From contig JAFMSR010000002.1 of the NCBI GenBank assembly GCA_022818135.1, positions 51,130,348 to 51,194,347 of the forward strand: 64,000 nucleotides of DNA, written 5' to 3'. Origin of the DNA: Saxidomus purpurata. Its lineage: Eukaryota; Mollusca; Bivalvia; Venerida; Veneridae. This document shows, in pieces, positions 1-64,000 of this stretch (positions within the stretch are counted from its first letter, which is position 1; every line of letters begins with the position of its first letter). A program made the position numbers and the translations under genes. The notes beneath the pieces are model-generated. The model was not told the DNA's origin. It worked only from the letters and a program-made list of their open reading frames with translations, and did not search any database.

Positions 1-181
1 TTGTCTAAAACCACACAGAGCTTAGACTTTTGGAATGTAGCATTGTCTAGTGGACTTCTACGAATATTGTTCAAATCAGGATCCCAGGTCAAAATTGACC
101 CTTTCTGCGACACGATTGTTGGCATTGTGTTATAGCCAATGGTAGCCGGGTGAGCTATATAGGGTCATCTTGTCCCTTGTT
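1..181 (+). repeat. End of a hairpin-terminated interspersed repeat
   Basis: The stretch ends in 'gtgagctatatagggtcat' followed by cttgtccctt. The same ending, with a short palindrome of the type AGGGCCAT..TGGCCCT and then a T-rich stretch, recurs at 2660-2697 and 28605-28645. It looks like the 3' end of a repeat with a terminal hairpin, as in Helitron-type elements. Only the end is in the window, so the class is inference. Confidence 0.35.
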
Positions 182-1537
182 TGCAATGGACTAAAGCACT
201 ATGTTTTACAAAGCATTATTCTTTTTATTACACGTTATTATGTAAACATTTTAAATACACAAAACAAATTTTGTAATAAATTAGGAATTTCAAATCCCAC
301 TACAATGATAAAACTCATTGAATTAATATTTTTACATACCTGCAAATAAATAATATTTATATTAATAATTATATACTCTCAAAATATCATATCAATTTCA
401 AATTTAATCGCATAATCAGGAAAAATGTTGCCTAATATACAAACACAAAATTACTATGGTAAAGGCACACATAGAAATGAATAACATACATTATAGTATA
501 CATGCGTTACATCAAAGTCGCGTAAGCGAAACGATATCATGTAATTACAAAAGAAAGGGAGAGAAATACATGTAAACCTAGTCTTATATGTATATGTAGC
601 CGATAAAATCATTTAAATCACAATGTATCATTCCCTGATCAGAGAAATTTGTTACTTAACATTCCGAAATGCATACATTGTAACCATAGAAACGAAATAC
701 ATTTTTCTACACGTTGGACGAAAAGCTTTAATTTTTCCTACAAAAACCACTATGCTCGCAGCTGAAACATATGACTATTTTTATTGGCTGCTGTAAAAAT
801 ATAAACCAAACCATATATCAACTATTTCGAAATATCTGCCATTGGTTAGAAAGGAAAAATAAGACACAGATGGATTTTCTATTACACTAGAGCATTCGGC
901 GAAACAAACTTTCTTAAAAATATAGGCGCGAAAAAAGCATCTATTTCATTATAAACAATCTGGTAAACGCACAGACCATACTATTGTAAAGTCTACAGCA
1001 CAATCTGATAAATGCACAGAACAAAATAATTTACCCACATATCGATCTCTTAAATTCACGTAACCACTTGTAAAGTGTACAGCACAATCTGATAAATGCA
1101 CAGAACAAACTCTTTTATCCACATTATGAACTTGAGCTATTTACTCAACAAAATATAACATGTCAAGATAAGGCAGTCTGGGCGTTCCATAATTTTGCAT
1201 ATATTTAGCCCGTTAACGTTTTGAAAAAATAATCTGCTCGTTGTATGGAATGTCGCTATAAACAAAAAATACAAATAGGAAATATCACAGCATACTAGTA
1301 TCATTTTGAAAATATCTTTCAATATCTGCCTTAAACAACACTGACATTGATTCCAAACATTGAGAAAACAAAGAATGTATATTGCAAAAAGAGGTAGATA
1401 TCCCCTGTTCAACTAGAACTATCACTGAAGGTGATGAATACCCACCGAACACCCCACTGAAACACAGTGTACACAATTTATGTAATATTGGATACTTTAA
1501 GCATTGGACCTGCACAACTTAAGGTTTCTGTTAATTA
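182..1537. other. No gene seen; short direct repeat near 984-1115
   Basis: AT-rich DNA without a convincing exon. The only structure I see is an imperfect direct repeat: tgtaaagt(c/g)tacagcac followed by aatctgataaatgcacaga occurs at about 984 and again about 85 bp later, with a weaker third copy near 955. Confidence 0.4.
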
Positions 1538-2094
1538 TAATTAAATTCTGACCAGGGAATTTTGAGATTAAGAGCGCAATTATTTTTATGTCGAGCTCCT
1601 GTGACCTTGACCTAGTGACCCGAAACATGGACAATGCACAACTAGGCATGGTTATTATCACTTCTGTGAAGTACCATTAAATTCTGACCAGGGAATTTTG
1701 AGATTTAGCGTTCACAAGATTTTACTATCCCGAACCCCTGTGACCTTGACCTTGTGACCCGGAACATAGACCATGCACAACTAGGCATTGTACTTATCAC
1801 TTCTGTGAAGTATCATTAAAATCTAACTAGGGGTTCTGGGAATTTAGCGTCCATAAGATTTTGCTATCTCGAGCCCCTGTGAGCTTGACCTTTGACCTAG
1901 AGTCCCGAAACATGGACCATGCACAATAAGACATTGTACTTATCAATTCTATGAAGTATCATTCAATTCTGACAAGGGGTTTTTGAGAAGATTCTGTCTA
2001 CAGACGGACGGACGGACAGACAAGCTGTATCCAGTTTACCCCCTCCCCCCTTACACTTTGTGTTCGAGGGGGGGGGGGGTATAATTGATAGTCT
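1538..2094 (+). mobile_element. Pearl-like non-autonomous element with ~138-bp tandem units
   Basis: Three to four imperfect units of about 138 bp (key string attctgaccagggaatttt) start near 1538, 1677, 1815 and 1963. A gacggacggacggacagac microsatellite follows. The element ends at 2040-2094 in a hairpin: a C-rich arm, tacactttgtgttc, then a long G run and tataatt. Each unit carries gtgaccttgacc, the complement of ggtcaaggtcac, which recurs in other repeats of this window. The order of tandem core, CGGA microsatellite and terminal hairpin matches pearl-type elements of bivalves. Confidence 0.6.
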
Positions 2095-2128
2095 TAAAAG
2101 GTGAAAAACCTTGAAAGTCTCAGCTTAA

Positions 2129-2721
2129 TACTGCTCGCTCAAAGTTTTCGATGAAAATATTTAAATTTTCAAAACTGATCTACTATTTGTCGTACTGATG
2201 CACAGTTATTAACATCTCAGGCCACCGGCCTTCGTGGTTAATTACTGCGTATCAGTACTCCAAATCATTGTTTATAAAACGATGAACACCGCTGGAACGG
2301 ATGTTATTTCTATTCTAACATGACCATATATTACATAAGGTGAATAAATGCGAAGCGTTATTTTCTACGCGAACGCCCAATTAACGCGTTGTTTATGGCT
2401 TAATATAACATAATTTTTCTACTCTTTGTATATAGAGACAAAATCATGAGTCATGTTAGAATAGTACATCAAATGTGAAAGTAATAGCTAAAATCAACAA
2501 CATCTAGGTAGCAATTTGCAAAGTCCATTGAAAACGTTGGAATATTGGGTTAAACGGCAACGCTACGCTAAATGGTTTTATTAGGATTTTCAAAAGTTGT
2601 TCAAATCATGCCTCTGGGGTCAAAATTGACCACATCAACCAGCCAAGTGCACTTATACTCACGTGAGCGATATAGGGCCATCATGGCCCTCTTGTTTAAT
2701 CAAAATCTAAGAGCGAGCAGC
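2129..2721. mobile_element. TTAA-flanked inverted-repeat element (GCTGCTCGCTC family)
   Basis: TTAA lies at both borders (2125-2128 and 2722-2725). The ends are inverted copies, tactgctcgctcaaag on the left and gagcgagcagc on the right. The same termini bound elements at 11776-12116 and 12234-12586, so this is a MITE family with piggyBac/Kolobok-type target choice. No transposase is encoded. Another repeat end (2574-2697) is nested inside. Confidence 0.6.
2574..2697 (+). repeat. Nested repeat ending in AGGGCCATCATGGCCCT hairpin
   Basis: ctcacgtgagcgatataggg is followed by ccatcatggccctcttgtt, a short perfect palindrome and a T-rich border. It is the same terminal structure as at about 150-181 and 28605-28645. 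Confidence 0.45.
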
Positions 2722-2783
2722 TTAAGTACCCGCCTGCGAGTTACTGTTGGCACTCGAAGGTTACTGGGTAAACTCGTTAGTAT

Positions 2784-5700
2784 CTAAGAAGATATGTGTT
2801 CTTTCGCCGCTTGGATATAATTTCCAATACCTATTAGATCGATGATGCCCCTCAAGACGACCCAGTAAGCAGCCTTCCTGCGTTCGACAAGGTATCGCGA
2901 CGTAGCTCTGCTTCGAAAATGGCCCGAAAAATGGCCACTCGGTACGGATAAACAAGGCTCACAATTAACTGACCTAAGTATGAGCTTCATTTCGCACATA
3001 CATCGGTATATCTCATGTTGCCAACCAATGAACTCATTTTTAATGCTTCTTTCAACTGGAAATAAGTTTCTCAATCCGCGTTCGTAATGGCGTAGGAATT
3101 CTATATAATTAGCAAGTTCATGCAAACGCTCATAAGCAATGTTCGTGTTGTTGCAGAAATTTGACGTCCAATCACTCGTCTGAAAGAAAAGAAAAGTGGT
3201 ATATTAATAAAATTTTATATTAGCTTGTGGACCTGTTTGTAGTATTTAACAGTAGTATACTAGTATAAGTTTATGGATCTTTGTGGACGGTGATAAAAGC
3301 CATCACGAAATATTAGAAAATGACGATTTCCACACCTTCATGTACAAAATCTTCGAACTGGTAAACATCATATCGACTTCAAATCACACAACTTCGGAAA
3401 AGTTTGATAATGTAGATATATACATCGCCTGCCATTTCCTGATTTGCAGGTTCATAAACAGAAAATTACCCCACTCCCGGTTTTCTTGTTCATTTTAATT
3501 CATCTGAGCTATTCAAAAGTGGCATGTGAACGTTTTTCAGAAGTTACATCTGAACAGCGAGGTACTGCAGAAAATTACCAGGCTATACATGATGAAGCCA
3601 TTATAATGTTTTATAATAAGTTTATGAAATTACAATTTATCTCGGGTCCGAAGTGCTACCAAGCTGTTTATAACCTTTCAGACTTCTATTTTTTCTTAAG
3701 GACAAAGCACTAGATGGGTGTTCAGTAGAACACTTGTGTCGCTTTCTTACACTTTGTCAGAATAACCAATAATTTTGTGACAAAATCTAAGTAAAAAAAG
3801 GGGCATAACTCTGTCAAATATGACCTTTACCTACAAACGCTGTCGGCATCACTACCCTTTTGTCACAAGCAATACAATTTCAAAGTTTGATGAAGAAATC
3901 TTAAGAAATGGCAAAGTTAAAGCCAAAACCAAACTACATAAAGGGACATAACTCTTTCAAATATGATCTTGACCTGCACATTTTTGCATCATCACGACCA
4001 TTCTGTTATAAGAAATGCAAATTGAAAGTTTGATGAAGAAATCTTAAAGGGACATACCCTATAACTGATACCAAACTAAATAACCTTCAAAACATAAAAA
4101 ATAGAAACTTTGGAAGTATTTTAACTTAACTTAAAAGTTTCAGCTGTGCATTCCAGTCATTATTGATAAAATCTTTTCTCTTGATTAATGACGTCACTGT
4201 GTAAACAAAAACAATAACAACAAAACAGTAAATAAAATCAGTGTAAATGGTGTCGTAACATAAATCAAGTTAACTGGACGTGTGTCATCCCCCGCCCCCC
4301 ACCCCGCGCTTTGCCCCATTTAGCCATCCATAGTATGCCATGTATGATCCTCTAGATACGTCGGGTAAATTGAACAGCCAAAACAAGATGCGCGTGCAGC
4401 GTCGTTCAAGGTCGGTTTATTGCAGAATAACCCAAATATATTTTGTTCTACATGTGTGTAGGTTATTCACTGGTCGTGTAAGAATCTATAATTTATGCTT
4501 TTGACGTTATTTAATTGGACACCAGTTTTAGGGAGTGCCTCTTTAAAAAACAGAAGCAGTACTTTCTGCCTTACATTAACATAATTTTATCAGAAAAAAC
4601 TAAGACAGATAACGTATAAAATTATTATGTTTTAAACAAATTATGATTAGTAGTGTATCTATAATCCATCTTTTTTGCAGACTTCACATTAGTTATTGGT
4701 TGTATTGAATAAAGATTCAAAGGGATAAAAAACACTTTCAAATGGTTTACTTACATTTACATATTGTTCCATTCCATTTTCAGTTTCGACAGGTATATCT
4801 TCTCTTTCAAAAAGTACAACATGCCATATGTTCTCTATCTGAAATGTTTAACAAACAATATTTTATAAATATAGTATCCAACTAAAACACATTTTTACAG
4901 GATATAAAACGGATCGGTGTTTCTTAATGGGGCACTCCCTACATCTAGCAGATTGTATTATTCAAACATAAATAATTTATTATATGAACGTACACTGATA
5001 AATTGATACCATTTTGAAAACCAACATTTATCGTAAAATGCCTCATTTGAGCACAAAAAAACATAGGAGACCTTCTGCAATAAATCGCTATCCACCGATT
5101 AATTGTACAACAACAACTTCACAAAGGTTACTGAATGATTTACGGTGCTGCATCAAATTTTAAAACGCTGCTTTTACCGATCTTTACTGGAAATATGGTT
5201 TAAACTTTAAAGTTTAAACAACAATAATTGCAAATATTCTATTTTCCAAACATATATAATGTGTCCATTGAACGTAAAACGATAAATAAATACAGTTTTG
5301 AAGAACAACATCTATCAAAAAATGCCTCATTTTAGCACAATTAATCAACAAAGAGGCCTTTATGCTGTTGATGGTATTTAATTTTACATCAGTTTTAGGA
5401 AGTGTCTCTTTAACGCTAGAAAAGATTTATAATGATTTACTCACATTCGGTTTAAGTCTGTCTTCAGCGGCAATTTTTGCTCCGTCGATTTTTCTTTCAA
5501 GATCGTTCAAATACCTCGCCAAAGTTTCGTTTGCAACATAATGATTGTTTATCGTGTTGCATTCTTCTCTTGCAAAAAAGCAAGGAGGAGACCGTGTTTC
5601 TCGAACACTTTTTGATAAAACACCACTCATAGTTCTTCCAATCATGAAGAATGCATATGTACAGAAACCTTAAATAAAGATGAAGAATGGTTTATTTAAC

Positions 5701-5998
5701 ATTGCATTGATAATATTTACATTGTTGTTTTAAATAATTCTAAATATATCCTTGTGCCTTGAAACTCATTTACTTTTATTAATTTTATCTTTTCTGCTTC
5801 ACGTTACGATTTCTATGAATTACGTAATCACACTGTAACGTCTGAACCCCACACACATATAAAGTGAAAAGTCAGCCTAAAAAAACTTCGTTTGCCATTT
5901 GTTCTGTTGCTGAGCATTAATTCTCAGCAAACGTCACAGAAATATAAGAGCAAAACTGCTAAAAGAAATATAATCATACATGAATACATATAAGCCAT
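2784..5998 (-). CDS. Secreted four-helix cytokine-like protein, copy A (4 exons)
   Basis: The coding exons, complement of 5980-5998, 5445-5668, 4761-4838 and 2784-3179, give 238 residues. Exon 1 (19 nt, ATGGCTTATATG...) ends in phase 1 before a GTATGA donor, and exon 2 follows a TTTAAG acceptor; together they make a hydrophobic signal peptide of about 22 residues. The mature part has a Cys-x6-Cys pair, an amphipathic helix with ARYLNDLERKI, the exon-3 linker, NFCNNT, a second helix (ERLHELANYIEFL), a third (CMCEMKLILRS), NCEPC, and a last helix (KAAYWVVLRGI). The six mature cysteines shared by A, B and D are all present, with one extra. Sequons NET and NNT suggest glycosylation. The reading frame is open throughout. 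MITEs lie in introns 2 and 3. A second possible exon-3 donor six bases downstream would add two residues. That it is a class I cytokine is inferred from architecture; no close family member is recognised by sequence. Confidence 0.75.
3798..4043 (+). repeat. Two tandem ~145-bp repeat units in intron 3 of copy A
   Basis: Units beginning gg(g/a)(g/c)ataactct at about 3799 and 3944 share tttgatgaagaaatcttaa at their ends. Each carries a gacctttacc or cttgacc string. They look like the tandem core of a pearl-like element without recognisable ends. Confidence 0.45.
4048..4542 (+). mobile_element. TTAA-flanked MITE, GGGACATACCC family
   Basis: TTAA flanks at 4044-4047 and 4543-4546. The left end is agggacataccctataactg, and the right end is the inverted, related cagttttagggagtgcctc. 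Related elements occur at 4928-5409 (opposite strand), 11243-11611 and 29898-30250. No coding capacity. It lies in intron 3 of copy A. Confidence 0.65.
4928..5409 (-). mobile_element. TTAA-flanked MITE, GGGACATACCC family, inverted
   Basis: TTAA at 4924-4927 and 5410-5413. The ends are tggggcactccctacatc and cagttttaggaagtgtctc. Internal strings such as aaaatgcctcatttgagc match, on the opposite strand, aaaatgaggcat in the copies at 11.5 kb and 30.1 kb. It fills most of intron 2 of copy A. Confidence 0.65.
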
Positions 5999-6097
5999 GA
6001 TAACACTTTTACAAAAGAAATCTTTGTTTATAGCTTCAAAAATTGCTACACTATTCTTCGTTTGTCGTGTTTTCATTTGTTTGGATAAGGCAACCTT

Positions 6098-6112
6098 GAA
6101 GGTTTTTATATT
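6098..6112 (-). promoter_or_regulatory. Putative TATA box of copy A
   Basis: On the minus strand AATATAAAAACC lies about 105 bp upstream of the exon-1 ATG at 5998. B, D and E have TATA-like strings at comparable distances. The conserved upstream block of the other copies is not found here; an inverted-repeat element begins about 115 bp further upstream. Confidence 0.5.
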
Positions 6113-6226
6113 CTCTTACTAACCCCCTAACCCTGACATTAGCCTAGAAAGCAAATTATCTCATTATGATACGACAAAGACGCATCATCGGTCTGAAAGT
6201 AGTCCAATTATTTTTTAACGATTAGG

Positions 6227-7147
6227 CCACACCAAATTAATAAGTTGGTCATCGGAATTTCTTATGAAAAAAATGGCGGTGGCGAGCGAAAATATAATTT
6301 TAATATATATATTTTTTTGTTTAGCGGGCGAACAGCGAAGAAAGATATTAATTTTATCCTTTCTGGTCACATTTAATATCAAATGGCAAACTTTATGTTT
6401 CGTATAAGCTTATAATACAACATACTTTCAAATGTTTTTATATGGGATAAACTATACATGTACATTTAATATTTCAACGAAATATGCAAGTGCAAGTGCA
6501 CGAAGCTATATGTCACCACCTAGAATGCCACATGATTCAAATGTTCGATTCGACTTTGTAATAAAGCTCAACAAAGTATATATTTGATAGATTTATTCTT
6601 TTTTTCTCATATGACTCGAAATTAATCTGATATCAGTAAAACTCGCATGCATTGAAGACGGAGCCTGCATAACTCCGTAAAAAAAAACAGTAGCAACTTT
6701 CCAATTCTCGTCAGTTACAATCGCCGGTTTTTGTACTATCAATTATTTTTAAAAACTTTATGATATTTTTTTTTTTGTTGACATATAAACATTAATATGT
6801 AAGAAATATAACCTGAATTTAAGACGCGACCTGCGGACTCGACTAAACACCGTGTCCAGTCACCGCAATTCACGGTGACAAACGGACACCGTTACCGGAC
6901 ATTCGAATTATGGTGACTGGTGTTCTTCGGTGACTATGTTGTTTTCAGACGGACTAAAAGACCGTCACCCTACCGTTTAAAAGGGTGACTTCGGCCCCCA
7001 CCCCCTTCCAAAAAAATGAATTTAAAAAAAAAACAACAAAAAAAGGTTTATGTTGCGGGCGTGAGCCGATAATATAAAGATTTGTTTCGTGTTTTATAAA
7101 ACAAATCGCGCGGCAAACCCGATGACCAACTTATTAATTTAGTGTGG
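6227..7147. mobile_element. Inverted-repeat element upstream of copy A (CCACACCAAATTAAT ends)
   Basis: ccacaccaaattaataag plus ttggtcatcgg at 6227-6255 is repeated in inverted form at about 7119-7147, with one mismatch in 29 bp. The 920-bp interior has no credible ORF; it contains poly-A/T runs and a palindrome-rich stretch of gtgac/gtcac strings at 6845-6990. It sits just upstream of the copy A TATA box, where B-E carry a conserved block. Target-site duplication not resolved. Confidence 0.6.
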
Positions 7148-7375
7148 TTTTATCTACACAGTACTACGTCAGTAGGAGATATCTTTAAATGATTATTAAT
7201 TTTGCATTGATGAATAATTGGTACTATCATAACGTTACGTAATTCGTTGTTGGCTTTTAAGATCACTGATCACTTTGAAGGTTACAGCACTTAAATGACT
7301 TATCGGCGAAACTTATTGCTATTTCATACAAAAGTCATAACCCAAAGTACATGTTGTAATATAAAGAGAATTACT

Positions 7376-7527
7376 GTTGGTTTCTCGGTACATTTTGTAG
7401 TATCTCGTTATAATTTCATCGAGTGGGTACATAAAGTAATAGTTTCACGAGTGGTACATTTACGAGTGAAATTAACTACTTTTGGTGTTCACGAGTGAAA
7501 TTATCGTGATTTTTCGTCGATATCAAC
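7376..7527. repeat. Fold-back palindrome 1 (gttggtttc...gatatcaac)
   Basis: Outer arms gttggtttctcgg and cgtcgatatcaac face each other. Inner arms carry cgagtgg/cacgagtg strings around a small centre. It is related to the palindrome at 8071-8213. Imperfect arms of about 60 nt could fold into one long hairpin. Confidence 0.5.
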
Positions 7528-8725
7528 AATTTTTCTGTTTAATTTTTGTTGAATTTGTTTCAATAAATGTCGAAAATCGCGGGAAACGTCACCAGAAAGC
7601 ATAGCAAATATGACGTCATTTTAAAGCCCGGTATACATTTTGACGTTTATCCGGGTAAAAAATGTTGATGATCTTGCTGAATGGACAGTGAGTTTATCGG
7701 GATATACCCCACCGTTATATTTCCATAAACCACCGAAAAAATAAAGCGCAGTATATTTTTCAGTAATATTTGTTCGCAGCACAAGATATAAATGCTGGAA
7801 ATGGCAAACGTCAATTCATTTTTATGTTTTCCGATGGCCGGAAACCATACGACGATGACGTCGTTAAAATGACGTCACGTTTTGCTATGATTTTTGATGC
7901 ATTTTCCGCTGTTTTCGACTTTTTATTGAAATAAACTCAATAAAAGTAGAGTTTCATACATAAAATAAACTGAAAAATTATTAGTATCGGTGAATCACGA
8001 TAATTTCACTCGTGAAACCAAACGAAGCTATTAAAAAATATCACTCGGTGAAATTATATAGGGGATTATTGTTGGTTTCGGTGTAAGATCACGTTATAAT
8101 GTCACTGAGTGGGCACCAAAGGTGATATTTTCACGAGTGGCACAGCCACGAGTGAAAATAACAATTGTTGGTGTTCACTAGTGAAATTAACGTGATATTA
8201 CACCGATACCAACATTGTTTCCGTTTATTTTATGGTTAAAACTCTACTTTTATTGAGTTTGTTTCAATAAAACATTGAAAATCGCAGGAAACGTCATCAG
8301 AAAACATAGCACAAATGACGTCATTTTAACAACGTCATCGTCGCATGGTCTCCAGCATTAAGAACGCCCGGTATACTTTTTTACGTAATTCCGGGCTAAA
8401 GATTGCAAAAACAGTGAAAATAAAAATGGTAATCCACTGTTTCAATACTGTGGATTATCACTTTTGTTTCACTGAGAAAACTTAAAATAAACCGTGATAT
8501 TACACCGAAACTAACAAACGGTGAACTAATTCCCTTTTAACTCATTGTTCACTCAGAGAAACTATAAAAACTTCTACCAGGATTAATCTAGAATAATGCA
8601 TGCCGGAAACCACACGGCGATGACGTCATTAAATGACGTATGTGTGCCATGACTTGTGATGACGTTTCACGCTTTTTTCGGCATTTTATTGGTACAAACC
8701 CAACAAAAGTAGAGGTTTAAACAGG
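7528..8725. repeat. Degenerate repeat tract around the fold-back elements
   Basis: Strings such as gaaaatcgc(a/g)ggaaacgtca, tgacgtcattttaa and actctacttttattgagttt occur several times in both orientations (7570-7620, 7860-7960, 8240-8340, 8610-8720). They appear to be flanking arms of the same fold-back family. No gene seen. Confidence 0.45.
8071..8213. repeat. Fold-back palindrome 2 (gttggtttcggtgtaa...)
   Basis: Arm gttggtttcggtgtaagatc is matched, inverted, by gatattacaccgataccaac at the other end. The centre is cacgagtggcacagccacga, itself palindromic. About 143 bp long, with only small mismatches between arms. Confidence 0.65.
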
Positions 8726-9086
8726 AAACAAGAGCCATGTAAGACATGGCCATTCCCCGCCAAGTGCTCTTTATATGACCAAGAAATTGGAGGTGAGAGG
8801 GATGGATATGGTATAGTTTCTAATTAAATAAAATATTAGTATTTGGCAGGGTATAATTAGAAAAGGTAGAGTTATTGTTCTTGGGCACTGCACCCCCTCC
8901 CCCCTCATTGTACTCTATCACTGTATTAAGTTTCAAGTAATTCCCTCTCAATGTCCTCTGTCTGTATGTAAAGTTTTAAGTAATTCCTTTCCGTACTTTT
9001 TAAGTTATGCTCCGGACAAAAGCGTGACGGACGGAAGAACGGACGGAGCCCGTTACTATATCCCCTCCGCCAAGGCGAGGGGATAA
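8726..9086 (+). mobile_element. Short pearl-like element (AAACAAGAGCCATGT start)
   Basis: It starts aaacaagagccatgtaagac and ends with a gacggacggaagaacggacgg microsatellite (8 + 13 nt) plus the hairpin cccctccgccaaggcgaggg and ataa. The larger element at 9281-10924 has the same start and end. It interrupts a fold-back tract that resumes at 9087. Confidence 0.6.
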
Positions 9087-9265
9087 TAAACACAAATATT
9101 GTTGATATCGATGTTATATCACGTTAGTTTCACTTGTGAACACAAAAAATACTTTTTTTCACTCGTGGATCCAATTCCTTATGCGACTCGTGAAAATATC
9201 GTTTTTGGTGCCCACTCGGTGATTTTATAACATGATATTACATCGAAACCAACCATTCTCGTCTA
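9087..9265. repeat. Fold-back element remainder after the nested insertion
   Basis: gttgatatcgatgttatatc, cacttgtgaacac, cactcgtgg and gatattacatcgaaaccaac match the arms of the palindromes at 7376 and 8071. They form one arm pair around actcgtggatccaattcc. Confidence 0.5.
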
Positions 9266-9280
9266 TACCATTTTAGAGTA

Positions 9281-10924
9281 AACAAGAGCCATGTTACACA
9301 TGGTTAATCCCCCCGCCAGGAAAAAGTTACCTGAAGGTTGTACTTTCGTACATTTTACTTGGTGAGAGGAAATCCTTAAAAAGCCGTATAGTTATGGTCA
9401 TGCTGAGTACAGTTTTCAAGTAAGTGGAAAAAGAATAAGGCAATGAAGAGAAGGTTTGCAAAATTATATTAATGTTCATTATCAGTACAGGTATATTTTT
9501 CTATTTGACTAAAAGTAGACAAGGTAGAGTTATTGTTCTTGCACACTGCACTTCCTACCAATGTGCTATGTCAGTGTATTAAGTTTGAAGAAAATCCCTC
9601 AAGTACTTTTGGAGTTATGCTCTGGACAAAACTTTTAAAGTAAATCTGATAAAGGGGAATAACTCTAAAAGTAGGCAAGGTAGAGTTATTGTTCTTACAC
9701 ACTGCACTTCCTACCAATGTGCTATGTCAGTGTATTAAGTTTGTAGAAAATCCCTCAAGTACTTTTGGAGTTATGCTCTGGACAAAACTTTTAAAGTAAA
9801 TCTGATAAAGGGGAATAACTCTAAAAGTAGGCAAGGTAGAGTTATTGTTCTTGCACACTGCACTTCCTACCAATGTGCTATGTCAGTGTATTAAGTTTGA
9901 AGAAAATCCCTCAAGTACTTTTGGAGTTATGCCTCGGACAAGTAAATCTGATAAAGGGGAATAACTCTAAAAGTAGGCAAGGTAGAGTTATTGTTCTTGC
10001 ACACTGCACTTCCTACCAATGTGCTATGTCAGTGTATTAAGTTTGAAGTAAATCCTCAAGTACTTCTGGAGTTATGCTTCGGACAAGTAAATCTGATAAA
10101 GGGGAATAACTCTAAAAGTAGGCAAGGTAGAGTTATTGTTCTTGCACACTGCACTTCCTACCAATGTGCTATGTCAGTGTATTAAGTTTGAAGTAAATCC
10201 CTCAAGTACTTTTGGAGTTATGCTCTGGACAAAACTTTTAAAGTAAATCTGATAAAGGGGAATAACTCTAAAAGTAGGCAAGGTAGAGTTATTGTTCTTG
10301 CACACTGCACTTCCTACCAATGTGCTATGTCAGTGTATTAAGTTTGAAGAAAATCCCTCAAGTACTTTTGGAGTTATGCTTCGGACAAGTAAATCTGATA
10401 AAGGGGAATAACTCTAAAAGTAGGCAAGGTAGAGTTATTGTTCTTGCACACTGCACTTCCTACCAATGTGCTATGTCAGTGTATTAAGTTTGAAGTAAAT
10501 CCCTCAAGTACTTTTGGAGTTATGCTCCGGACAAAACTTTTAGAGTAAATCTGATAAAGGGGAATAACTTTAAAAGTAGGCAAGGTAGAGTTATTGTTCT
10601 TGCACACTGCACTTCCTACCAATGTGCTATGTCAGTGTATTAAGTTTGAAGAAAATCCCTCAAGTACTTTTGGAGTTATGCTCCGGACAAAGTTTTTCAA
10701 GTAAATCTGATAAAAGGGGAATAACTCTAAAAGTAGGCAAAGTAGAGTTATTGTTCTTACACACTGCACTTTCTCCCAATGTGCTCTGTCAGTGTATGAA
10801 GTTTGAAGAAAATCGCTCAAGTACTTTTGGAGTTATGCTCCGGACAAAATTGGGACGGACGCACGGACGGACGGACGGACAAAGGGCATTTCTAATATCC
10901 CCTTCGCCTTCGGCGGGGGGATAA
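9281..10924 (+). mobile_element. Pearl-like element with nine ~146/156-bp tandem units
   Basis: It starts aacaagagccatgttacaca. Nine tandem units begin aaaagtag(g/a)caaggtagag at 9511, 9667, 9823, 9969, 10114, 10270, 10416, 10572 and 10729, with periods 156, 156, 146, 145, 156, 146, 156 and 157. The short units lack about ten bases around ggacaa(aacttttaaa)gtaaatc. A gacggacgcacggacggacg microsatellite follows, then the hairpin ccccttcgccttcggcgggg and ataa. Internal tandem core, CGGA microsatellite and terminal hairpin are the pearl/Helentron-type layout. ORFs inside are repeat artefacts. Confidence 0.75.
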
Positions 10925-11240
10925 ATAAAACACAGGAATATCAGTGTTACATCAGCAAATTCCCAATTCTATCTTTACAAAGTAAAAGTAATCCTTTGGC
11001 TTTAAGGTTACCAGTCGCTTAAGTTCCACTTTATGTTGGTATAATTAATGTACACAATTTAAGGTAATATACCTGTACTACAAGAACAGTATATTACTTT
11101 GAATCCGACAAGCCTCAAAGAGGTTTTCTGGAATTGAATAGTGACGTGTCATTATGTATATAATTCAGAAAAATAAAAAAAATAGTAACAAAACTGAAAT
11201 AATGTGTAGTAAATACTAGCTAGTTTGTAACAACGCTGTT
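10925..11240. other. No gene or clear repeat seen
   Basis: AT-rich spacer between the tandem-repeat element and the next MITE. I see no exon, RNA gene or repeat end in it. Confidence 0.4.
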
Positions 11241-11242
11241 GA

Positions 11243-11611
11243 AGGGACATGTCTTATAACTGATTGTCGAACTAAACATTGTCAAAAAACATAAATAATA
11301 GAATATTCAGTAGTATTATAACTAAACCTAAAAGTTTTAGCATTCCAGCCATAATCGACAAAATTAGCGTTTTAAAGTATGCTGCAGTACCGTAATCCAT
11401 TTAATAATCTATGTAGAGTTAGTTATTGGTGTACAATTAATGGGCGGATGCGATTTATGACAGAAGGCCTGTGTATTAATTATCTGTGTTAAAATGAGGC
11501 ATCTTTGGCCATATGTTCATCTTTAAAATTATATTTATTTATCATTTTACATTCATTGAATACATTATCTATGTTTCGAGAATATCATCGGCTAGATGTA
11601 GGGTATGTCCC
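11243..11611 (+). mobile_element. MITE, GGGACATACCC family
   Basis: Left end gaagggacatgtcttataac, right end gctagatgtagggtatgtcc. Both match the TTAA-flanked relatives at 4048 and 29898, with the shared internal strings tatgctgcagtaccgta and aaaatgaggcat. The TTAA flanks have decayed here. Confidence 0.6.
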
Positions 11612-11745
11612 AAGATTGAAAAGAGAGCTTGTGTCTATCCATCTCTTTAATTAACAGATTAGTCATATGGTAAACACGCCCAAATTCGAAAATGATACCA
11701 CCATGACACGATTTGCGTCTTACTTCATTCAAAATTAAGATAACC
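11611..11745 (+). repeat. Segment shared with 18345-18455
   Basis: gaaaagagagcttgtgtct, then aaatgata..catgac and cttcattcaaa, recur in the same order at 18345-18455, upstream of copy B. This may be old duplicated flank of the gene cluster or a repeat; I cannot tell which. Confidence 0.35.
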
Positions 11746-11775
11746 CAGTTACATCTCATACATTAACTTACTTAA

Positions 11776-12116
11776 AGCTACTAGCTCGCAGCATTTGGCA
11801 AAAAAAAAAACAAGATTCTTCAAACTGTCTGAAATCAACATTTTTAAAAACGGATCATCAAATTAAATATTTCCAGAACAAATTCATGTCAAGTATTTCT
11901 GTATTTTTTAAATTAAACGCTTCCGAATTTTGAAATTCCAATATCAACATATGGTGAAGCGGTGCCACTAAACAAACATCACCATCATTTGCGATATAAA
12001 TTATTTTCTCAAATTCCTATATAGGCTTTTACTTGTTTTGTTGGTTCTACATTTTGTGGTTTAGTGTATCACTTTGGAAAAATTCATATTTACCGGAAAC
12101 TATAAACGAGCAGCTT
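11776..12116. mobile_element. TTAA-flanked MITE, GCTGCTCGCTC family
   Basis: TTAA at 11772-11775 precedes agctactagctcgcagc. The right end, aacgagcagctt, is its inverted relative. Ends are more diverged than in the neighbour at 12234. Confidence 0.45.
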
Positions 12117-12233
12117 GAAAATGGTATTCCTTGCATAACTTAATAATAATTGAAGTGTGGTTAACCAAATGAATACGGAAGTCTTTGGAAGACTATGTAA
12201 ATGCTCCTTTTCTCTGACATCCTTAAGTTTTAA

Positions 12234-12586
12234 AGCTGCTCGCTCTCAGATTTTCGTAAAAAAATAAAGTTCTTCACACTGTATGTAAATAACGTATTTT
12301 AGAATATATGGTCATATAAAAAGGCTCCAGTATAAATCCATGTCACGCATATCTCTAAATTTCAAAAGATAAGCTACGAAATTCAAAAGCGTTGCAAATT
12401 TTCAATATAAACATATAGTGTACATGTTGCGGTGCCGTGTAACCGACCTTTTCAATCGATTTCTGCAAATTTCTACCTAGATTTTTGCTTATTTTTTTAT
12501 TCTAACCTTTAGTTTCATATTTATGAATAAGAATTTCAATTTTTGTGAAAAATATTTTTTTTAACAGTAACTGAGAGCGAGCAGCT
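12234..12586. mobile_element. TTAA-flanked MITE, GCTGCTCGCTC family, clean ends
   Basis: Perfect 16-bp terminal inverted repeats agctgctcgctctcag / ctgagagcgagcagct are bounded by TTAA at 12230-12233 and 12587-12590. About 353 bp, no coding capacity. The TTAA target points to a piggyBac- or Kolobok-type source. Confidence 0.75.
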
Positions 12587-12590
12587 TTAA

Positions 12591-13446
12591 TTTCAAGACT
12601 TCAAAAGAAACTGTTTTGACTGAAGAACACAAAAGACTAGATAATTTATTTTGTCAAGCCCGCAAGTGCATCTGAGTAATCTTGATTGGCTGTTGAAACT
12701 AAATGCATGGAAAATATTAAACAGGAGGTTTGGCGGAGATGATGTTTCGCGTGTTTTCAAGCGTTGTTTTGATGTAGATTCGTTTAAAATGGTGGAGTAA
12801 GACGTATTATTTGGTTCTCAAGAAACATATGTACTAGTATCACCGAGTAATTGTTTATTTGTTATTCGTTCGCCGTATGTAATTACTGAAATCGACACAT
12901 CTGTTTTGAATCCTACAGTGAAGAACAAAACAATTATTGAACGTACATATTGGTCAGTAGTGGTCAGGTTTGGATTTCTTATCTGTTCTATGTTTGGACC
13001 GAAGTGTTTGTTTGAATGTGTTATGTAAATATAGTAATATATCTTAGGTTCTGTCATCGTTTCCACGTCGTTTCAAAAAGTGGCAATTGTTTCGCACTTC
13101 AAGTAAATGTATATCGGGCATGGTCTTGACGATTTGCTGTATGTCCGTGTTCGTAATCCTTACTTCAAATTGAGTGTTACAACAAGCATCAACATTTAAT
13201 ACTAGTTTTTAATCAATGTTTGCATTGGATAGGTTGTCACGAACATATGTTTTGTAGATTTTTTTTAATAATTTACGTCTATAAATGCTATTAAGCTAAT
13301 GTAATCTCATACTGTCAGTCAGTAATAATTCCACTGTATGCGAGGGTGGGACAATAGATTAAATGCATGTTTGTATTTAAATGAACTGTGCACTGTTCTC
13401 CCGGTGTATTTTTTTTTATGAAAATCTTCTTTTTTTATTGTTTTAG
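12591..13446. other. No gene assigned
   Basis: AT-rich stretch. aaaatggtgga followed by a GTAAGA donor-like string at about 12787-12803 could be a decayed first exon for the THAP remnant downstream, but no first half of a THAP domain is visible. Confidence 0.3.
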
Positions 13447-13723
13447 GTGTGTTCCGTACATTTTGTTGATGGGCGATCAACTAAGGATAGCCCAATTTCA
13501 TATTAACATACGGGTTACACTACAAAGGATCCAACATCTAACCGAAGACCTTTGGTCAGATGCTCACTTGATTTAACCACTCCTTTTAAATCAAACCCAA
13601 CACCTAATGCAGACTGAAAATTTTGACTATTCCCAAATGCAATGCGAGAATGATGAAACATATTTTGCTACGCCACTGCCAAAATGTGAAGACTCGTATG
13701 ATCAGTGTATTGCGTTATCGTGA
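13447..13723 (+). pseudogene. THAP zinc-finger exon remnant
   Basis: After a tttttattgttttag acceptor the frame reads VCSVHFVDGRSTKDSPISY, then TAA at 13504-13506, then HTGYTTKDPTSN. The CSxHFvdG..T...P......GY pattern is the second half of a C2CH THAP DNA-binding domain, found in transposase-derived and host regulatory proteins. A TGA follows near 13616, and in another frame an ORF (QTENFDYSQMQCENDE...) runs to TGA at 13721-13723, consistent with a frameshift. The first half of the domain (C-x-C, W) was not found. One nonsense codon plus one frameshift make this a decayed exon. Confidence 0.55.
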
Positions 13724-15160
13724 ATTGTGTAATGATTCAATTAAGGGAGTACGTATACACTATATTGACCTTGTTGCACTTGATCATCTCTATTTCTATT
13801 AAAATTATTAATTTAAAAGTGAGCGGACAGGAGACATTGCAATCAACATTTAACCAAAGAATTCAGTGCAGGCAGCATTTATGGCATTTGTATTCCCCAT
13901 CTGGAAACGTTTCTTTCTTTTATCATTAAAGCAAAATAATACAGAATGCAAAGTATTTTAATTTAATTATGTGGTACAATGTAAACATGTAAAATCACAA
14001 AAGAAGTACATCTTGCTAAATTTAAAAAAGAATTGAATGTATAATGTATACAAATGGCATTCATTATTATTTCATTCTATACCCGTAAAACATGTACATT
14101 TAGAGACTATTTTAAACGCGCAGAATAAATCCAACCGATTTTGAGTCATTACTGCAGATACCTTTTTGCTGAATATTTTCTGTTTGCTACTTTGTTTAGG
14201 AAATGTAGTTAAAATTCAGGTATTATATGTAATTTAAATATTCCTGTGGTACCAGTATTAATGTAAATCTTAATGTGTGCTGCAGATTGAATTTGCACAA
14301 AACATACTTAAATACACTATAAAATCTATAATATTCGTGTGAGATGTTGCAGATTTCGATCACGTATCCATGACAATTTCAAAATAGCAAAATAATACAA
14401 TCTTAAATTTGAAAAAGATATCAGGACTCTATAAAAATATATTGTTGCTGATAAATTCATAAAATGCAGAAAAGCAACCGACTGTTCAATATTTGTTTTT
14501 AGAAACTGCAATTTTCCAAACTATTTAGCATTTAATAATAATGTAGGTGAAAAAAACGACATAAATTTTGTTCACATTGAATATATATATATAAGTAATA
14601 CTACATATTTTTATCACATGGACTTTTCAGAAAAGTAAAACATATTTTAATATGATATGATGTAAATGAGTGAATATGTAGAAAAAAAAATAATTATCTA
14701 AATAACAGACATTCAATAAAAGATAAATATTAAGATATTCAACTTCAGTTATTCAGTTATTAAAACACCATTTCCCACACGATGGTGGGAAACAAGCTCC
14801 CGCGTTAATTGGTAAACACATGCAAAGCATATCCTTCTTTTAAACATTTTCATAATCATTAAATTCAAATAAATTTATGACAAAGCACACTGTCCCGTGA
14901 ATTTAGGTTTTAAGTTTTATAGTTCATTACATTATGGTAGGGAGAAACCAGTAGCCAGTAAAAATGTAAACACAAGTTCAAATCATGTATATCACAGCGA
15001 ACCATCGGAAATATAACGTACAATATTGACAAAGAACACATTTTAATTCTACTAAGAAGTGCTTGTTACCATCTGTTTTCAATATGTTCATGATAATGTT
15101 TGAAAATGAGGATAAATGTGCTAATGGCACTTGGTAGAAACTTGGAATACACGTCTGTAT
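13724..15160. repeat. 3' flank of copy B, homologous to flanks of C, D and E
   Basis: No gene. Strings conserved with the 3' flanks of other copies include cattctatacccgtaa (also at 22430), tttctgtttgctactttgtt with gtagttaaa (also at 40330 and 53320), and tttatcacatggact (also at 47578 and 60790). The duplicated gene unit therefore includes at least 1.2 kb downstream of the stop. Confidence 0.55.
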
Positions 15161-17036
15161 TTAGACGGATATCTGTTGTTTTGCGACTATGATATAATTT
15201 TCAATACCAGTAAGATCGCTAATGCCTCTCAAAACAACCCAGTAAGCAGCTCTCATTTCATTCGTACGGGTATCCTTAGTTTTGTTTTGAAAATAGCCTG
15301 AAAATTGGCCACTCGGTACAGGTGAGCAAGGCTCACAGTTAAGTGACCTAAGAATGAGCTTAATTTCGCACATACATAGATATATCTCATCTTGCCAATG
15401 AACGAAATCTTTTGTCATGTTCGTTTCATTATTCGAGTTTAACAGCCCTTGTTCTTTATGGAGCAGGAATTCTATATAGTGAGCAAGTTCATTCAAACGC
15501 TCGAAAACAACGTGTGTATTGTTGCAAAAATTTGGTATCCCGTTATTCGTCTGAAAAAAAAATGCAATTGTTTTAATTAATACATATATCGAACAGTCTT
15601 TTTTTAAATTGCGAACTTTGTATACATGTTAAAACAATGTATATAATGAGAACCATTATCAATTGCATCAATTTCTATCTACTTGTATATCGATTGAAAT
15701 CCTCAGCCTCCATAGATGTGGTTGATGTTCTTAGTCTGTACACAGTTACTTTTACAAGTGACAAATTAATCAAGATAACCTATAAAATTGTGGATACTGT
15801 TAATTTGGAAAGTATTTATAGATTTATATGCTAGACAAATAATATTATCATAATGGTGTCTATTTTTGCTGACACGTTTTCATTGGCTGCAATGAATAAT
15901 AACGAATAAAGATACTTACATATTGCATCGTTCCATTCTCAACGTCTTTAGTTATAGTTTCTTTTTCAAATGGGTCACTTAAAATATGCCACTGCTGTTC
16001 TGTCTAAAATGTATAACACACACTATTTAAGACATCTGTTAAATTATTTTTTTTATAAGAAATAGTACGATTCACAGGTTCATGAGAAAGATGTAAAACT
16101 TATATTTTTGATGATATATTGGGGGAGAACACAAGATAAAGAAATGTAATACTCTTCCACAGCGTATAGTTCTTATTCAAAAAAAGCAAAGAGATCAACA
16201 TTTGCAGGACTTATTACTCATTTATCAAAGTGACATGGATTGACAAGATGACAGCATACTACTTTGTCACAAAAAATTGAGATGTTAACCGAATTACATT
16301 TGTAAGTATTGACATTTCGTTTTACAGATTTAGGAAATTACACTTTTATACTTCAATGTACAGACTTGCAACGAAACACATAATGAAAAGACAAGAAAAA
16401 ACTGACGAAAATAATTTAGCTTACTGTAGACATAAGGTCTTCAGCTGCATATCTTGCTCCGACAATTTTCCTTTCAAGGTCGTTCAAATTCTTATACTTC
16501 TTCAACAAAGATTCCTTTGTTACGGACGTACTCCTCGTTGTATTACATTCTTCGCTTTTAGAAAAGCATTTTGGGGCGTGTGTCCCTCGAGCATTTCTTG
16601 ATAAAACGCCAGCCGTTGATCCGGTCACGAAGGAGACAAATATACAGAAATCTAAAATAAAATTGAACAATATAAATGTCTTACGGTCTGCCTAACATAT
16701 CAAAACTAATATTAAAGCGCGATATACAATAATTCTTATATACATAAAAGGCATGTCCTTTCTCCTTGCAGTTACTGTACATCTTTCATCCTTTCAGCTC
16801 TACGACTGTGAATTTTAAATATATCTTAATCAATTATTGATAACTTAATTTCACAGATAAACAAAAGAAATGGAAATCTATTTTTGTTTGTCTGTTAGTT
16901 TTAAATCATTTGTTTACCACGTAAGATACTGTTTCTGTTATACTGCTTTTCAATAAAGCGTAAGCAATTGCATCGGTTAAACATTAGAACAATATTGATT
17001 GATAAATAAAAACGTACGTATATACATATAAGCCAT
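15161..17036 (-). CDS. Secreted four-helix cytokine-like protein, copy B (4 exons)
   Basis: Complement of exons 17018-17036, 16425-16651, 15920-16003 and 15161-15550 encodes 239 residues. Donors are GTACGT, GTAAGC and GTAAGT; acceptors are TTTTAG, TTTTAG and TTTCAG; phases are 1, 0, 0 as in the other copies. The signal peptide MAYMYI-H-FCIFVSF ends near TGSTAG. The mature protein has Cys-x6-Cys, helix A (LNDLERKIVGARYAAED), an acidic linker from exon 3, NFCNNT, helix B (ERLNELAHYIEFLLHKEQ), helix C (YLCMCEIKLILRSL), NCEPCSPVPSG, and helix D (RAAYWVVLRGISDLTGIENY). Several N-x-S/T sites lie between helices. It is the least rearranged copy, with short introns and intact proximal promoter, so it is a good reference. 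Function as an extracellular helical cytokine is inferred. Confidence 0.8.
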
Positions 17037-17121
17037 GCTAATTCTTTATAAAATCGAATATCTGTCTGTTCAATTACTGTTACAATATTTTTCGTTTTTG
17101 TTTAAATAATGCATTAGTGAA

Positions 17122-17306
17122 GGGTTTATATACTAAAGGTGAAGGGGATTCACACTCCAACGCCTCGTAATATTCTTGATATCAGAACTTATTTTCAGCA
17201 TAACGTGGTTTCCTTGTTTTCGGTAAAAGTTTGAAGAAACCAGTAAAGTCATTGATCATTCATCCCAGATGCCTACCGGTATCCGGTACTTGACTCTTCC
17301 GAGTGT
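17122..17306 (-). promoter_or_regulatory. Proximal promoter of copy B: TATA box and conserved block
   Basis: Minus-strand TATATAAA (17124-17132) lies about 90 bp upstream of the ATG. The 20-bp block whose plus-strand text is TACTTGACTCTTCCGAGTGT is at 17287-17306 and is identical upstream of C, D and E. Between them a caaggaaacca stretch and a gtttcttcaaac stretch are also shared. The block contains a CGGAAG core of ETS-site type. Confidence 0.55.
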
Positions 17307-17616
17307 CTGTTGTTAAACGTACAAGTATTACAGTTTCTCTTTTAGATTAAATTGACAAAGCGCAGAGTTATGAAAGGGTCTGTGAATATTGAACAGCGCA
17401 AATAAATAACGAAATTTGTACTTTTCTTCAAAACTAAAAAAGTTAAAAGGAGCACTTACTTTTTCTTGACATGTTTAAAGTTTTCTTTGTAGTTGGAAAT
17501 ACTACGTTTCCAAACGTTCTGCCTCTTGTTCAATATTCTAATAATGTTATTCAACGTATGTCTACGCCGATGAAGAATTCTGAATAAGTTTTTTGAAGGT
17601 TAATTAGACATTTCTT

Positions 17617-17825
17617 TGTGATGTGGGACAGTAGTAGCGCATTCATCTCGGGATCGGAGCGTCCCGGGTTCGATCGCTACCAGTGTAATGGCGGTAGTGT
17701 CCTTTGGCAAATCACAGAAATAATAGATATTTCCACATTGTCTCTCTCTTCGAGGTCGATTTCACCTGGAATGTGTCTCGAGAGCGATAAGTAAAAGTTG
17801 TGGGAATATTTCTTATTTAAGCAAT
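17617..17825 (+). mobile_element. tRNA-derived SINE-like element
   Basis: gacagtagtagcgc is followed about 35 bp later by gggttcgatcgctacc. The spacing and B-box (GTTCGATCG) are those of a tRNA-type pol III promoter. The downstream body has no tRNA fold. It is probably a SINE; the exact ends are not resolved. Confidence 0.45.
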
Positions 17826-17829
17826 ACTT

Positions 17830-20227
17830 TGTGAAAAACTAAACAAAGAAAATCCTAAAAAATTGTCATTTTGACATTTGGTATATTTGGCAGAGATGGC
17901 AAAAGTTATTTGCTCTTGAACTTAGTTCGACTGCTGGTCATCTTTTGCCATTGGTACTTAAAATAGTACGGTTTATCTAATGTGTTGCTCCTATTTTTGA
18001 TCTGTAGCTAGCATATTGGTATTTTCTGACAATCGAATAATTTCAATTGTCCCGTTTACGATAATGTTTTAGGTTCATAAATAATAAACTGTACATAAGC
18101 TACTTCAAATTACCATTTTCTACCCAATACAGTGCTGATGGCGTTCCCCATATAGCAAAAAGGGCCTCAACAAGAATGCCTGTGTGCTCTGTCTACCAGG
18201 AGATTCTTAGGAAATACAACCATCCCTATGAAAGATCAAACGGATATCCTGCATTCGAATATAACAATTATCTTTAATGAATATCTATATAAGTCAATAT
18301 GCAACCAGTGTGCCAGTACGTCACATTCGATGACACACCTGCTGTTGAGACCGAAAAGAGAGCGTGTGTCTTTCCACTCATACGTAATTTGTAATTTTAT
18401 TCAGAAAGCTAATATATGGGAAATTTCGGAAATGATATTGACATGACTTCATTCAAACGTTTATGCTTATACTCATAGGTTAATTAGCTTAAAATCGAAA
18501 TCCCTGAAAAACTTCAACCAAAATGCCTGATTTCCGCTGCGGAGGAAAGTGCGGTTTTCTATTACAGAATGTTTTGTAGGAAAATCTGCATGATCTGTGA
18601 CATCTATTCAATTTTCTTAAAAAATGTTGTTTATTATTTACAACCACAATGGCGATTCGACGTTTATGTCGATGCGAAATGTACATGTTTCCTATATTTA
18701 ACGTCAAAGTTTGGATGTACAAGCGTACGAACAGGCATCGACATGAATTGTAAATTGTCAAAAATATGTAGATTATACATTGTCAGGGCTGTAGCGTCCT
18801 CATTCATTTAATGATTTTGAAATAATGTGACAAAAATGAACACAACGACTATGAGATATCGTGTTATGGGTTCTGTACCTTGAGGGCCAAGGGCAAACGC
18901 AAGTCACAAATGAAACTGCAATGTAAATGTAAATGACTTTGTATTTTGTTGATGGTGTACATCTCATATACATGTACATTTTTGTGGACAATCGATTCAC
19001 GATGCTGTTATTTCCAGCTCTTCCCTTCCTTCTTTAACAGTAACTGGGATTGACATAGCAACACAGTACTACATAAAAACGACCATATATGTTACATATT
19101 TAGGTACATAAACAGTTCAGTATTGCAAAAGTAAACGTTATAAAATGTTCTAAATTGGACAGTGTACTTCTTTTGTTCATATAAAATGTTTCATTGAAAT
19201 CACTTACCTTCACTTTCTTGTCTTTCTTAACGGCTTAATGCAGTGAATTTATGTACATGTACTATTTGAAATATATTCTTCCGGTGAAAAACAACCTTCT
19301 TAAGGGCAATAAGGTTTTAAGATATCTATGAAATAATACAGTCCCGAGGAAAAATAAAACAGGATGATATGTGATATTAATGAAGTCATTTTTATTTAAA
19401 TAAACACCATTTGATAACTCTTAAAAAGCAATATATATTAAATATTTAGACATGTGTCTAAACGTGAATAGAGTAGTAACTTGATGAATGAATATATAAA
19501 AATTACATTTCGTTCATGTCTTGTTCATCACTGTGAAGTTATATTGAGTGATAGGTAATATAGTGTTGCTTTGAACTAAACTAATACAAGTAAAACTAAA
19601 TGTCAGCTATAGTTGAGTATTTCATAATCAGTTATATTGCGAACGCAGGCTAAACTGCATGCCATGACTTTAAGATGTAGAGTTCTAAAGAATCAAAGAG
19701 TTTTATTCCATATACATCATACTGTTCCATCACCGAGACCTCGAACCACGATCACCCGAGCTTTCAGAATTGCATTGCGGTCCAATCACATCTATTCTAT
19801 TGCCAATAACATCCTTTGGCTTGAACAATAAAAAGTGCCAGTCCCAGTTATCACGCAAAAAATTGAACTTTTGATTAGTTGTTTGATCGATGTTGTTAGA
19901 TCGTAGATCAAGTGGGTGGTTTTGTTTGCGTATATGGCTAACTTAAATTCCAATCCTGATACGGTTTACACGGCAAGATTTAGGACGGCTGAGATCTGTT
20001 GGTGTTTGTTGAGATAATCATAATCTTTGCATAACTGATGCGGTCAGTTTCGTAAGATTTCGAACGGTCCCTGAGCAACATGCTCCAGACATTTCGGTAC
20101 TCAGCAAGGTCGACCAAATTGTCGAGGTCAGTGACAAGCATTTCTATGTTCTTGTACTTTGTATGAATAAATGGGGCCACCCACAAGGATCCTCAAATTA
20201 AATTAATCAAATGCTACAATACTGTAA
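17830..20227. other. No gene seen
   Basis: Long AT-rich stretch. ORFs of 60-90 codons on both strands show no domain, signal peptide or splice context. It includes the segment at 18345-18455 shared with 11611-11745. Nothing else recognisable. Confidence 0.4.
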
Positions 20228-21554
20228 GTTATTTAGATACTTGACGGGGTACAACCTGAGCCTTTAGGCGAGGGTTTATACCAATTTAAGCAAGATTTTC
20301 GAGGCCGTATTCTCAGTCAAGGATTGAGCCTTTAGGCGAGGGTTTATACCAATTCAAGCAAGATTTTCAAGGCCGTATTCTCAGTCAAGGATCTGTATAA
20401 CTACTTTATCATACCACAGAGTTATCTTTATTCAATGGTAAAAGGTATCTTGTCATTTGCAGAATTTTCAATAAGATGCGAGAAGTGTTATGTATTTATT
20501 TTAATTTGTTCCATTTTACTACTTTTAGTACACCGAGTGTGATGTTATGGTCGTTTTTATGCCCCCTTCGAAGAAGCGGTGGTATATTGCTATGCATATG
20601 TCGGTCGGCCGGTCGGTCGGTCTGTCGGTAGAGAATGGTTTCCGGATGATAACTTCAGAAGGCTTTGGCCTACAATCCTCAAACTTGGTGTACAGGTTGA
20701 TCATCACCTATTGATGTTTAGGTCAGTAGGTCAAAGGTCAAGGTCACAGTAATCTATGTTGGTCGGAGGGTACAGAACGGTTTCCGGACGATAACTTAAG
20801 GACGCTTTGACATACAATTCTCTAACATAATGTGCAGGTTGGTCATCTTCAGTAAATGACCCCTATGGAGTTTTAAGTCAGTATGTTAAAGGCAAGGTCA
20901 CAGTGACCAGGAATAGTAAAACGGTTTTCGGACGAATTCTCAAGAACGCATGGGCGTATCACCTTGAAACTTTGTTTTGAGGTTAGTCATGACCAGCAAA
21001 TGACTCCTATTGATTTTGAGTTCAGTATATCAAAGGTCAAGGTCACAGTGACCCGGAATTGTAAAACGGTTTCCGGACGATTACCCGAGAACGCGTAGGC
21101 CTAGTATCTTACAACTTAGTATGGAAGTTGGTCATCACCAGAAGATAACCCCTATTGATTTTGAGTCAGTAGGTCAAAGGTCAAGGTCACCGGGACTTCT
21201 TTCTTTTTTGGCCACATGAATTATTTTTTAAGCCAAATTTAAAAACAAATTTAAAGGGCCCTCCCTACATCTAGCAGATTATATTCTCGAGACATAGATT
21301 ATTCGTTTACTGAATGTATAACGATAAATAAATACAATTTCAAAGAAGAATATACACATCTATGATATGACAGTATTTTATTTCGTCATTCCAGGGGCTG
21401 CATGTTTATATGAATGTCCTGTAAGCAGCATTGTTGCAGAAAAACATAATATGAATTGTATAGTAGTTATATAGATCCTTGACTGGGAATACGGCCTCGC
21501 AAAGCCTAACGGCTCAGGTTGTACGCTAAAAGACTTGTCAAGTATCTAAATAAC
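20228..21554. mobile_element. Composite element with long subdivided inverted ends
   Basis: Left end gttatttagatacttgac is followed by gtacaacctgagcctttagg and ggccgtattctcagtcaagg. The right end (21470-21554) carries the same three blocks inverted. On the left, the block from gagcctttaggcgagggttt to the gtcaaggat string is tandemly doubled (20258-20394). The interior holds a CGG-rich microsatellite array and a MITE fragment (21252-21365, tttaaagggccctccctaca). No transposase ORF. Confidence 0.55.
20555..21200 (-). repeat. Tandem ~140-170 bp units with GGTCAAAGGTCAAGGTCA motifs
   Basis: A gcccccttcgaagaagcgg hairpin-like start and a cggtcggccggtcggtcggt microsatellite are followed by about four units beginning ggtttccggacgat. 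Each ends in a version of aggtcaaaggtcaaggtcac (20725, 20890, 21020, 21170). Pearl-like layout in inverted orientation. Confidence 0.6.
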
Positions 21555-21560
21555 ATAAAC

Positions 21561-21815
21561 CGTCTCCCTTGGTATAGTAGTTTAAGCATCCATCTTGGGA
21601 GCGGGAGGTCGAAAGTTCGAATCCCAGCAGGGGTCCGTTCTGATATGGCCGGTTGGTGAGCCGCCAGCTAGTTAAATAATGGTTACCGTATGCCTACCTG
21701 CCTGATGCCTGGCATTAAAGGATAGGATTCGGGAGGTAAATGTGCTCAGAAAGAAGGTGTCTCATAAGTCAGATATGGCTGGCCCTTTAATTAGGGGTGA
21801 CACTATAATAAACAA
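21561..21815 (+). mobile_element. tRNA-derived SINE
   Basis: Begins cgtctcccttggtatagtag (A box TGGTATAGTAG) with a B box in aagttcgaatcccagcag about 50 bp on, then a 170-bp non-tRNA body and an A-rich end near aataaacaaacac. The spacing fits a tRNA-headed SINE. Confidence 0.65.
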
Positions 21816-22299
21816 ACACTTTTATAGTATTCTAACATTTGTATTATTTTCATTTGAGGAGCCTTGCGGATAGTCCCATTTTGTTTAAAATAGTAAAACA
21901 AGCACTAAAAAGCTTTGTTGGGAATAGTGCTTTGCACAAAGTTGAGTGTCCGATTATTGGTTGCCAAATGTGGCTTTTAACAGATATATAGTACCCCTTT
22001 TTGGCCTCATTTATAAACAAGCTGTGGACGCAGTCGATACACTTACAAGTTTATAATGTCATCAGTGAACTTAAGTTTATCCTACGGAAATATTATAGAT
22101 TAACTAGTATTTGTTGCTACACTTAAGACAAAATGTTAAGTTTTCGACCGAGAACTGGCAGGAATCCAGTTTGATTTTCAGTCCGAACATTGGACGTCTA
22201 TAAAAGATAAAAAAAATCAAGCTTGTGGCTACTTATAACTGGATTTAGTTTACGAAATCCAAAATTTCTTTCTTCCCTTTTTGTAGTAAACTTAAACAA

Positions 22300-24560
22300 T
22301 ACAGATTGCAAAATATATATTTATTAAGTAATTAAACACATGAAGCAACAAAACAAAAAGTTAGAAAAAATAACAGCAACAATAGTATTGAATGTGTACT
22401 ACAAAATATATTGTATATAATTATTTTATTCTATACCCGTAATAAATTTACCTGTTTTTATAGTTTACAAACAATGAAAAATATTTTAAACTAGCTTCAT
22501 GAAATATTTGTTCACCCCTTTGATTTTGAATCACAATAATAAGCAAAACTTTATCAGAATATTTACTATTTGAAACTTCTTCGTTTGAAAATCGTAGTTG
22601 ACATTTAGGTAGATGTATTCTTTATATTTTCCCTAGTATTATGTACAGTTTAAATCAATGCAGCTATGTGACTGCTATTAATCTGCTGTATTGATGTAAA
22701 TTTAACTGTGAATTGCAGTGTATAATCATAACACACATGTTGAATATTTATCTTTATTATATACTTTCATATTGCCCCGTTCACTTTGCCTTAGAGAGTT
22801 CGTTCAGTATTCTACGGTACTGCACGTTGGTAAGGAATGATACTGAACGTTGGCAAGGGAGGGCGGTCCTAGCGATCAGCTGTACGGACTATTTTATTTG
22901 TTTGCAAAGTTTGACAGGTTTTTACAATTAAATAAACTATGGTCTTTAAATAAAAAAAGAAACTTTAATCATTTTCAAGTAGACGTAAAAGAGTTTCATT
23001 CTTAAAAAGGTTCGAATTTTTTAGGGCACGCAATACCAGTTCTGGTTACGGAAGTTACTGGTACGTATTTCAGCCAAGTATTGATAAACGAAAGGAACGA
23101 TGTTTTGCATGTAGTCATAAGACAGAGAAAACATTTTTAGGAACGTACATCAAGTTGATGTATTCACATTTCAAAGTACAAACCTGCATCCGTAGGAAAA
23201 GTCTTGCGTTTTTCAAAACAAGATGGCGGACGGCAACTGAAATTTCTAACCGTATAATTGACGTCAACGTTTCTTCTAATAAATGACGTCACGTATAAAC
23301 AACAATATTGAATCGACTCTATTAATAGGCAATAAAGAAAATGTACATGGTGAAATAGTACGCTAGTTGTCTGAGAAATTTCAAGAATCATTTATTGTTT
23401 TTTGCTAACAGAATGTCATTTTTGTTCGTATTCAATATGAAAGTATATAATAAAAAGGTTATTGAACTTGTATGGTGATATATTACTTGGAACTCGTTGA
23501 TTTGTCGGGAACAACTCGCAAGCTCGTTGTTCCCACCAAATCAACTCGTTCCAAGTTATATATCGCCATACAAGTTCAATAACCTATAATGTTAAAGTAT
23601 ACATGTCAAATGTTGCAGATGCTGATCGCGTATATATGAAAATATCAACGAAGCAACAGTAATATACATTCAATCCAAAAATCTGCTGTTCAGTATTTTA
23701 ACAGTAATTTTCCAATCTCAAAACAAAACTATACAGATATAAAATGTCAAAATATTATGTAAGTGAAAATGAAACAAATTCTGGTGCACGTGGGAATACG
23801 ATATTATACTATAATGTATACGTATATTTACATAAACTTTTCAAAGAAATCTAGATCTACTATCATAACTAAAACATACGTACTACAAACTATGCTGTAA
23901 ATGAGAGAATGCATAGAAAAAAAACAATTTAAAAGAACAACCAAACAATATAATAATAATATAAGAAAGACAATTCAATTACATAATGAATTTTCAATCA
24001 CAATAATAATGTAACGGGGTAAGCTTTCAGAACATATTTTGTGAAAAACAAGCACCCCCATTATAATAAACATATTCAAAACATATCCTCACGACCAACT
24101 TTTTTCACAACGCATTAAAATTAATTAAAATGAACTAACCGTTAATAAGAAAACATACTGTTCCGTTATGTAAAATGTATGTTGAGTTCGAATTTTTCTT
24201 AAGTTACAATTTTAAAACAAGTACAAATAATGTTAACATAAACACAGTATAACTTGTATACTTGTATATTATTTACAGTTACGATCACTCATAACAAATT
24301 CATTAATATAACTTATGATTGTCGGGTCGTTTTGAAAATACAAAAAGTACATTGGACTTATCAAACAATTATAGCAGGATGCAATACTTATTTTGAGCCT
24401 CCATGGATTCAATAAATGTGCTTACTGTGTATACATATTACGGTATCCCATGAAATATTTTGATCAAGATACAAATGTAATTAATAATTATCGTGTCTGT
24501 TAACTTGCATTTAATGAGAATAAATAAAGAAATAAAGGAACAAATTACTTCTGGTAACTT
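22300..24560. repeat. 3' flank of copy C and exon-4 deletion zone
   Basis: Shares cattctatacccgtaa-type, ttttgaatcac/gtagttgacattta and tcataactaaaacat strings with flanks of B and D. Where exon 4 should lie (roughly 24250-24400) there is only intron-like sequence (acagttacgatc, gcctccatggatt). No CNNT, NCEPC or AAYWVVLRG coding sequence was found on either strand. It contains the palindrome at 23457-23585. Confidence 0.5.
23457..23585. repeat. Fold-back palindrome 3 (aggttattgaacttg...)
   Basis: aggttattgaacttgtatgg at the left is matched by ccatacaagttcaataacct at the right. Inner arms are ggaactcgttgatttg and caaatcaactcgttcc. The centre is gggaacaactcgcaagctcg plus ttgttccc. Arms of about 60 nt with few mismatches. 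Confidence 0.75.
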
Positions 24561-24567
24561 AACTTAC

Positions 24568-25556
24568 ATATTGCCCCATTTCATTTTTGATTTCTTGAGT
24601 AATAATTTCTTTGTCGGTAAGTACATGTAAAACATACCATCTGTCTTCTATCTAAAATTGTTTTTACATATATCATTTTTTAGAAAATATTTCATACTGT
24701 CTACATTTTGTACAAAAAACATTAAAATTACTTGAAACTGAATAATTAAACAATTAAGAAATGTAATAAATCATTGCTGCAGTCTGTTACTAATTAATTA
24801 ACAAAGAAATGATACAAACACTCCATTATGTCACAAACGTGCATTTACAAATCTACGGAAATTTCTGCCACGTAAAAAATAATCAAATTTACAAGTCTTT
24901 TGAAAGTTAGTACTAGATATTGTCAATGAAGACAATTCAAACCAAGCATGATTCAAGTACTGATAACTAACTTTACTTACCTAGGGTTTAATGTCTTCAG
25001 CTACATATTTGGCTCCCACTATTTTCGGTTCAAGGTCGTTCAAATATCTCACCAAAGTCGCGTTTGTTATAGGTTCATTGTTGGCCGGATTGCATTGTTC
25101 TGTCGCAGAAAAGCAGGGTGGGTGTCGTGTTTCTCTAACAGTTCTTGATAAAATGCCAGACGTACTTCTTGTCATGAAGGATACAACTATGCAGAAAACT
25201 GAAATGAAATTGAAAACCATATAAATCATATGGTAAATTTAACATTTCATGCATTATTTTTATAGTGTTGTTTCCAAGAATTCTTAAGTCATATCCTTAC
25301 TCCTCGTTACTTTTTTGCTATTTTCATCTTATCTTTTATGTTTTACTTAGATGAATTAAAAATCATCGTATAATCTTAATACTACACATATGAAATAGAA
25401 ATGAAAATATTTTTGTTCTTTTAAGTTATTGGTTGACGATAATGTTTCTGTAATGTTGCTTAACAAAAGAAAGTGTTAATCCGCATTTAATTTAGTGAAA
25501 TATATTAAACGCTTTTGCTTGATAAAAGAGAACATACATAAATACAAAAAAGCCAT
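24568..25556 (-). pseudogene. Cytokine-like copy C, truncated (exon 4 missing, stop at end of exon 2)
   Basis: Exon 1 (25538-25556, ATGGCTTTTTTG..., donor GTATGT), exon 2 (24981-25198, acceptor TTTCAG) and exon 3 (24568-24651) are present with good splice sites and the same phases as intact copies. The last codon of exon 2 is TAG directly before the GTAAGT donor, where D and E have TAT. Exon 4, with three of the four helices and four of six cysteines, is not found downstream. At best it could make a short secreted peptide with the Cys-x6-Cys pair and helix A. Exons 2 and 3 show no other damage, so inactivation may be recent. Confidence 0.75.
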
Positions 25557-25659
25557 GCTAATTCTTTATCAGATCGAATGTCTGTAGATTCAGTTACTGG
25601 CACAAGATTCTTTCTTTGTTTGTGTCGTTTTCTTTTGTTTTAGAAAGGCATACTAGGCG

Positions 25660-25864
25660 GTTATACATACGCCAGGTGATGGAAATTCAGTTTGAGTAAT
25701 GCATTCCAGTTTATTATTTTAAAATAAAAACACCTCGACACTTCGCCAAGATGTAAAACCTTTATTTTAAGGAGTACGCATTTTCCTTGTTTCGATACAA
25801 TTTTAAGAAGCCATATAAGTCATTTATCATTCATAAATACATTATACTTGACTCTTCCGAGTGT
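25660..25864 (-). promoter_or_regulatory. Proximal promoter of copy C
   Basis: The conserved block TACTTGACTCTTCCGAGTGT is at 25845-25864, 289 bp upstream of the ATG. The TATA position reads GTATGTATAACC on the minus strand, weaker than in B, D and E. The ORF spanning 25848-26219 overlaps this block and is not credited as a gene. Confidence 0.5.
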
Positions 25865-26445
25865 TTGTGGGGAACACACACATGTAACAATTAAACCTTC
25901 TTCGGATTTCGGAAGTAATATTCAGTTAGGAGTAGCGAAAATATTGTCCTACATTAGTTATTTCAAGATACCAATTCATGCTCAGTTTAGTTCTGAAGGC
26001 GTTTTCCACATCACACGAAAAAGCTGCAACATGGTATTGTCAGTGTGTTCTGTCAATGGGGATATTATCCTGTTACCTTCCAATGCCCTTTTAATGCTTA
26101 ACATTGCGACGACGTTTTATCTATTATGTGTTAATGATCTGGTTTTAGATTGGTTAAATGTTTATGTAAGAATATTTATTTTTGTTGTATTAAGATGTTA
26201 CCATTTTTATATTATATAAAGGGTAAGCACAATTTATAAATGAATACAAGATAAAATGACGGAAGATTGTGTACACATACTTAGTTTAGAGCGTTTAAAT
26301 GCTTATTCGACAAGTATATTGTTTGTGCAAATCATAAACTTAAGTCGGGAAAAAATTGTTTACTTGAACAGACACTTTAAGGAAGAAAAATGAATTATTA
26401 TACATGAAAATATCTACAAATAAAAGTCAATTTCGTCGGTATATA

Positions 26446-28041
26446 CAGTACAGCACAGGCGGATTCCGTTTTTTCCGCGCTATAGCGCGAGATATAGCGC
26501 GGGAGGTTTTACAACGTGGGAGCAATAAATCCATGCCACATCACGCGGCATATGATTCTAGATGCGGCATTTATATGCCATGTCACGTGTCATTTGGGAG
26601 ATGCGACAAATACCCTGCCGCGTGACGCAGCGTAAAGGAATTTTTTCCTTTAAAAATTAATGCCTTTTGTACAATGAACAAACTGTACATGTTGTTTTAT
26701 TAAAGGTTTTATAAGATATAATTTTATAGGATTTTTACATGAGTTACTGCAGTTTACTATTCTCCGAGTATGTTTTATAATTTAACTATTGTATATAATT
26801 AAAAGTTGTAACATTTTCATGACTTTGTTCTATAAGATACATATTTCCGCCAAATACCGGTGATAGATAATGTTATCCTTCACCGCTTATCTTACATCGT
26901 TGCCGGGCTAATTTCATGAAATTAAAAGCAGCGAGCACATCACATAAAAATCGAAAAATGACTGTAAAACTCTTTTTTGAAAAAGATAAACATAGGTTGG
27001 TGGGTATTCATTTTTAGTTAGATCATTTTCTATCCAGTTATAGCAGTTTTGATTCGAAAAAAGGTTGATTTCCATTTATTCATCCCCATCCTGTATTTAT
27101 ACTTATTTTTTCTTACTTGCGCGAAAATGCGATTAAAACGGTGAGAAAATAAATCTACAATATCCATTAGTTGTGGATAAGGAAATCCCATTCGCATATA
27201 TTTAAGCGTTCTTTTACAGTAAATAATACTCAGTTCTGTCGTGATTCTTTCAAGCATCCTTTTTCAATCCGCAACATTTAAAGTGATCACGATGCTTTAA
27301 TATTATTTTCAACCTTTGTCTTCTTGGTAGTACACTGTCATTCAATGTAGTATTTGTCGATCTCTGCATTAAGACAATAACATAAAGTTATATACAATTT
27401 TCACTATGGAAAAATTACAGACGGGGAATATAATACATCTGTGATAATGATTAAACTCATGTTACTAGCCTAACTATACGATTACCAAGGTAATAATTTA
27501 AATGTAAAAAATGTAAAGATACACATTTCACAAAGTTGAACGATTTCAAACAATCAGAAAATAATTTATTCCAAACAGTCGTATGGGGTCAGGTATTACT
27601 TTTTCATCTCACATATCTAAAGCACGTTTCTACATACATGTTTTTATGGTTACTAAAACTTACTAGTATAATTAGTTAATACATTTAAGACTGAAAATTT
27701 ACTGGTTACAATATGGAATACATTGTACATCATTATATATTGCAAAACACAGTTTTATACATGTGTACAATACAATGTAGTACATTTTCTTTTTATTTCA
27801 TCGCTCTTACCTGTATAGAAAATTACATGCCGAATAACGCCGTGATACGCGGCATCACGCGGCGGAACTCGTTTACGCGCTTGATTGATATTTTGTCTTT
27901 CAGATGCGGCATTGAATGCCGCATACAAGTTGCAATACCGCGTTACGCGTTTGATTTCCCACCGCATCTCCATGCTTTCACAGACTCTTATTTACATGCC
28001 GTATTGACGCATATGCGCGGGGTTTCGCCTGTGCTGTACTG
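26446..28041. mobile_element. Tc1/mariner-type non-autonomous element, full length
   Basis: CAGTACAGCACAGGCG at 26446-26461 and its exact inverse at the right end are flanked by TA (26444-26445 and 28042-28043). CAGT...ACTG ends with a TA target are typical of Tc1/mariner. The 1.6-kb interior has no transposase frame. Related copies: 33714-34740 (left end lost), 51998-52385 (inverted, shortened), 37941-38155 (inverted internal fragment) and 31730-31790 (small fragment). Confidence 0.75.
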
Positions 28042-28059
28042 TATGTGCTAGATCTACAG

Positions 28060-28645
28060 TGTCAAATCATAGAAAACCCTTGTGTATGCAATATAGGTTG
28101 CATTTTTCATTGAATCTGCATGAAACTTAGTCAGAATCATGATAAACTTGATATAATCTAGATCGAGTATGAATATGGAATATCTTGAGTTAAAAACTAG
28201 GTCACGGTGTAAAGTCGTAATAAAACCTAGGTTTTGTCATTTGATCTTCAAGAAACTTAGTCAGTATGATTGTCTTAAGAACATGTTGGTTGAGTTCGAA
28301 TATGGATTATCTGAGGTCAAAAACTAATTCGCTCTACTACAAACCTTTTGCATGCCATACAAGTAACATTTACAAACTTATCATCATGAAAATTGGTCAG
28401 AATGTTTGTGTGGATCACCTAGGAATAAAAACTACGTCACCACGTCAATTCCGAAGAAAATTTGTTCTTACTCTAGAACTCACATTTTATAGCCAATCAT
28501 CATGTAAATTGGTCAGAAGGTTTGTCTTGCCAAGGTCAATCAAAATGTTTGTGTTTATGATAAATAGTTTAAGGCTGAAGTTTGGTCACATATGGTCATA
28601 AGTCGGTCTCATGTAAGCGATATAGGGCAATCTTGGCCCTCTCGT
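28060..28645 (+). repeat. Diverged tandem repeat ending in AGGGCAATCTTGGCCCT hairpin
   Basis: Three to four diverged units share (g)aaact(t)agtcag...gaatatgga and aaaaact(a/t). The tract ends ctcatgtaagcgatataggg then caatcttggccctctcgtt. Same terminal hairpin type as at 150-181 and 2660-2697. Confidence 0.5.
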
Positions 28646-29893
28646 TGTTTATATAAATTTAGGCTGAATACCACATTTACTTGGATCACTTTTACTAATG
28701 TAAAATTTCATGACTGTAGAATCTAGAGAATTATGTCATATTAATGAAAGGTTGCTGGGTGAAATCAGGAGTATGAATATTTGATTATCAATACAATATA
28801 TTGTTTATTGCACGATTTAATTTGCACAAAACGTTTTATTTTTTCTTAAACTTTCAACAACCAGAAGAAAAATGCAAACACTATTTTATCAGTTTTGGTT
28901 TGTTCATTGATTGAATTTCGTATTTAGCTCGACATACTTTCAATGCAGATATGTGTAGAAGAGGTATTTTGGTAAGTGTAAAGCTATATAAATGTTTGCT
29001 AAACTTCGTTTCAAAATCAAAACTTTACAAAGAGAGCATAAAACATAGTTTCAGCGGTCATTAAACGAAATTTGCACACGTACATTAGGAAAGTTTGAAC
29101 ATCGATTACTATGCATTGGCTTCCTGAATTTATCAGAATGATGAGATAGAGAAAACCACGATGTATGCCACACAGAAACTAAAACATTAAGCTGGTGTTA
29201 AAAACTAAGAGGTGTTTAACTTTATATTAAGTAATGGCATCATGACTGAAAGTTTAGGTGGATGTAATATAAACAAAACAGTCATAAAAAAGTAGGCGCA
29301 CGATGTGAAGACATCAATGGATCTTGAGACTATCCACTTTTACGACACCAGCAGTTTTGATTCATGGCGTTATCATACGGAAAATTCCGGAAACAATTAC
29401 GAATCAACACGAGTTGTGTCTACTTTCAACCAAATCTTATGACAATGCTTTCACATTTTTTGTAACGGAATTCGGTCAAATATTGTAACGTAAGAGTTTA
29501 ATTTCGATTCCTGAACATAAACCGGTGATTTAATAAATCTTAGAAAAGATTAGACATAACATATTTATATAAATTTTGTAATATGTACCGGATATAGATA
29601 ATTTACTTGATTCATAGATATTGCAATAACTAAGGGTTACATTTCGTGCAATCCTGGCTTAAAGACAATTGGAAAGGAATTTGAGATACAATGTATATGG
29701 TCACAGGGGTCAGACATACCTATGTATTTATATTAGGGGTCTTATCGAAATGATAGACTAGCTTCTGGTTTTCATAATCCGCTTCTATATAGCTACTATT
29801 ACAGTAAATGATGATGTACATAACTAAAAATAGTGAAGGATTTCTTATTTAAATAAAAATATCAAACAAACAGAAAGAAGCGAAATAGTTTAC
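28646..29893. other. No gene seen
   Basis: AT-rich. No splice-bounded coding exon, RNA gene or repeat border recognised on either strand. Confidence 0.4.
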
Positions 29894-29897
29894 TTAA

Positions 29898-30250
29898 AGA
29901 TACACTCCTTAAAACTGACGTCCAATTTAAAAACTTCAAAAGCCTAAATATTAGAATGTTTGCAGATATCATTTTCACATGACCTACAAGTTTGAGCTTT
30001 ACATTATAGGTTAGCGTTTTAAACTATGCTGCAGTACCGTACATCATTCAATAATCTATGTAAAGTTGTTGAAGTACAATGAATGAGTGGATAGCGATTT
30101 ATTACGGAAAGTCTCTATATTGACTAAAAGCAAAAATGAGGCATATATCGATATATGTTGTCTTATAAAATTGTATTTATCTATCAGTATACATTGAACA
30201 TAGGATCTATGTTTGGAGAATATAATCTGCTAGATGTAGGAAGTGACCGT
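29898..30250 (+). mobile_element. TTAA-flanked MITE, GGGACATACCC family
   Basis: TTAA at 29894-29897 and 30251-30254. The ends are agatacactccttaaaactg and ctagatgtaggaagtgaccg. The interior shares atgctgcagtaccgta and aaaatgaggcata with the element at 11243. Confidence 0.65.
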
Positions 30251-30254
30251 TTAA

Positions 30255-33033
30255 ATTCTTTTTAATGGGGACTATGCAAATTTTACATATATGCTGGTTA
30301 GAACGTTATAAATGAAATACCTTAATCATATGTTTTTTCTCGTTCAAATTGAATAAAGTCATGTATATAAGTTACTCTAATAAGTTACTCTTTTACTATT
30401 TCATAGAAAATAATAAATATGTCTCTCCCACGAACAAGATATTCATTTTAGTCATAGAGACAAACTTTTAATAAATATTAAAGTTAGAATCAGTTTCTTG
30501 CAAATAGGTGTTCGAAGCATCAAACCTTGCTTGCTTTGCCTTTGATATCACATGTAAATTATTGGAGTAAATGTTTCTTTATGATAAAAAGATCATTGCT
30601 GGATGAAAACAATGGATGAACTTAGTTGAGATGAGATAATAAACTAATTTCTTAAAAACACAAACACGTCTGAGAGTAGAAATACTTGTAGGCGATAATA
30701 ACCCTGATTTAAAGCAGATATATACAAAATAAAAACAAACGAAAGAGAAAGAAAAACGTATGAAACCAACAAGAATGAATTTGAAATGCCAGACCACGAA
30801 AATTGTGCAAACCATATATGAATAAATAGGAAATTAGTATTGCAGTTAACGCTCTTTTTGCATTATTTATACAATCCTTTCACAGTTCGTCCTTCCGAAA
30901 TCACAATATGTTTTCTATTATTCTTCATTCTTTATTGCTTCTACTGAATAACGTATAATGCTCGCAAATTTTAAGCAATATATTGCTCAATATGTGTAAT
31001 AGTGAATCCAAAAGTTTGATACCAGTATAAATCTTTTGTGATCGAAACCTGAACGTATAAACATATAACTTTGGAAGTTTTCTATCACGCTAAATACTTT
31101 GAAAATGGGACATAGTTTGACAAATAAAGAACATGGATCAAATGTCCAACAGGAAAGAAAAAAAGTCATGTGGAGAAATCCAAAATTTATTTGCAAAAAA
31201 TCAATATAATCTAGTATGTATATTTCACATAATTGAAATTACATATTACATGGCTGTATATATAATTATCTTATTCTTTACCAGTTTCTGTAAACAAACG
31301 TAACGGAAATTAGCGAGTAATTGATTGATAAAGAATAGACCCCGCAAATGCAACATCATCATGATAGATCTTGTGACAAAGCCAGGATGTATCATATGAA
31401 ATAATCACAATCTTTGATTACGAATTTAATTATTTTCGGAGTATTACTGCTGTTGATGGGAGGGGATGACATTCCTGTCGACACAATGCTGAGTACACTT
31501 TATTTATATATTTATAATTCAAATAAAAATTTACACAGCCATAGTAATTTCAAAGCACCTTAAAGTTGGCCGTTGACGGTATCCGGTGCAAAGAAAATAT
31601 CCAAAATGATATATAATACTGTAATAAGAATATTAAAGTAATGATAGAATGACGACAGAGATACACCATATATCTATATTCGAATTTCATAAACGTTTTA
31701 TCGTTATATACGAGTATGTTTAAAAAAATAATTATTGTATATAATTAAAAGTTGTAACATTTTCATGACTTTGTTCTTTTATTCTAAACTTTTTATTACA
31801 GATATCGTTGTTTGTCGCAAGAATTATAATGTTATTGCTTATCAATAATTTGTCGTCGTTTTGATGTATGTATTTAAACAAAATTGATTCCGACGCTTGC
31901 CTTGAAGTTGGGGATAATTAGTGTCACATCTTAATTGAGTAGACACTTATTGCTAATATTAACAAAGGGTGATGATTGCCATTGTCTACAGTACTGTCAG
32001 CATGTATTTCATTTTAATGAACCATAAAGTAAGATAATCAGCTAAAACAGATATCATTGGCAATTTACTGTCGAAGTAGTTAAGACAGGATTATTTTAGT
32101 GTCAAGTATTTAAAACTCTTTTATTAATAATTTTATTGTAGAAACTGATCGAGGTAAACTAAATAAGTTATTCGTTCTTGGACACTGATTTGAACTACAA
32201 AGACACAATAATCTTATATAAATACGGAAACAGATGATAACCGCAAACTGTCGATTATTAACTATTACAATATATCAGTTACTTATGTTCCTTTTTTGGT
32301 CATACATTGCGACAAAAACAATATGTTTGTTATAAATATTAGAACTGACAATTATTTGCCGTCTGAATGTTCAACAAATCGGCATCAATTTTTTTAAATG
32401 TACGGTACTACATTAAGCTGCTAAAGTTGACATTTCCAGCTTTCAATTTGGGGAATTTCGTACGGTGCAGGACTGGTCATGATCTGCACTGATTGAAAAT
32501 TCATGCTTGCATGAAAATTGTTACTTTATCAAAACAACAATCTCTCAGCGCTGACTGCGCATGATCAGTAGATTAATGTAAGAACTAAACTTCACAAAAA
32601 TACAAGTAACAGCCTAAATACTGTACGTCCACTTATCAAACACCTACATTGTGAGAGCTCGAACCGGGGGCACAACCGGATTCTGTACGTACATGCATAT
32701 CAATTCCTACACTCGGAGTTAGACACCAACATTTTACCAACTACCTAAGAGCTATGAACCGGGATCACAACCGGCTTTTGTACGTATAGGTGTTTGGTGT
32801 TTTATGAAAATAATAAAAATGTGTTTCTTTTTAAAGATCGCACTGTTGAAAGTAAAATGTACTGACGTAACATCAAACATTGTGATACACACATGTAACA
32901 TAAACACCTCGTGCTAAGGTTTGCTTTCAAAACAGTTAAATTTGATTTGAACTGAATTACAATTCAAGAAGGAAAGTACTTCCATTCCAGCCGTATTTCG
33001 GTCGTTCTAACAGACGGGCAGTTTACCTTATAA
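30255..33033. other. No gene seen; small fragments only
   Basis: Contains a fragment at about 31730-31790 (attgtatataattaaaagtt plus gtaacattttcatgac) identical to part of the mariner-type element at 26780-26835. Two related blocks lie at 32613-32790. The ORFs are low-complexity AT artefacts. Confidence 0.4.
32613..32790 (+). repeat. Two related ~110-bp blocks (accgg..cacaaccgg)
   Basis: gaaccgggggcacaaccgga followed by ttctgtacgta near 32660, and gaaccgggatcacaaccggc followed by ttttgtacgta near 32756. Function unknown. Confidence 0.4.
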
Positions 33034-33694
33034 CAGTAATATCCGTATATAGCGACTCCGGATATAACGAACATTGCTTTTGGGTCCGATTTTTCCTTTT
33101 CAAGTTTTGTTAAATGTAAAAAGATGCGGTTATATCGTACTCCGTTTATAAGGAAACTTCGGATATAGTCTTCTACATTTCACATGTATAACCTTTTGAT
33201 AAACTAGTTAAAAGAGAATACCAACACAATTGCTAAGTACGATGTTCAAGTGATAATATTTTTCGTAAACAGTTATGAGCGTTTCTTTAAAAGCATGCAG
33301 ACCGGGTGAAATCCCATTTTGGGAGAAAAAAAACAAATATTCAAGTTTTGGCTATTGAGCGAAAATCGACTTTATTCAATTGTATCAAATACAAAATTAT
33401 TTTGTTTCAGTATTGCCAATGAAAACATGAACCGTCTTTTTTATGCTTTATTAATCTTTGCAATTATTTTACATACGGATATAGAAAAGGATAACAGTTA
33501 TAAATAAAAGATGGTAGAAAAATCAAAAGCAACTGTCAGTTGATGGTTGGGATTTGACTATAAAAAATACTTGTTCGATATGTATTTTAGTTCGATATAT
33601 ATAAGGAACGTCGATATATTGATATAAGGAACTAAATGATATTAGGAACACATTTGATAGATCCCGGAGAGTTCGTTATAAGCCGAATTTACTG
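33034..33694. mobile_element. Pogo/Tigger-type non-autonomous element
   Basis: Left end cagtaatatccgtatatagc leads into ggatataacgaac. The right end is gttcgttataagccgaattt then actg, flanked by ta. The CAGTA...TATAACGAAC motif with TA target is typical of pogo-group mariner relatives. 660 bp, no transposase. Confidence 0.55.
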
Positions 33695-33713
33695 TATACC
33701 GATACTACGTTTT

Positions 33714-34740
33714 CATCTACGAGATACAAATTTCCACCCAATACCGGTGATAGATAATCTTATACTTAACTGCTGCAACGATCTCTCATCGCTGCTGGGC
33801 TATTTTTACGTAAATTAAAAGCAGCAAGCACATCACACACATACGAAAAAATGACTGTAAAACTATTTAAAAAAATAAACATAGAGTTGTGGGTATTCTT
33901 TTTCTGAGTTAGATCATTTTCTATCCATTTATAGCAGTTTTGAAGTAGAATTCGAGAAAAAGCTGATTATTATTTTTTTCATCCCCATTCTGTATTTACA
34001 CTTATTTCTTCTTACTTGCGTGAAAATAAATCTAGAATGTCCATTCAGTAGTGGATAAGGAAATCCCATTCTCATGTATTTCAGCGTTAATTAACAGTAA
34101 ATACTTAGTTCTGTTGTGATTCTTTTAAGCATCTTTTTTTTCAATTATCAACATTTAAAGTGATCACGATGATTTAATATTATTCTTAACATTTGCCTTC
34201 TTGGTCGTACTCTGTCATTCAATGTGGTATTTGTCGATCTCTGCATTAAGATAATTCATTCAAAATAATCGTATGGGTTGAGGTATTTCTTTTTCATCTC
34301 ACAGTTCTAAAACACGTTTCTACATACATGATTTTATGTTTACTAAAACTTACTGGTATACACATGTAATTACTAAAAACATTTAAGACTGAAATTTATT
34401 GGTTACAATATGGAATACATTGTACATCATTATTGAAAAACACAGTTTTATACATGTGTACAATACAATGTAGTACATATTTTTTATTTCATCGCTTTTA
34501 CCTGTATAGGAAATGACATGCCGCATAACGTGGCGACACGTGGCATCACGCGGCGGGACTCGTTGTCGCGCTTGAATGCGCTTGATTGCTTTTTTGTCTT
34601 TAGATGCGGCAATTAAATGCCGCATACGATTTGCGATGTCGCGTCACGCGTTTGATTTCCCGCCGCATCTGCATGCTTTCAGACTCTTATTTACATGCCG
34701 CATGGACGCATATGCGTGGGGTTTCGCCTGTGCTGTACTG
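33714..34740 (+). mobile_element. Second copy of the 26446-28041 element, left end missing
   Basis: It matches the reference element from the string ataccggtgatagataat onward, with shared gtgatcacgatg, catacatg and tgccgcat strings. It ends in the same cgcctgtgctgtactg followed by TA. The left terminal repeat is absent; the pogo-type element ends just before it. Confidence 0.65.
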
Positions 34741-34742
34741 TA

Positions 34743-35720
34743 CATTGCAATTTGATAACGTATAATTTCGAAAATACAGAAAATATACTGGACACATTTT
34801 ATTTGATGATTCTTTCAAAATGTGAAATATCGGACAGTTTTTGTTGCCAAACATCAGAGAGCATTAAAATAAACGTGAATTTATAAAAATGTACTTAAGT
34901 TAGACTGACATTAATATACGTTTCAAAGTACATTTAAAACATCAAGTCAAACATATTCCCGTCGTAACAAATAGTCTATTTCTGCACAATATCCTAAATA
35001 GCTCAAACGACGTGATACCAAGAGCTCAAATGTTGCTGGAACTGTTTTATCTGCAGGCGTTGCATCAATACTCCTAAAGTCTTAATTTATGTCTGGAAAA
35101 ATGTGTCTTACCAAAATTAAATCTAAATGTGGTTATTGAAGTTTTGCGGTTTGACGTATCTAATCAAATGATAAACATTCCTCTTTTTAATTTGCATGGT
35201 TCGGTTTCAAAAATTGTAAGTAGATACAGTTTCGACCTAGTACTTACTCATGGAAGGTGAATTGGGAAGATGTTAGCTTGCGAAAACTGTCGTAGGATAA
35301 GGCGTTATTTAAGCAGATAAAAAGCCCACACTTTTCTGGTAAATATCAAGTTTAATTCATTCAATAATCAAGTAAAATTAATTGCATATAGAAGTTTCAA
35401 AACTGTATCATAATTTTATATATTTATTTTCAAGTTTCGTTTAATACTGTAAATATTGAGTGTACTGGTCCCTCACATATCGTATACATTGAAGAAACCT
35501 TAAAAATAATGTAATGAAATAAATAAATTTCAATACTAAATCATTGGTATTGTAGTTTGACCCTGAAAAACCTGTTTACATTTTATTCAATATGACGTCG
35601 TCTTCGGAACAGATAAATGCCTAAATATAGACCGAATTCGAAAAGTCCGTTTCTATTTTTAGCACACGATCTTCGGGCTGCTTTTCCGAAAATAATATTT
35701 TTACTTAGATAAGACTTAAG
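34743..35720. other. No gene seen
   Basis: AT-rich spacer between a mariner-type copy and a large palindrome. No exon or repeat border recognised. Confidence 0.4.
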
Positions 35721-35895
35721 AAATTATCTATGGCTTCAAGTGCTTTTAAATTATCGAAATTGAAGCATTCCCCGGAGGCGATGTGCCTGGCGGAATATTC
35801 ACGAGGGCGCAGCCGGAGTGAATTATCACGCAGGCACATCACCGACAGGAAATGCTTCGATTTCGATAAAGCACTCCAAGCCATAGATTATTTCG
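35721..35895. repeat. Fold-back palindrome 4 (atggcttcaagtgc...gcactccaagccat)
   Basis: Outer arms atctatggcttcaagtgc / gcactccaagccatagat. Further in: atcgaaattgaagcatt / aatgcttcgatttcgat and gatgtgcctg / caggcacatc. The centre is GC-rich (acgagggcgcagccggag). The 175-bp structure has arms of about 75 nt. The ORF reading across it on the plus strand is not credited as a gene. Confidence 0.7.
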
Positions 35896-37319
35896 ATTCT
35901 TATAAGCCGATTTTTAAAAAAAATATCGTAACTACTACGGACCTTTTTTTTCAGTTCGGCGGTAATGTGTAAAATAGCATAAACAGTGGCTGTTGGCATT
36001 CACTTCCCTATTCGGACAACCATTCAAGATATCATACATAACTATTATACAAACTTATTTTAGTTTAATCATCTAATACATAAAATATAAAAAAATACCT
36101 GACTGTGACATTATGCAGAAGACGTCAGATTCAGAACCTAACAAAGCAGACAATCGATTAAATGCGTACCGTTAATTTGAACTGTACAGCGTTTTAACGT
36201 GGAGTAATGACATCAGTGTGATGACGTAAACGTTTTCATTCATTGTTTTGTCTTCCGGAATCAAAACATTGTATGACTGTTTATGCTGAATTTCTTAGCC
36301 TTTTTAAAGGAAAGCAAGGTGAAGGTCTTCTTAGGCTTACTTGACGTAAAATTGACCAAAAATAATATTTAGGTTCTTAAACAAAACTTGTTCATGCGAC
36401 TGATGTATTTATACTGATAGTATTTCTAATTCTATATTCTATTTAGAGCGCGGGAGTAAATTAGAAAAGTCGGAAGGAGCTACTTCCATGTCCGAAACTC
36501 CGCCTACTTTTCCGAGTGCTTTAATCCTATTAAAGATCGAAACGGTAACACAATAACTAAGTTTCTGTTAGGAAATCATAGCGGCACGGGTGTTTTAAGT
36601 GAGGCGTTCTCCGCCGTCTAAAGATATTACTTGATGAATATCTACAAGCTGATCACCGAAGATAATGGAAATATCCGGATATAGGTTTAGGATATTTATG
36701 AATGGTGCTCATAATCTGTTTCATAATGAACTATTTTGGCTTCCCTGTATTTATGATACACTTAGAAACAATTTATTTGTACTTTGAAATATTTGTATAG
36801 AAAGTAACATACTTTTGCGATTTTAACGACATTTTTACCGATAATAAGGAAAACACTGGGCATAATGTTTGATATTTTGACCTTAGATATTTTCTGTAAA
36901 TTTGTGTAAATTGCTGTTTTACTCTAATGAACTGTCGTTCGTGAAATGATATAAACTATCGGTGATTGTCAAAAATAAAATAAAAAGTTTGAGACTCGGG
37001 TTCGAGTAGCAGTAAACTGTCGAATCTAATCATATCCGTCGTTAAAACATGTACATATACATTAGACATGGCCGTTAAGTTAAACCGTAATGTTTAAACC
37101 CACGAAAAGATAATCCAATCAGAAAAATGTTTTTTGTAATTACAACAAAGACCAAAAGCACATGTTTAAGCAGGTATTAAACATGTATCACCGTCAATAT
37201 AGGTTGCTTTGCACATTTGAAATTGAAAAGGGTCTATTCGAAATATTAGGGAATATTTAAGAATTGTAAAATAAAGGAAAATTTAAGAAATGTATGCTTT
37301 TCTTGTTGCAAATCTGCTG
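35896..37319. other. No gene seen
   Basis: AT-rich DNA without recognisable exon, RNA gene or repeat border. Confidence 0.4.
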
Positions 37320-37516
37320 AGCGCGTAATATTATAATGTTATTAATCAAGTGATTTCATATTGGCCTTGTTATTTGTCCGAGGGTGGTCGTATTGGCCCA
37401 AGGCCGAAGGTGGTCCGTATTGGCCCTCTCTTTTAAACCAATCAGAATGCTTGAATTCCATATTGGCCCTGCTTTTCTCGTATTAGCCCCTGCTTTTCTC
37501 ATATTGGCTAAGTTAT
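37320..37516 (+). repeat. Partial arm of palindrome 5 and first copy of a ~100-bp direct repeat
   Basis: 37330-37410 repeats the left arm of the palindrome at 37576 (caagtgatttcatattggcc, ttgttatttgtccgaggg). 37415-37516 (ccgtattggccctctctttt to ggctaagttat) recurs at 38211-38311 with few differences, including a tattggccctgcttttctc sub-repeat. Confidence 0.6.
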
Positions 37517-37575
37517 GCTTTGTATTAGCTCGACCTGTTTCATATCATGTGTGCAATTGATCTAATACAGAATGT

Positions 37576-37770
37576 AATATTGTAAAGTTGAATAATAATA
37601 TATTGTTATTAGTCAAGTGATTTCATATTGGCCTTGTTATTTGTCCGAGGGTGGTCGTATTGGCCCAAGGCCGAAGGCCGAGGGCCAATACGACTGCCCG
37701 ACGACAAATAACAAGGCCACTATGAAATCACTTGTTAATGATAATTTTATTATTCAACCTTACAATATTG
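37576..37770. repeat. Fold-back palindrome 5 (tattggcc...ggccaata)
   Basis: aatattgtaaagttgaataa on the left is matched by ttattcaaccttacaatatt on the right. Inner arms are caagtgatttcatattggcc and ggccactatgaaatcacttg. The centre is cccaaggccgaaggccgagg. The arms are about 90 nt, the longest in the window. Confidence 0.75.
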
Positions 37771-37800
37771 GCTAAATAAACAATAATATAAAGAGAATCT

Positions 37801-37940
37801 AACATGTTCATGAGTTGTGGATAAGGAAATCCCACCCAAGGGTTGAGATACGTCACAAAAATGAGGCTCTGCCGAAATTCTTTGGACGTATCTCTCAACC
37901 CGAGGGTGAGATTTCCTTATCCACAACTCAATGGACATGG
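37801..37940. repeat. Fold-back palindrome 6 (gagttgtggataagg...)
   Basis: gagttgtggataaggaaatc / gatttccttatccacaactc, with inner gggttgagatacgtc / gacgtatctctcaaccc. The arms read into sequence related to the mariner-type element (ttgtggataaggaaatccca also at 27170 and 34055). Confidence 0.7.
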
Positions 37941-38155
37941 TTGATTTATTTTCTCACCGTTTGAATCGCATTTTCACACAAGTAAGAAGAAATAAATATA
38001 CAGGATGGGGATGAAAAAATGAAAATCTACTTTTTCTCGAATTTCACTTCAAAACTGTTATGGATGGATAGAAAATGATCTAACTAAGAAAATGAATACC
38101 CATAACCCTATGTTTATTTAAAAATAAAAAATTTTACAGTCATTTTTCGATATCA
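37941..38155 (-). mobile_element. Inverted fragment of the 26446-28041 mariner-type element
   Basis: Reverse complement of about 27000-27150: gaaaatgatctaacta, aggatggggatgaa and tcattttcgatat-type strings match in order. No terminal repeats remain. Confidence 0.6.
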
Positions 38156-38210
38156 GCATGAGTCTAGAAACAAAATGGCATCGTTTAAAAATCTAACGGA
38201 AGTGACTTCT

Positions 38211-38311
38211 CCGTATTGGCCCTCTCTTTTAAACCAATCAGAATGCTTGAATTCCATATTGGCCCTGCTTTTCTCGTATTGGCCCTGCTTTTCTCATATT
38301 GGCTCAGTTAT
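38211..38311 (+). repeat. Second copy of the ~100-bp direct repeat
   Basis: Near-identical to 37415-37516. The two direct copies bracket palindromes 5 and 6, about 700 bp apart. Confidence 0.65.
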
Positions 38312-38333
38312 AAGAAAAATTATTTTAAAAAAT

Positions 38334-38406
38334 TGGGTTTGACCGGGATTCGAACTCCACTCGTAAAATTAGACGGTCATCAGCTTACCCACTACACCAC
38401 GGAGAC
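38334..38406 (-). tRNA. tRNA-like sequence (degenerate tRNA or SINE head)
   Basis: On the minus strand gtctccgtggtgtagtgggt supplies a good A box and gagttcgaatcccggtc a good B box, about 45 nt apart. The acceptor stem does not close (GTCTCCG against a 3' end with TCAAACC) and the anticodon stem is poor. It is more likely a tRNA-derived repeat head or pseudo-tRNA than a working tRNA. Confidence 0.35.
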
Positions 38407-38456
38407 TGACTTTAAAACACGTGGTAAAAAATAAGCTCATATTATAATTTTGCAAA

Positions 38457-39703
38457 GGCAGTGTCTAGAGAACCGGAACCGGTTCCCTAGACAGCGACCT
38501 TAGCGAACCGGAATCGGTTCTCTAGCCTATATCTGTCTATACACTAGCGAACCGGAATTGTTTTCCTGCATATATTACAGGTAATTGTGATAAGAAAATA
38601 GATTATTTAATAATTATAAAATGAAAACTTCCATTTAAGCAAGAAAAATGTGGGATTATCAGTTTATTTGCATTAGTTTTCAATGTGTCGATTGTCGAAT
38701 TGATCTCCTTCGCCTTCCGCACTTCCGGTTTTAATATGATGTCTATGTGTACGCTGGCGAAATGGTAGTCTACACAATGATCTACCATTTCGCGGTGAAG
38801 CACATGGGACAGGAGGATTAATAGTCGTCGGGTTGTTGCAGAAGTTACGCAGGTGGAAGCTGGCGAAGTTTGACATAGTCTTCATACAGTCTTCATACAG
38901 ATAGGTAAAAATGATATAGAAAAATTTAACAATCATCAGTTACTCCATGCCCTGCTTGATATAAGAAATGAATTCCGCAGCTGTGGTGTTCAGCACGTCG
39001 TATTTGAGAGCCTCTTCCATTGTCATCAACGTCGATACAAGTTATACAGACGTCTTAACAAAACCTTGTTGAAACTCCCACTTGACAAAATATGGTCACA
39101 TGGTCCAGAGTTAATGAACAATGACGTTATAGACAGACGTGATGGTGTGTTTAGAAGAGATGTTGACTTTAAGTTCACCGACAGCATCAGTCATGCCTTC
39201 CTGAACCAGAGGCTCTGAAAACAGTCCTTTTCAGGGCTAAACTGACTCTTAACAGGGTCGACGGGCCATGATCAGAGCTCCCCGTGGTGTAGCCTGGATG
39301 TGACATAATGAAAACGAAAGCAAATGCTTATGTGTATTTAGGTTTAATTATTTCTCTCTAGCATATATTACATAAAATCAAAAACATTTACAGAAAAAAT
39401 TGTGTTTTCTGTTTCAATGCTATTCATTATGTTATAACTAAACGCTCTCCTCCGTCATTCTGTTATCTCTAATACTAATACTGCGTTAAGGCTTTCATGT
39501 CATAATTTTAGGAAGGATCTCTAAATATTCCTCTTCCGAATTACATATTTAATGATAACAATAATAATCAACATATGCATTGTTTATATAGCTGTATCAA
39601 TAAACGTGCCGATAACAACACGCCAAATAATTCGTCCGAATATTAATTCCGGTTCGCTAAGGTCGCTGTCTAGGGAACCGGTTCCGGTTCTCTAGACACT
39701 TCC
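38457..39703. mobile_element. Mutator-like inverted-repeat element with 9-bp target duplication
   Basis: The first ~58 bp (from ggcagtgtctagagaaccgg) reappear inverted at the right end with one mismatch. TTTTGCAAA is directly repeated at 38448-38456 and 39704-39712, an exact 9-bp target duplication. Long terminal inverted repeats and a 9-bp duplication fit Mutator-like elements; Merlin-type is the main alternative. No transposase domain recognised. The interior contains an exon-like coding stretch (38940-39218). Confidence 0.75.
38940..39218 (+). pseudogene. Exon-like coding fragment captured inside the inverted-repeat element
   Basis: Directly after an AG (tttaacaatcatcag) an open frame of 92 codons runs to TGA at 39216-39218. 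It begins LLHALLDIRNEFRSCGVQHV, includes FHCHQRRYKLYRRLNKTL, then LDKIWSHGPELMNNDVIDRR, and ends FLNQRL. It has no ATG at its start and balanced amino-acid use, unlike the AT-driven ORFs around it. It looks like a 3' terminal exon. I do not recognise the family. It could be a captured host exon or a diverged piece of the element's own protein. Confidence 0.5.
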
Positions 39704-39712
39704 TTTTGCAAA

Positions 39713-39957
39713 TAAGGGAGAAGTTGTTTTACGTTTTCGTATTTTTTCTAAAAGATATGAAAAGGAACATTACAATTAAACAATTACGTTTTAATGAAAG
39801 AAATGTGTATAATCAATATTTTAATGTCTATTGCGTATTATTTTGGCATACAGTTAAAACCATTTTTCTTCGCATTCTAATAACCGCTCCTAGCATGTAC
39901 TTCCGGAAAAAGTATTCCATAATAGGCCACCGCCGTCATCGGCGGCGCCAATAAAAC
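39713..39957. other. Spacer between Mutator-like element and duplication unit 1
   Basis: AT-rich, ending in a short GC palindrome (caccgccgtcatcggcggc). Sequence identity with the second duplication unit starts immediately after it. Confidence 0.4.
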
Positions 39958-40772
39958 TAATTCAATCTGCGCTTTGTTCAACTTCAAGCGATATCTGATG
40001 ATGTGGATCGAAAATTATTGTGTACCAAGGACAAGACCTTGAAACAGAAATAAACAAAGCAATACCAACAATGAAATATAAATACAGTACTGTACAATAT
40101 GTATAACAGGGAAAACCAAAAATGATTCTTGGATACATTGTAGTTACCAAAACGGTCACATTTACACTGCGCAATGCCTTCTCGTCGTGGCATTTAGTCT
40201 TTTCAGTACGTCAGTATATGACATTACCTATTTACATAAATGTGCATCATCTGAAAACCAAATATTATCAATAATGTTACCACTTTGATTCATCCACTAT
40301 GATTTCAGATTTTAATTTGAATATTTACTGTTTGCTTCTTTGTTTCAGCAATCGTAGTTAAATTTAGTTAGATGAATGAATAACATATTTCCTAACATAA
40401 GATATAGTTTAAAAATCTATCCAAATGTTTAAATGCTACGTTTTCGGTTGTTATCATATAAATTGAACTGCGTACCGCAGATAATGTTAAGATTAAGTTT
40501 GTAAAAGTGCACAATTTCAAACTCAAAGTACTAAACAGAAACGTAGAAAAAGGTTTTTGGATACGTAAGCGACATTGGCTATGGCTGTGTTCTTTACGGT
40601 CAGCAAAATTATTTGAAAAAGAACTGTTCTAAAGACATTTATCAAGCCAAAATTAGTGCAAAGTGAGTCTAAAAAGGATATACTTTGTGTCATATTGGAT
40701 ATATTGGATGTAATTTCGGAAAAGGTACTTTTTGCCGAAGTTTATTGATAGTTGATAATTATATACACAATA

Positions 40773-41668
40773 ATGTCAGAGTCAGAGGCACACGAAGGGG
40801 AACCCAACGTATACCCAGAAGTTGATCCACGATCACATTTTCCAATGAACACTATACCATTGTTATTCATGAGAGAATCGTTAATTTTCGGCGACCGAAA
40901 ACCCACACAAGATGAATGGATTAGCCATGTTGAGTTATACCAGGCTATTGGCCAGAACATAGAAGCATCCCACATAACTGGACTACAGAGAATCCGTGGA
41001 ATGTGGCGCATCTATCTTGACAATTTAGAAGATAAAGTTAAACTCATGGCAGGGGCATCCCATTAAGGGGGAAGAATGTCAGTGTTATGAACACGAATCC
41101 AGATCGTCTGGATAATGAAAATACTACAAGAGTGCGTGTTAAGAACATCCCACTCTCTGTAGAGGATGACACTCTAACCAGGATATTCACCTTGTTAGGG
41201 ATCGAGGTTATCTCTGTTTCCCGTGAGAAATTGCGTGTAGGCGGCAAACTTACAAACTGTGAAACGGGCGATAGACTTTGTATAGTGAAATCATCTACCC
41301 TTCAGAAACCTCTTCCCAATTTCATGAACTTTGGGAAATTTCATGGCCGTGTAATTCATTATGGCCAAGGCAAGGCCAAACCAAAAAACTGTTCTAAGTG
41401 CTTAGGAAGTGGTCATGTGTTCTAAAAGTGTACCAACGATTGGGTATGCTCTAAATGCAATAACGCTGGTCACAAACAATCCGAGTGCATACAGGACGAG
41501 TCATCCGACGACGAGAACGACGGGAATGAGTCCGACAAACACTCAGATTCTCAGGTGGTAGATACGGTCGAAAAGCAAATATTGCAATTCGCCGAGCCTA
41601 ATCAGTCATCTTCAGTTGGACATTCCTCCGGTAATACCACAAAACCCGATAAACCATTAATCCCGTGA
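40773..41668 (+). pseudogene. LINE ORF1 (CCHC nucleic-acid binding), copy 1, broken
   Basis: It starts MSESEAHEGEPNVYP like the intact copy at 53757. A missing G near 41056 shifts the frame, and a TAA at about 41423-41425 falls inside the first zinc knuckle (HVF-stop). Downstream sequence still encodes the second knuckle and the acidic tail (DESSDDEN). ORF1 proteins of this group coat LINE RNA; this copy cannot make one. Confidence 0.75.
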
Positions 41669-42010
41669 AATCAGACATTTCACGTGCGTACAAACAATCT
41701 AGTATGGACAATTTTATTACCCCAGGCAAAGGCAGACAGGTCAACGTCACAGAACGTTCACTGCCAACACCGACGGAGGAGCTCCATGACAGACAAACAT
41801 GTGAACAAAGAAAAAAGAAAAAAACATAATAAAAAATGACTTGTTTAAAATTATATGATATGCATAAGCATAATCTGAACTCGAACTTTGAAACGTTTTA
41901 CAGACATGAGAATATAAATATGATTTGGATAAACATAAATGGTTTATGTTTGAAAATATTAAAAACCTTTTGGAAGGTTAAAAGTAGAAACAATAAAATG
42001 TTTCTATAAT

Positions 42011-43095
42011 ATGTATATAGTAATGACTATTGATAGGAATATTTATCGTTCTGAAATGAATTTGATTAATATAATCAATATTTCCAATTTTATGAATAAT
42101 GTTCTAAAAATATGTATTGAAAACTACAATCTACATTTTTTGATCTTCATATTAGCAATCACGTACGTAGCTGTTCTTTCCTTTTTCTTTTCGTACGAAG
42201 GAACGTTTACAGAGTGTCTTCATAAATTCATAAATAACAGCAAATTTGTAACAACAGATCTTATTGTTCTTTCTGTAAGGTTGTTGGTTAACGTTTTTGC
42301 TCAGTGTTGTAATTTAAAATATAATAAAGACAATGATTCATTTTTATGTATTGAAAACTACAATCTATATCATTTGCTACTCATATTTACAAGCACATAC
42401 ATAGCTTTCTTTTCATTTTTCTTTTTGTACGAAGGAACTTTACAGCGCGTCTTTGTAAATTCATAAATAACAGCATATTTGTGACAACAGATCTTATTGT
42501 TCTTTCTGTAAGGTTGTTGGTTAACGTTTTTGCTCAGTGTTGTAATTTAAAATATAATAAAGACAATGATTCATTTTTATGTATTGAAAACTACAATCTA
42601 TATCATTTGCTGCTCATATTTACAAGCACATACATAGCTTTCTTTTCATTTTTCTTTTTGTACGAAGGAACTTTACAGCGCGTCTTTGTAAATTCATAAA
42701 TAACAGCATATTTGTGACAACAGATCTTTTTGCTCTTTCTGTAAGATTGTTGGTTAACGATTTTGCTCAGTGTTGTTTATACAATAAAGCCAATGCTTCA
42801 GTTTTATGTAACTATGCAAATGACAGAACAAAACTAATGTTAAATTTTACCAAGATGAATATACAAGAAGCGATATATAAGCATTGTACTATTTCGAATA
42901 ATGATCTATTAGCATGTTATGATTGGAATTTGAATACAGACTATAGATTAATTGTACATTACACAAATCTAAATATTCATACTTGTAACGGTTTAAACTG
43001 GTATATAATACAAGAAACGCACGAATATTTTCATGTTATAGCTCGACACCGGTCAAATATAATCAGCATAGTAAACTTACATTTTATTTTTCAAT
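42011..43095 (+). repeat. LINE inter-ORF spacer with ~233-bp tandem units (copy 1: three)
   Basis: tatgtattgaaaactacaat starts units at 42111, 42345 and 42578 (periods 234 and 233), followed by a diverged partial unit to about 42780. Copy 2 has one unit fewer (55094, 55328). Hydrophobic ORFs run through the units, rich in F, L and I, but the 233-bp period changes frame, so conserved coding is doubtful. Confidence 0.65.
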
Positions 43096-46000
43096 ATGAC
43101 AACGATTCATAGCAAAAATTCTTTTAATCACCTTGTTTCACTAAATGCACAAGGATTACGTGACAAATCAAAAAGAGGAAGATTAATTCAATGGTTATTG
43201 CAACAAAAAGCTGAAATAGCATTAATTCAGGAGACTCATTTTACAACTGATTTATATGCTGATTTGAAATCGGAGTTCGAAAACTGGGACGTTTTTCATT
43301 CGTTCGGTTCAAATTTTAGTTGTGGCTGTTCTATTTTTATTAAAAAACAAATTCCTTACAAGGTCCTTAATGAAACATGCGATCAATTTGTTGGTTCGTA
43401 ATCATTAATATAGAATTGTATAACAATATTTTTACTTTGATGTATATATGATGCATATATGCACCGAATGATAAAAAGGAAAGAAACACATTTTATTTAA
43501 TGTTAGGAAAAACAATTATTGAAATAAGCGAAGGTGCAAAAATAATTGGGAAAGATCACAATGATATATTATCTCATACTGATCGAATAAATAGAAATAC
43601 GCATGATAAAAGAAACAAAGTTCCTGTAAAAAACTTAACAAATCTCTTAAAAAATAATAAATTATCCGATGTCTGGAAAACACACAATAAAGATAAACAA
43701 CAATTTACTTGGCGAAGAAAAAATGATCTAGAAAAAAGTAGGATCGATTTCTGGCTCATAGATGAAAATCTGATACCGCTTGCACTGTCTTCTGACATAC
43801 GGCCAGCTTAATTCAAAGTACAGATCATTTAGCAATTTCACTTAAGCTAAAAATACTTAATGATCGAGGCCCTGGGTTCTGGAAATTAAACAACTCACAT
43901 TTAAAGGATTCCGAATATAAAGAGAATGTTAAAAATATAGTTCAGTCAGCGCAAAATCTTAAAATCAGTAGCAACCAGTTGAAATGGGAAATATGTAAAA
44001 TAGAAATAAGAGATTTCATAATAGAATTTGCTAAGATAAAATCAAGAAAAACACATAACAAATTACATCATCTAGAAAAAGAACTTAAACTATTACTGAT
44101 AACAAATGACAAAAATGACAGAATTAATAATCGCATAAACGAATTAGAAAAGGAAATCGAAAATATATATGAAACAAAAACGCATGGTGCGCAAATAAGA
44201 TCTAGAGTACAATTTATAGAAGAAGGAGAAAAAAACTCAATTTTTTTTCATAGTCTTGAAAAGTCCAGACAAAACAGGAAAATGATTAGCTCTTTGCTGG
44301 TAGAAAATAAACATATAACAGATACTGATGAAATATTGAACCAAGAAGTACATTTTTATAAAAAGTTGTATGCATGTAAATCATCTGATGCAGATTGTGA
44401 CGAATACTTAAATACCATTCGTATTGATAATCAATTAAATGACGACCTAGCTAATAAATGTGAAGGTAAATTAACATTAAAGGAGTGTAATGATGCTGTC
44501 AATGAGATGAAGTTGAATAAAAGTCCAGGTCTAGATGGTCTAACTGCAGAATTTTACCAAGTGTTCTGGGAAATAATAGGTATTTTAGTAACTGATGCAC
44601 TAAATGAAGGCCATGACAATGGTGAACTTTCTGACACACAAAAACAGAGCGTTTTCTCACTTATTTACGAAAAAGGAAATCCTGAATTACTGGAAAACTG
44701 GAAACCTATCTCGTTACTAAATATAGATTACAAAATTCTTACAAGAGTTCTTTCAAAACGCTTACAGTTAGTACTACCTAAAATAATAAGTTTAGATCAA
44801 CAGGGATATATAAAAAATAAATTCATTGGGTATAACATCAGGCAGATACAGGACATAATCGATTAATAATATGCAGACTGTTTAGACATAGATGGTGTAA
44901 TTTTGTTCCTAGATTTTCGAAAAGCCTTTGATACAATTAATTGGAAATTCATGCTAGCAGTGCTTAAAAAATTTGGTCTGAAAGACTCTTTCATCAATTG
45001 GGTTCAAGTCATTTATCATAACATATCGTCTTGTGTAATAAACAATGGTTGGAAATCAAATTTCTTTGAACTATCACGTGGGATTCGACAAGTCTGTCCA
45101 TTATCGGCTCTTTTATTTATAATTGTTGCTGAAATTTTAGCCACAAAAATGAGAAAAAGCGAACAAATTGATGGTATTTCTATCAGATATGAAAATTCGT
45201 TTAAACTTTTAAAAATTACCCAATTGGCAGATGATACAACACTTTTTCTTAAAAATCAATCAGAAGTTCCGATAGCATTACAACTTATAGAGGAATACGG
45301 AAAATACTCAGGATTAGAATTGAATAAATCAAAAACTGAAGCTTTATGGGTTGGAAAATCTAAACATAAAGATAGTAATATGTTACATGGAATAAATTTT
45401 ACAAATAAACATATAAAGGCACTTGGTGTTTATTTCGGACATAACAAAGAAGACTGCGATAATTTAAACTGGAATACTAAAATAAATAAATGTGAATCAA
45501 TCTTATCCAATTGGAAAAAAAGGAATTTAACTATTTATGGTCGAATAGTAGTCATTAAATCGATAATTGTCCCAAAATTTACATATCTTCTTCAAAACAT
45601 GGTGGTTCCTAAAGAAATCATAAATAAAATCAATTCGCTACTTTTTAAATTTTTATGGAATGGTAAAAAAGATAAAATAACAAGTAATATCTTTAAAAAA
45701 AAAAGATGGTCGACGTAGGTGACGTAATAAACACATTTTTTGTGTTTCAGAAGGCTCCCGGGCAGTACACTGCTTATTCCGGTACCGAAACGCTAGCCAA
45801 TAATCAATGACGCTAGATGTCCGGCCCCGGACAACACCTCGTTGAATACAAAAGTTGATCTTCGTACTGTCCAGAAACCTTGACATAACGTGTTCTGTTT
45901 TTTCTTTTTTTGCAACATGATTTATTATAAATAACTATAATATAAAAAAATATACACATTTTGTGTTTCAGAAGGCTCCCGGGCAGTACACTGCTTATTC

Positions 46001-47328
46001 CGGTACCGAAACGCTAGCCAATAATTTGCAGATTCTGATTGGTCACATTATAACGAAGTTGGTTAGCAACGCGTCCATACCAACGGAAGTTCAAATCAAA
46101 AGTATACGACTACGTCGAAAAAGATCGGTCATTCTAGGAAATAAACTAAACGGAGGTCTTGAAATGATAGATATAGAAACATTCGCAAAAAGTATGAAAT
46201 TTAGATGGATTTAAAGTCTGCTAAATTCTGACGACGCAAGTTGGAAGGTTATACCAACATTCTTTTTAATTCAATATGGAAATGATTTTCTTATATTTAG
46301 CATGAATCTAGACTCAATCAAGTCATTACAATCACCAAAAATTCAACTTTCTCCGTTTTATAAGTCTTTAATAGATATATGCATAAATATTTATCACAAA
46401 GATAGAAAGACGCCTAAATCTTTTGAAACTGTTAGAAAAGAAGTGATCTGGGGTAATAAACACATAAAGTATAAGGGTAAATGCATTGTTTTTCAAAACT
46501 GGATTGATTCAGGTATTATATATGTAAATGATCTGTTATCTGATTCTGGCTTGATTGACAGTGCCTCCCTTTTTAATACCCGAGAAAATAAGACGAATTG
46601 GATATCAGAAATAAATATACTCAAAAGTGCAATACCAGCCGCGTGGAAACTTCTAGTAAAAAGTACTGAGTCAATAAAATCAAGTGTTAAAACTTCAAGA
46701 AAATTTACTTTTGAAAGTAATAGGACAATTGATCAATCAACGAATAGGGATGTATATAATTTAATCTTGAAACCTAAACTCGAGAGCCCTTATGTACATA
46801 GCTACTGGGAGGAATTAATCTTGCATCACGTTCATTGGAACTCCTTTTATTTTTTTAATAATAAAGTTCTTCAAGATAACAAAGTTAAACAGTTGAAATA
46901 CAAGGCAATACATAGACTTGTTGCTACTAATTCATATCTTTTTAAAATTAAAATATTTGAAAGCCCACTGTGCAAACAATGCGGAGATTTTGAAGATTAT
47001 GATCATTTTTTTATAAGTTGTCCTTATCTCAACTTATTTTGGGAAAAGGTATCAGACATCTTCAGAAAATGTGGAATTTGCAAATCATTAAAGACAATAG
47101 AACATATTATCATTGGCTACAAAATAAATTTTATTGAGTGCAATTTTAAGTTATATCGCGTACAGAATATACAAAACATATTTCATCAGCGAACGTAGAA
47201 CAAAGTCTTCAAACTTACTGAAACTCCTATATTACGATTTGGTAGTGTTAATTCAATACATGGTTAAGAAAAAAGAGAAAACATTTTTTATTAATAGATT
47301 TACTAATTATCTTAAGGATATATTATAA
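43096..47328 (+). pseudogene. LINE ORF2 (endonuclease, reverse transcriptase), copy 1, broken
   Basis: Endonuclease: SLNAQGLRDKSKRG, IALIQETHF, IYAPND, GKDHND, SRIDFWLI and STDHLAISL. Reverse transcriptase: LNKSPGLDGLTAEFY, NWKPISLLNIDYKIL, LFLDFRKAFDTINW, GIRQVCPLSALLF and LADDTTLFLK. C-terminal knuckle: CKQCGDFEDYDHFFISC. Lesions shared with copy 2: TGA at 43447-43449 before CIYAPND, a frameshift near 43811, TAA at 46212-46214 and a shift near 47130. Lesions only here: a one-base loss near 43391, a 6-bp insertion giving TAA TAA at about 44865, and the 440-bp insertion at 45680. The usual RQG of the GIRQG motif is RQV in both copies. Confidence 0.8.
45680..46118. mobile_element. 440-bp insertion unique to LINE copy 1, with internal 75-bp direct repeat
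   Basis: Copy 2 reads straight through this point (gataaaataaaaagatcggt at about 59325). The insertion holds two direct copies of a ~75-bp block, tttgtgtttcagaaggctcc through gaaacgctagccaataat (about 45735-45806 and 45960-46024). Each block has a strong splice-acceptor-like tttgtgtttcag and a CCAAT string. Short inverted cgacgtag / ctacgtcg lie near the borders. Origin unknown. Confidence 0.6.
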
Positions 47329-47900
47329 AAGAGATTTTACCAATGTTTGAAATTATTTGTCTCAATGTTGTTTTGTTAAAAAAATTACACTATCAATTTA
47401 TTAAATATATTCACTTTGTATAATTGAAAATTGAATTGCATGTACTATTATACATATATGAATTATGTTTATGCTTTAGTGTAAATAAACGGATTGTCGA
47501 TAGGCAATTCCAAAGAGAAAAAAAAAAAGTAGAAATAATTTATTGGATATAGTAACACTATAATTATATATAAATATTTATCACATGGACTATGTCATAA
47601 CTAAAACATTTCGTTACTCTATAAGCTCTAAATGAAAGAGATATCATAAATCATAAAAATACATGTATATAAAATAAATAAGGTTTAAATGATAAAGCAC
47701 ACTGTAAAATATTAAGTATGCACATACAAATGTGTATCACAGAAAATTCTTTGGCAAGTACAATATAGATATTGAAGAACAACTTAAACCGTAAGAAAAC
47801 ATATATGCGGCTTTACATAACAAGTGTTCGTAATGATATGTTTCAATTTGTTCATGAGAAATGTTGTTTTTTGCACTAGAAGGCGAAAAACCCGCAACAT

Positions 47901-49804
47901 CTAGATGAATAACTGTTGTTTTGCATCTATGACATAATTTTGAATAGATGTTAAATCGCTAATACCCCTTAAGACGACCCAATAAGCAGCCTTCATTTGT
48001 TCGGCACGGTTCGACTCAGCTCTGTTTTGAAAATGGCTCGAAACATGACCACTCGGAACAGGTGAGCACGGTTCACAATTAAGTGATCTAAGTATGAGCT
48101 TCATTTCGCACATCGACAGATATATTCCATCTTGCCAATCAGTGAACTTTTTTTTTGTGCTTGTTTCAATATCCGAGTTTATCAGTCCGCTTGCATTATG
48201 GAGAGTCTCTATATAATTAGCAAGTTCATTCAAGCGCTCGTAAACAATGTGTGTATTGTTGCAAAAATTTGGCATCCCACCATTCCTCTGAAAATAATCC
48301 GAATATTTATACATTTATAAAGTTTTATAACAGCTTGCGAACTTTTCTATACATTTTAAGACGATGTAGTAATGAGAACCGTTTTACATTTTGTTAAGCT
48401 GATCAAATTCTTATGTATTTTGGTTGAACGTGTTACTATACTTTCAGACTTACATTACTGAGAAACAAAATATAATATCAACATTTACACGATTTCATGT
48501 AATGCGCATTCTGAATCTCCATAGATTTAGTTGGTATGCCAAATCTGTATACAGTTACGATCGGTCATGATTAAGTTGTCAAGATAACTACTAATTGTCG
48601 AGAGTTAACAGAAAATACATTTTCCTTATCTTATTATAGATTTATCAGAATAAGGTTCAAATATTGATAATCGATAGGTATATTTGTATGACATAAGTCT
48701 AAGAATTAAGTATTGTTTTGCTAACACGACAATATCGGTCACATTAAATGATAATTAATAATGAAATAAGAGAATAAATTTATTCCGGTCACTTACATAT
48801 TGCACCTTTTCATTATCAGTTTCTTCAGTTATCTGTTCCCTTTCGTTAAGTTCAACAAGCCACTTGTCTTCTATCTAAAATGTTTTACACACACTTCTTT
48901 ATAAACTATTTTCTAGCCTACAGAAAACATCTATTTTACTAGAAACTATTTATGCTTTCCAGAAATAAATGTAATTATAATAAGATACTGCAATTTGTTA
49001 CTAATCAAAACAACAACAACAAAACAAAAACAACACAACAAAAATTAGCATGACTTATTACTCAATTATGTAACAACCATGAATTGACAAGCCTGTAATA
49101 AAATTGCTTTATTATGTTATAAAAAGCCATTGTCTGAAAGGAATTAAAGTACTGACGTTACATTTTTTTTGTATTAAGATATTAAACTTTGATACTAGAT
49201 ACTGCCAATGAAGAAACATCCTGACAATGCAAAATTTAAACGATGAAAAACTTTACTTACATAGGGTTTTATGTCTTCAGCTGCATATCTTGCTCCCGCT
49301 ATTTTTGGTTCAAGGTCGTTCAAATATCTCATCAAAGTCGCGTTTGTAATAGGTTCATTGTTCGCCGGATTGCAATTTCCTTCCGCAGAAAAGCAGGGTG
49401 GAAGTCGTGTTTCTCGAACAGTTCTTGATAAAACGCCTGCCATACTTCCGGTCATGGAGGACACAAATATGCAGAAACCTAAAATAAAATTGAAAATATG
49501 TATTTAGTAAATTTTAGATATCCAGTTTCATATTGTACAGTGTTGTTTAAAAACAATTCTTAAGTAATATTCATAGTTTTTAATACTTTTTTTATTGCTT
49601 TCATCTTTTTTGTTTTACGAAATATGACTTCTATGAATTAAAAAAAATCATAAAGTCATCTGAATACTGCACAAATAAAACCGAATTTCATTTTTGTTAT
49701 TTAAAGATATTCATTTAACTGAAGATCTTGTCAAACTGCATCAGTGAAATATCAAAACAATATTGCTTGATAAATCATAACGTACATAAATACACAAAAG
49801 CCAT
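47901..49804 (-). CDS. Secreted four-helix cytokine-like protein, copy D (4 exons)
   Basis: Complement of 49786-49804, 49261-49478, 48797-48874 and 47901-48287 encodes 233 residues. Signal peptide residues 1-21 (MAFVYLC-FCIFVSSMTGSMAG); residue 7 is split by intron 1. Mature cysteines: 35, 42, 114, 165, 176, 179. Predicted helices: A about 49-76, B about 118-138, C about 153-175, D about 200-228. Sequons: N52, N115, N136. Exon 3 (80-105) is an acidic linker between helix A and Cys114. Length, helix order and a Cys pair before helix A facing a Cys-x2-Cys after helix C resemble LIF. Donors are GTACGT, GTAAGT, GTAAGT. Intact, in a tandem pair with damaged copy E. The family assignment is structural inference. 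Confidence 0.8.
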
Positions 49805-49903
49805 GCTAATTCTTTTGAATCTTTTAATGTCTACAGCTGATTTTATAGTAACAAGATTATTAGTTTGTCTCGTTTTCTTTTGTTTAAGAAAGACATTCTT
49901 GGA

Positions 49904-50108
49904 GATTTTATATACAACAGGTGATGGAAATTCAGTTTGAGTCATGTGTTCCAATTTTAGAAGTGAAATTAAAACGCCGACACATCGTAAGTATTTAGAT
50001 ACCAAACCTGTATTTTATGCACTACGTAGTTTCCTTGTTTCTATAAAAGTTTAAAGAAACCATTCATTACATTGATCGTTTATGCAGGTACTTGACTCTT
50101 CCGAGTGT
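49904..50108 (-). promoter_or_regulatory. Proximal promoter of copy D
   Basis: Minus-strand TATATAAAATCTCC (about 49904-49913) lies 100 bp upstream of the ATG. The conserved TACTTGACTCTTCCGAGTGT block is at 50089-50108. Between them the minus strand reads gtttctttaaac and agaaacaaggaaacta, which carry two GAAAC cores and are partly shared with B and C. Confidence 0.6.
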
Positions 50109-50849
50109 TTGTGGGAAGCCTGTGGGATATAACATTTAAAATTCTCTTCTGGTTTCGTAAGTAATCGTAGTAAACTAATATGCAGCTATTCGACATGCAG
50201 ATATTGTCCCAACATTTGACTTATTTTTATTTATACGACAAAGTTAGTTAAAATAAAGGGCAACCATTCAGTAAGTTTGATAAATGTATTTTGTGACAAT
50301 AAATACCGTACCTGTTTCTGATCGGTGCAAGCAAGTGACAAAATGCATATAACGCAGCAAAAAAAAACACCAAACAATTATAATCCAATATTAGTTATGC
50401 CAAGTTACAAAATTCTACTCAATCTAGTGCCGTCGCGTTTCTTATATCACAAAATTGAGGTTGCCACAGGGTATTGTCTGCGTGTGCTTTCCTTTGGGAG
50501 ACCTTTTTAGATCTTTTCATAACCATTTATATCTAAACGCATTAAACTTGTTTTATCTACGAGGAATTTTAAGTTTGGTTGGATCTGATTCTGTTTAATT
50601 TCAGAACATATAGGTTTTTTTGTATTCAGATTATACCATTTTTTAAATTATGCAAAGCCCAATGAAAGAACAATTGACGAACTATTGCAGAATAACATGT
50701 ATGTTTGCTAAAATTACGATCCTGTATTCAAAATTAGCTAAAAGTATTTGCATATAACATAAAATTATGAAAGCTTGAAACAGTTGGAGGCATAAAATCC
50801 ACGATTAAGAATTACTGCTATTAACATTACGATTAAGATTAACAAATGA

Positions 50850-51985
50850 TTTTTTTTATTCCCCCGAAGGGTGGCATATTAAAATCGCACCGTCCGTCCG
50901 TCCGTCTGTCCGTCTGTTTGTACATGCCCAGTAGACATTACGGGGTTAGGGTTTGAGTACAACTTGGCATTGTGAGGTTCTTTGAGTTCATTCCGTCATT
51001 ATGGGGTTAGAAATGGCATTGTGGGGTTAAATAATTGTATTGTGGGCTTGAAAAAGATGAAAGAAAGATCAAAGGGATAACCTCACAAAGTCCGTCTGGT
51101 AAGTGCGTCCGTCCGTCCCCACTTACAAATTCGTGTCGGGACTGTAACTCTTTCATGCATTGAAGGATTTTAAAATAACTTAGCACAAATGTCTAGCACA
51201 TCAAGACGACGTGTGAAGTGCAAGACCCACGTCCCTACCTCAAAGGTCAAGTTCACACTTGGAGCTTGAAGGTTATGGAATCCTCTATATATGCACACAT
51301 TCGTGTCCGGACTGTAACTTTGTCATGCATTGAAGGATTATAAAATAACTTGCACAAATGTCTAGCACATCAAGACCACGTGTCAAGTACAAGACCCACG
51401 TCCCTAGCTCAAAGGTCAAGGTAATACTTAGAGTTTGAAGGTAATTGATTTCTTTATATATGCATATATGCACACATTCGTGTCCGGACTGTAACTTTGT
51501 CATGCATTGAAGGATTATAAAATAACTTAGCACAAATGTCTAGCACATCAAGACGGCGTGTCGCATGCAAGACCCACGTCCTTATCTCAAAGGTCAAGGT
51601 CACACTTTGAGTTTGAAGGTAATGGATTCCTCTATATATGCATATATGCACACATTTGTGTCAGGACTGTAACTTTGTCATGCATTGAAGGATTTTAAAA
51701 TAACTTGCACAAATGTCAAGAAAATCAAGACGACGTCTCAAGTGCAAGACCCACGTCCCTAGCTCAAAGGTCAAGGTCACACTTTGAGTTTGAAGGTAAT
51801 GGATTCCTCTATATATGCATATATTTACACATTCATGTCCGGACTGTAACTTTGTCATGCATTGAAGGATTTTAAAATAACTTGGCACAAATGTCTAGCA
51901 CATCAAGACGACGTGTCGCGTGCAAGACCCACGTCGCTACCTCAAAGGACAAGGTCACATTTAGAGTTTTTAGGCTATGGAATCC
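50850..51985 (-). mobile_element. Pearl-like element with five ~177-bp units
   Basis: It starts with hairpin-like attcccccgaagggtggcat and a ccgtccgtccgtccgtctgt microsatellite. About five units follow, marked by gtgtc(c/g)ggactgtaact near 51134, 51301, 51480, 51658 and 51836. Each unit contains a version of tcaaaggtcaaggtcacact. The tract is ended by a mariner-type insertion at 51998. ORFs on both strands are repeat artefacts. Confidence 0.65.
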
Positions 51986-51997
51986 TGTATATATATA

Positions 51998-52385
51998 TAC
52001 AGTACAGCACAGGCGAAACCCCACGCATATGCGTCCATGCGGCATGTAAATAAGAGTCTGAAAGCATGGAGATGCGGCGGGAAATCAAACGCGTGACGCG
52101 ACATCGCAAATTGTATGCGGCATTCAATTGCCGCATCTGAAAGACAAAATAGCAATCAAGCGCATTCAAGCGCGACAACGAGTCCCGCCGAGTGATGCCG
52201 CGTGTCGCGACGTTATGCGGCATGTCATTTTCTATACAGGTAAAAGCGATGAAATGAAAAATATGTACTATATTGTATTGCACACATGTATAAAACTGTG
52301 TTTTTCAATAATGATGTACAATGTATTCCATATTGTAACCAATAAAATTTCAGTCTTAAATGTTTTTAGTAATTACATGTTTACG
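51998..52385 (-). mobile_element. Shortened inverted copy of the mariner-type element
   Basis: TA then cagtacagcacaggcg at 52000-52015, followed by the reverse complement of 34740-34360 (cgcatatgcgtccatgcggc, ccaataaaatttcagtctt). The other terminal repeat is missing. It sits at the edge of the tandem array. Confidence 0.65.
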
Positions 52386-52399
52386 ATGAAATAAAAAAT

Positions 52400-52941
52400 A
52401 TGTACTATATTACAGTGATATAACTGCTGAAAGTACGTCTGTTATGATTTATTTTTAAAAAGTGATTCTTTATCACGTCTAATTAAACAATATTAAAGAA
52501 TAAATTTTACATATAACAAAGAACTTAACTACCGCGATCGTCTTACTAGGTCAATCGCACTCATATATCTCATAGGTCGCCGTGGAAACCAACCACATTT
52601 GGCAAAAACTGAGTGGAAAATGTACTCAGGTATAGGTATTTAGCGATTTAAAAAAAACATTGATAAATCTGACATATATAAATCAAAGCGCTGTGAGCGC
52701 TGAAGGCCTGGGGGCTATAGATTAACTCCCCTAAAAACAACTTTTGACCTTCGTGATTTACGCTGAACCTTACATAAAGCGCGGGTCGAAATGTGCATAG
52801 GGCGAAATTTAGTATATGACACAGAATGAATGATTCACAAAAACATGGGTGGCAGGGAAGTTTGTTTTATTATAAAACGTACGTTAAATGAAAAATAATC
52901 ACATGGTCAACAATATCAATTGTTTGAGAGAACAATAAAAA
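52400..52941. other. Spacer between duplication units; no gene seen
   Basis: Mixed sequence with a small GC-richer part (52680-52800). No exon, RNA gene or repeat end recognised. Confidence 0.4.
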
Positions 52942-53756
52942 TAATTCAATCTGCGCTTTGTTCAACTTCAAGCGATATCTGATGATGTGGATCGAAAATT
53001 ATTGTGTACCAAGGACAAGACCTTGAAACAGAAATAAACAAAGCAATACCAACAATGAAATATAAATACAGTACTGTACAATATGTATAACAGGGAAAAC
53101 CAAAAATGATTCTTGGATACATTGTAGTTACCAAAACGGTCACATTTACACTGCGCAATGCCTTCTCGTCGTGGCATTTAGTCTTTTCAGTACTTCAGTA
53201 TATGACATTACCTATTTACATAAATGTGCATCATCTGAAAACCAAATATTATCAATAATGTTACCACTTTGATTCATCCACTATGATTTCAGATTTTAAT
53301 TTGAATATTTACTGTTTGCTTCTTTGTTTCAGCAATCGTAGTTAAATTTAGTTAGATGAATGAATAACATATTTCCTAACATAAGATATAGTTTAAAAAT
53401 CTATCCAAATGTTTAAATGCTACGTTTTCGGTTGTTATCATATAAATTGAACTGCGTACCGCAGATAATGTTAAGATTAAATTTGTAAAAGTGCACAATT
53501 TCAAACTCAAAGTACTAAACAGAAACGTAGAAAAATGTTTTTGGATACGTAAGCGACATTGGCTATGGCTGTGTTCTTTACGGTCAGCAAAATTATTTGA
53601 AAAAGAACTGTTCTAAAGACATTTATCAAGCCAAAATTAGTGCAAAGTGAGTCTAAAAAGGATATACTTTGTGTCATATTGGATATCTTGGATGTAATTT
53701 CGGAAAAGGTACTTTTTGCCGAAGTTTATTGATAGTTGATAATTATATACACAATA

Positions 53757-54653
53757 ATGTCAGAGTCAGAGGCACACGAAGGGGAACCCAACGTATACCC
53801 AGAAGTTGATCCACGATTACATTTTCCAATGGACACTATACCATTGTTATTCATGAGAGAATCGTCAATTTTCGGCGACCGAAAACCCACACAAGATGAA
53901 TGGATTAGCCATGTTGAGTTATACCAGGCTATTGGCCAGAACATAGAAGCATCCCACATAACTGGACTACAGAGAATCCGTGGAATGTGGCGCATCTATC
54001 TTGACAATTTAGAAGATAAAGTTAAACTCATGGCAGGGGGCATCCCATTAAGGGGGAAGAATGTCAGTGTTATGAACACGAATCCAGATCGTCTGGATAA
54101 TGAAAATACTACAAGAGTGCGTGTTAAGAACATCCCGCTCTCTGTAGAGGATGACACTCTAACCAGGACATTCACCTTGTTAGGGATCGAGGTTATCTCT
54201 GTTTCCCGTGAGAAATTGCGTGTAGGCGGCAAACTTACAAACTGTGAAACGGACGATAGATTTTGTATAGTGAAATCATCTACCCTTCAGAAACCTCTTC
54301 CCAATTTCATGAACTTTGGGAAATTTCATGGCCGTGTAATTCATTATGGCCAAGGCAAGGCCAAACCAAAAAACTGTTCTAAGTGCTTAGGAAGTGGTCA
54401 TGTGTTCAAAGAGTGTACCAACGATTGGGTATGCTCTAAATGCAATACCGCTGGTCACAAACGATCCGAGTGCATACAGGACGAGTCATCCGACGACGAG
54501 AACGACGGGAATGAGTCCGACAAACATTCAGATTCTCAGGTGGTAGATACGGTCGAAAAGCAAATATTGCAATTCGCCGAGCCTAATCAGTCATCTTCAG
54601 GTGGACATTCCTCCGGTAATACCACAAAACCCGATAAACCATTAATCCCGTGA
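53757..54653 (+). CDS. LINE ORF1 protein with two CCHC zinc knuckles, intact copy
   Basis: Open frame of 298 residues from MSESEAH (an upstream in-frame ATG at 53736 would add seven). Residues about 60-200 hold a region with VRVKNIPLSVEDDTLTRTF, resembling an RNA-recognition fold. CSKCLGSGHVFKEC and CSKCNTAGHKRSEC are two CX2CX4HX4C knuckles, followed by an acidic Ser/Asp/Glu tail. It probably binds LINE RNA. The stop at 54651 overlaps a second open frame in the -1 register that continues KSDISRAHKQSSMDNF. In copy 1 the same gene is broken twice. Confidence 0.8.
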   Translation: MSESEAHEGEPNVYPEVDPRLHFPMDTIPLLFMRESSIFGDRKPTQDEWISHVELYQAIGQNIEASHITGLQRIRGMWRIYLDNLEDKVKLMAGGIPLRGKNVSVMNTNPDRLDNENTTRVRVKNIPLSVEDDTLTRTFTLLGIEVISVSREKLRVGGKLTNCETDDRFCIVKSSTLQKPLPNFMNFGKFHGRVIHYGQGKAKPKNCSKCLGSGHVFKECTNDWVCSKCNTAGHKRSECIQDESSDDENDGNESDKHSDSQVVDTVEKQILQFAEPNQSSSGGHSSGNTTKPDKPLIP

Positions 54654-54841
54654 AATCAGACATTTCACGTGCGCACAAACAATCTAGTATGGACAATTTT
54701 ATTACCCCAGGCAAAGGCAGACAGGTCAACGTCACAGAACGTTCACTGCCAACACCGACGGAGCAGCTCCATGACAGAAAACATGTGAACAAAGAAAAAA
54801 GAAAAAACATAATAAAAAATGACTTGTTTAAAATTATATGA
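54650..54841 (+). pseudogene. ORF1 C-terminal extension in the -1 frame, with PIP-box-like QSSMDNF
   Basis: The frame overlaps the ORF1 stop by one base and runs 63 codons to TGA. QSSMDNFITPGKGR (54680 onward) resembles a PCNA-interacting peptide (Q-x-x-hydrophobic-x-x-aromatic) followed by basic residues; the second aromatic is replaced by Ile. The sequence after it is Lys-rich. The same frame exists in copy 1 (from about 41665). It is either the original ORF1 tail separated by a shared frameshift or a product of -1 frameshifting. Confidence 0.45.
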
Positions 54842-55002
54842 TATGCATAAGCATAATCTGAACTCGAACTTTGAAACGTTTTACGGACATGAGAATATAA
54901 ATATGATTTGGATAAACATAAATGGTTTATGTTTGAAAATATTAAAAACCTTTTGGAAGGTTAAAAGTAGAAACAATAAAATGTTTGTATAATATGTATA
55001 TA

Positions 55003-55845
55003 GTAATGACTATTGATGGGAATATTTATCGTTCTGAAATGAATTTGATTAATATAATCAATATTTCCAATTTTATGAACAATGTTCTAAAAATATGTAT
55101 TGAAAACTACAATCTACATTTTTTGATCTTCCTATTAGCAATCACGTACGTAGCTGTTCTTTCCTTTTTCTTTTCGTACGAAGGAACGTTTACAGAGTGT
55201 CTTCATAAATTCATAAATAACAGCAAATTTGTAACAACAGATCTTATTGTTCTTTCTGTAAGGTTGTTGGTTAACGTTTTTGCTCAGTGTTGTAATTTAA
55301 AATATAATAAAGACAATGATTCATTTTTATGTATTGAAAACTACAATCTATATCATTTGCTGCTCATATTTACAAGCACATACATAGCTTTCTTTTCATT
55401 TTTCTTTTTGTACGAAGGAACTTTACAGCGCGTCTTTGTAAATTCATAAATAACAGCATATTTGTGACAACAGATCTTTTTGCTCTTTCTGTAAGATTGT
55501 TGGTTAACGATTTTGCTCAGTGTTGTTTATACAATAAAGCCAATGCTTCAGTTTTATGTAACTATGCAAATGACAGAACAAAACTAATGTTAAATTTTAC
55601 CAAAATGAATATACAAGAAGCGATATATAAGCATTGTACTATTTCGAATAATGATCTATTAGCATGTTATGATTGGAATTTGAATACAGACTATAGATTA
55701 ATTGTACATTACACAAATCTAAATATTCATACTTGTAACGGTTTAAACTGGTATATAATACAAGAAACGCACGAATATTTTCATGTTATAGCTCGACACC
55801 GGTCAAATATAATCAGCATAGTAAACTTACATTTTATTTTTCAAT
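55003..55845 (+). repeat. LINE inter-ORF spacer, copy 2 (two tandem units)
   Basis: Units start at 55094 and 55328 (tatgtattgaaaactacaat); a diverged partial unit runs to about 55530. One 233-bp unit fewer than copy 1. Confidence 0.6.
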
Positions 55846-58800
55846 ATGACAACGATTCATAGCAAAAATTCTTTTAGTCACCTTGTTTCACTAAATGCAC
55901 AAGGATTACGTGACAAATCAAAAAGAGGAAAATTAATTCAATGGTTATTGCAACAAAAAGCTGAAATAGCATTAATTCAGGAGACTCATTTTACAACTGA
56001 TTTATATGCTGATTTGAAATCGGAGTTCGAAAACTGGGACGTTTTTCATTCGTTCGGTTCAAATTTTAGTTGTGGCTGTTCTATTTTTATTAAAAAACAA
56101 ATTCCTTACAAGGTCCTTAATGAAACATGCGATCAATTTGGTAGGTTCGTAATCATTAATATAGAATTGTATAACAATATTTTTACTTTGATGTATATAT
56201 GATGCATATATGCACCGAATGATAAAAAGGAAAGAAACACATTTTATTTAATGTTAGGAAAAACAATTATTGAAATAAGCGAAGGTGCAAAAATAATTGG
56301 GAAAGATCACAATGATATATTATCTCATACTGATCGAATAAATAGAAATACGCATGATAAAAGAAACAAAGTTCCTGTAAAAAACTTAACAAATCTCTTA
56401 AAAAATAATAAATTATCCGATGTCTGGAAAACACACAATAAAGATAAACAACAATTTACTTGGCGAAGAAAAAATGATCTAGAAAAAAGTAGGATCGATT
56501 TCTGGCTCATAGATGAAAATCTGATACCGCTTGCACTGTCTTCTGACATACGGCCAGCTTAATTCAAAGTACAGATCATTTAGCAATTTCACTTAAGCTA
56601 AAAATACCTAATGATCGAGGCCCTGGGTTCTGGAAATTAAACAACTCACATTTAAAGGATTCCGAATATAAAGAGAATGTTAAAAATATAGTTCAGTCAG
56701 CGCAAAATCTTAAAATCAGTGGCAACCAGTTGAAATGGGAAATATGTAAAATAGAAATAAGAGATTTCATAATAGAATTTGCTAAGATAAAATCAAGAAA
56801 AACACATAACAAATTACATCATCTAGAAAAAGAACTTAAACTATTACTGATAACAAATGACAAAAATGACAGAATTAATAATCGCATAAACGAATTAGAA
56901 AAGGAAATCGAAAATATATATGACACAAAAACGCATGGTGCGCAAATAAGATCTAGAGTACAATTTATAGAAGAAGGAGAAAAAAACTCAATTTTTATAC
57001 CCCCGCACAACAAAGTTGTAAGGGGGGTATACTGGAATCAGCTTGTCCGTCCGGCCGTCCGGCTGTCCGGCCGTCCGGCTGTCCGGCCGTCCGGCGTCCG
57101 TCGGTTTTTTCTTGTCCGCCCAATAACTTAAGATTCCTTTGACCCACAGTCTTCATATTTGGCATGGAGGTTAGTCATGATTAGTAGAAGACCCCTATCC
57201 ATTTTGAGGTCACCAGGTCAAAGGTCAAGGTCACAGGGGCCTTGACTTCAAAAAGCTTGTCCGCCCAATAACTTAAGATTCCTTTGACCCACAGTCTTCA
57301 TATTTGGCATGGAGGTTAGTCCTGATTAGTAGATGACCCCTATCCATTTTGAGGTCACCAGGTCAAAGTTCAAGGTCACAGGGGCCTTGACTTCAAAAAG
57401 CTTTTCCGCCCAATAACTTAAGATTCCTTTGACCCACAGTCTTCATATTTGGCATGGAGGTTAGTCATGATTAGTAGATGACCCCTATCCATTTTGAGGT
57501 CACCAGGTCAAAGGTCAAGGTCACAGGGGCCTTGACTTCAAAAAGCTAGTTTCATTCAAAGATCAATTGTGAGTATTAACATTTCATTCTCCATCTACAT
57601 TTTCCATTTTCACATTTGAAGCATATAATTATGTTCTCATATATTAATTATAAAACACCCCCAGGTAAAGCTGCATGAAGGAGGGTGGGAGTATTTAAGT
57701 CATGCAGTTTCAGTTTTAGGTCAGTAGGTCAAAGGTTAAGGTCACTTAGATCTTTGCCACTAAAAACATGTAGAATGCATAACTAAGCAATGCATAGGCT
57801 TACTACCCTCAGATATAACAGGAAGGTTCTCCTTGAGCTCTAAATGGCCACTGTTGATTCTGACAAAGCGGTAAGCGGGGGGTATTCAAGCCATGACAAT
57901 GGCAGTTCTAGTTTTTCATAGTCTTGAAAAGTCCAGACAAAACAGGAAAATTACTAGCTCTTTGCTGGTAGAAAATAAACATATAACAGATACTGATGAA
58001 ATATTGAACCAAGAAGTACATTTTTATAAAAAGTTGTATGCATGTAAATCATCTGATACAGATTGTGACGAATACTTAAATACCATTCGTATTGATAATC
58101 AATTAAATGACGACCTAGCTAATAAATGTGAAGGTAAATTAACATTAAAGGAGTGTAATGATGCTGTCAATGAGATGAAGTTGAATAAAAGTCCAGGTCT
58201 AGATGGTCTAACTGCAGAATTTTACCAAGTGTTCTGGGAAATAATAGGTATTTTAGTAACTGATGCACTAAATGAAGGCCATGACAATGGTGAACTTTCT
58301 GACACACAAAAACAGAGCGTTTTCTCACTTATTTACAAAAAAGGAAATCCTGAATTACTGGAAACCTATCTCGTTACTAAATATAGATTACAAAATTCTT
58401 ACAAGAGTTCTTTCAAAACGCTTACAGTTAGTACTACCTAAAATAATAAGTTTAGATCAACAGGGATATATAAAAAATAGATTCATTGGGTATAACATCA
58501 GGCAGATACAGGACATAATCGATTATGCAGACTGTTTAGACATAGATGGTGTAATTTTGTTCCTAGATTTTCGAAAAGCCTTTGATACAATTAATTGGAA
58601 ATTCATGCTAGCAGTGCTTAAAAAATTTGGTCTGAAAGACTCTTTCATCAATTGGGTTCAAGTCATTTATCATAACATATCGTCTTGTGTAATAAACAAT
58701 GGTTGGAAATCAAATTTCTTTGAACTATCACGTGGGATTCGACAAGTCTGTCCATTATCGGCTCTTTTATTTATAATTGTTGCTGAAATTTTAGCCACAA

Positions 58801-60543
58801 AAATGAGAAAAAGCGAACAAATTGATGGTATTTCTATCAGATATGAAAATTCGTTTAAACATTTAGAAATTACCCAATTGGCAGATGATACAACACTTTT
58901 TCTTAAAAATCAATCAGAAGTTCCGATAGCATTACAACTTATAGAGGAATACGGAAAATACTCAGGATTAGAATTGAATAAATCAAAAACTGAAGCTTTA
59001 TGGGTTGGAAAATCTAAACATAAAAATAGTAATATGTTACATGGAATAAATTTTACAAATAAACATATAAAGGCACTTGGTGTTTATTTCGGACATAACA
59101 AAGAAGACTGCGATAATTTAAACTGGAATACTAAAATAAATAAATGTGAATCAATCTTATCCAATTGGAAAAAAAGGAATTTAACTATTTATGGTCGAAT
59201 AGTAGTCATTAAATCGATAATTGTCCCAAAATTTACATATCTTCTTCGAAACATGGTGGTTCCTAAAGAAATCATAAATAAAATCAATTCGCTACTTTTT
59301 AATTTTTTATGGAATGGTAAAAAAGATAAAATAAAAAGATCGGTCATTCTAGGAAATAAACTAAACGGAGGTCTTGAAATGATAGATATAGAAACATTCG
59401 CAAAAAGTATGAAATTTAGATGGATTTAAAGTCTGCTAAATTCTGACGACGCAAGTTGGAAGGTTATACCAACATTCTTTTTAATTCAATATGGAAATGA
59501 TTTTCTTATATTTAGCATGAATCTAGACTCAATCAAGTCATTACAATCACCAAAAATTCAACTTTCTCCGTTTTATAAGTCTTTAATAGATATATGCATA
59601 AATATTTATCACAAAGATAGAAAGACGCCTAAATCTTTTGAAACTGTTAGAAAAGAAGTGATCTGGGGTAATAAACACATAAAGTATAAGGGTAAATGCA
59701 TAGTATTTCAAAACTGGATTGATTCAGGTATTATATATGTAAATGATCTGTTATCTGATTCTGGCTTGATTGACAGTGCCTCCCTTTTTAATACCCGAGA
59801 AAATAAGACGAATTGGATATCAGAAATAAATATACTCAAAAGTGCAATACCAGCCGCGTGGAAACTTCTAGTTAAAAGTACTGAGTCAATAAAAACAAGT
59901 GTTAAAACTTCAAGAAAATTTACTTTTGAAAGTAATAGGACAATTGATCAATCAACGAATAGGGATGTATATAATTTAATCTTGAAACCTAAACTCGAGA
60001 GCCCTTATGTACATAGGTACTGGGAGGAATTTATCTTGCATCACGTTCATTGGAACTCCTTTTATTTTTTTAATAATAAAGTTCTTCAAGATAACAAAGT
60101 TAAACAGTTGAAATACAAGGCAATACATAGACTTGTTGCTACTAATTCATATCTTTTTAAAATTAAAATATTTGAAAGCCCACTGTGCAAACAATGCGGA
60201 GATTTTGAAGATTATGATCATTTTTTTATAAGTTGTCCTTATCTCAACTTTTTTTGGGAAAAGGTATCAGACATCTTCAGAAAATGTGGAATTTGCAAAT
60301 CATTAAAGACAATAGAACATATTATCATTGGCTACAAAATAAATTTTATTGAGTGCAATTTTAAGTTATATCGCGTACAGCATATACAAAACATATTTCA
60401 TCAGCGAACTTAGAACAAAGTCTTCAAACTTACTGAAACTCCTATATTACGATTTCGTAGTCTTAATTCAATACATGGTTAAGAAAAAAGAGAAAACATT
60501 TTTTATTAATAGATTTACTAATTATCTTAAGGATATATTATAA
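55846..60543 (+). pseudogene. LINE ORF2 (endonuclease, reverse transcriptase), copy 2, broken
   Basis: Same domain series as copy 1. Shared lesions: TGA at 56200-56202, a frameshift at about 56562, TAA at 59427-59429 and a shift near 60345. Private lesions: the 57000-57911 insertion between the endonuclease and reverse transcriptase parts, and an 8-bp deletion at about 58360 (ctggaaacctatc for ctggaaaactggaaacctat), which shifts the frame before the NWKP motif. The FDTINW, GIRQVCPLS and LADDTTLF motifs remain readable. Confidence 0.8.
57000..57911 (-). mobile_element. Pearl/Helentron-like insertion unique to LINE copy 2
   Basis: Copy 1 has an uninterrupted T-run at the same site (aactcaattttttttcatag). 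The element begins atacccccgcacaacaaagt then tgtaaggggggtat, a clear hairpin, followed by a ccgtccggccgtccggctgt microsatellite. Three ~148-bp units (ttgtccgcccaataacttaa) follow, each with aggtcaaag(g/t)tcaaggtcac. The other end is cagttctag before TTTTT. Insertion into a T-run and a CTAG end agree with Helitron-type behaviour. Confidence 0.75.
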
Positions 60544-61113
60544 AAGATATTTTACCAATGTTTGAAATTATTTGTCTCAATGTTGTTTTGTTAAAATAAT
60601 TACACTATCCATTTATTAAATATATTCACTTTGTATAATTGAAAATTGAATTGCATGTACTATTATACATATATGAATTATGTTTATGCTTTAGTGTAAA
60701 TAAACGGATTGTCGATAGGCAATTCCAAAGAGAAAAAAAATGTAGAAATAATTTATTGGATATAGTAACACTATAATTATATATAAATATTTATCACATG
60801 GACTATGTCATAACTAAAACATTTCGTTACTCTATAAGCTCTAAATGAAAGAGATATCATAAATCATAAAAATACATGTATATAAAATAAATAAGGTTTA
60901 AATGATAAAGCACACTGTAAAATATTAAGTATGCACATACAAATGTGTATCACAGAAAATTCTTTGGCAAGTACAATATAGATATTGAAGAACAACTTAA
61001 ACCGTAAGAAAACATATATGCGGCTTTACATAACAAGTGTTCGTAATGATATGTTTCAATTTGTTCATGAGAAATGTTGTTTTTTGCACTAGAAGGCGAA
61101 AAACCGGCAACAT

Positions 61114-63011
61114 CTAGATGAATAACTGTTGTTTTGCATCTATGACATAATTTTGAATAGATGTTAAATCGCTTATACCCCTTAAGACGACCCAATAAGC
61201 AGCTTTCATTTGTTCGGCACGGTTCGACTCAACTCTGTTTTGAAAATGGCTCGAAACATGACCACTCGGAACAGGTGAGCACGGTTCACAATTAAGTGAT
61301 CTAAGTATGAGCTTCATTTCGCACATCGACAGATATATTCCATCTTGCCAATCAGTGAACTTTTTTTTGTGCTTGTTTCAATATCCGAGTTTATCAGTCC
61401 GCTTGCATTATGGAGAGTCTCTATATAATTAGCAAGTTCATTCAAGCGCTCGTAAACAATGTGTGTATTGTTGCAAAAATTTGGCATCCCACCATTCCTC
61501 TGAAAATAATCCGAATATTTATACATTTATAAAGTTTTATAACAGCTTGCGAACTTTTCTATACATTTTAAGACGATGTAGTAATGAGAACCATTATACA
61601 TTTTGTTAAGCTGATCAAATTCTTATGTATTTTGGTTGAACGTGTTACTATACTTTCAGACTTACATTACTGAGAAACAAAATATAATATCAACATTTAC
61701 ACGATTTCATGTAATGCGCATTCTGAATCTCCATAGATTTAGTTGGTATGCAAAATCTGTATACAGTTACAATCGGTCATGATTAAGTTGTCAAGATAAC
61801 TACTAATTGTCGAGAGTTAACAGAAAATACATTTTCCTTATCTTATTATAGATTTATCAGAATAAGGTTCAAATATTGATAATCGATAGGTATATTTGTA
61901 TGACATAAGTCTAAGAATTAAGTATTGTTTTGCTAACACGACAATATCGGTCACATTAAATGATAATTAATAATGAAATAAGATAATAAATTTATTCCGG
62001 TCACTTACATATTGCACCTTTTCATTATCAGTTTCTTCAGTTATCTGTTCCCTTTCGTTAAGTTCAACAAGCCAGCTGTCTTCTATCTAAAATGTTTTAC
62101 ACACACTTCTTTATAAACTATTTTCTAGCCTACAGAAAACATCTATTTTACTAGAAACTATTTATGCTTTCCAGAAATCAATGTAATAATAAGATACTGC
62201 AATTTGTTACTAATCAAAACAACAACAACAAAACAAAAACAACACAACAAAAATTAGCAGGACTTATTACTCAATTATGTAACAGACATGAATTGACAAG
62301 CCTGTAATAAAATTGCTTTATTATGTTATAAAAAGCCATTGTGTGAAAGGAATTAAAGTACTGACGTTACATTTTTTTGTATTAAGATATTAAACTTTGA
62401 TACTAGATACTGCCAATGAAGAAACATCCTGACAATGCAAAATTTAAACGATGAAAAACTTTACTTACATAGGATTTTATGTCTTCAGCTGAATATCTGG
62501 CTCCCACTATTTTTGGTTCAAGGTCGTTCAAATATCTCATCAAAGTCGCGTTTGTAATAGGTTCATTGTTCGCCGGATTGCAATTTCCTTCCGCAGAAAA
62601 GCAGGGTGGAAGTCGTGTTTCTCGAACAGTTCTTGATAAAACGCCTGCCATACTTCCGGTCATGGAGGACACAAATATGCAGAAACCTAAAATAAAATTG
62701 AAAATATGTATTTAGTAAATTTTAGATATCCAGTTTCATATTGTACAGTGTTGTTTAAAAACAATTCTTAAGTAATATCCATAGTTTTTAATACTTTTTT
62801 TATTGCTTTCATCTTTTTTGTTTTACGAAATATGACGTCTATGAATTAAAAAAATCATAAAGTCATCTGAATACTACATAAATAAAACCGAATTTCATTT
62901 TTGTTATTTAAAGATATTCATTTAACTGAAGGTCTTGTCAAACCGCATCAGTGAAATATCAAAACAATATTGCTTGATAAATCATAACGTACATAAGTAC
63001 ACAAAAGCCAT
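61114..63011 (-). pseudogene. Cytokine-like copy E, one-base frameshift in exon 4
   Basis: Exons 62993-63011, 62469-62686, 62009-62086 and 61114-61499 on the minus strand are near-identical to copy D, with all splice sites kept (GTACGT, GTAAGT, GTAAGT donors). Exon 4 is 386 bp instead of 387: the plus-strand T-run after gtgaac has eight T, against nine in D. The frame then reads STKKSSLIGKMEYICRCAK and stops, losing helices C and D and three cysteines. Downstream coding sequence is otherwise preserved, so the change is very recent or a homopolymer sequencing error. Confidence 0.75.
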
Positions 63012-63109
63012 GCTAATTCTTTATCAAATATTTTAATGTCTACAGCTGATTTTACAGTAACAAGAGTCTTAGTTTGTCTCGTTTTCTTTTGTTTAAGAAA
63101 GACATTATT

Positions 63110-63331
63110 CGTGATTTTATATACAACAGGTGATGGAAATTCAGTTTGAGTCATGTATTCCAATTTTAGAAGTGAAATTAAAACGCCGACACATCGTAAG
63201 TATTTAGATACCAAACCTGTATTTTATGCACTACGTAGTTTCCTTGTTTCTATGAAAGTTTAAAGAAACTATTCATTACATTGATCGTTCATCTTAAATG
63301 TGATTTTCAGGTACTTGACTCTTCCGAGTGT
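63110..63331 (-). promoter_or_regulatory. Proximal promoter of copy E
   Basis: Minus-strand TATATAAAATCACG lies at about 63111-63124, and the block TACTTGACTCTTCCGAGTGT is at 63312-63331, 301 bp upstream of the ATG. A short insertion (tcttaaatgtgattttcag) next to the block distinguishes E from D. Confidence 0.55.
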
Positions 63332-64000
63332 TTGTGGGAAGTCTTAGGGATATAACATTAAAATATAAAATTCTCTTCTGGTTTCGTAAATTATCGTAGT
63401 AAACTAATATGCAGCTATTCGACATGCAGATATTGTCCCAACATTTGACTTATTTTTATTTATACGACAAAGTTAGTTAAAATAAGGGCAGCCATTCAGT
63501 AAGTTTGATAAATGCATTTTGTGACAATATATACCGTACCTGTTTCTGATCGGTGCAAGCAAGTGACAAAATGCATATAACGCAGGAAAAAAACCACCAA
63601 ACAATTATAATCCAATATTAGTTATGCCAAGTTACAAAATTCTACTCAATCTAGTGCCGTCGCGTTTCTTATATCACAAAATTGAGGTTGCCACAGGGTA
63701 TTGTCTGCGTGTGCTTTCCTTTGGGAGACCTTTTTAGATCTTTTCATAACCATTTATATCTAAACGCATTAAACTTGTTTTATCTACGAGGAATTTTAAG
63801 TTTGGTTGGATCTGATTCTGTTTAATTTCAGAACATATAGGTTTTTTGTATTCAGATTATACCATTTTTTAAATTATGCAAAGCCCAATAAAAGAACAAT
63901 TGACGAACTTTTGCAGAATAACATGTATGTTTGCTAAAATTAAGATTTCGTTGTTTTTGCAAATCATCGACTTTAAGTTGGAAATACATGTTTCCTTCAA

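Follow-up and report, generated by a model that had tools for sequence, protein, structure and literature searches.

What kind of protein is encoded by the repeated genes at this locus of the bivalve Saxidomus purpurata, and could it be a molluscan ligand of the LIF/IL-6 type? The window, by which we mean the whole stretch of 64,000 nucleotides that was analysed, contains a cluster of five related gene copies (A to E) on the minus strand at 2784-63011, bounded by the final base of the copy A stop codon (2784) and the A of the copy E ATG (63011). We know of no described LIF-type ligand in molluscs. An initial annotation had read the cluster as five minus-strand copies encoding a secreted four-helix protein homologous to the vertebrate LIF family. 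The copies, exons and cysteines do lie where it placed them, and a whole protein is encoded by copies A, B and D, while C and E are disrupted.

Table 1. Exons and TATA-like sites of the five gene copies (positions in the window).
Feature	Position	Strand	Remark
Copy A exon 4	2784..3179	-	helices B, C, D; includes stop codon
Copy A exon 3	4761..4838	-	A-B loop
Copy A exon 2	5445..5668	-	remaining signal peptide, Cys-x6-Cys, predicted helix A
Copy A exon 1	5980..5998	-	19 coding nt, phase 1, inferred
Copy A TATA-like site	6104..6110	-	-112 from ATG
Copy B exon 4	15161..15550	-	
Copy B exon 3	15920..16003	-	
Copy B exon 2	16425..16651	-	
Copy B exon 1	17018..17036	-	19 coding nt, phase 1, inferred
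Copy B TATA-like site	17126..17132	-	-96 from ATG
Copy C exon 3	24568..24651	-	broken copy; exon-4 match absent nearby
Copy C exon 2	24981..25198	-	final codon TAG = stop
Copy C exon 1	25538..25556	-	inferred
Copy D exon 4	47901..48287	-	
Copy D exon 3	48797..48874	-	
Copy D exon 2	49261..49478	-	
Copy D exon 1	49786..49804	-	19 coding nt, phase 1, inferred
Copy D TATA-like site	49908..49914	-	-110 from ATG
Copy E exon 4	61114..61499	-	A-run one base shorter than in copy D; frame shifted
Copy E exon 3	62009..62086	-	
Copy E exon 2	62469..62686	-	
Copy E exon 1	62993..63011	-	inferred
Copy E TATA-like site	63117..63123	-	-112 from ATG

Copies A, B and D have open frames throughout, each with four exons, GT-AG splice sites and intron phases 1-0-0. 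Their exon borders are predictions based on sequence conservation, reading frame and splice sites. In copy C exon 2 terminates on TAG, and a tblastn search for exon 4 gave no nearby match. Copy E is a 98% duplicate of copy D, with an A-run in exon 4 of A8 instead of A9 that shifts the frame; the shift may be real or may be an error of assembly. A TATA-like site lies about 100 bp upstream of copies A, B, D and E and was looked for upstream of copy C without success. Of the upstream patterns looked for it is the only one shared between copies, those of STAT, NF-kB and IRF being scattered or absent.

The exon-4 sequences of A, B and D find one another by tblastn with E-values of 1e-42 to 1e-57, and the likeness of the copies is therefore not due to chance. 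Residue identity of the mature copy D protein is 58% to that of B and 60% to that of A. Across entire A/B/D pairs dN/dS is 0.46-0.54, and in exon 4 it is 0.35-0.42; in exon 3 (26 codons) dN exceeds dS in two of the three pairs, A-B and B-D. Copies that are 55-59% identical, with dN/dS near 0.5 and evidence of copy loss, would be compatible with a fast-evolving immune family.

The mature chains of A, B and D comprise 212-218 residues with six or seven cysteines. Secretion was judged from hydropathy alone, with the cleavage site set by eye; the best 9-residue Kyte-Doolittle means of the hydrophobic start are 1.90 (A), 2.48 (B), 3.03 (C) and 2.89 (D), the start being weakest in A. Six cysteines are common to A, B and D, and copies A and B each carry seven, an odd count. 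The Cys-x6-Cys pair reported before helix A is present at mature residues 14 and 21 in all three copies, and NCEPC directly follows predicted helix C, as had been claimed. The CNNT cysteine belongs to the opening turns of helix B as predicted, and the single cysteine attributed to helix C applies to copy D, A and B having two. In copy D these residues would pair as C14-C158, C21-C155 and C93-C144.

AlphaFold models were built from contiguous pieces of the window, namely exon 4 and a read-through of copy A that includes its introns. The exon-4 model (pLDDT 68, pTM 0.60) contains helices at 4-36, 41-69 and 95-128 and a short one at 85-91, so that exon 4 is predicted to encode helices B, C and D. 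In the copy A read-through, helix A is placed at 31-56, B at 817-847, C at 854-885, a short helix at 898-905, and D at 909-927 plus 929-944. Helices B, C and D are long and modelled with moderate confidence, the BC loop is short and the CD loop long. Mean pLDDT of the read-through model is 36, with helix A at 55-65 and exon 3 modelled as strands at about 50; since the intron text in this same model also forms helices of up to 19 residues and has blocks reaching pLDDT 62, support for helix A is weak. Support that falls short of proof exists for the borders of the exons, for a signal peptide, for three long helices (B, C and D) and for a short BC and a long CD loop, and the four-helix description is best narrowed to a duplicated family of probably secreted, largely helical proteins, with helix A modelled only weakly. 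Hydrophobic moment was dropped as a line of support: at 100 degrees none of helices A-D shows significant amphipathicity (shuffle fractions 0.44, 0.20, 0.07 and 0.28).

Fold searches with these models, which are weak or lack helix A, returned generic helical matches; neither Foldseek nor VIA named a family, and no cytokine stood among the 50 matches listed in each. Among the VIA matches to the exon-4 model are antiparallel bundles of three helices, which do not have cytokine topology.

How far, then, does the likeness to LIF extend? Its first coding exon comprises 19 nt and ends in phase 1, and its coding part has two introns. The first coding exon that we modelled here likewise measures 19 nt and ends in phase 1 in five of five copies, the exon itself being inferred; the coding introns number three, against two in LIF. 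An exon border at codon 6-7 of LIF, consistent with a length of 19 nt, is implied by a report on the human LIF-D transcript, in which skipping of exon 2 shifts the frame past the 6th residue and the exon-D primer spans 19 nt from the ATG, the excerpted text leaving the exon length itself unstated (PMC538256). Phase 1 introns are described as common near signal peptides (PMC1626468), a point against the cytokine reading.

The cysteines tell a similarly mixed story. Copies A, B and D share with LIF an N-terminal cysteine pair before helix A and a Cys-x2-Cys after helix C, together with N-glycosylation sequons. The expected bridges of LIF are C12-C134, C18-C131 and C60-C163, of which the cited study, in the part excerpted, detected only C18-C131 (PMC3865251). 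Five of six positions had been said to correspond; we count only four, those of the two N-terminal bridges of LIF. The pair is Cys-x6-Cys here and Cys-x5-Cys in LIF, the AB-loop cysteine of copy D lies 72 residues past the second cysteine, at helix B, compared with 42 in LIF, and the last cysteine sits within helix C, helix D having none in A, B or D. A counterpart of LIF's third bridge, C60-C163, which ties the AB loop to helix D and was one of the marks by which LIF/OSM membership was judged, was therefore not found.

Sequence and profile searches were calibrated with human LIF, for which phmmer against PDB returned seven LIF sequences and one lectin and missed CNTF, which is present there. 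Pfam has LIF/OSM, IL-6 and CNTF models. No cytokine family, nor one of IFN/IL-10 type, was matched in Pfam at E <=10 (above about 0.1, most matches are lost to the filters of HMMER), and no cytokine was matched in the PDB sequence search. Weak matches to LT-IIB, DUF1216, EPF, DUF2281 and PLATZ were set aside, all being below cut-offs and each confined to a single copy, as was a ferritin-like protein, for which there was no Pfam match and the cysteines lie at the ends. Because no Pfam cytokine family matched above its cut-off and the third bridge differs, we do not assign the genes to the LIF/OSM family. None of the 79 viral and 85 prokaryote contig stretches matching a pattern proved a relative by tblastn, as expected for an animal gene.

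In 12 pairwise tests of A, B and D against LIF and CNTF, the score was reached by 8 to 184 of 300 shuffles (D-LIF local 46, D-CNTF local 90, A-CNTF lowest at 8), and the best B-LIF alignment falls at a non-equivalent place. With hhalign and a three-row profile (10 tests, 40 controls each), only the IL-6 global score beat all controls; this match was dropped, as it is not collinear and pairs helix D here with IL-6 helix A. The LIF local score was reached by one of 40 controls and the remaining tests by 3 to 34, so that the LIF homology suggested initially gained no significant, collinear profile match. Among the five best local profile alignments, LIF and CNTF fall at equivalent places, and IL-6, OSM and IL-11 do not. 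For D, A and the three-row profile, the best local LIF alignments lie at the Cys-x2-Cys spot, where D shares CxxCSxxxxGHV with LIF at a score that is not significant. Identity flanking this CxxC (P 0.011 in D, 0.16 in B and 0.055 in A, at a site picked post hoc from the alignment) is suggestive only.

Other known ligands offer partial parallels. Long helices are shared with IL-6, CNTF and IL-11, and a short CD-loop helix with IL-6 (PMC7378365), but the cysteines are unlike and sequence homology is undetectable. The helix D stretch YWVVLRGISDLTSI aligns to QWTVRSIHDLRFIS of CNTF, at a score equalled by 18 of 40 controls. Drosophila Unpaired (Upd), the insect JAK-STAT ligands named in PMC13203501, can be likened by role alone, the one proposed for the present family being that of a ligand of a Domeless/IL6R-like receptor. 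Amphioxus GH-like, with 208 residues, and other divergent type-I helical cytokines are also found in invertebrates and have low identity to vertebrate ones (PMC9010856), but amphioxus is a chordate.

On balance, and just short of an even chance in our estimate, the genes encode a class I long-chain helical cytokine-like ligand of LIF/IL-6 type, a reading founded on the 19-nt phase-1 first exon and on the layout of the cysteine pair and Cys-x2-Cys. Such secreted, disulfide-linked four-helix proteins would fold up-up-down-down, and the ligand could bridge a gp130/Domeless-type receptor and so trigger the JAK-STAT pathway, its probable role being that of an immune or haemocyte factor; helix A, topology, receptor and pathway are what we infer. 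True homology with the IL-6/LIF lineage of vertebrates, under which these proteins would be the ligand of a molluscan IL6R-JAK-STAT module, we regard as rather unlikely.

Somewhat doubtful, if a serious competitor, is a lineage-specific secreted helical bundle (reproductive, mucosal or effector, for example) that converged on long helices and end disulfides and acts outside JAK-STAT. It would agree with the lack of a cytokine match by sequence, profile or fold among the matches listed, with an unproved topology and weak helix A, and with rapid divergence and copy loss, which equally fit reproductive proteins; however, it needs several coincidences, in the 19-nt phase-1 exon, the loop pattern, and the cysteine pairs at the N-terminus and the end of helix C. 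Improbable in our view is a class II, interferon-like cytokine related to oyster CgIFNLP and acting via a CgIFNR-3-like receptor and JAK-STAT. CgIFNLP, a haemocyte protein, has been likened to the class II helical cytokines, and signalling by its receptor CgIFNR-3 turns on STAT3, GAS and ISRE reporters (PMC8218723, PMC9756803), but at about 15 kDa it is set apart by size and description from the mature chains found here, whose cysteine layout is LIF-like. A helical cytokine-like protein has thus already been claimed in oyster, one not of LIF type. That all copies are relics of a decaying family without present function is very improbable, since, despite the broken copy C, the one-base shift in E and the excess of dN in exon 3, copies A, B and D retain open frames, splice sites, six common cysteines and low exon-4 dN/dS, and four copies keep the TATA-like site.

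If a LIF/IL-6-type ligand is indeed encoded here, it would fall into a gap left by a 2026 survey of 18 metazoan phyla/subphyla, which found IL6R, JAK and STAT together in Mollusca and, in the portion excerpted, gives the IL6-family ligand as absent outside vertebrates, leaving the molluscan ligand open (PMC13203501). The secreted helical family described here is a candidate ligand for molluscan JAK-STAT. Were its members true homologues, gp130-type cytokines would predate the protostome-deuterostome split. Sequence searches miss such ligands, and confirmation of this one would suggest looking for them through the length of the first exon, the phase of the introns, the arrangement of the cysteines and the fold.

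The product of the gene that occurs here in five copies (A to E, A nearest the window start) is best read as a secreted long-chain helical cytokine-like ligand of class I type, a reading that we hold tentatively and a shade short of an even chance. Gene structure and cysteines are better evidence for it than sequence, profile or fold comparison. The first coding exon of LIF is 19 nt long and ends in phase 1, and the first coding exon (ATGGCTT...) of all five modelled copies has the same length and phase. Human LIF-D data, namely a frame shift after the sixth residue when exon 1 is spliced directly to exon 3, and an exon-D primer consisting of ATG plus 16 nt, fit such an exon without stating its length in the portions bearing on it (PMC538256). 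Phase 1 by itself is weak evidence, because secreted animal proteins are described as having an excess of phase 1 introns around position 20 (PMC1626468); the exact place of the intron is less weak.

The mature chain is 212 residues long in D, 218 in B and 216 in A, with 3, 6 and 2 sequons respectively, taking signal cleavage, placed by eye, before VLS; the N-terminal residues are hydrophobic, most weakly in copy A. Cysteines lie at 14, 21, 93, 144, 155 and 158 of mature D, and A and B have one more, two residues ahead of that in helix C. For LIF, bridges C12-C134, C18-C131 and C60-C163 are expected, of which the study in question detected C18-C131 only (PMC3865251). Where the initial annotation counted five corresponding positions out of six, we find four: the counterpart of the LIF AB-loop cysteine is displaced to where helix B begins, and the predicted helix D lacks a cysteine such as C163.

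No cytokine match was found in Pfam or PDB sequence searches, which weighs little because known cytokines hardly find each other by the same searches: among PDB cytokines, human LIF retrieves only LIF and CNTF only CNTF with E-values no higher than 1. In local hhalign comparisons of LIF, CNTF, IL-6, IL-11 and OSM (the last three as provisional sequences), nine of ten pairs fall below 1% probability, LIF-OSM reaching 12.6%. In the proposed HMM-HMM comparison, a profile of A, B and D gave 0.05-0.80% in local mode against these five (same provisional sequences), values below 1% like those of most pairs of known members. The best local alignment of D with LIF (ILRSLNCEPCSPVPSGHV / LLSNVLCRLCSKYHVGHV) pairs their helix C ends, at a score reached by 46 of 300 shuffles; copy A aligns best at the same place and copy B elsewhere. 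Against CNTF the profile aligns best at helix D (score reached by 18 of 40 controls), and against IL-6, OSM and IL-11 at non-equivalent places. The profile score would fit a distant family member or a non-member alike. A helical protein family unrelated to cytokines is a serious alternative, with about one chance in three by our estimate, the LIF-like first exon and cysteines notwithstanding.

AlphaFold-type models were built from contiguous window translations rather than the spliced chain. For exon 4 (query B, alignment rows A and D), the best model (pLDDT 68, pTM 0.60; the other four 57, 56, 42 and 40) has helices at 4-36, 41-69, 85-91 (short) and 95-128. In copy A the inner introns (1581 and 606 nt) are both multiples of three and exons 2, 3 and 4 share one frame, probably by chance, with 42 stops in between; the read-through of both introns was therefore folded (945 residues, each stop replaced by G, aligned with single-exon rows from other copies; mean pLDDT 36). 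In this model helix A spans 31-56 and exon 3 forms strands, followed by helix B at 817-847, C at 854-885, a short helix at 898-905 and D at 909-927 and 929-944. With introns removed, the predicted loops (A-B 31, B-C 6, C-D 23 residues) would follow the long-short-long order that is a requirement of up-up-down-down cytokines, and IL-6, as described in PMC7378365, likewise has a short helix in its CD loop, as predicted at 898-905. Of the four helices first proposed, B, C and D are modelled (mostly pLDDT 51-70), but helix A (55-65) is only suggested, because intron text in the same model reaches helices of up to 19 residues and blocks of up to 62. Fold searches, in which LIF, OSM or CNTF as top hits would have been supportive, were uninformative and did not demonstrate up-up-down-down topology. 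A class II or IFN-like cytokine is improbable, at roughly one chance in ten.

The genes look real. All five minus-strand copies of the initial annotation were found, but only A, B and D are open throughout (238, 239 and 233 residues): exon 2 of copy C ends in TAG and no exon-4 match was found nearby, and copy E, laid out like D, has 8 rather than 9 A's in an exon-4 run and is therefore frame-shifted, by what may be a sequencing error. Exon borders are predicted from the genomic sequence, by block conservation, frame and splice sites; all modelled introns have GT...AG borders, exon 2 (remainder of the putative signal peptide, putative helix A) measures 218-227 nt, exon 3 (A-B loop) 78-84 nt and exon 4 (predicted helices B to D; in A, B, D and E) 386-396 nt, and the introns after exons 2 and 3 are in phase 0. 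Exon-4 identity is 75% (A-B, A-D) and 76% (B-D), falling to about 67-71% in the exon 1-2 region, and D and E are 98% identical. Copies A, B, D and E each have a TATA-like site between -96 and -112 relative to the ATG, as well as a few further matches; the search found no such site in C. With dN/dS among A, B and D at 0.46-0.54 overall and 0.35-0.42 for exon 4, relics are very improbable, even given the defects of C and E. Exon 3 evolves fastest (dN/dS 0.56 in A-D, above 1 in A-B and B-D), its 26 codons being too short for a selection test.

Copies D and E lie in an approximately 11-kb segment that was duplicated together with a LINE-type retrotransposon, the two segments being about 13 kb apart. 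Reading frames are broken in both LINE-type copies, and the number of 233-bp units differs between the duplicates. Repeats bearing GGTCAAGGTCAC-type motifs are common in bivalves.

Features of the window and their positions
Feature	Position	Strand	Details
Five gene copies	2784-63011	minus	
Inner introns, copy A	3180-4760, 4839-5444	minus	
Exon 3 (A, B, D)	4761-4838, 15920-16003, 48797-48874	minus	
Segmental duplication	39949-50720 (copy D), 52933-63946 (copy E)		about 98% identity
Insert, second duplicate	56997-57911		0.9 kb; holds 145-bp tandem array
Insert, first duplicate	45685-46117		0.4 kb
LINE-type element, two copies	40752-47195, 53736-60410	plus	Pfam matches
RVT_1	44870-45715, 58272-59426	plus	above Pfam cut-off
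zf-RVT	46215-47195	plus	above Pfam cut-off
RVT_1	43796-44863	plus	below Pfam cut-off
Exo_endo_phos	55825-56199	plus	below Pfam cut-off
C2H2 finger	53736-54650	plus	below Pfam cut-off
233-bp tandem units in LINE region	42111-42776, 55094-55526		2.9 and 1.9 copies
Tandem array	9509-10849		period 156, 8.8 copies, 93% matches
Arrays with GGTCAAGGTCAC-type motifs	20836-21190, 57111-57547		
Dispersed repeats	26829-28044, 33716-34745, 37907-38151, 51995-52383	both	77-96% identical

No LIF-type ligand from a mollusc appears among the open-licence papers listed by the literature searches, and divergent type-I helical cytokines have been described in cephalochordates (PMC9010856). A class I-type ligand in this clam may signal through JAK-STAT, because IL6R, JAK and STAT, by the account in PMC13203501, are found together in molluscs, for which no IL6 ligand is known.
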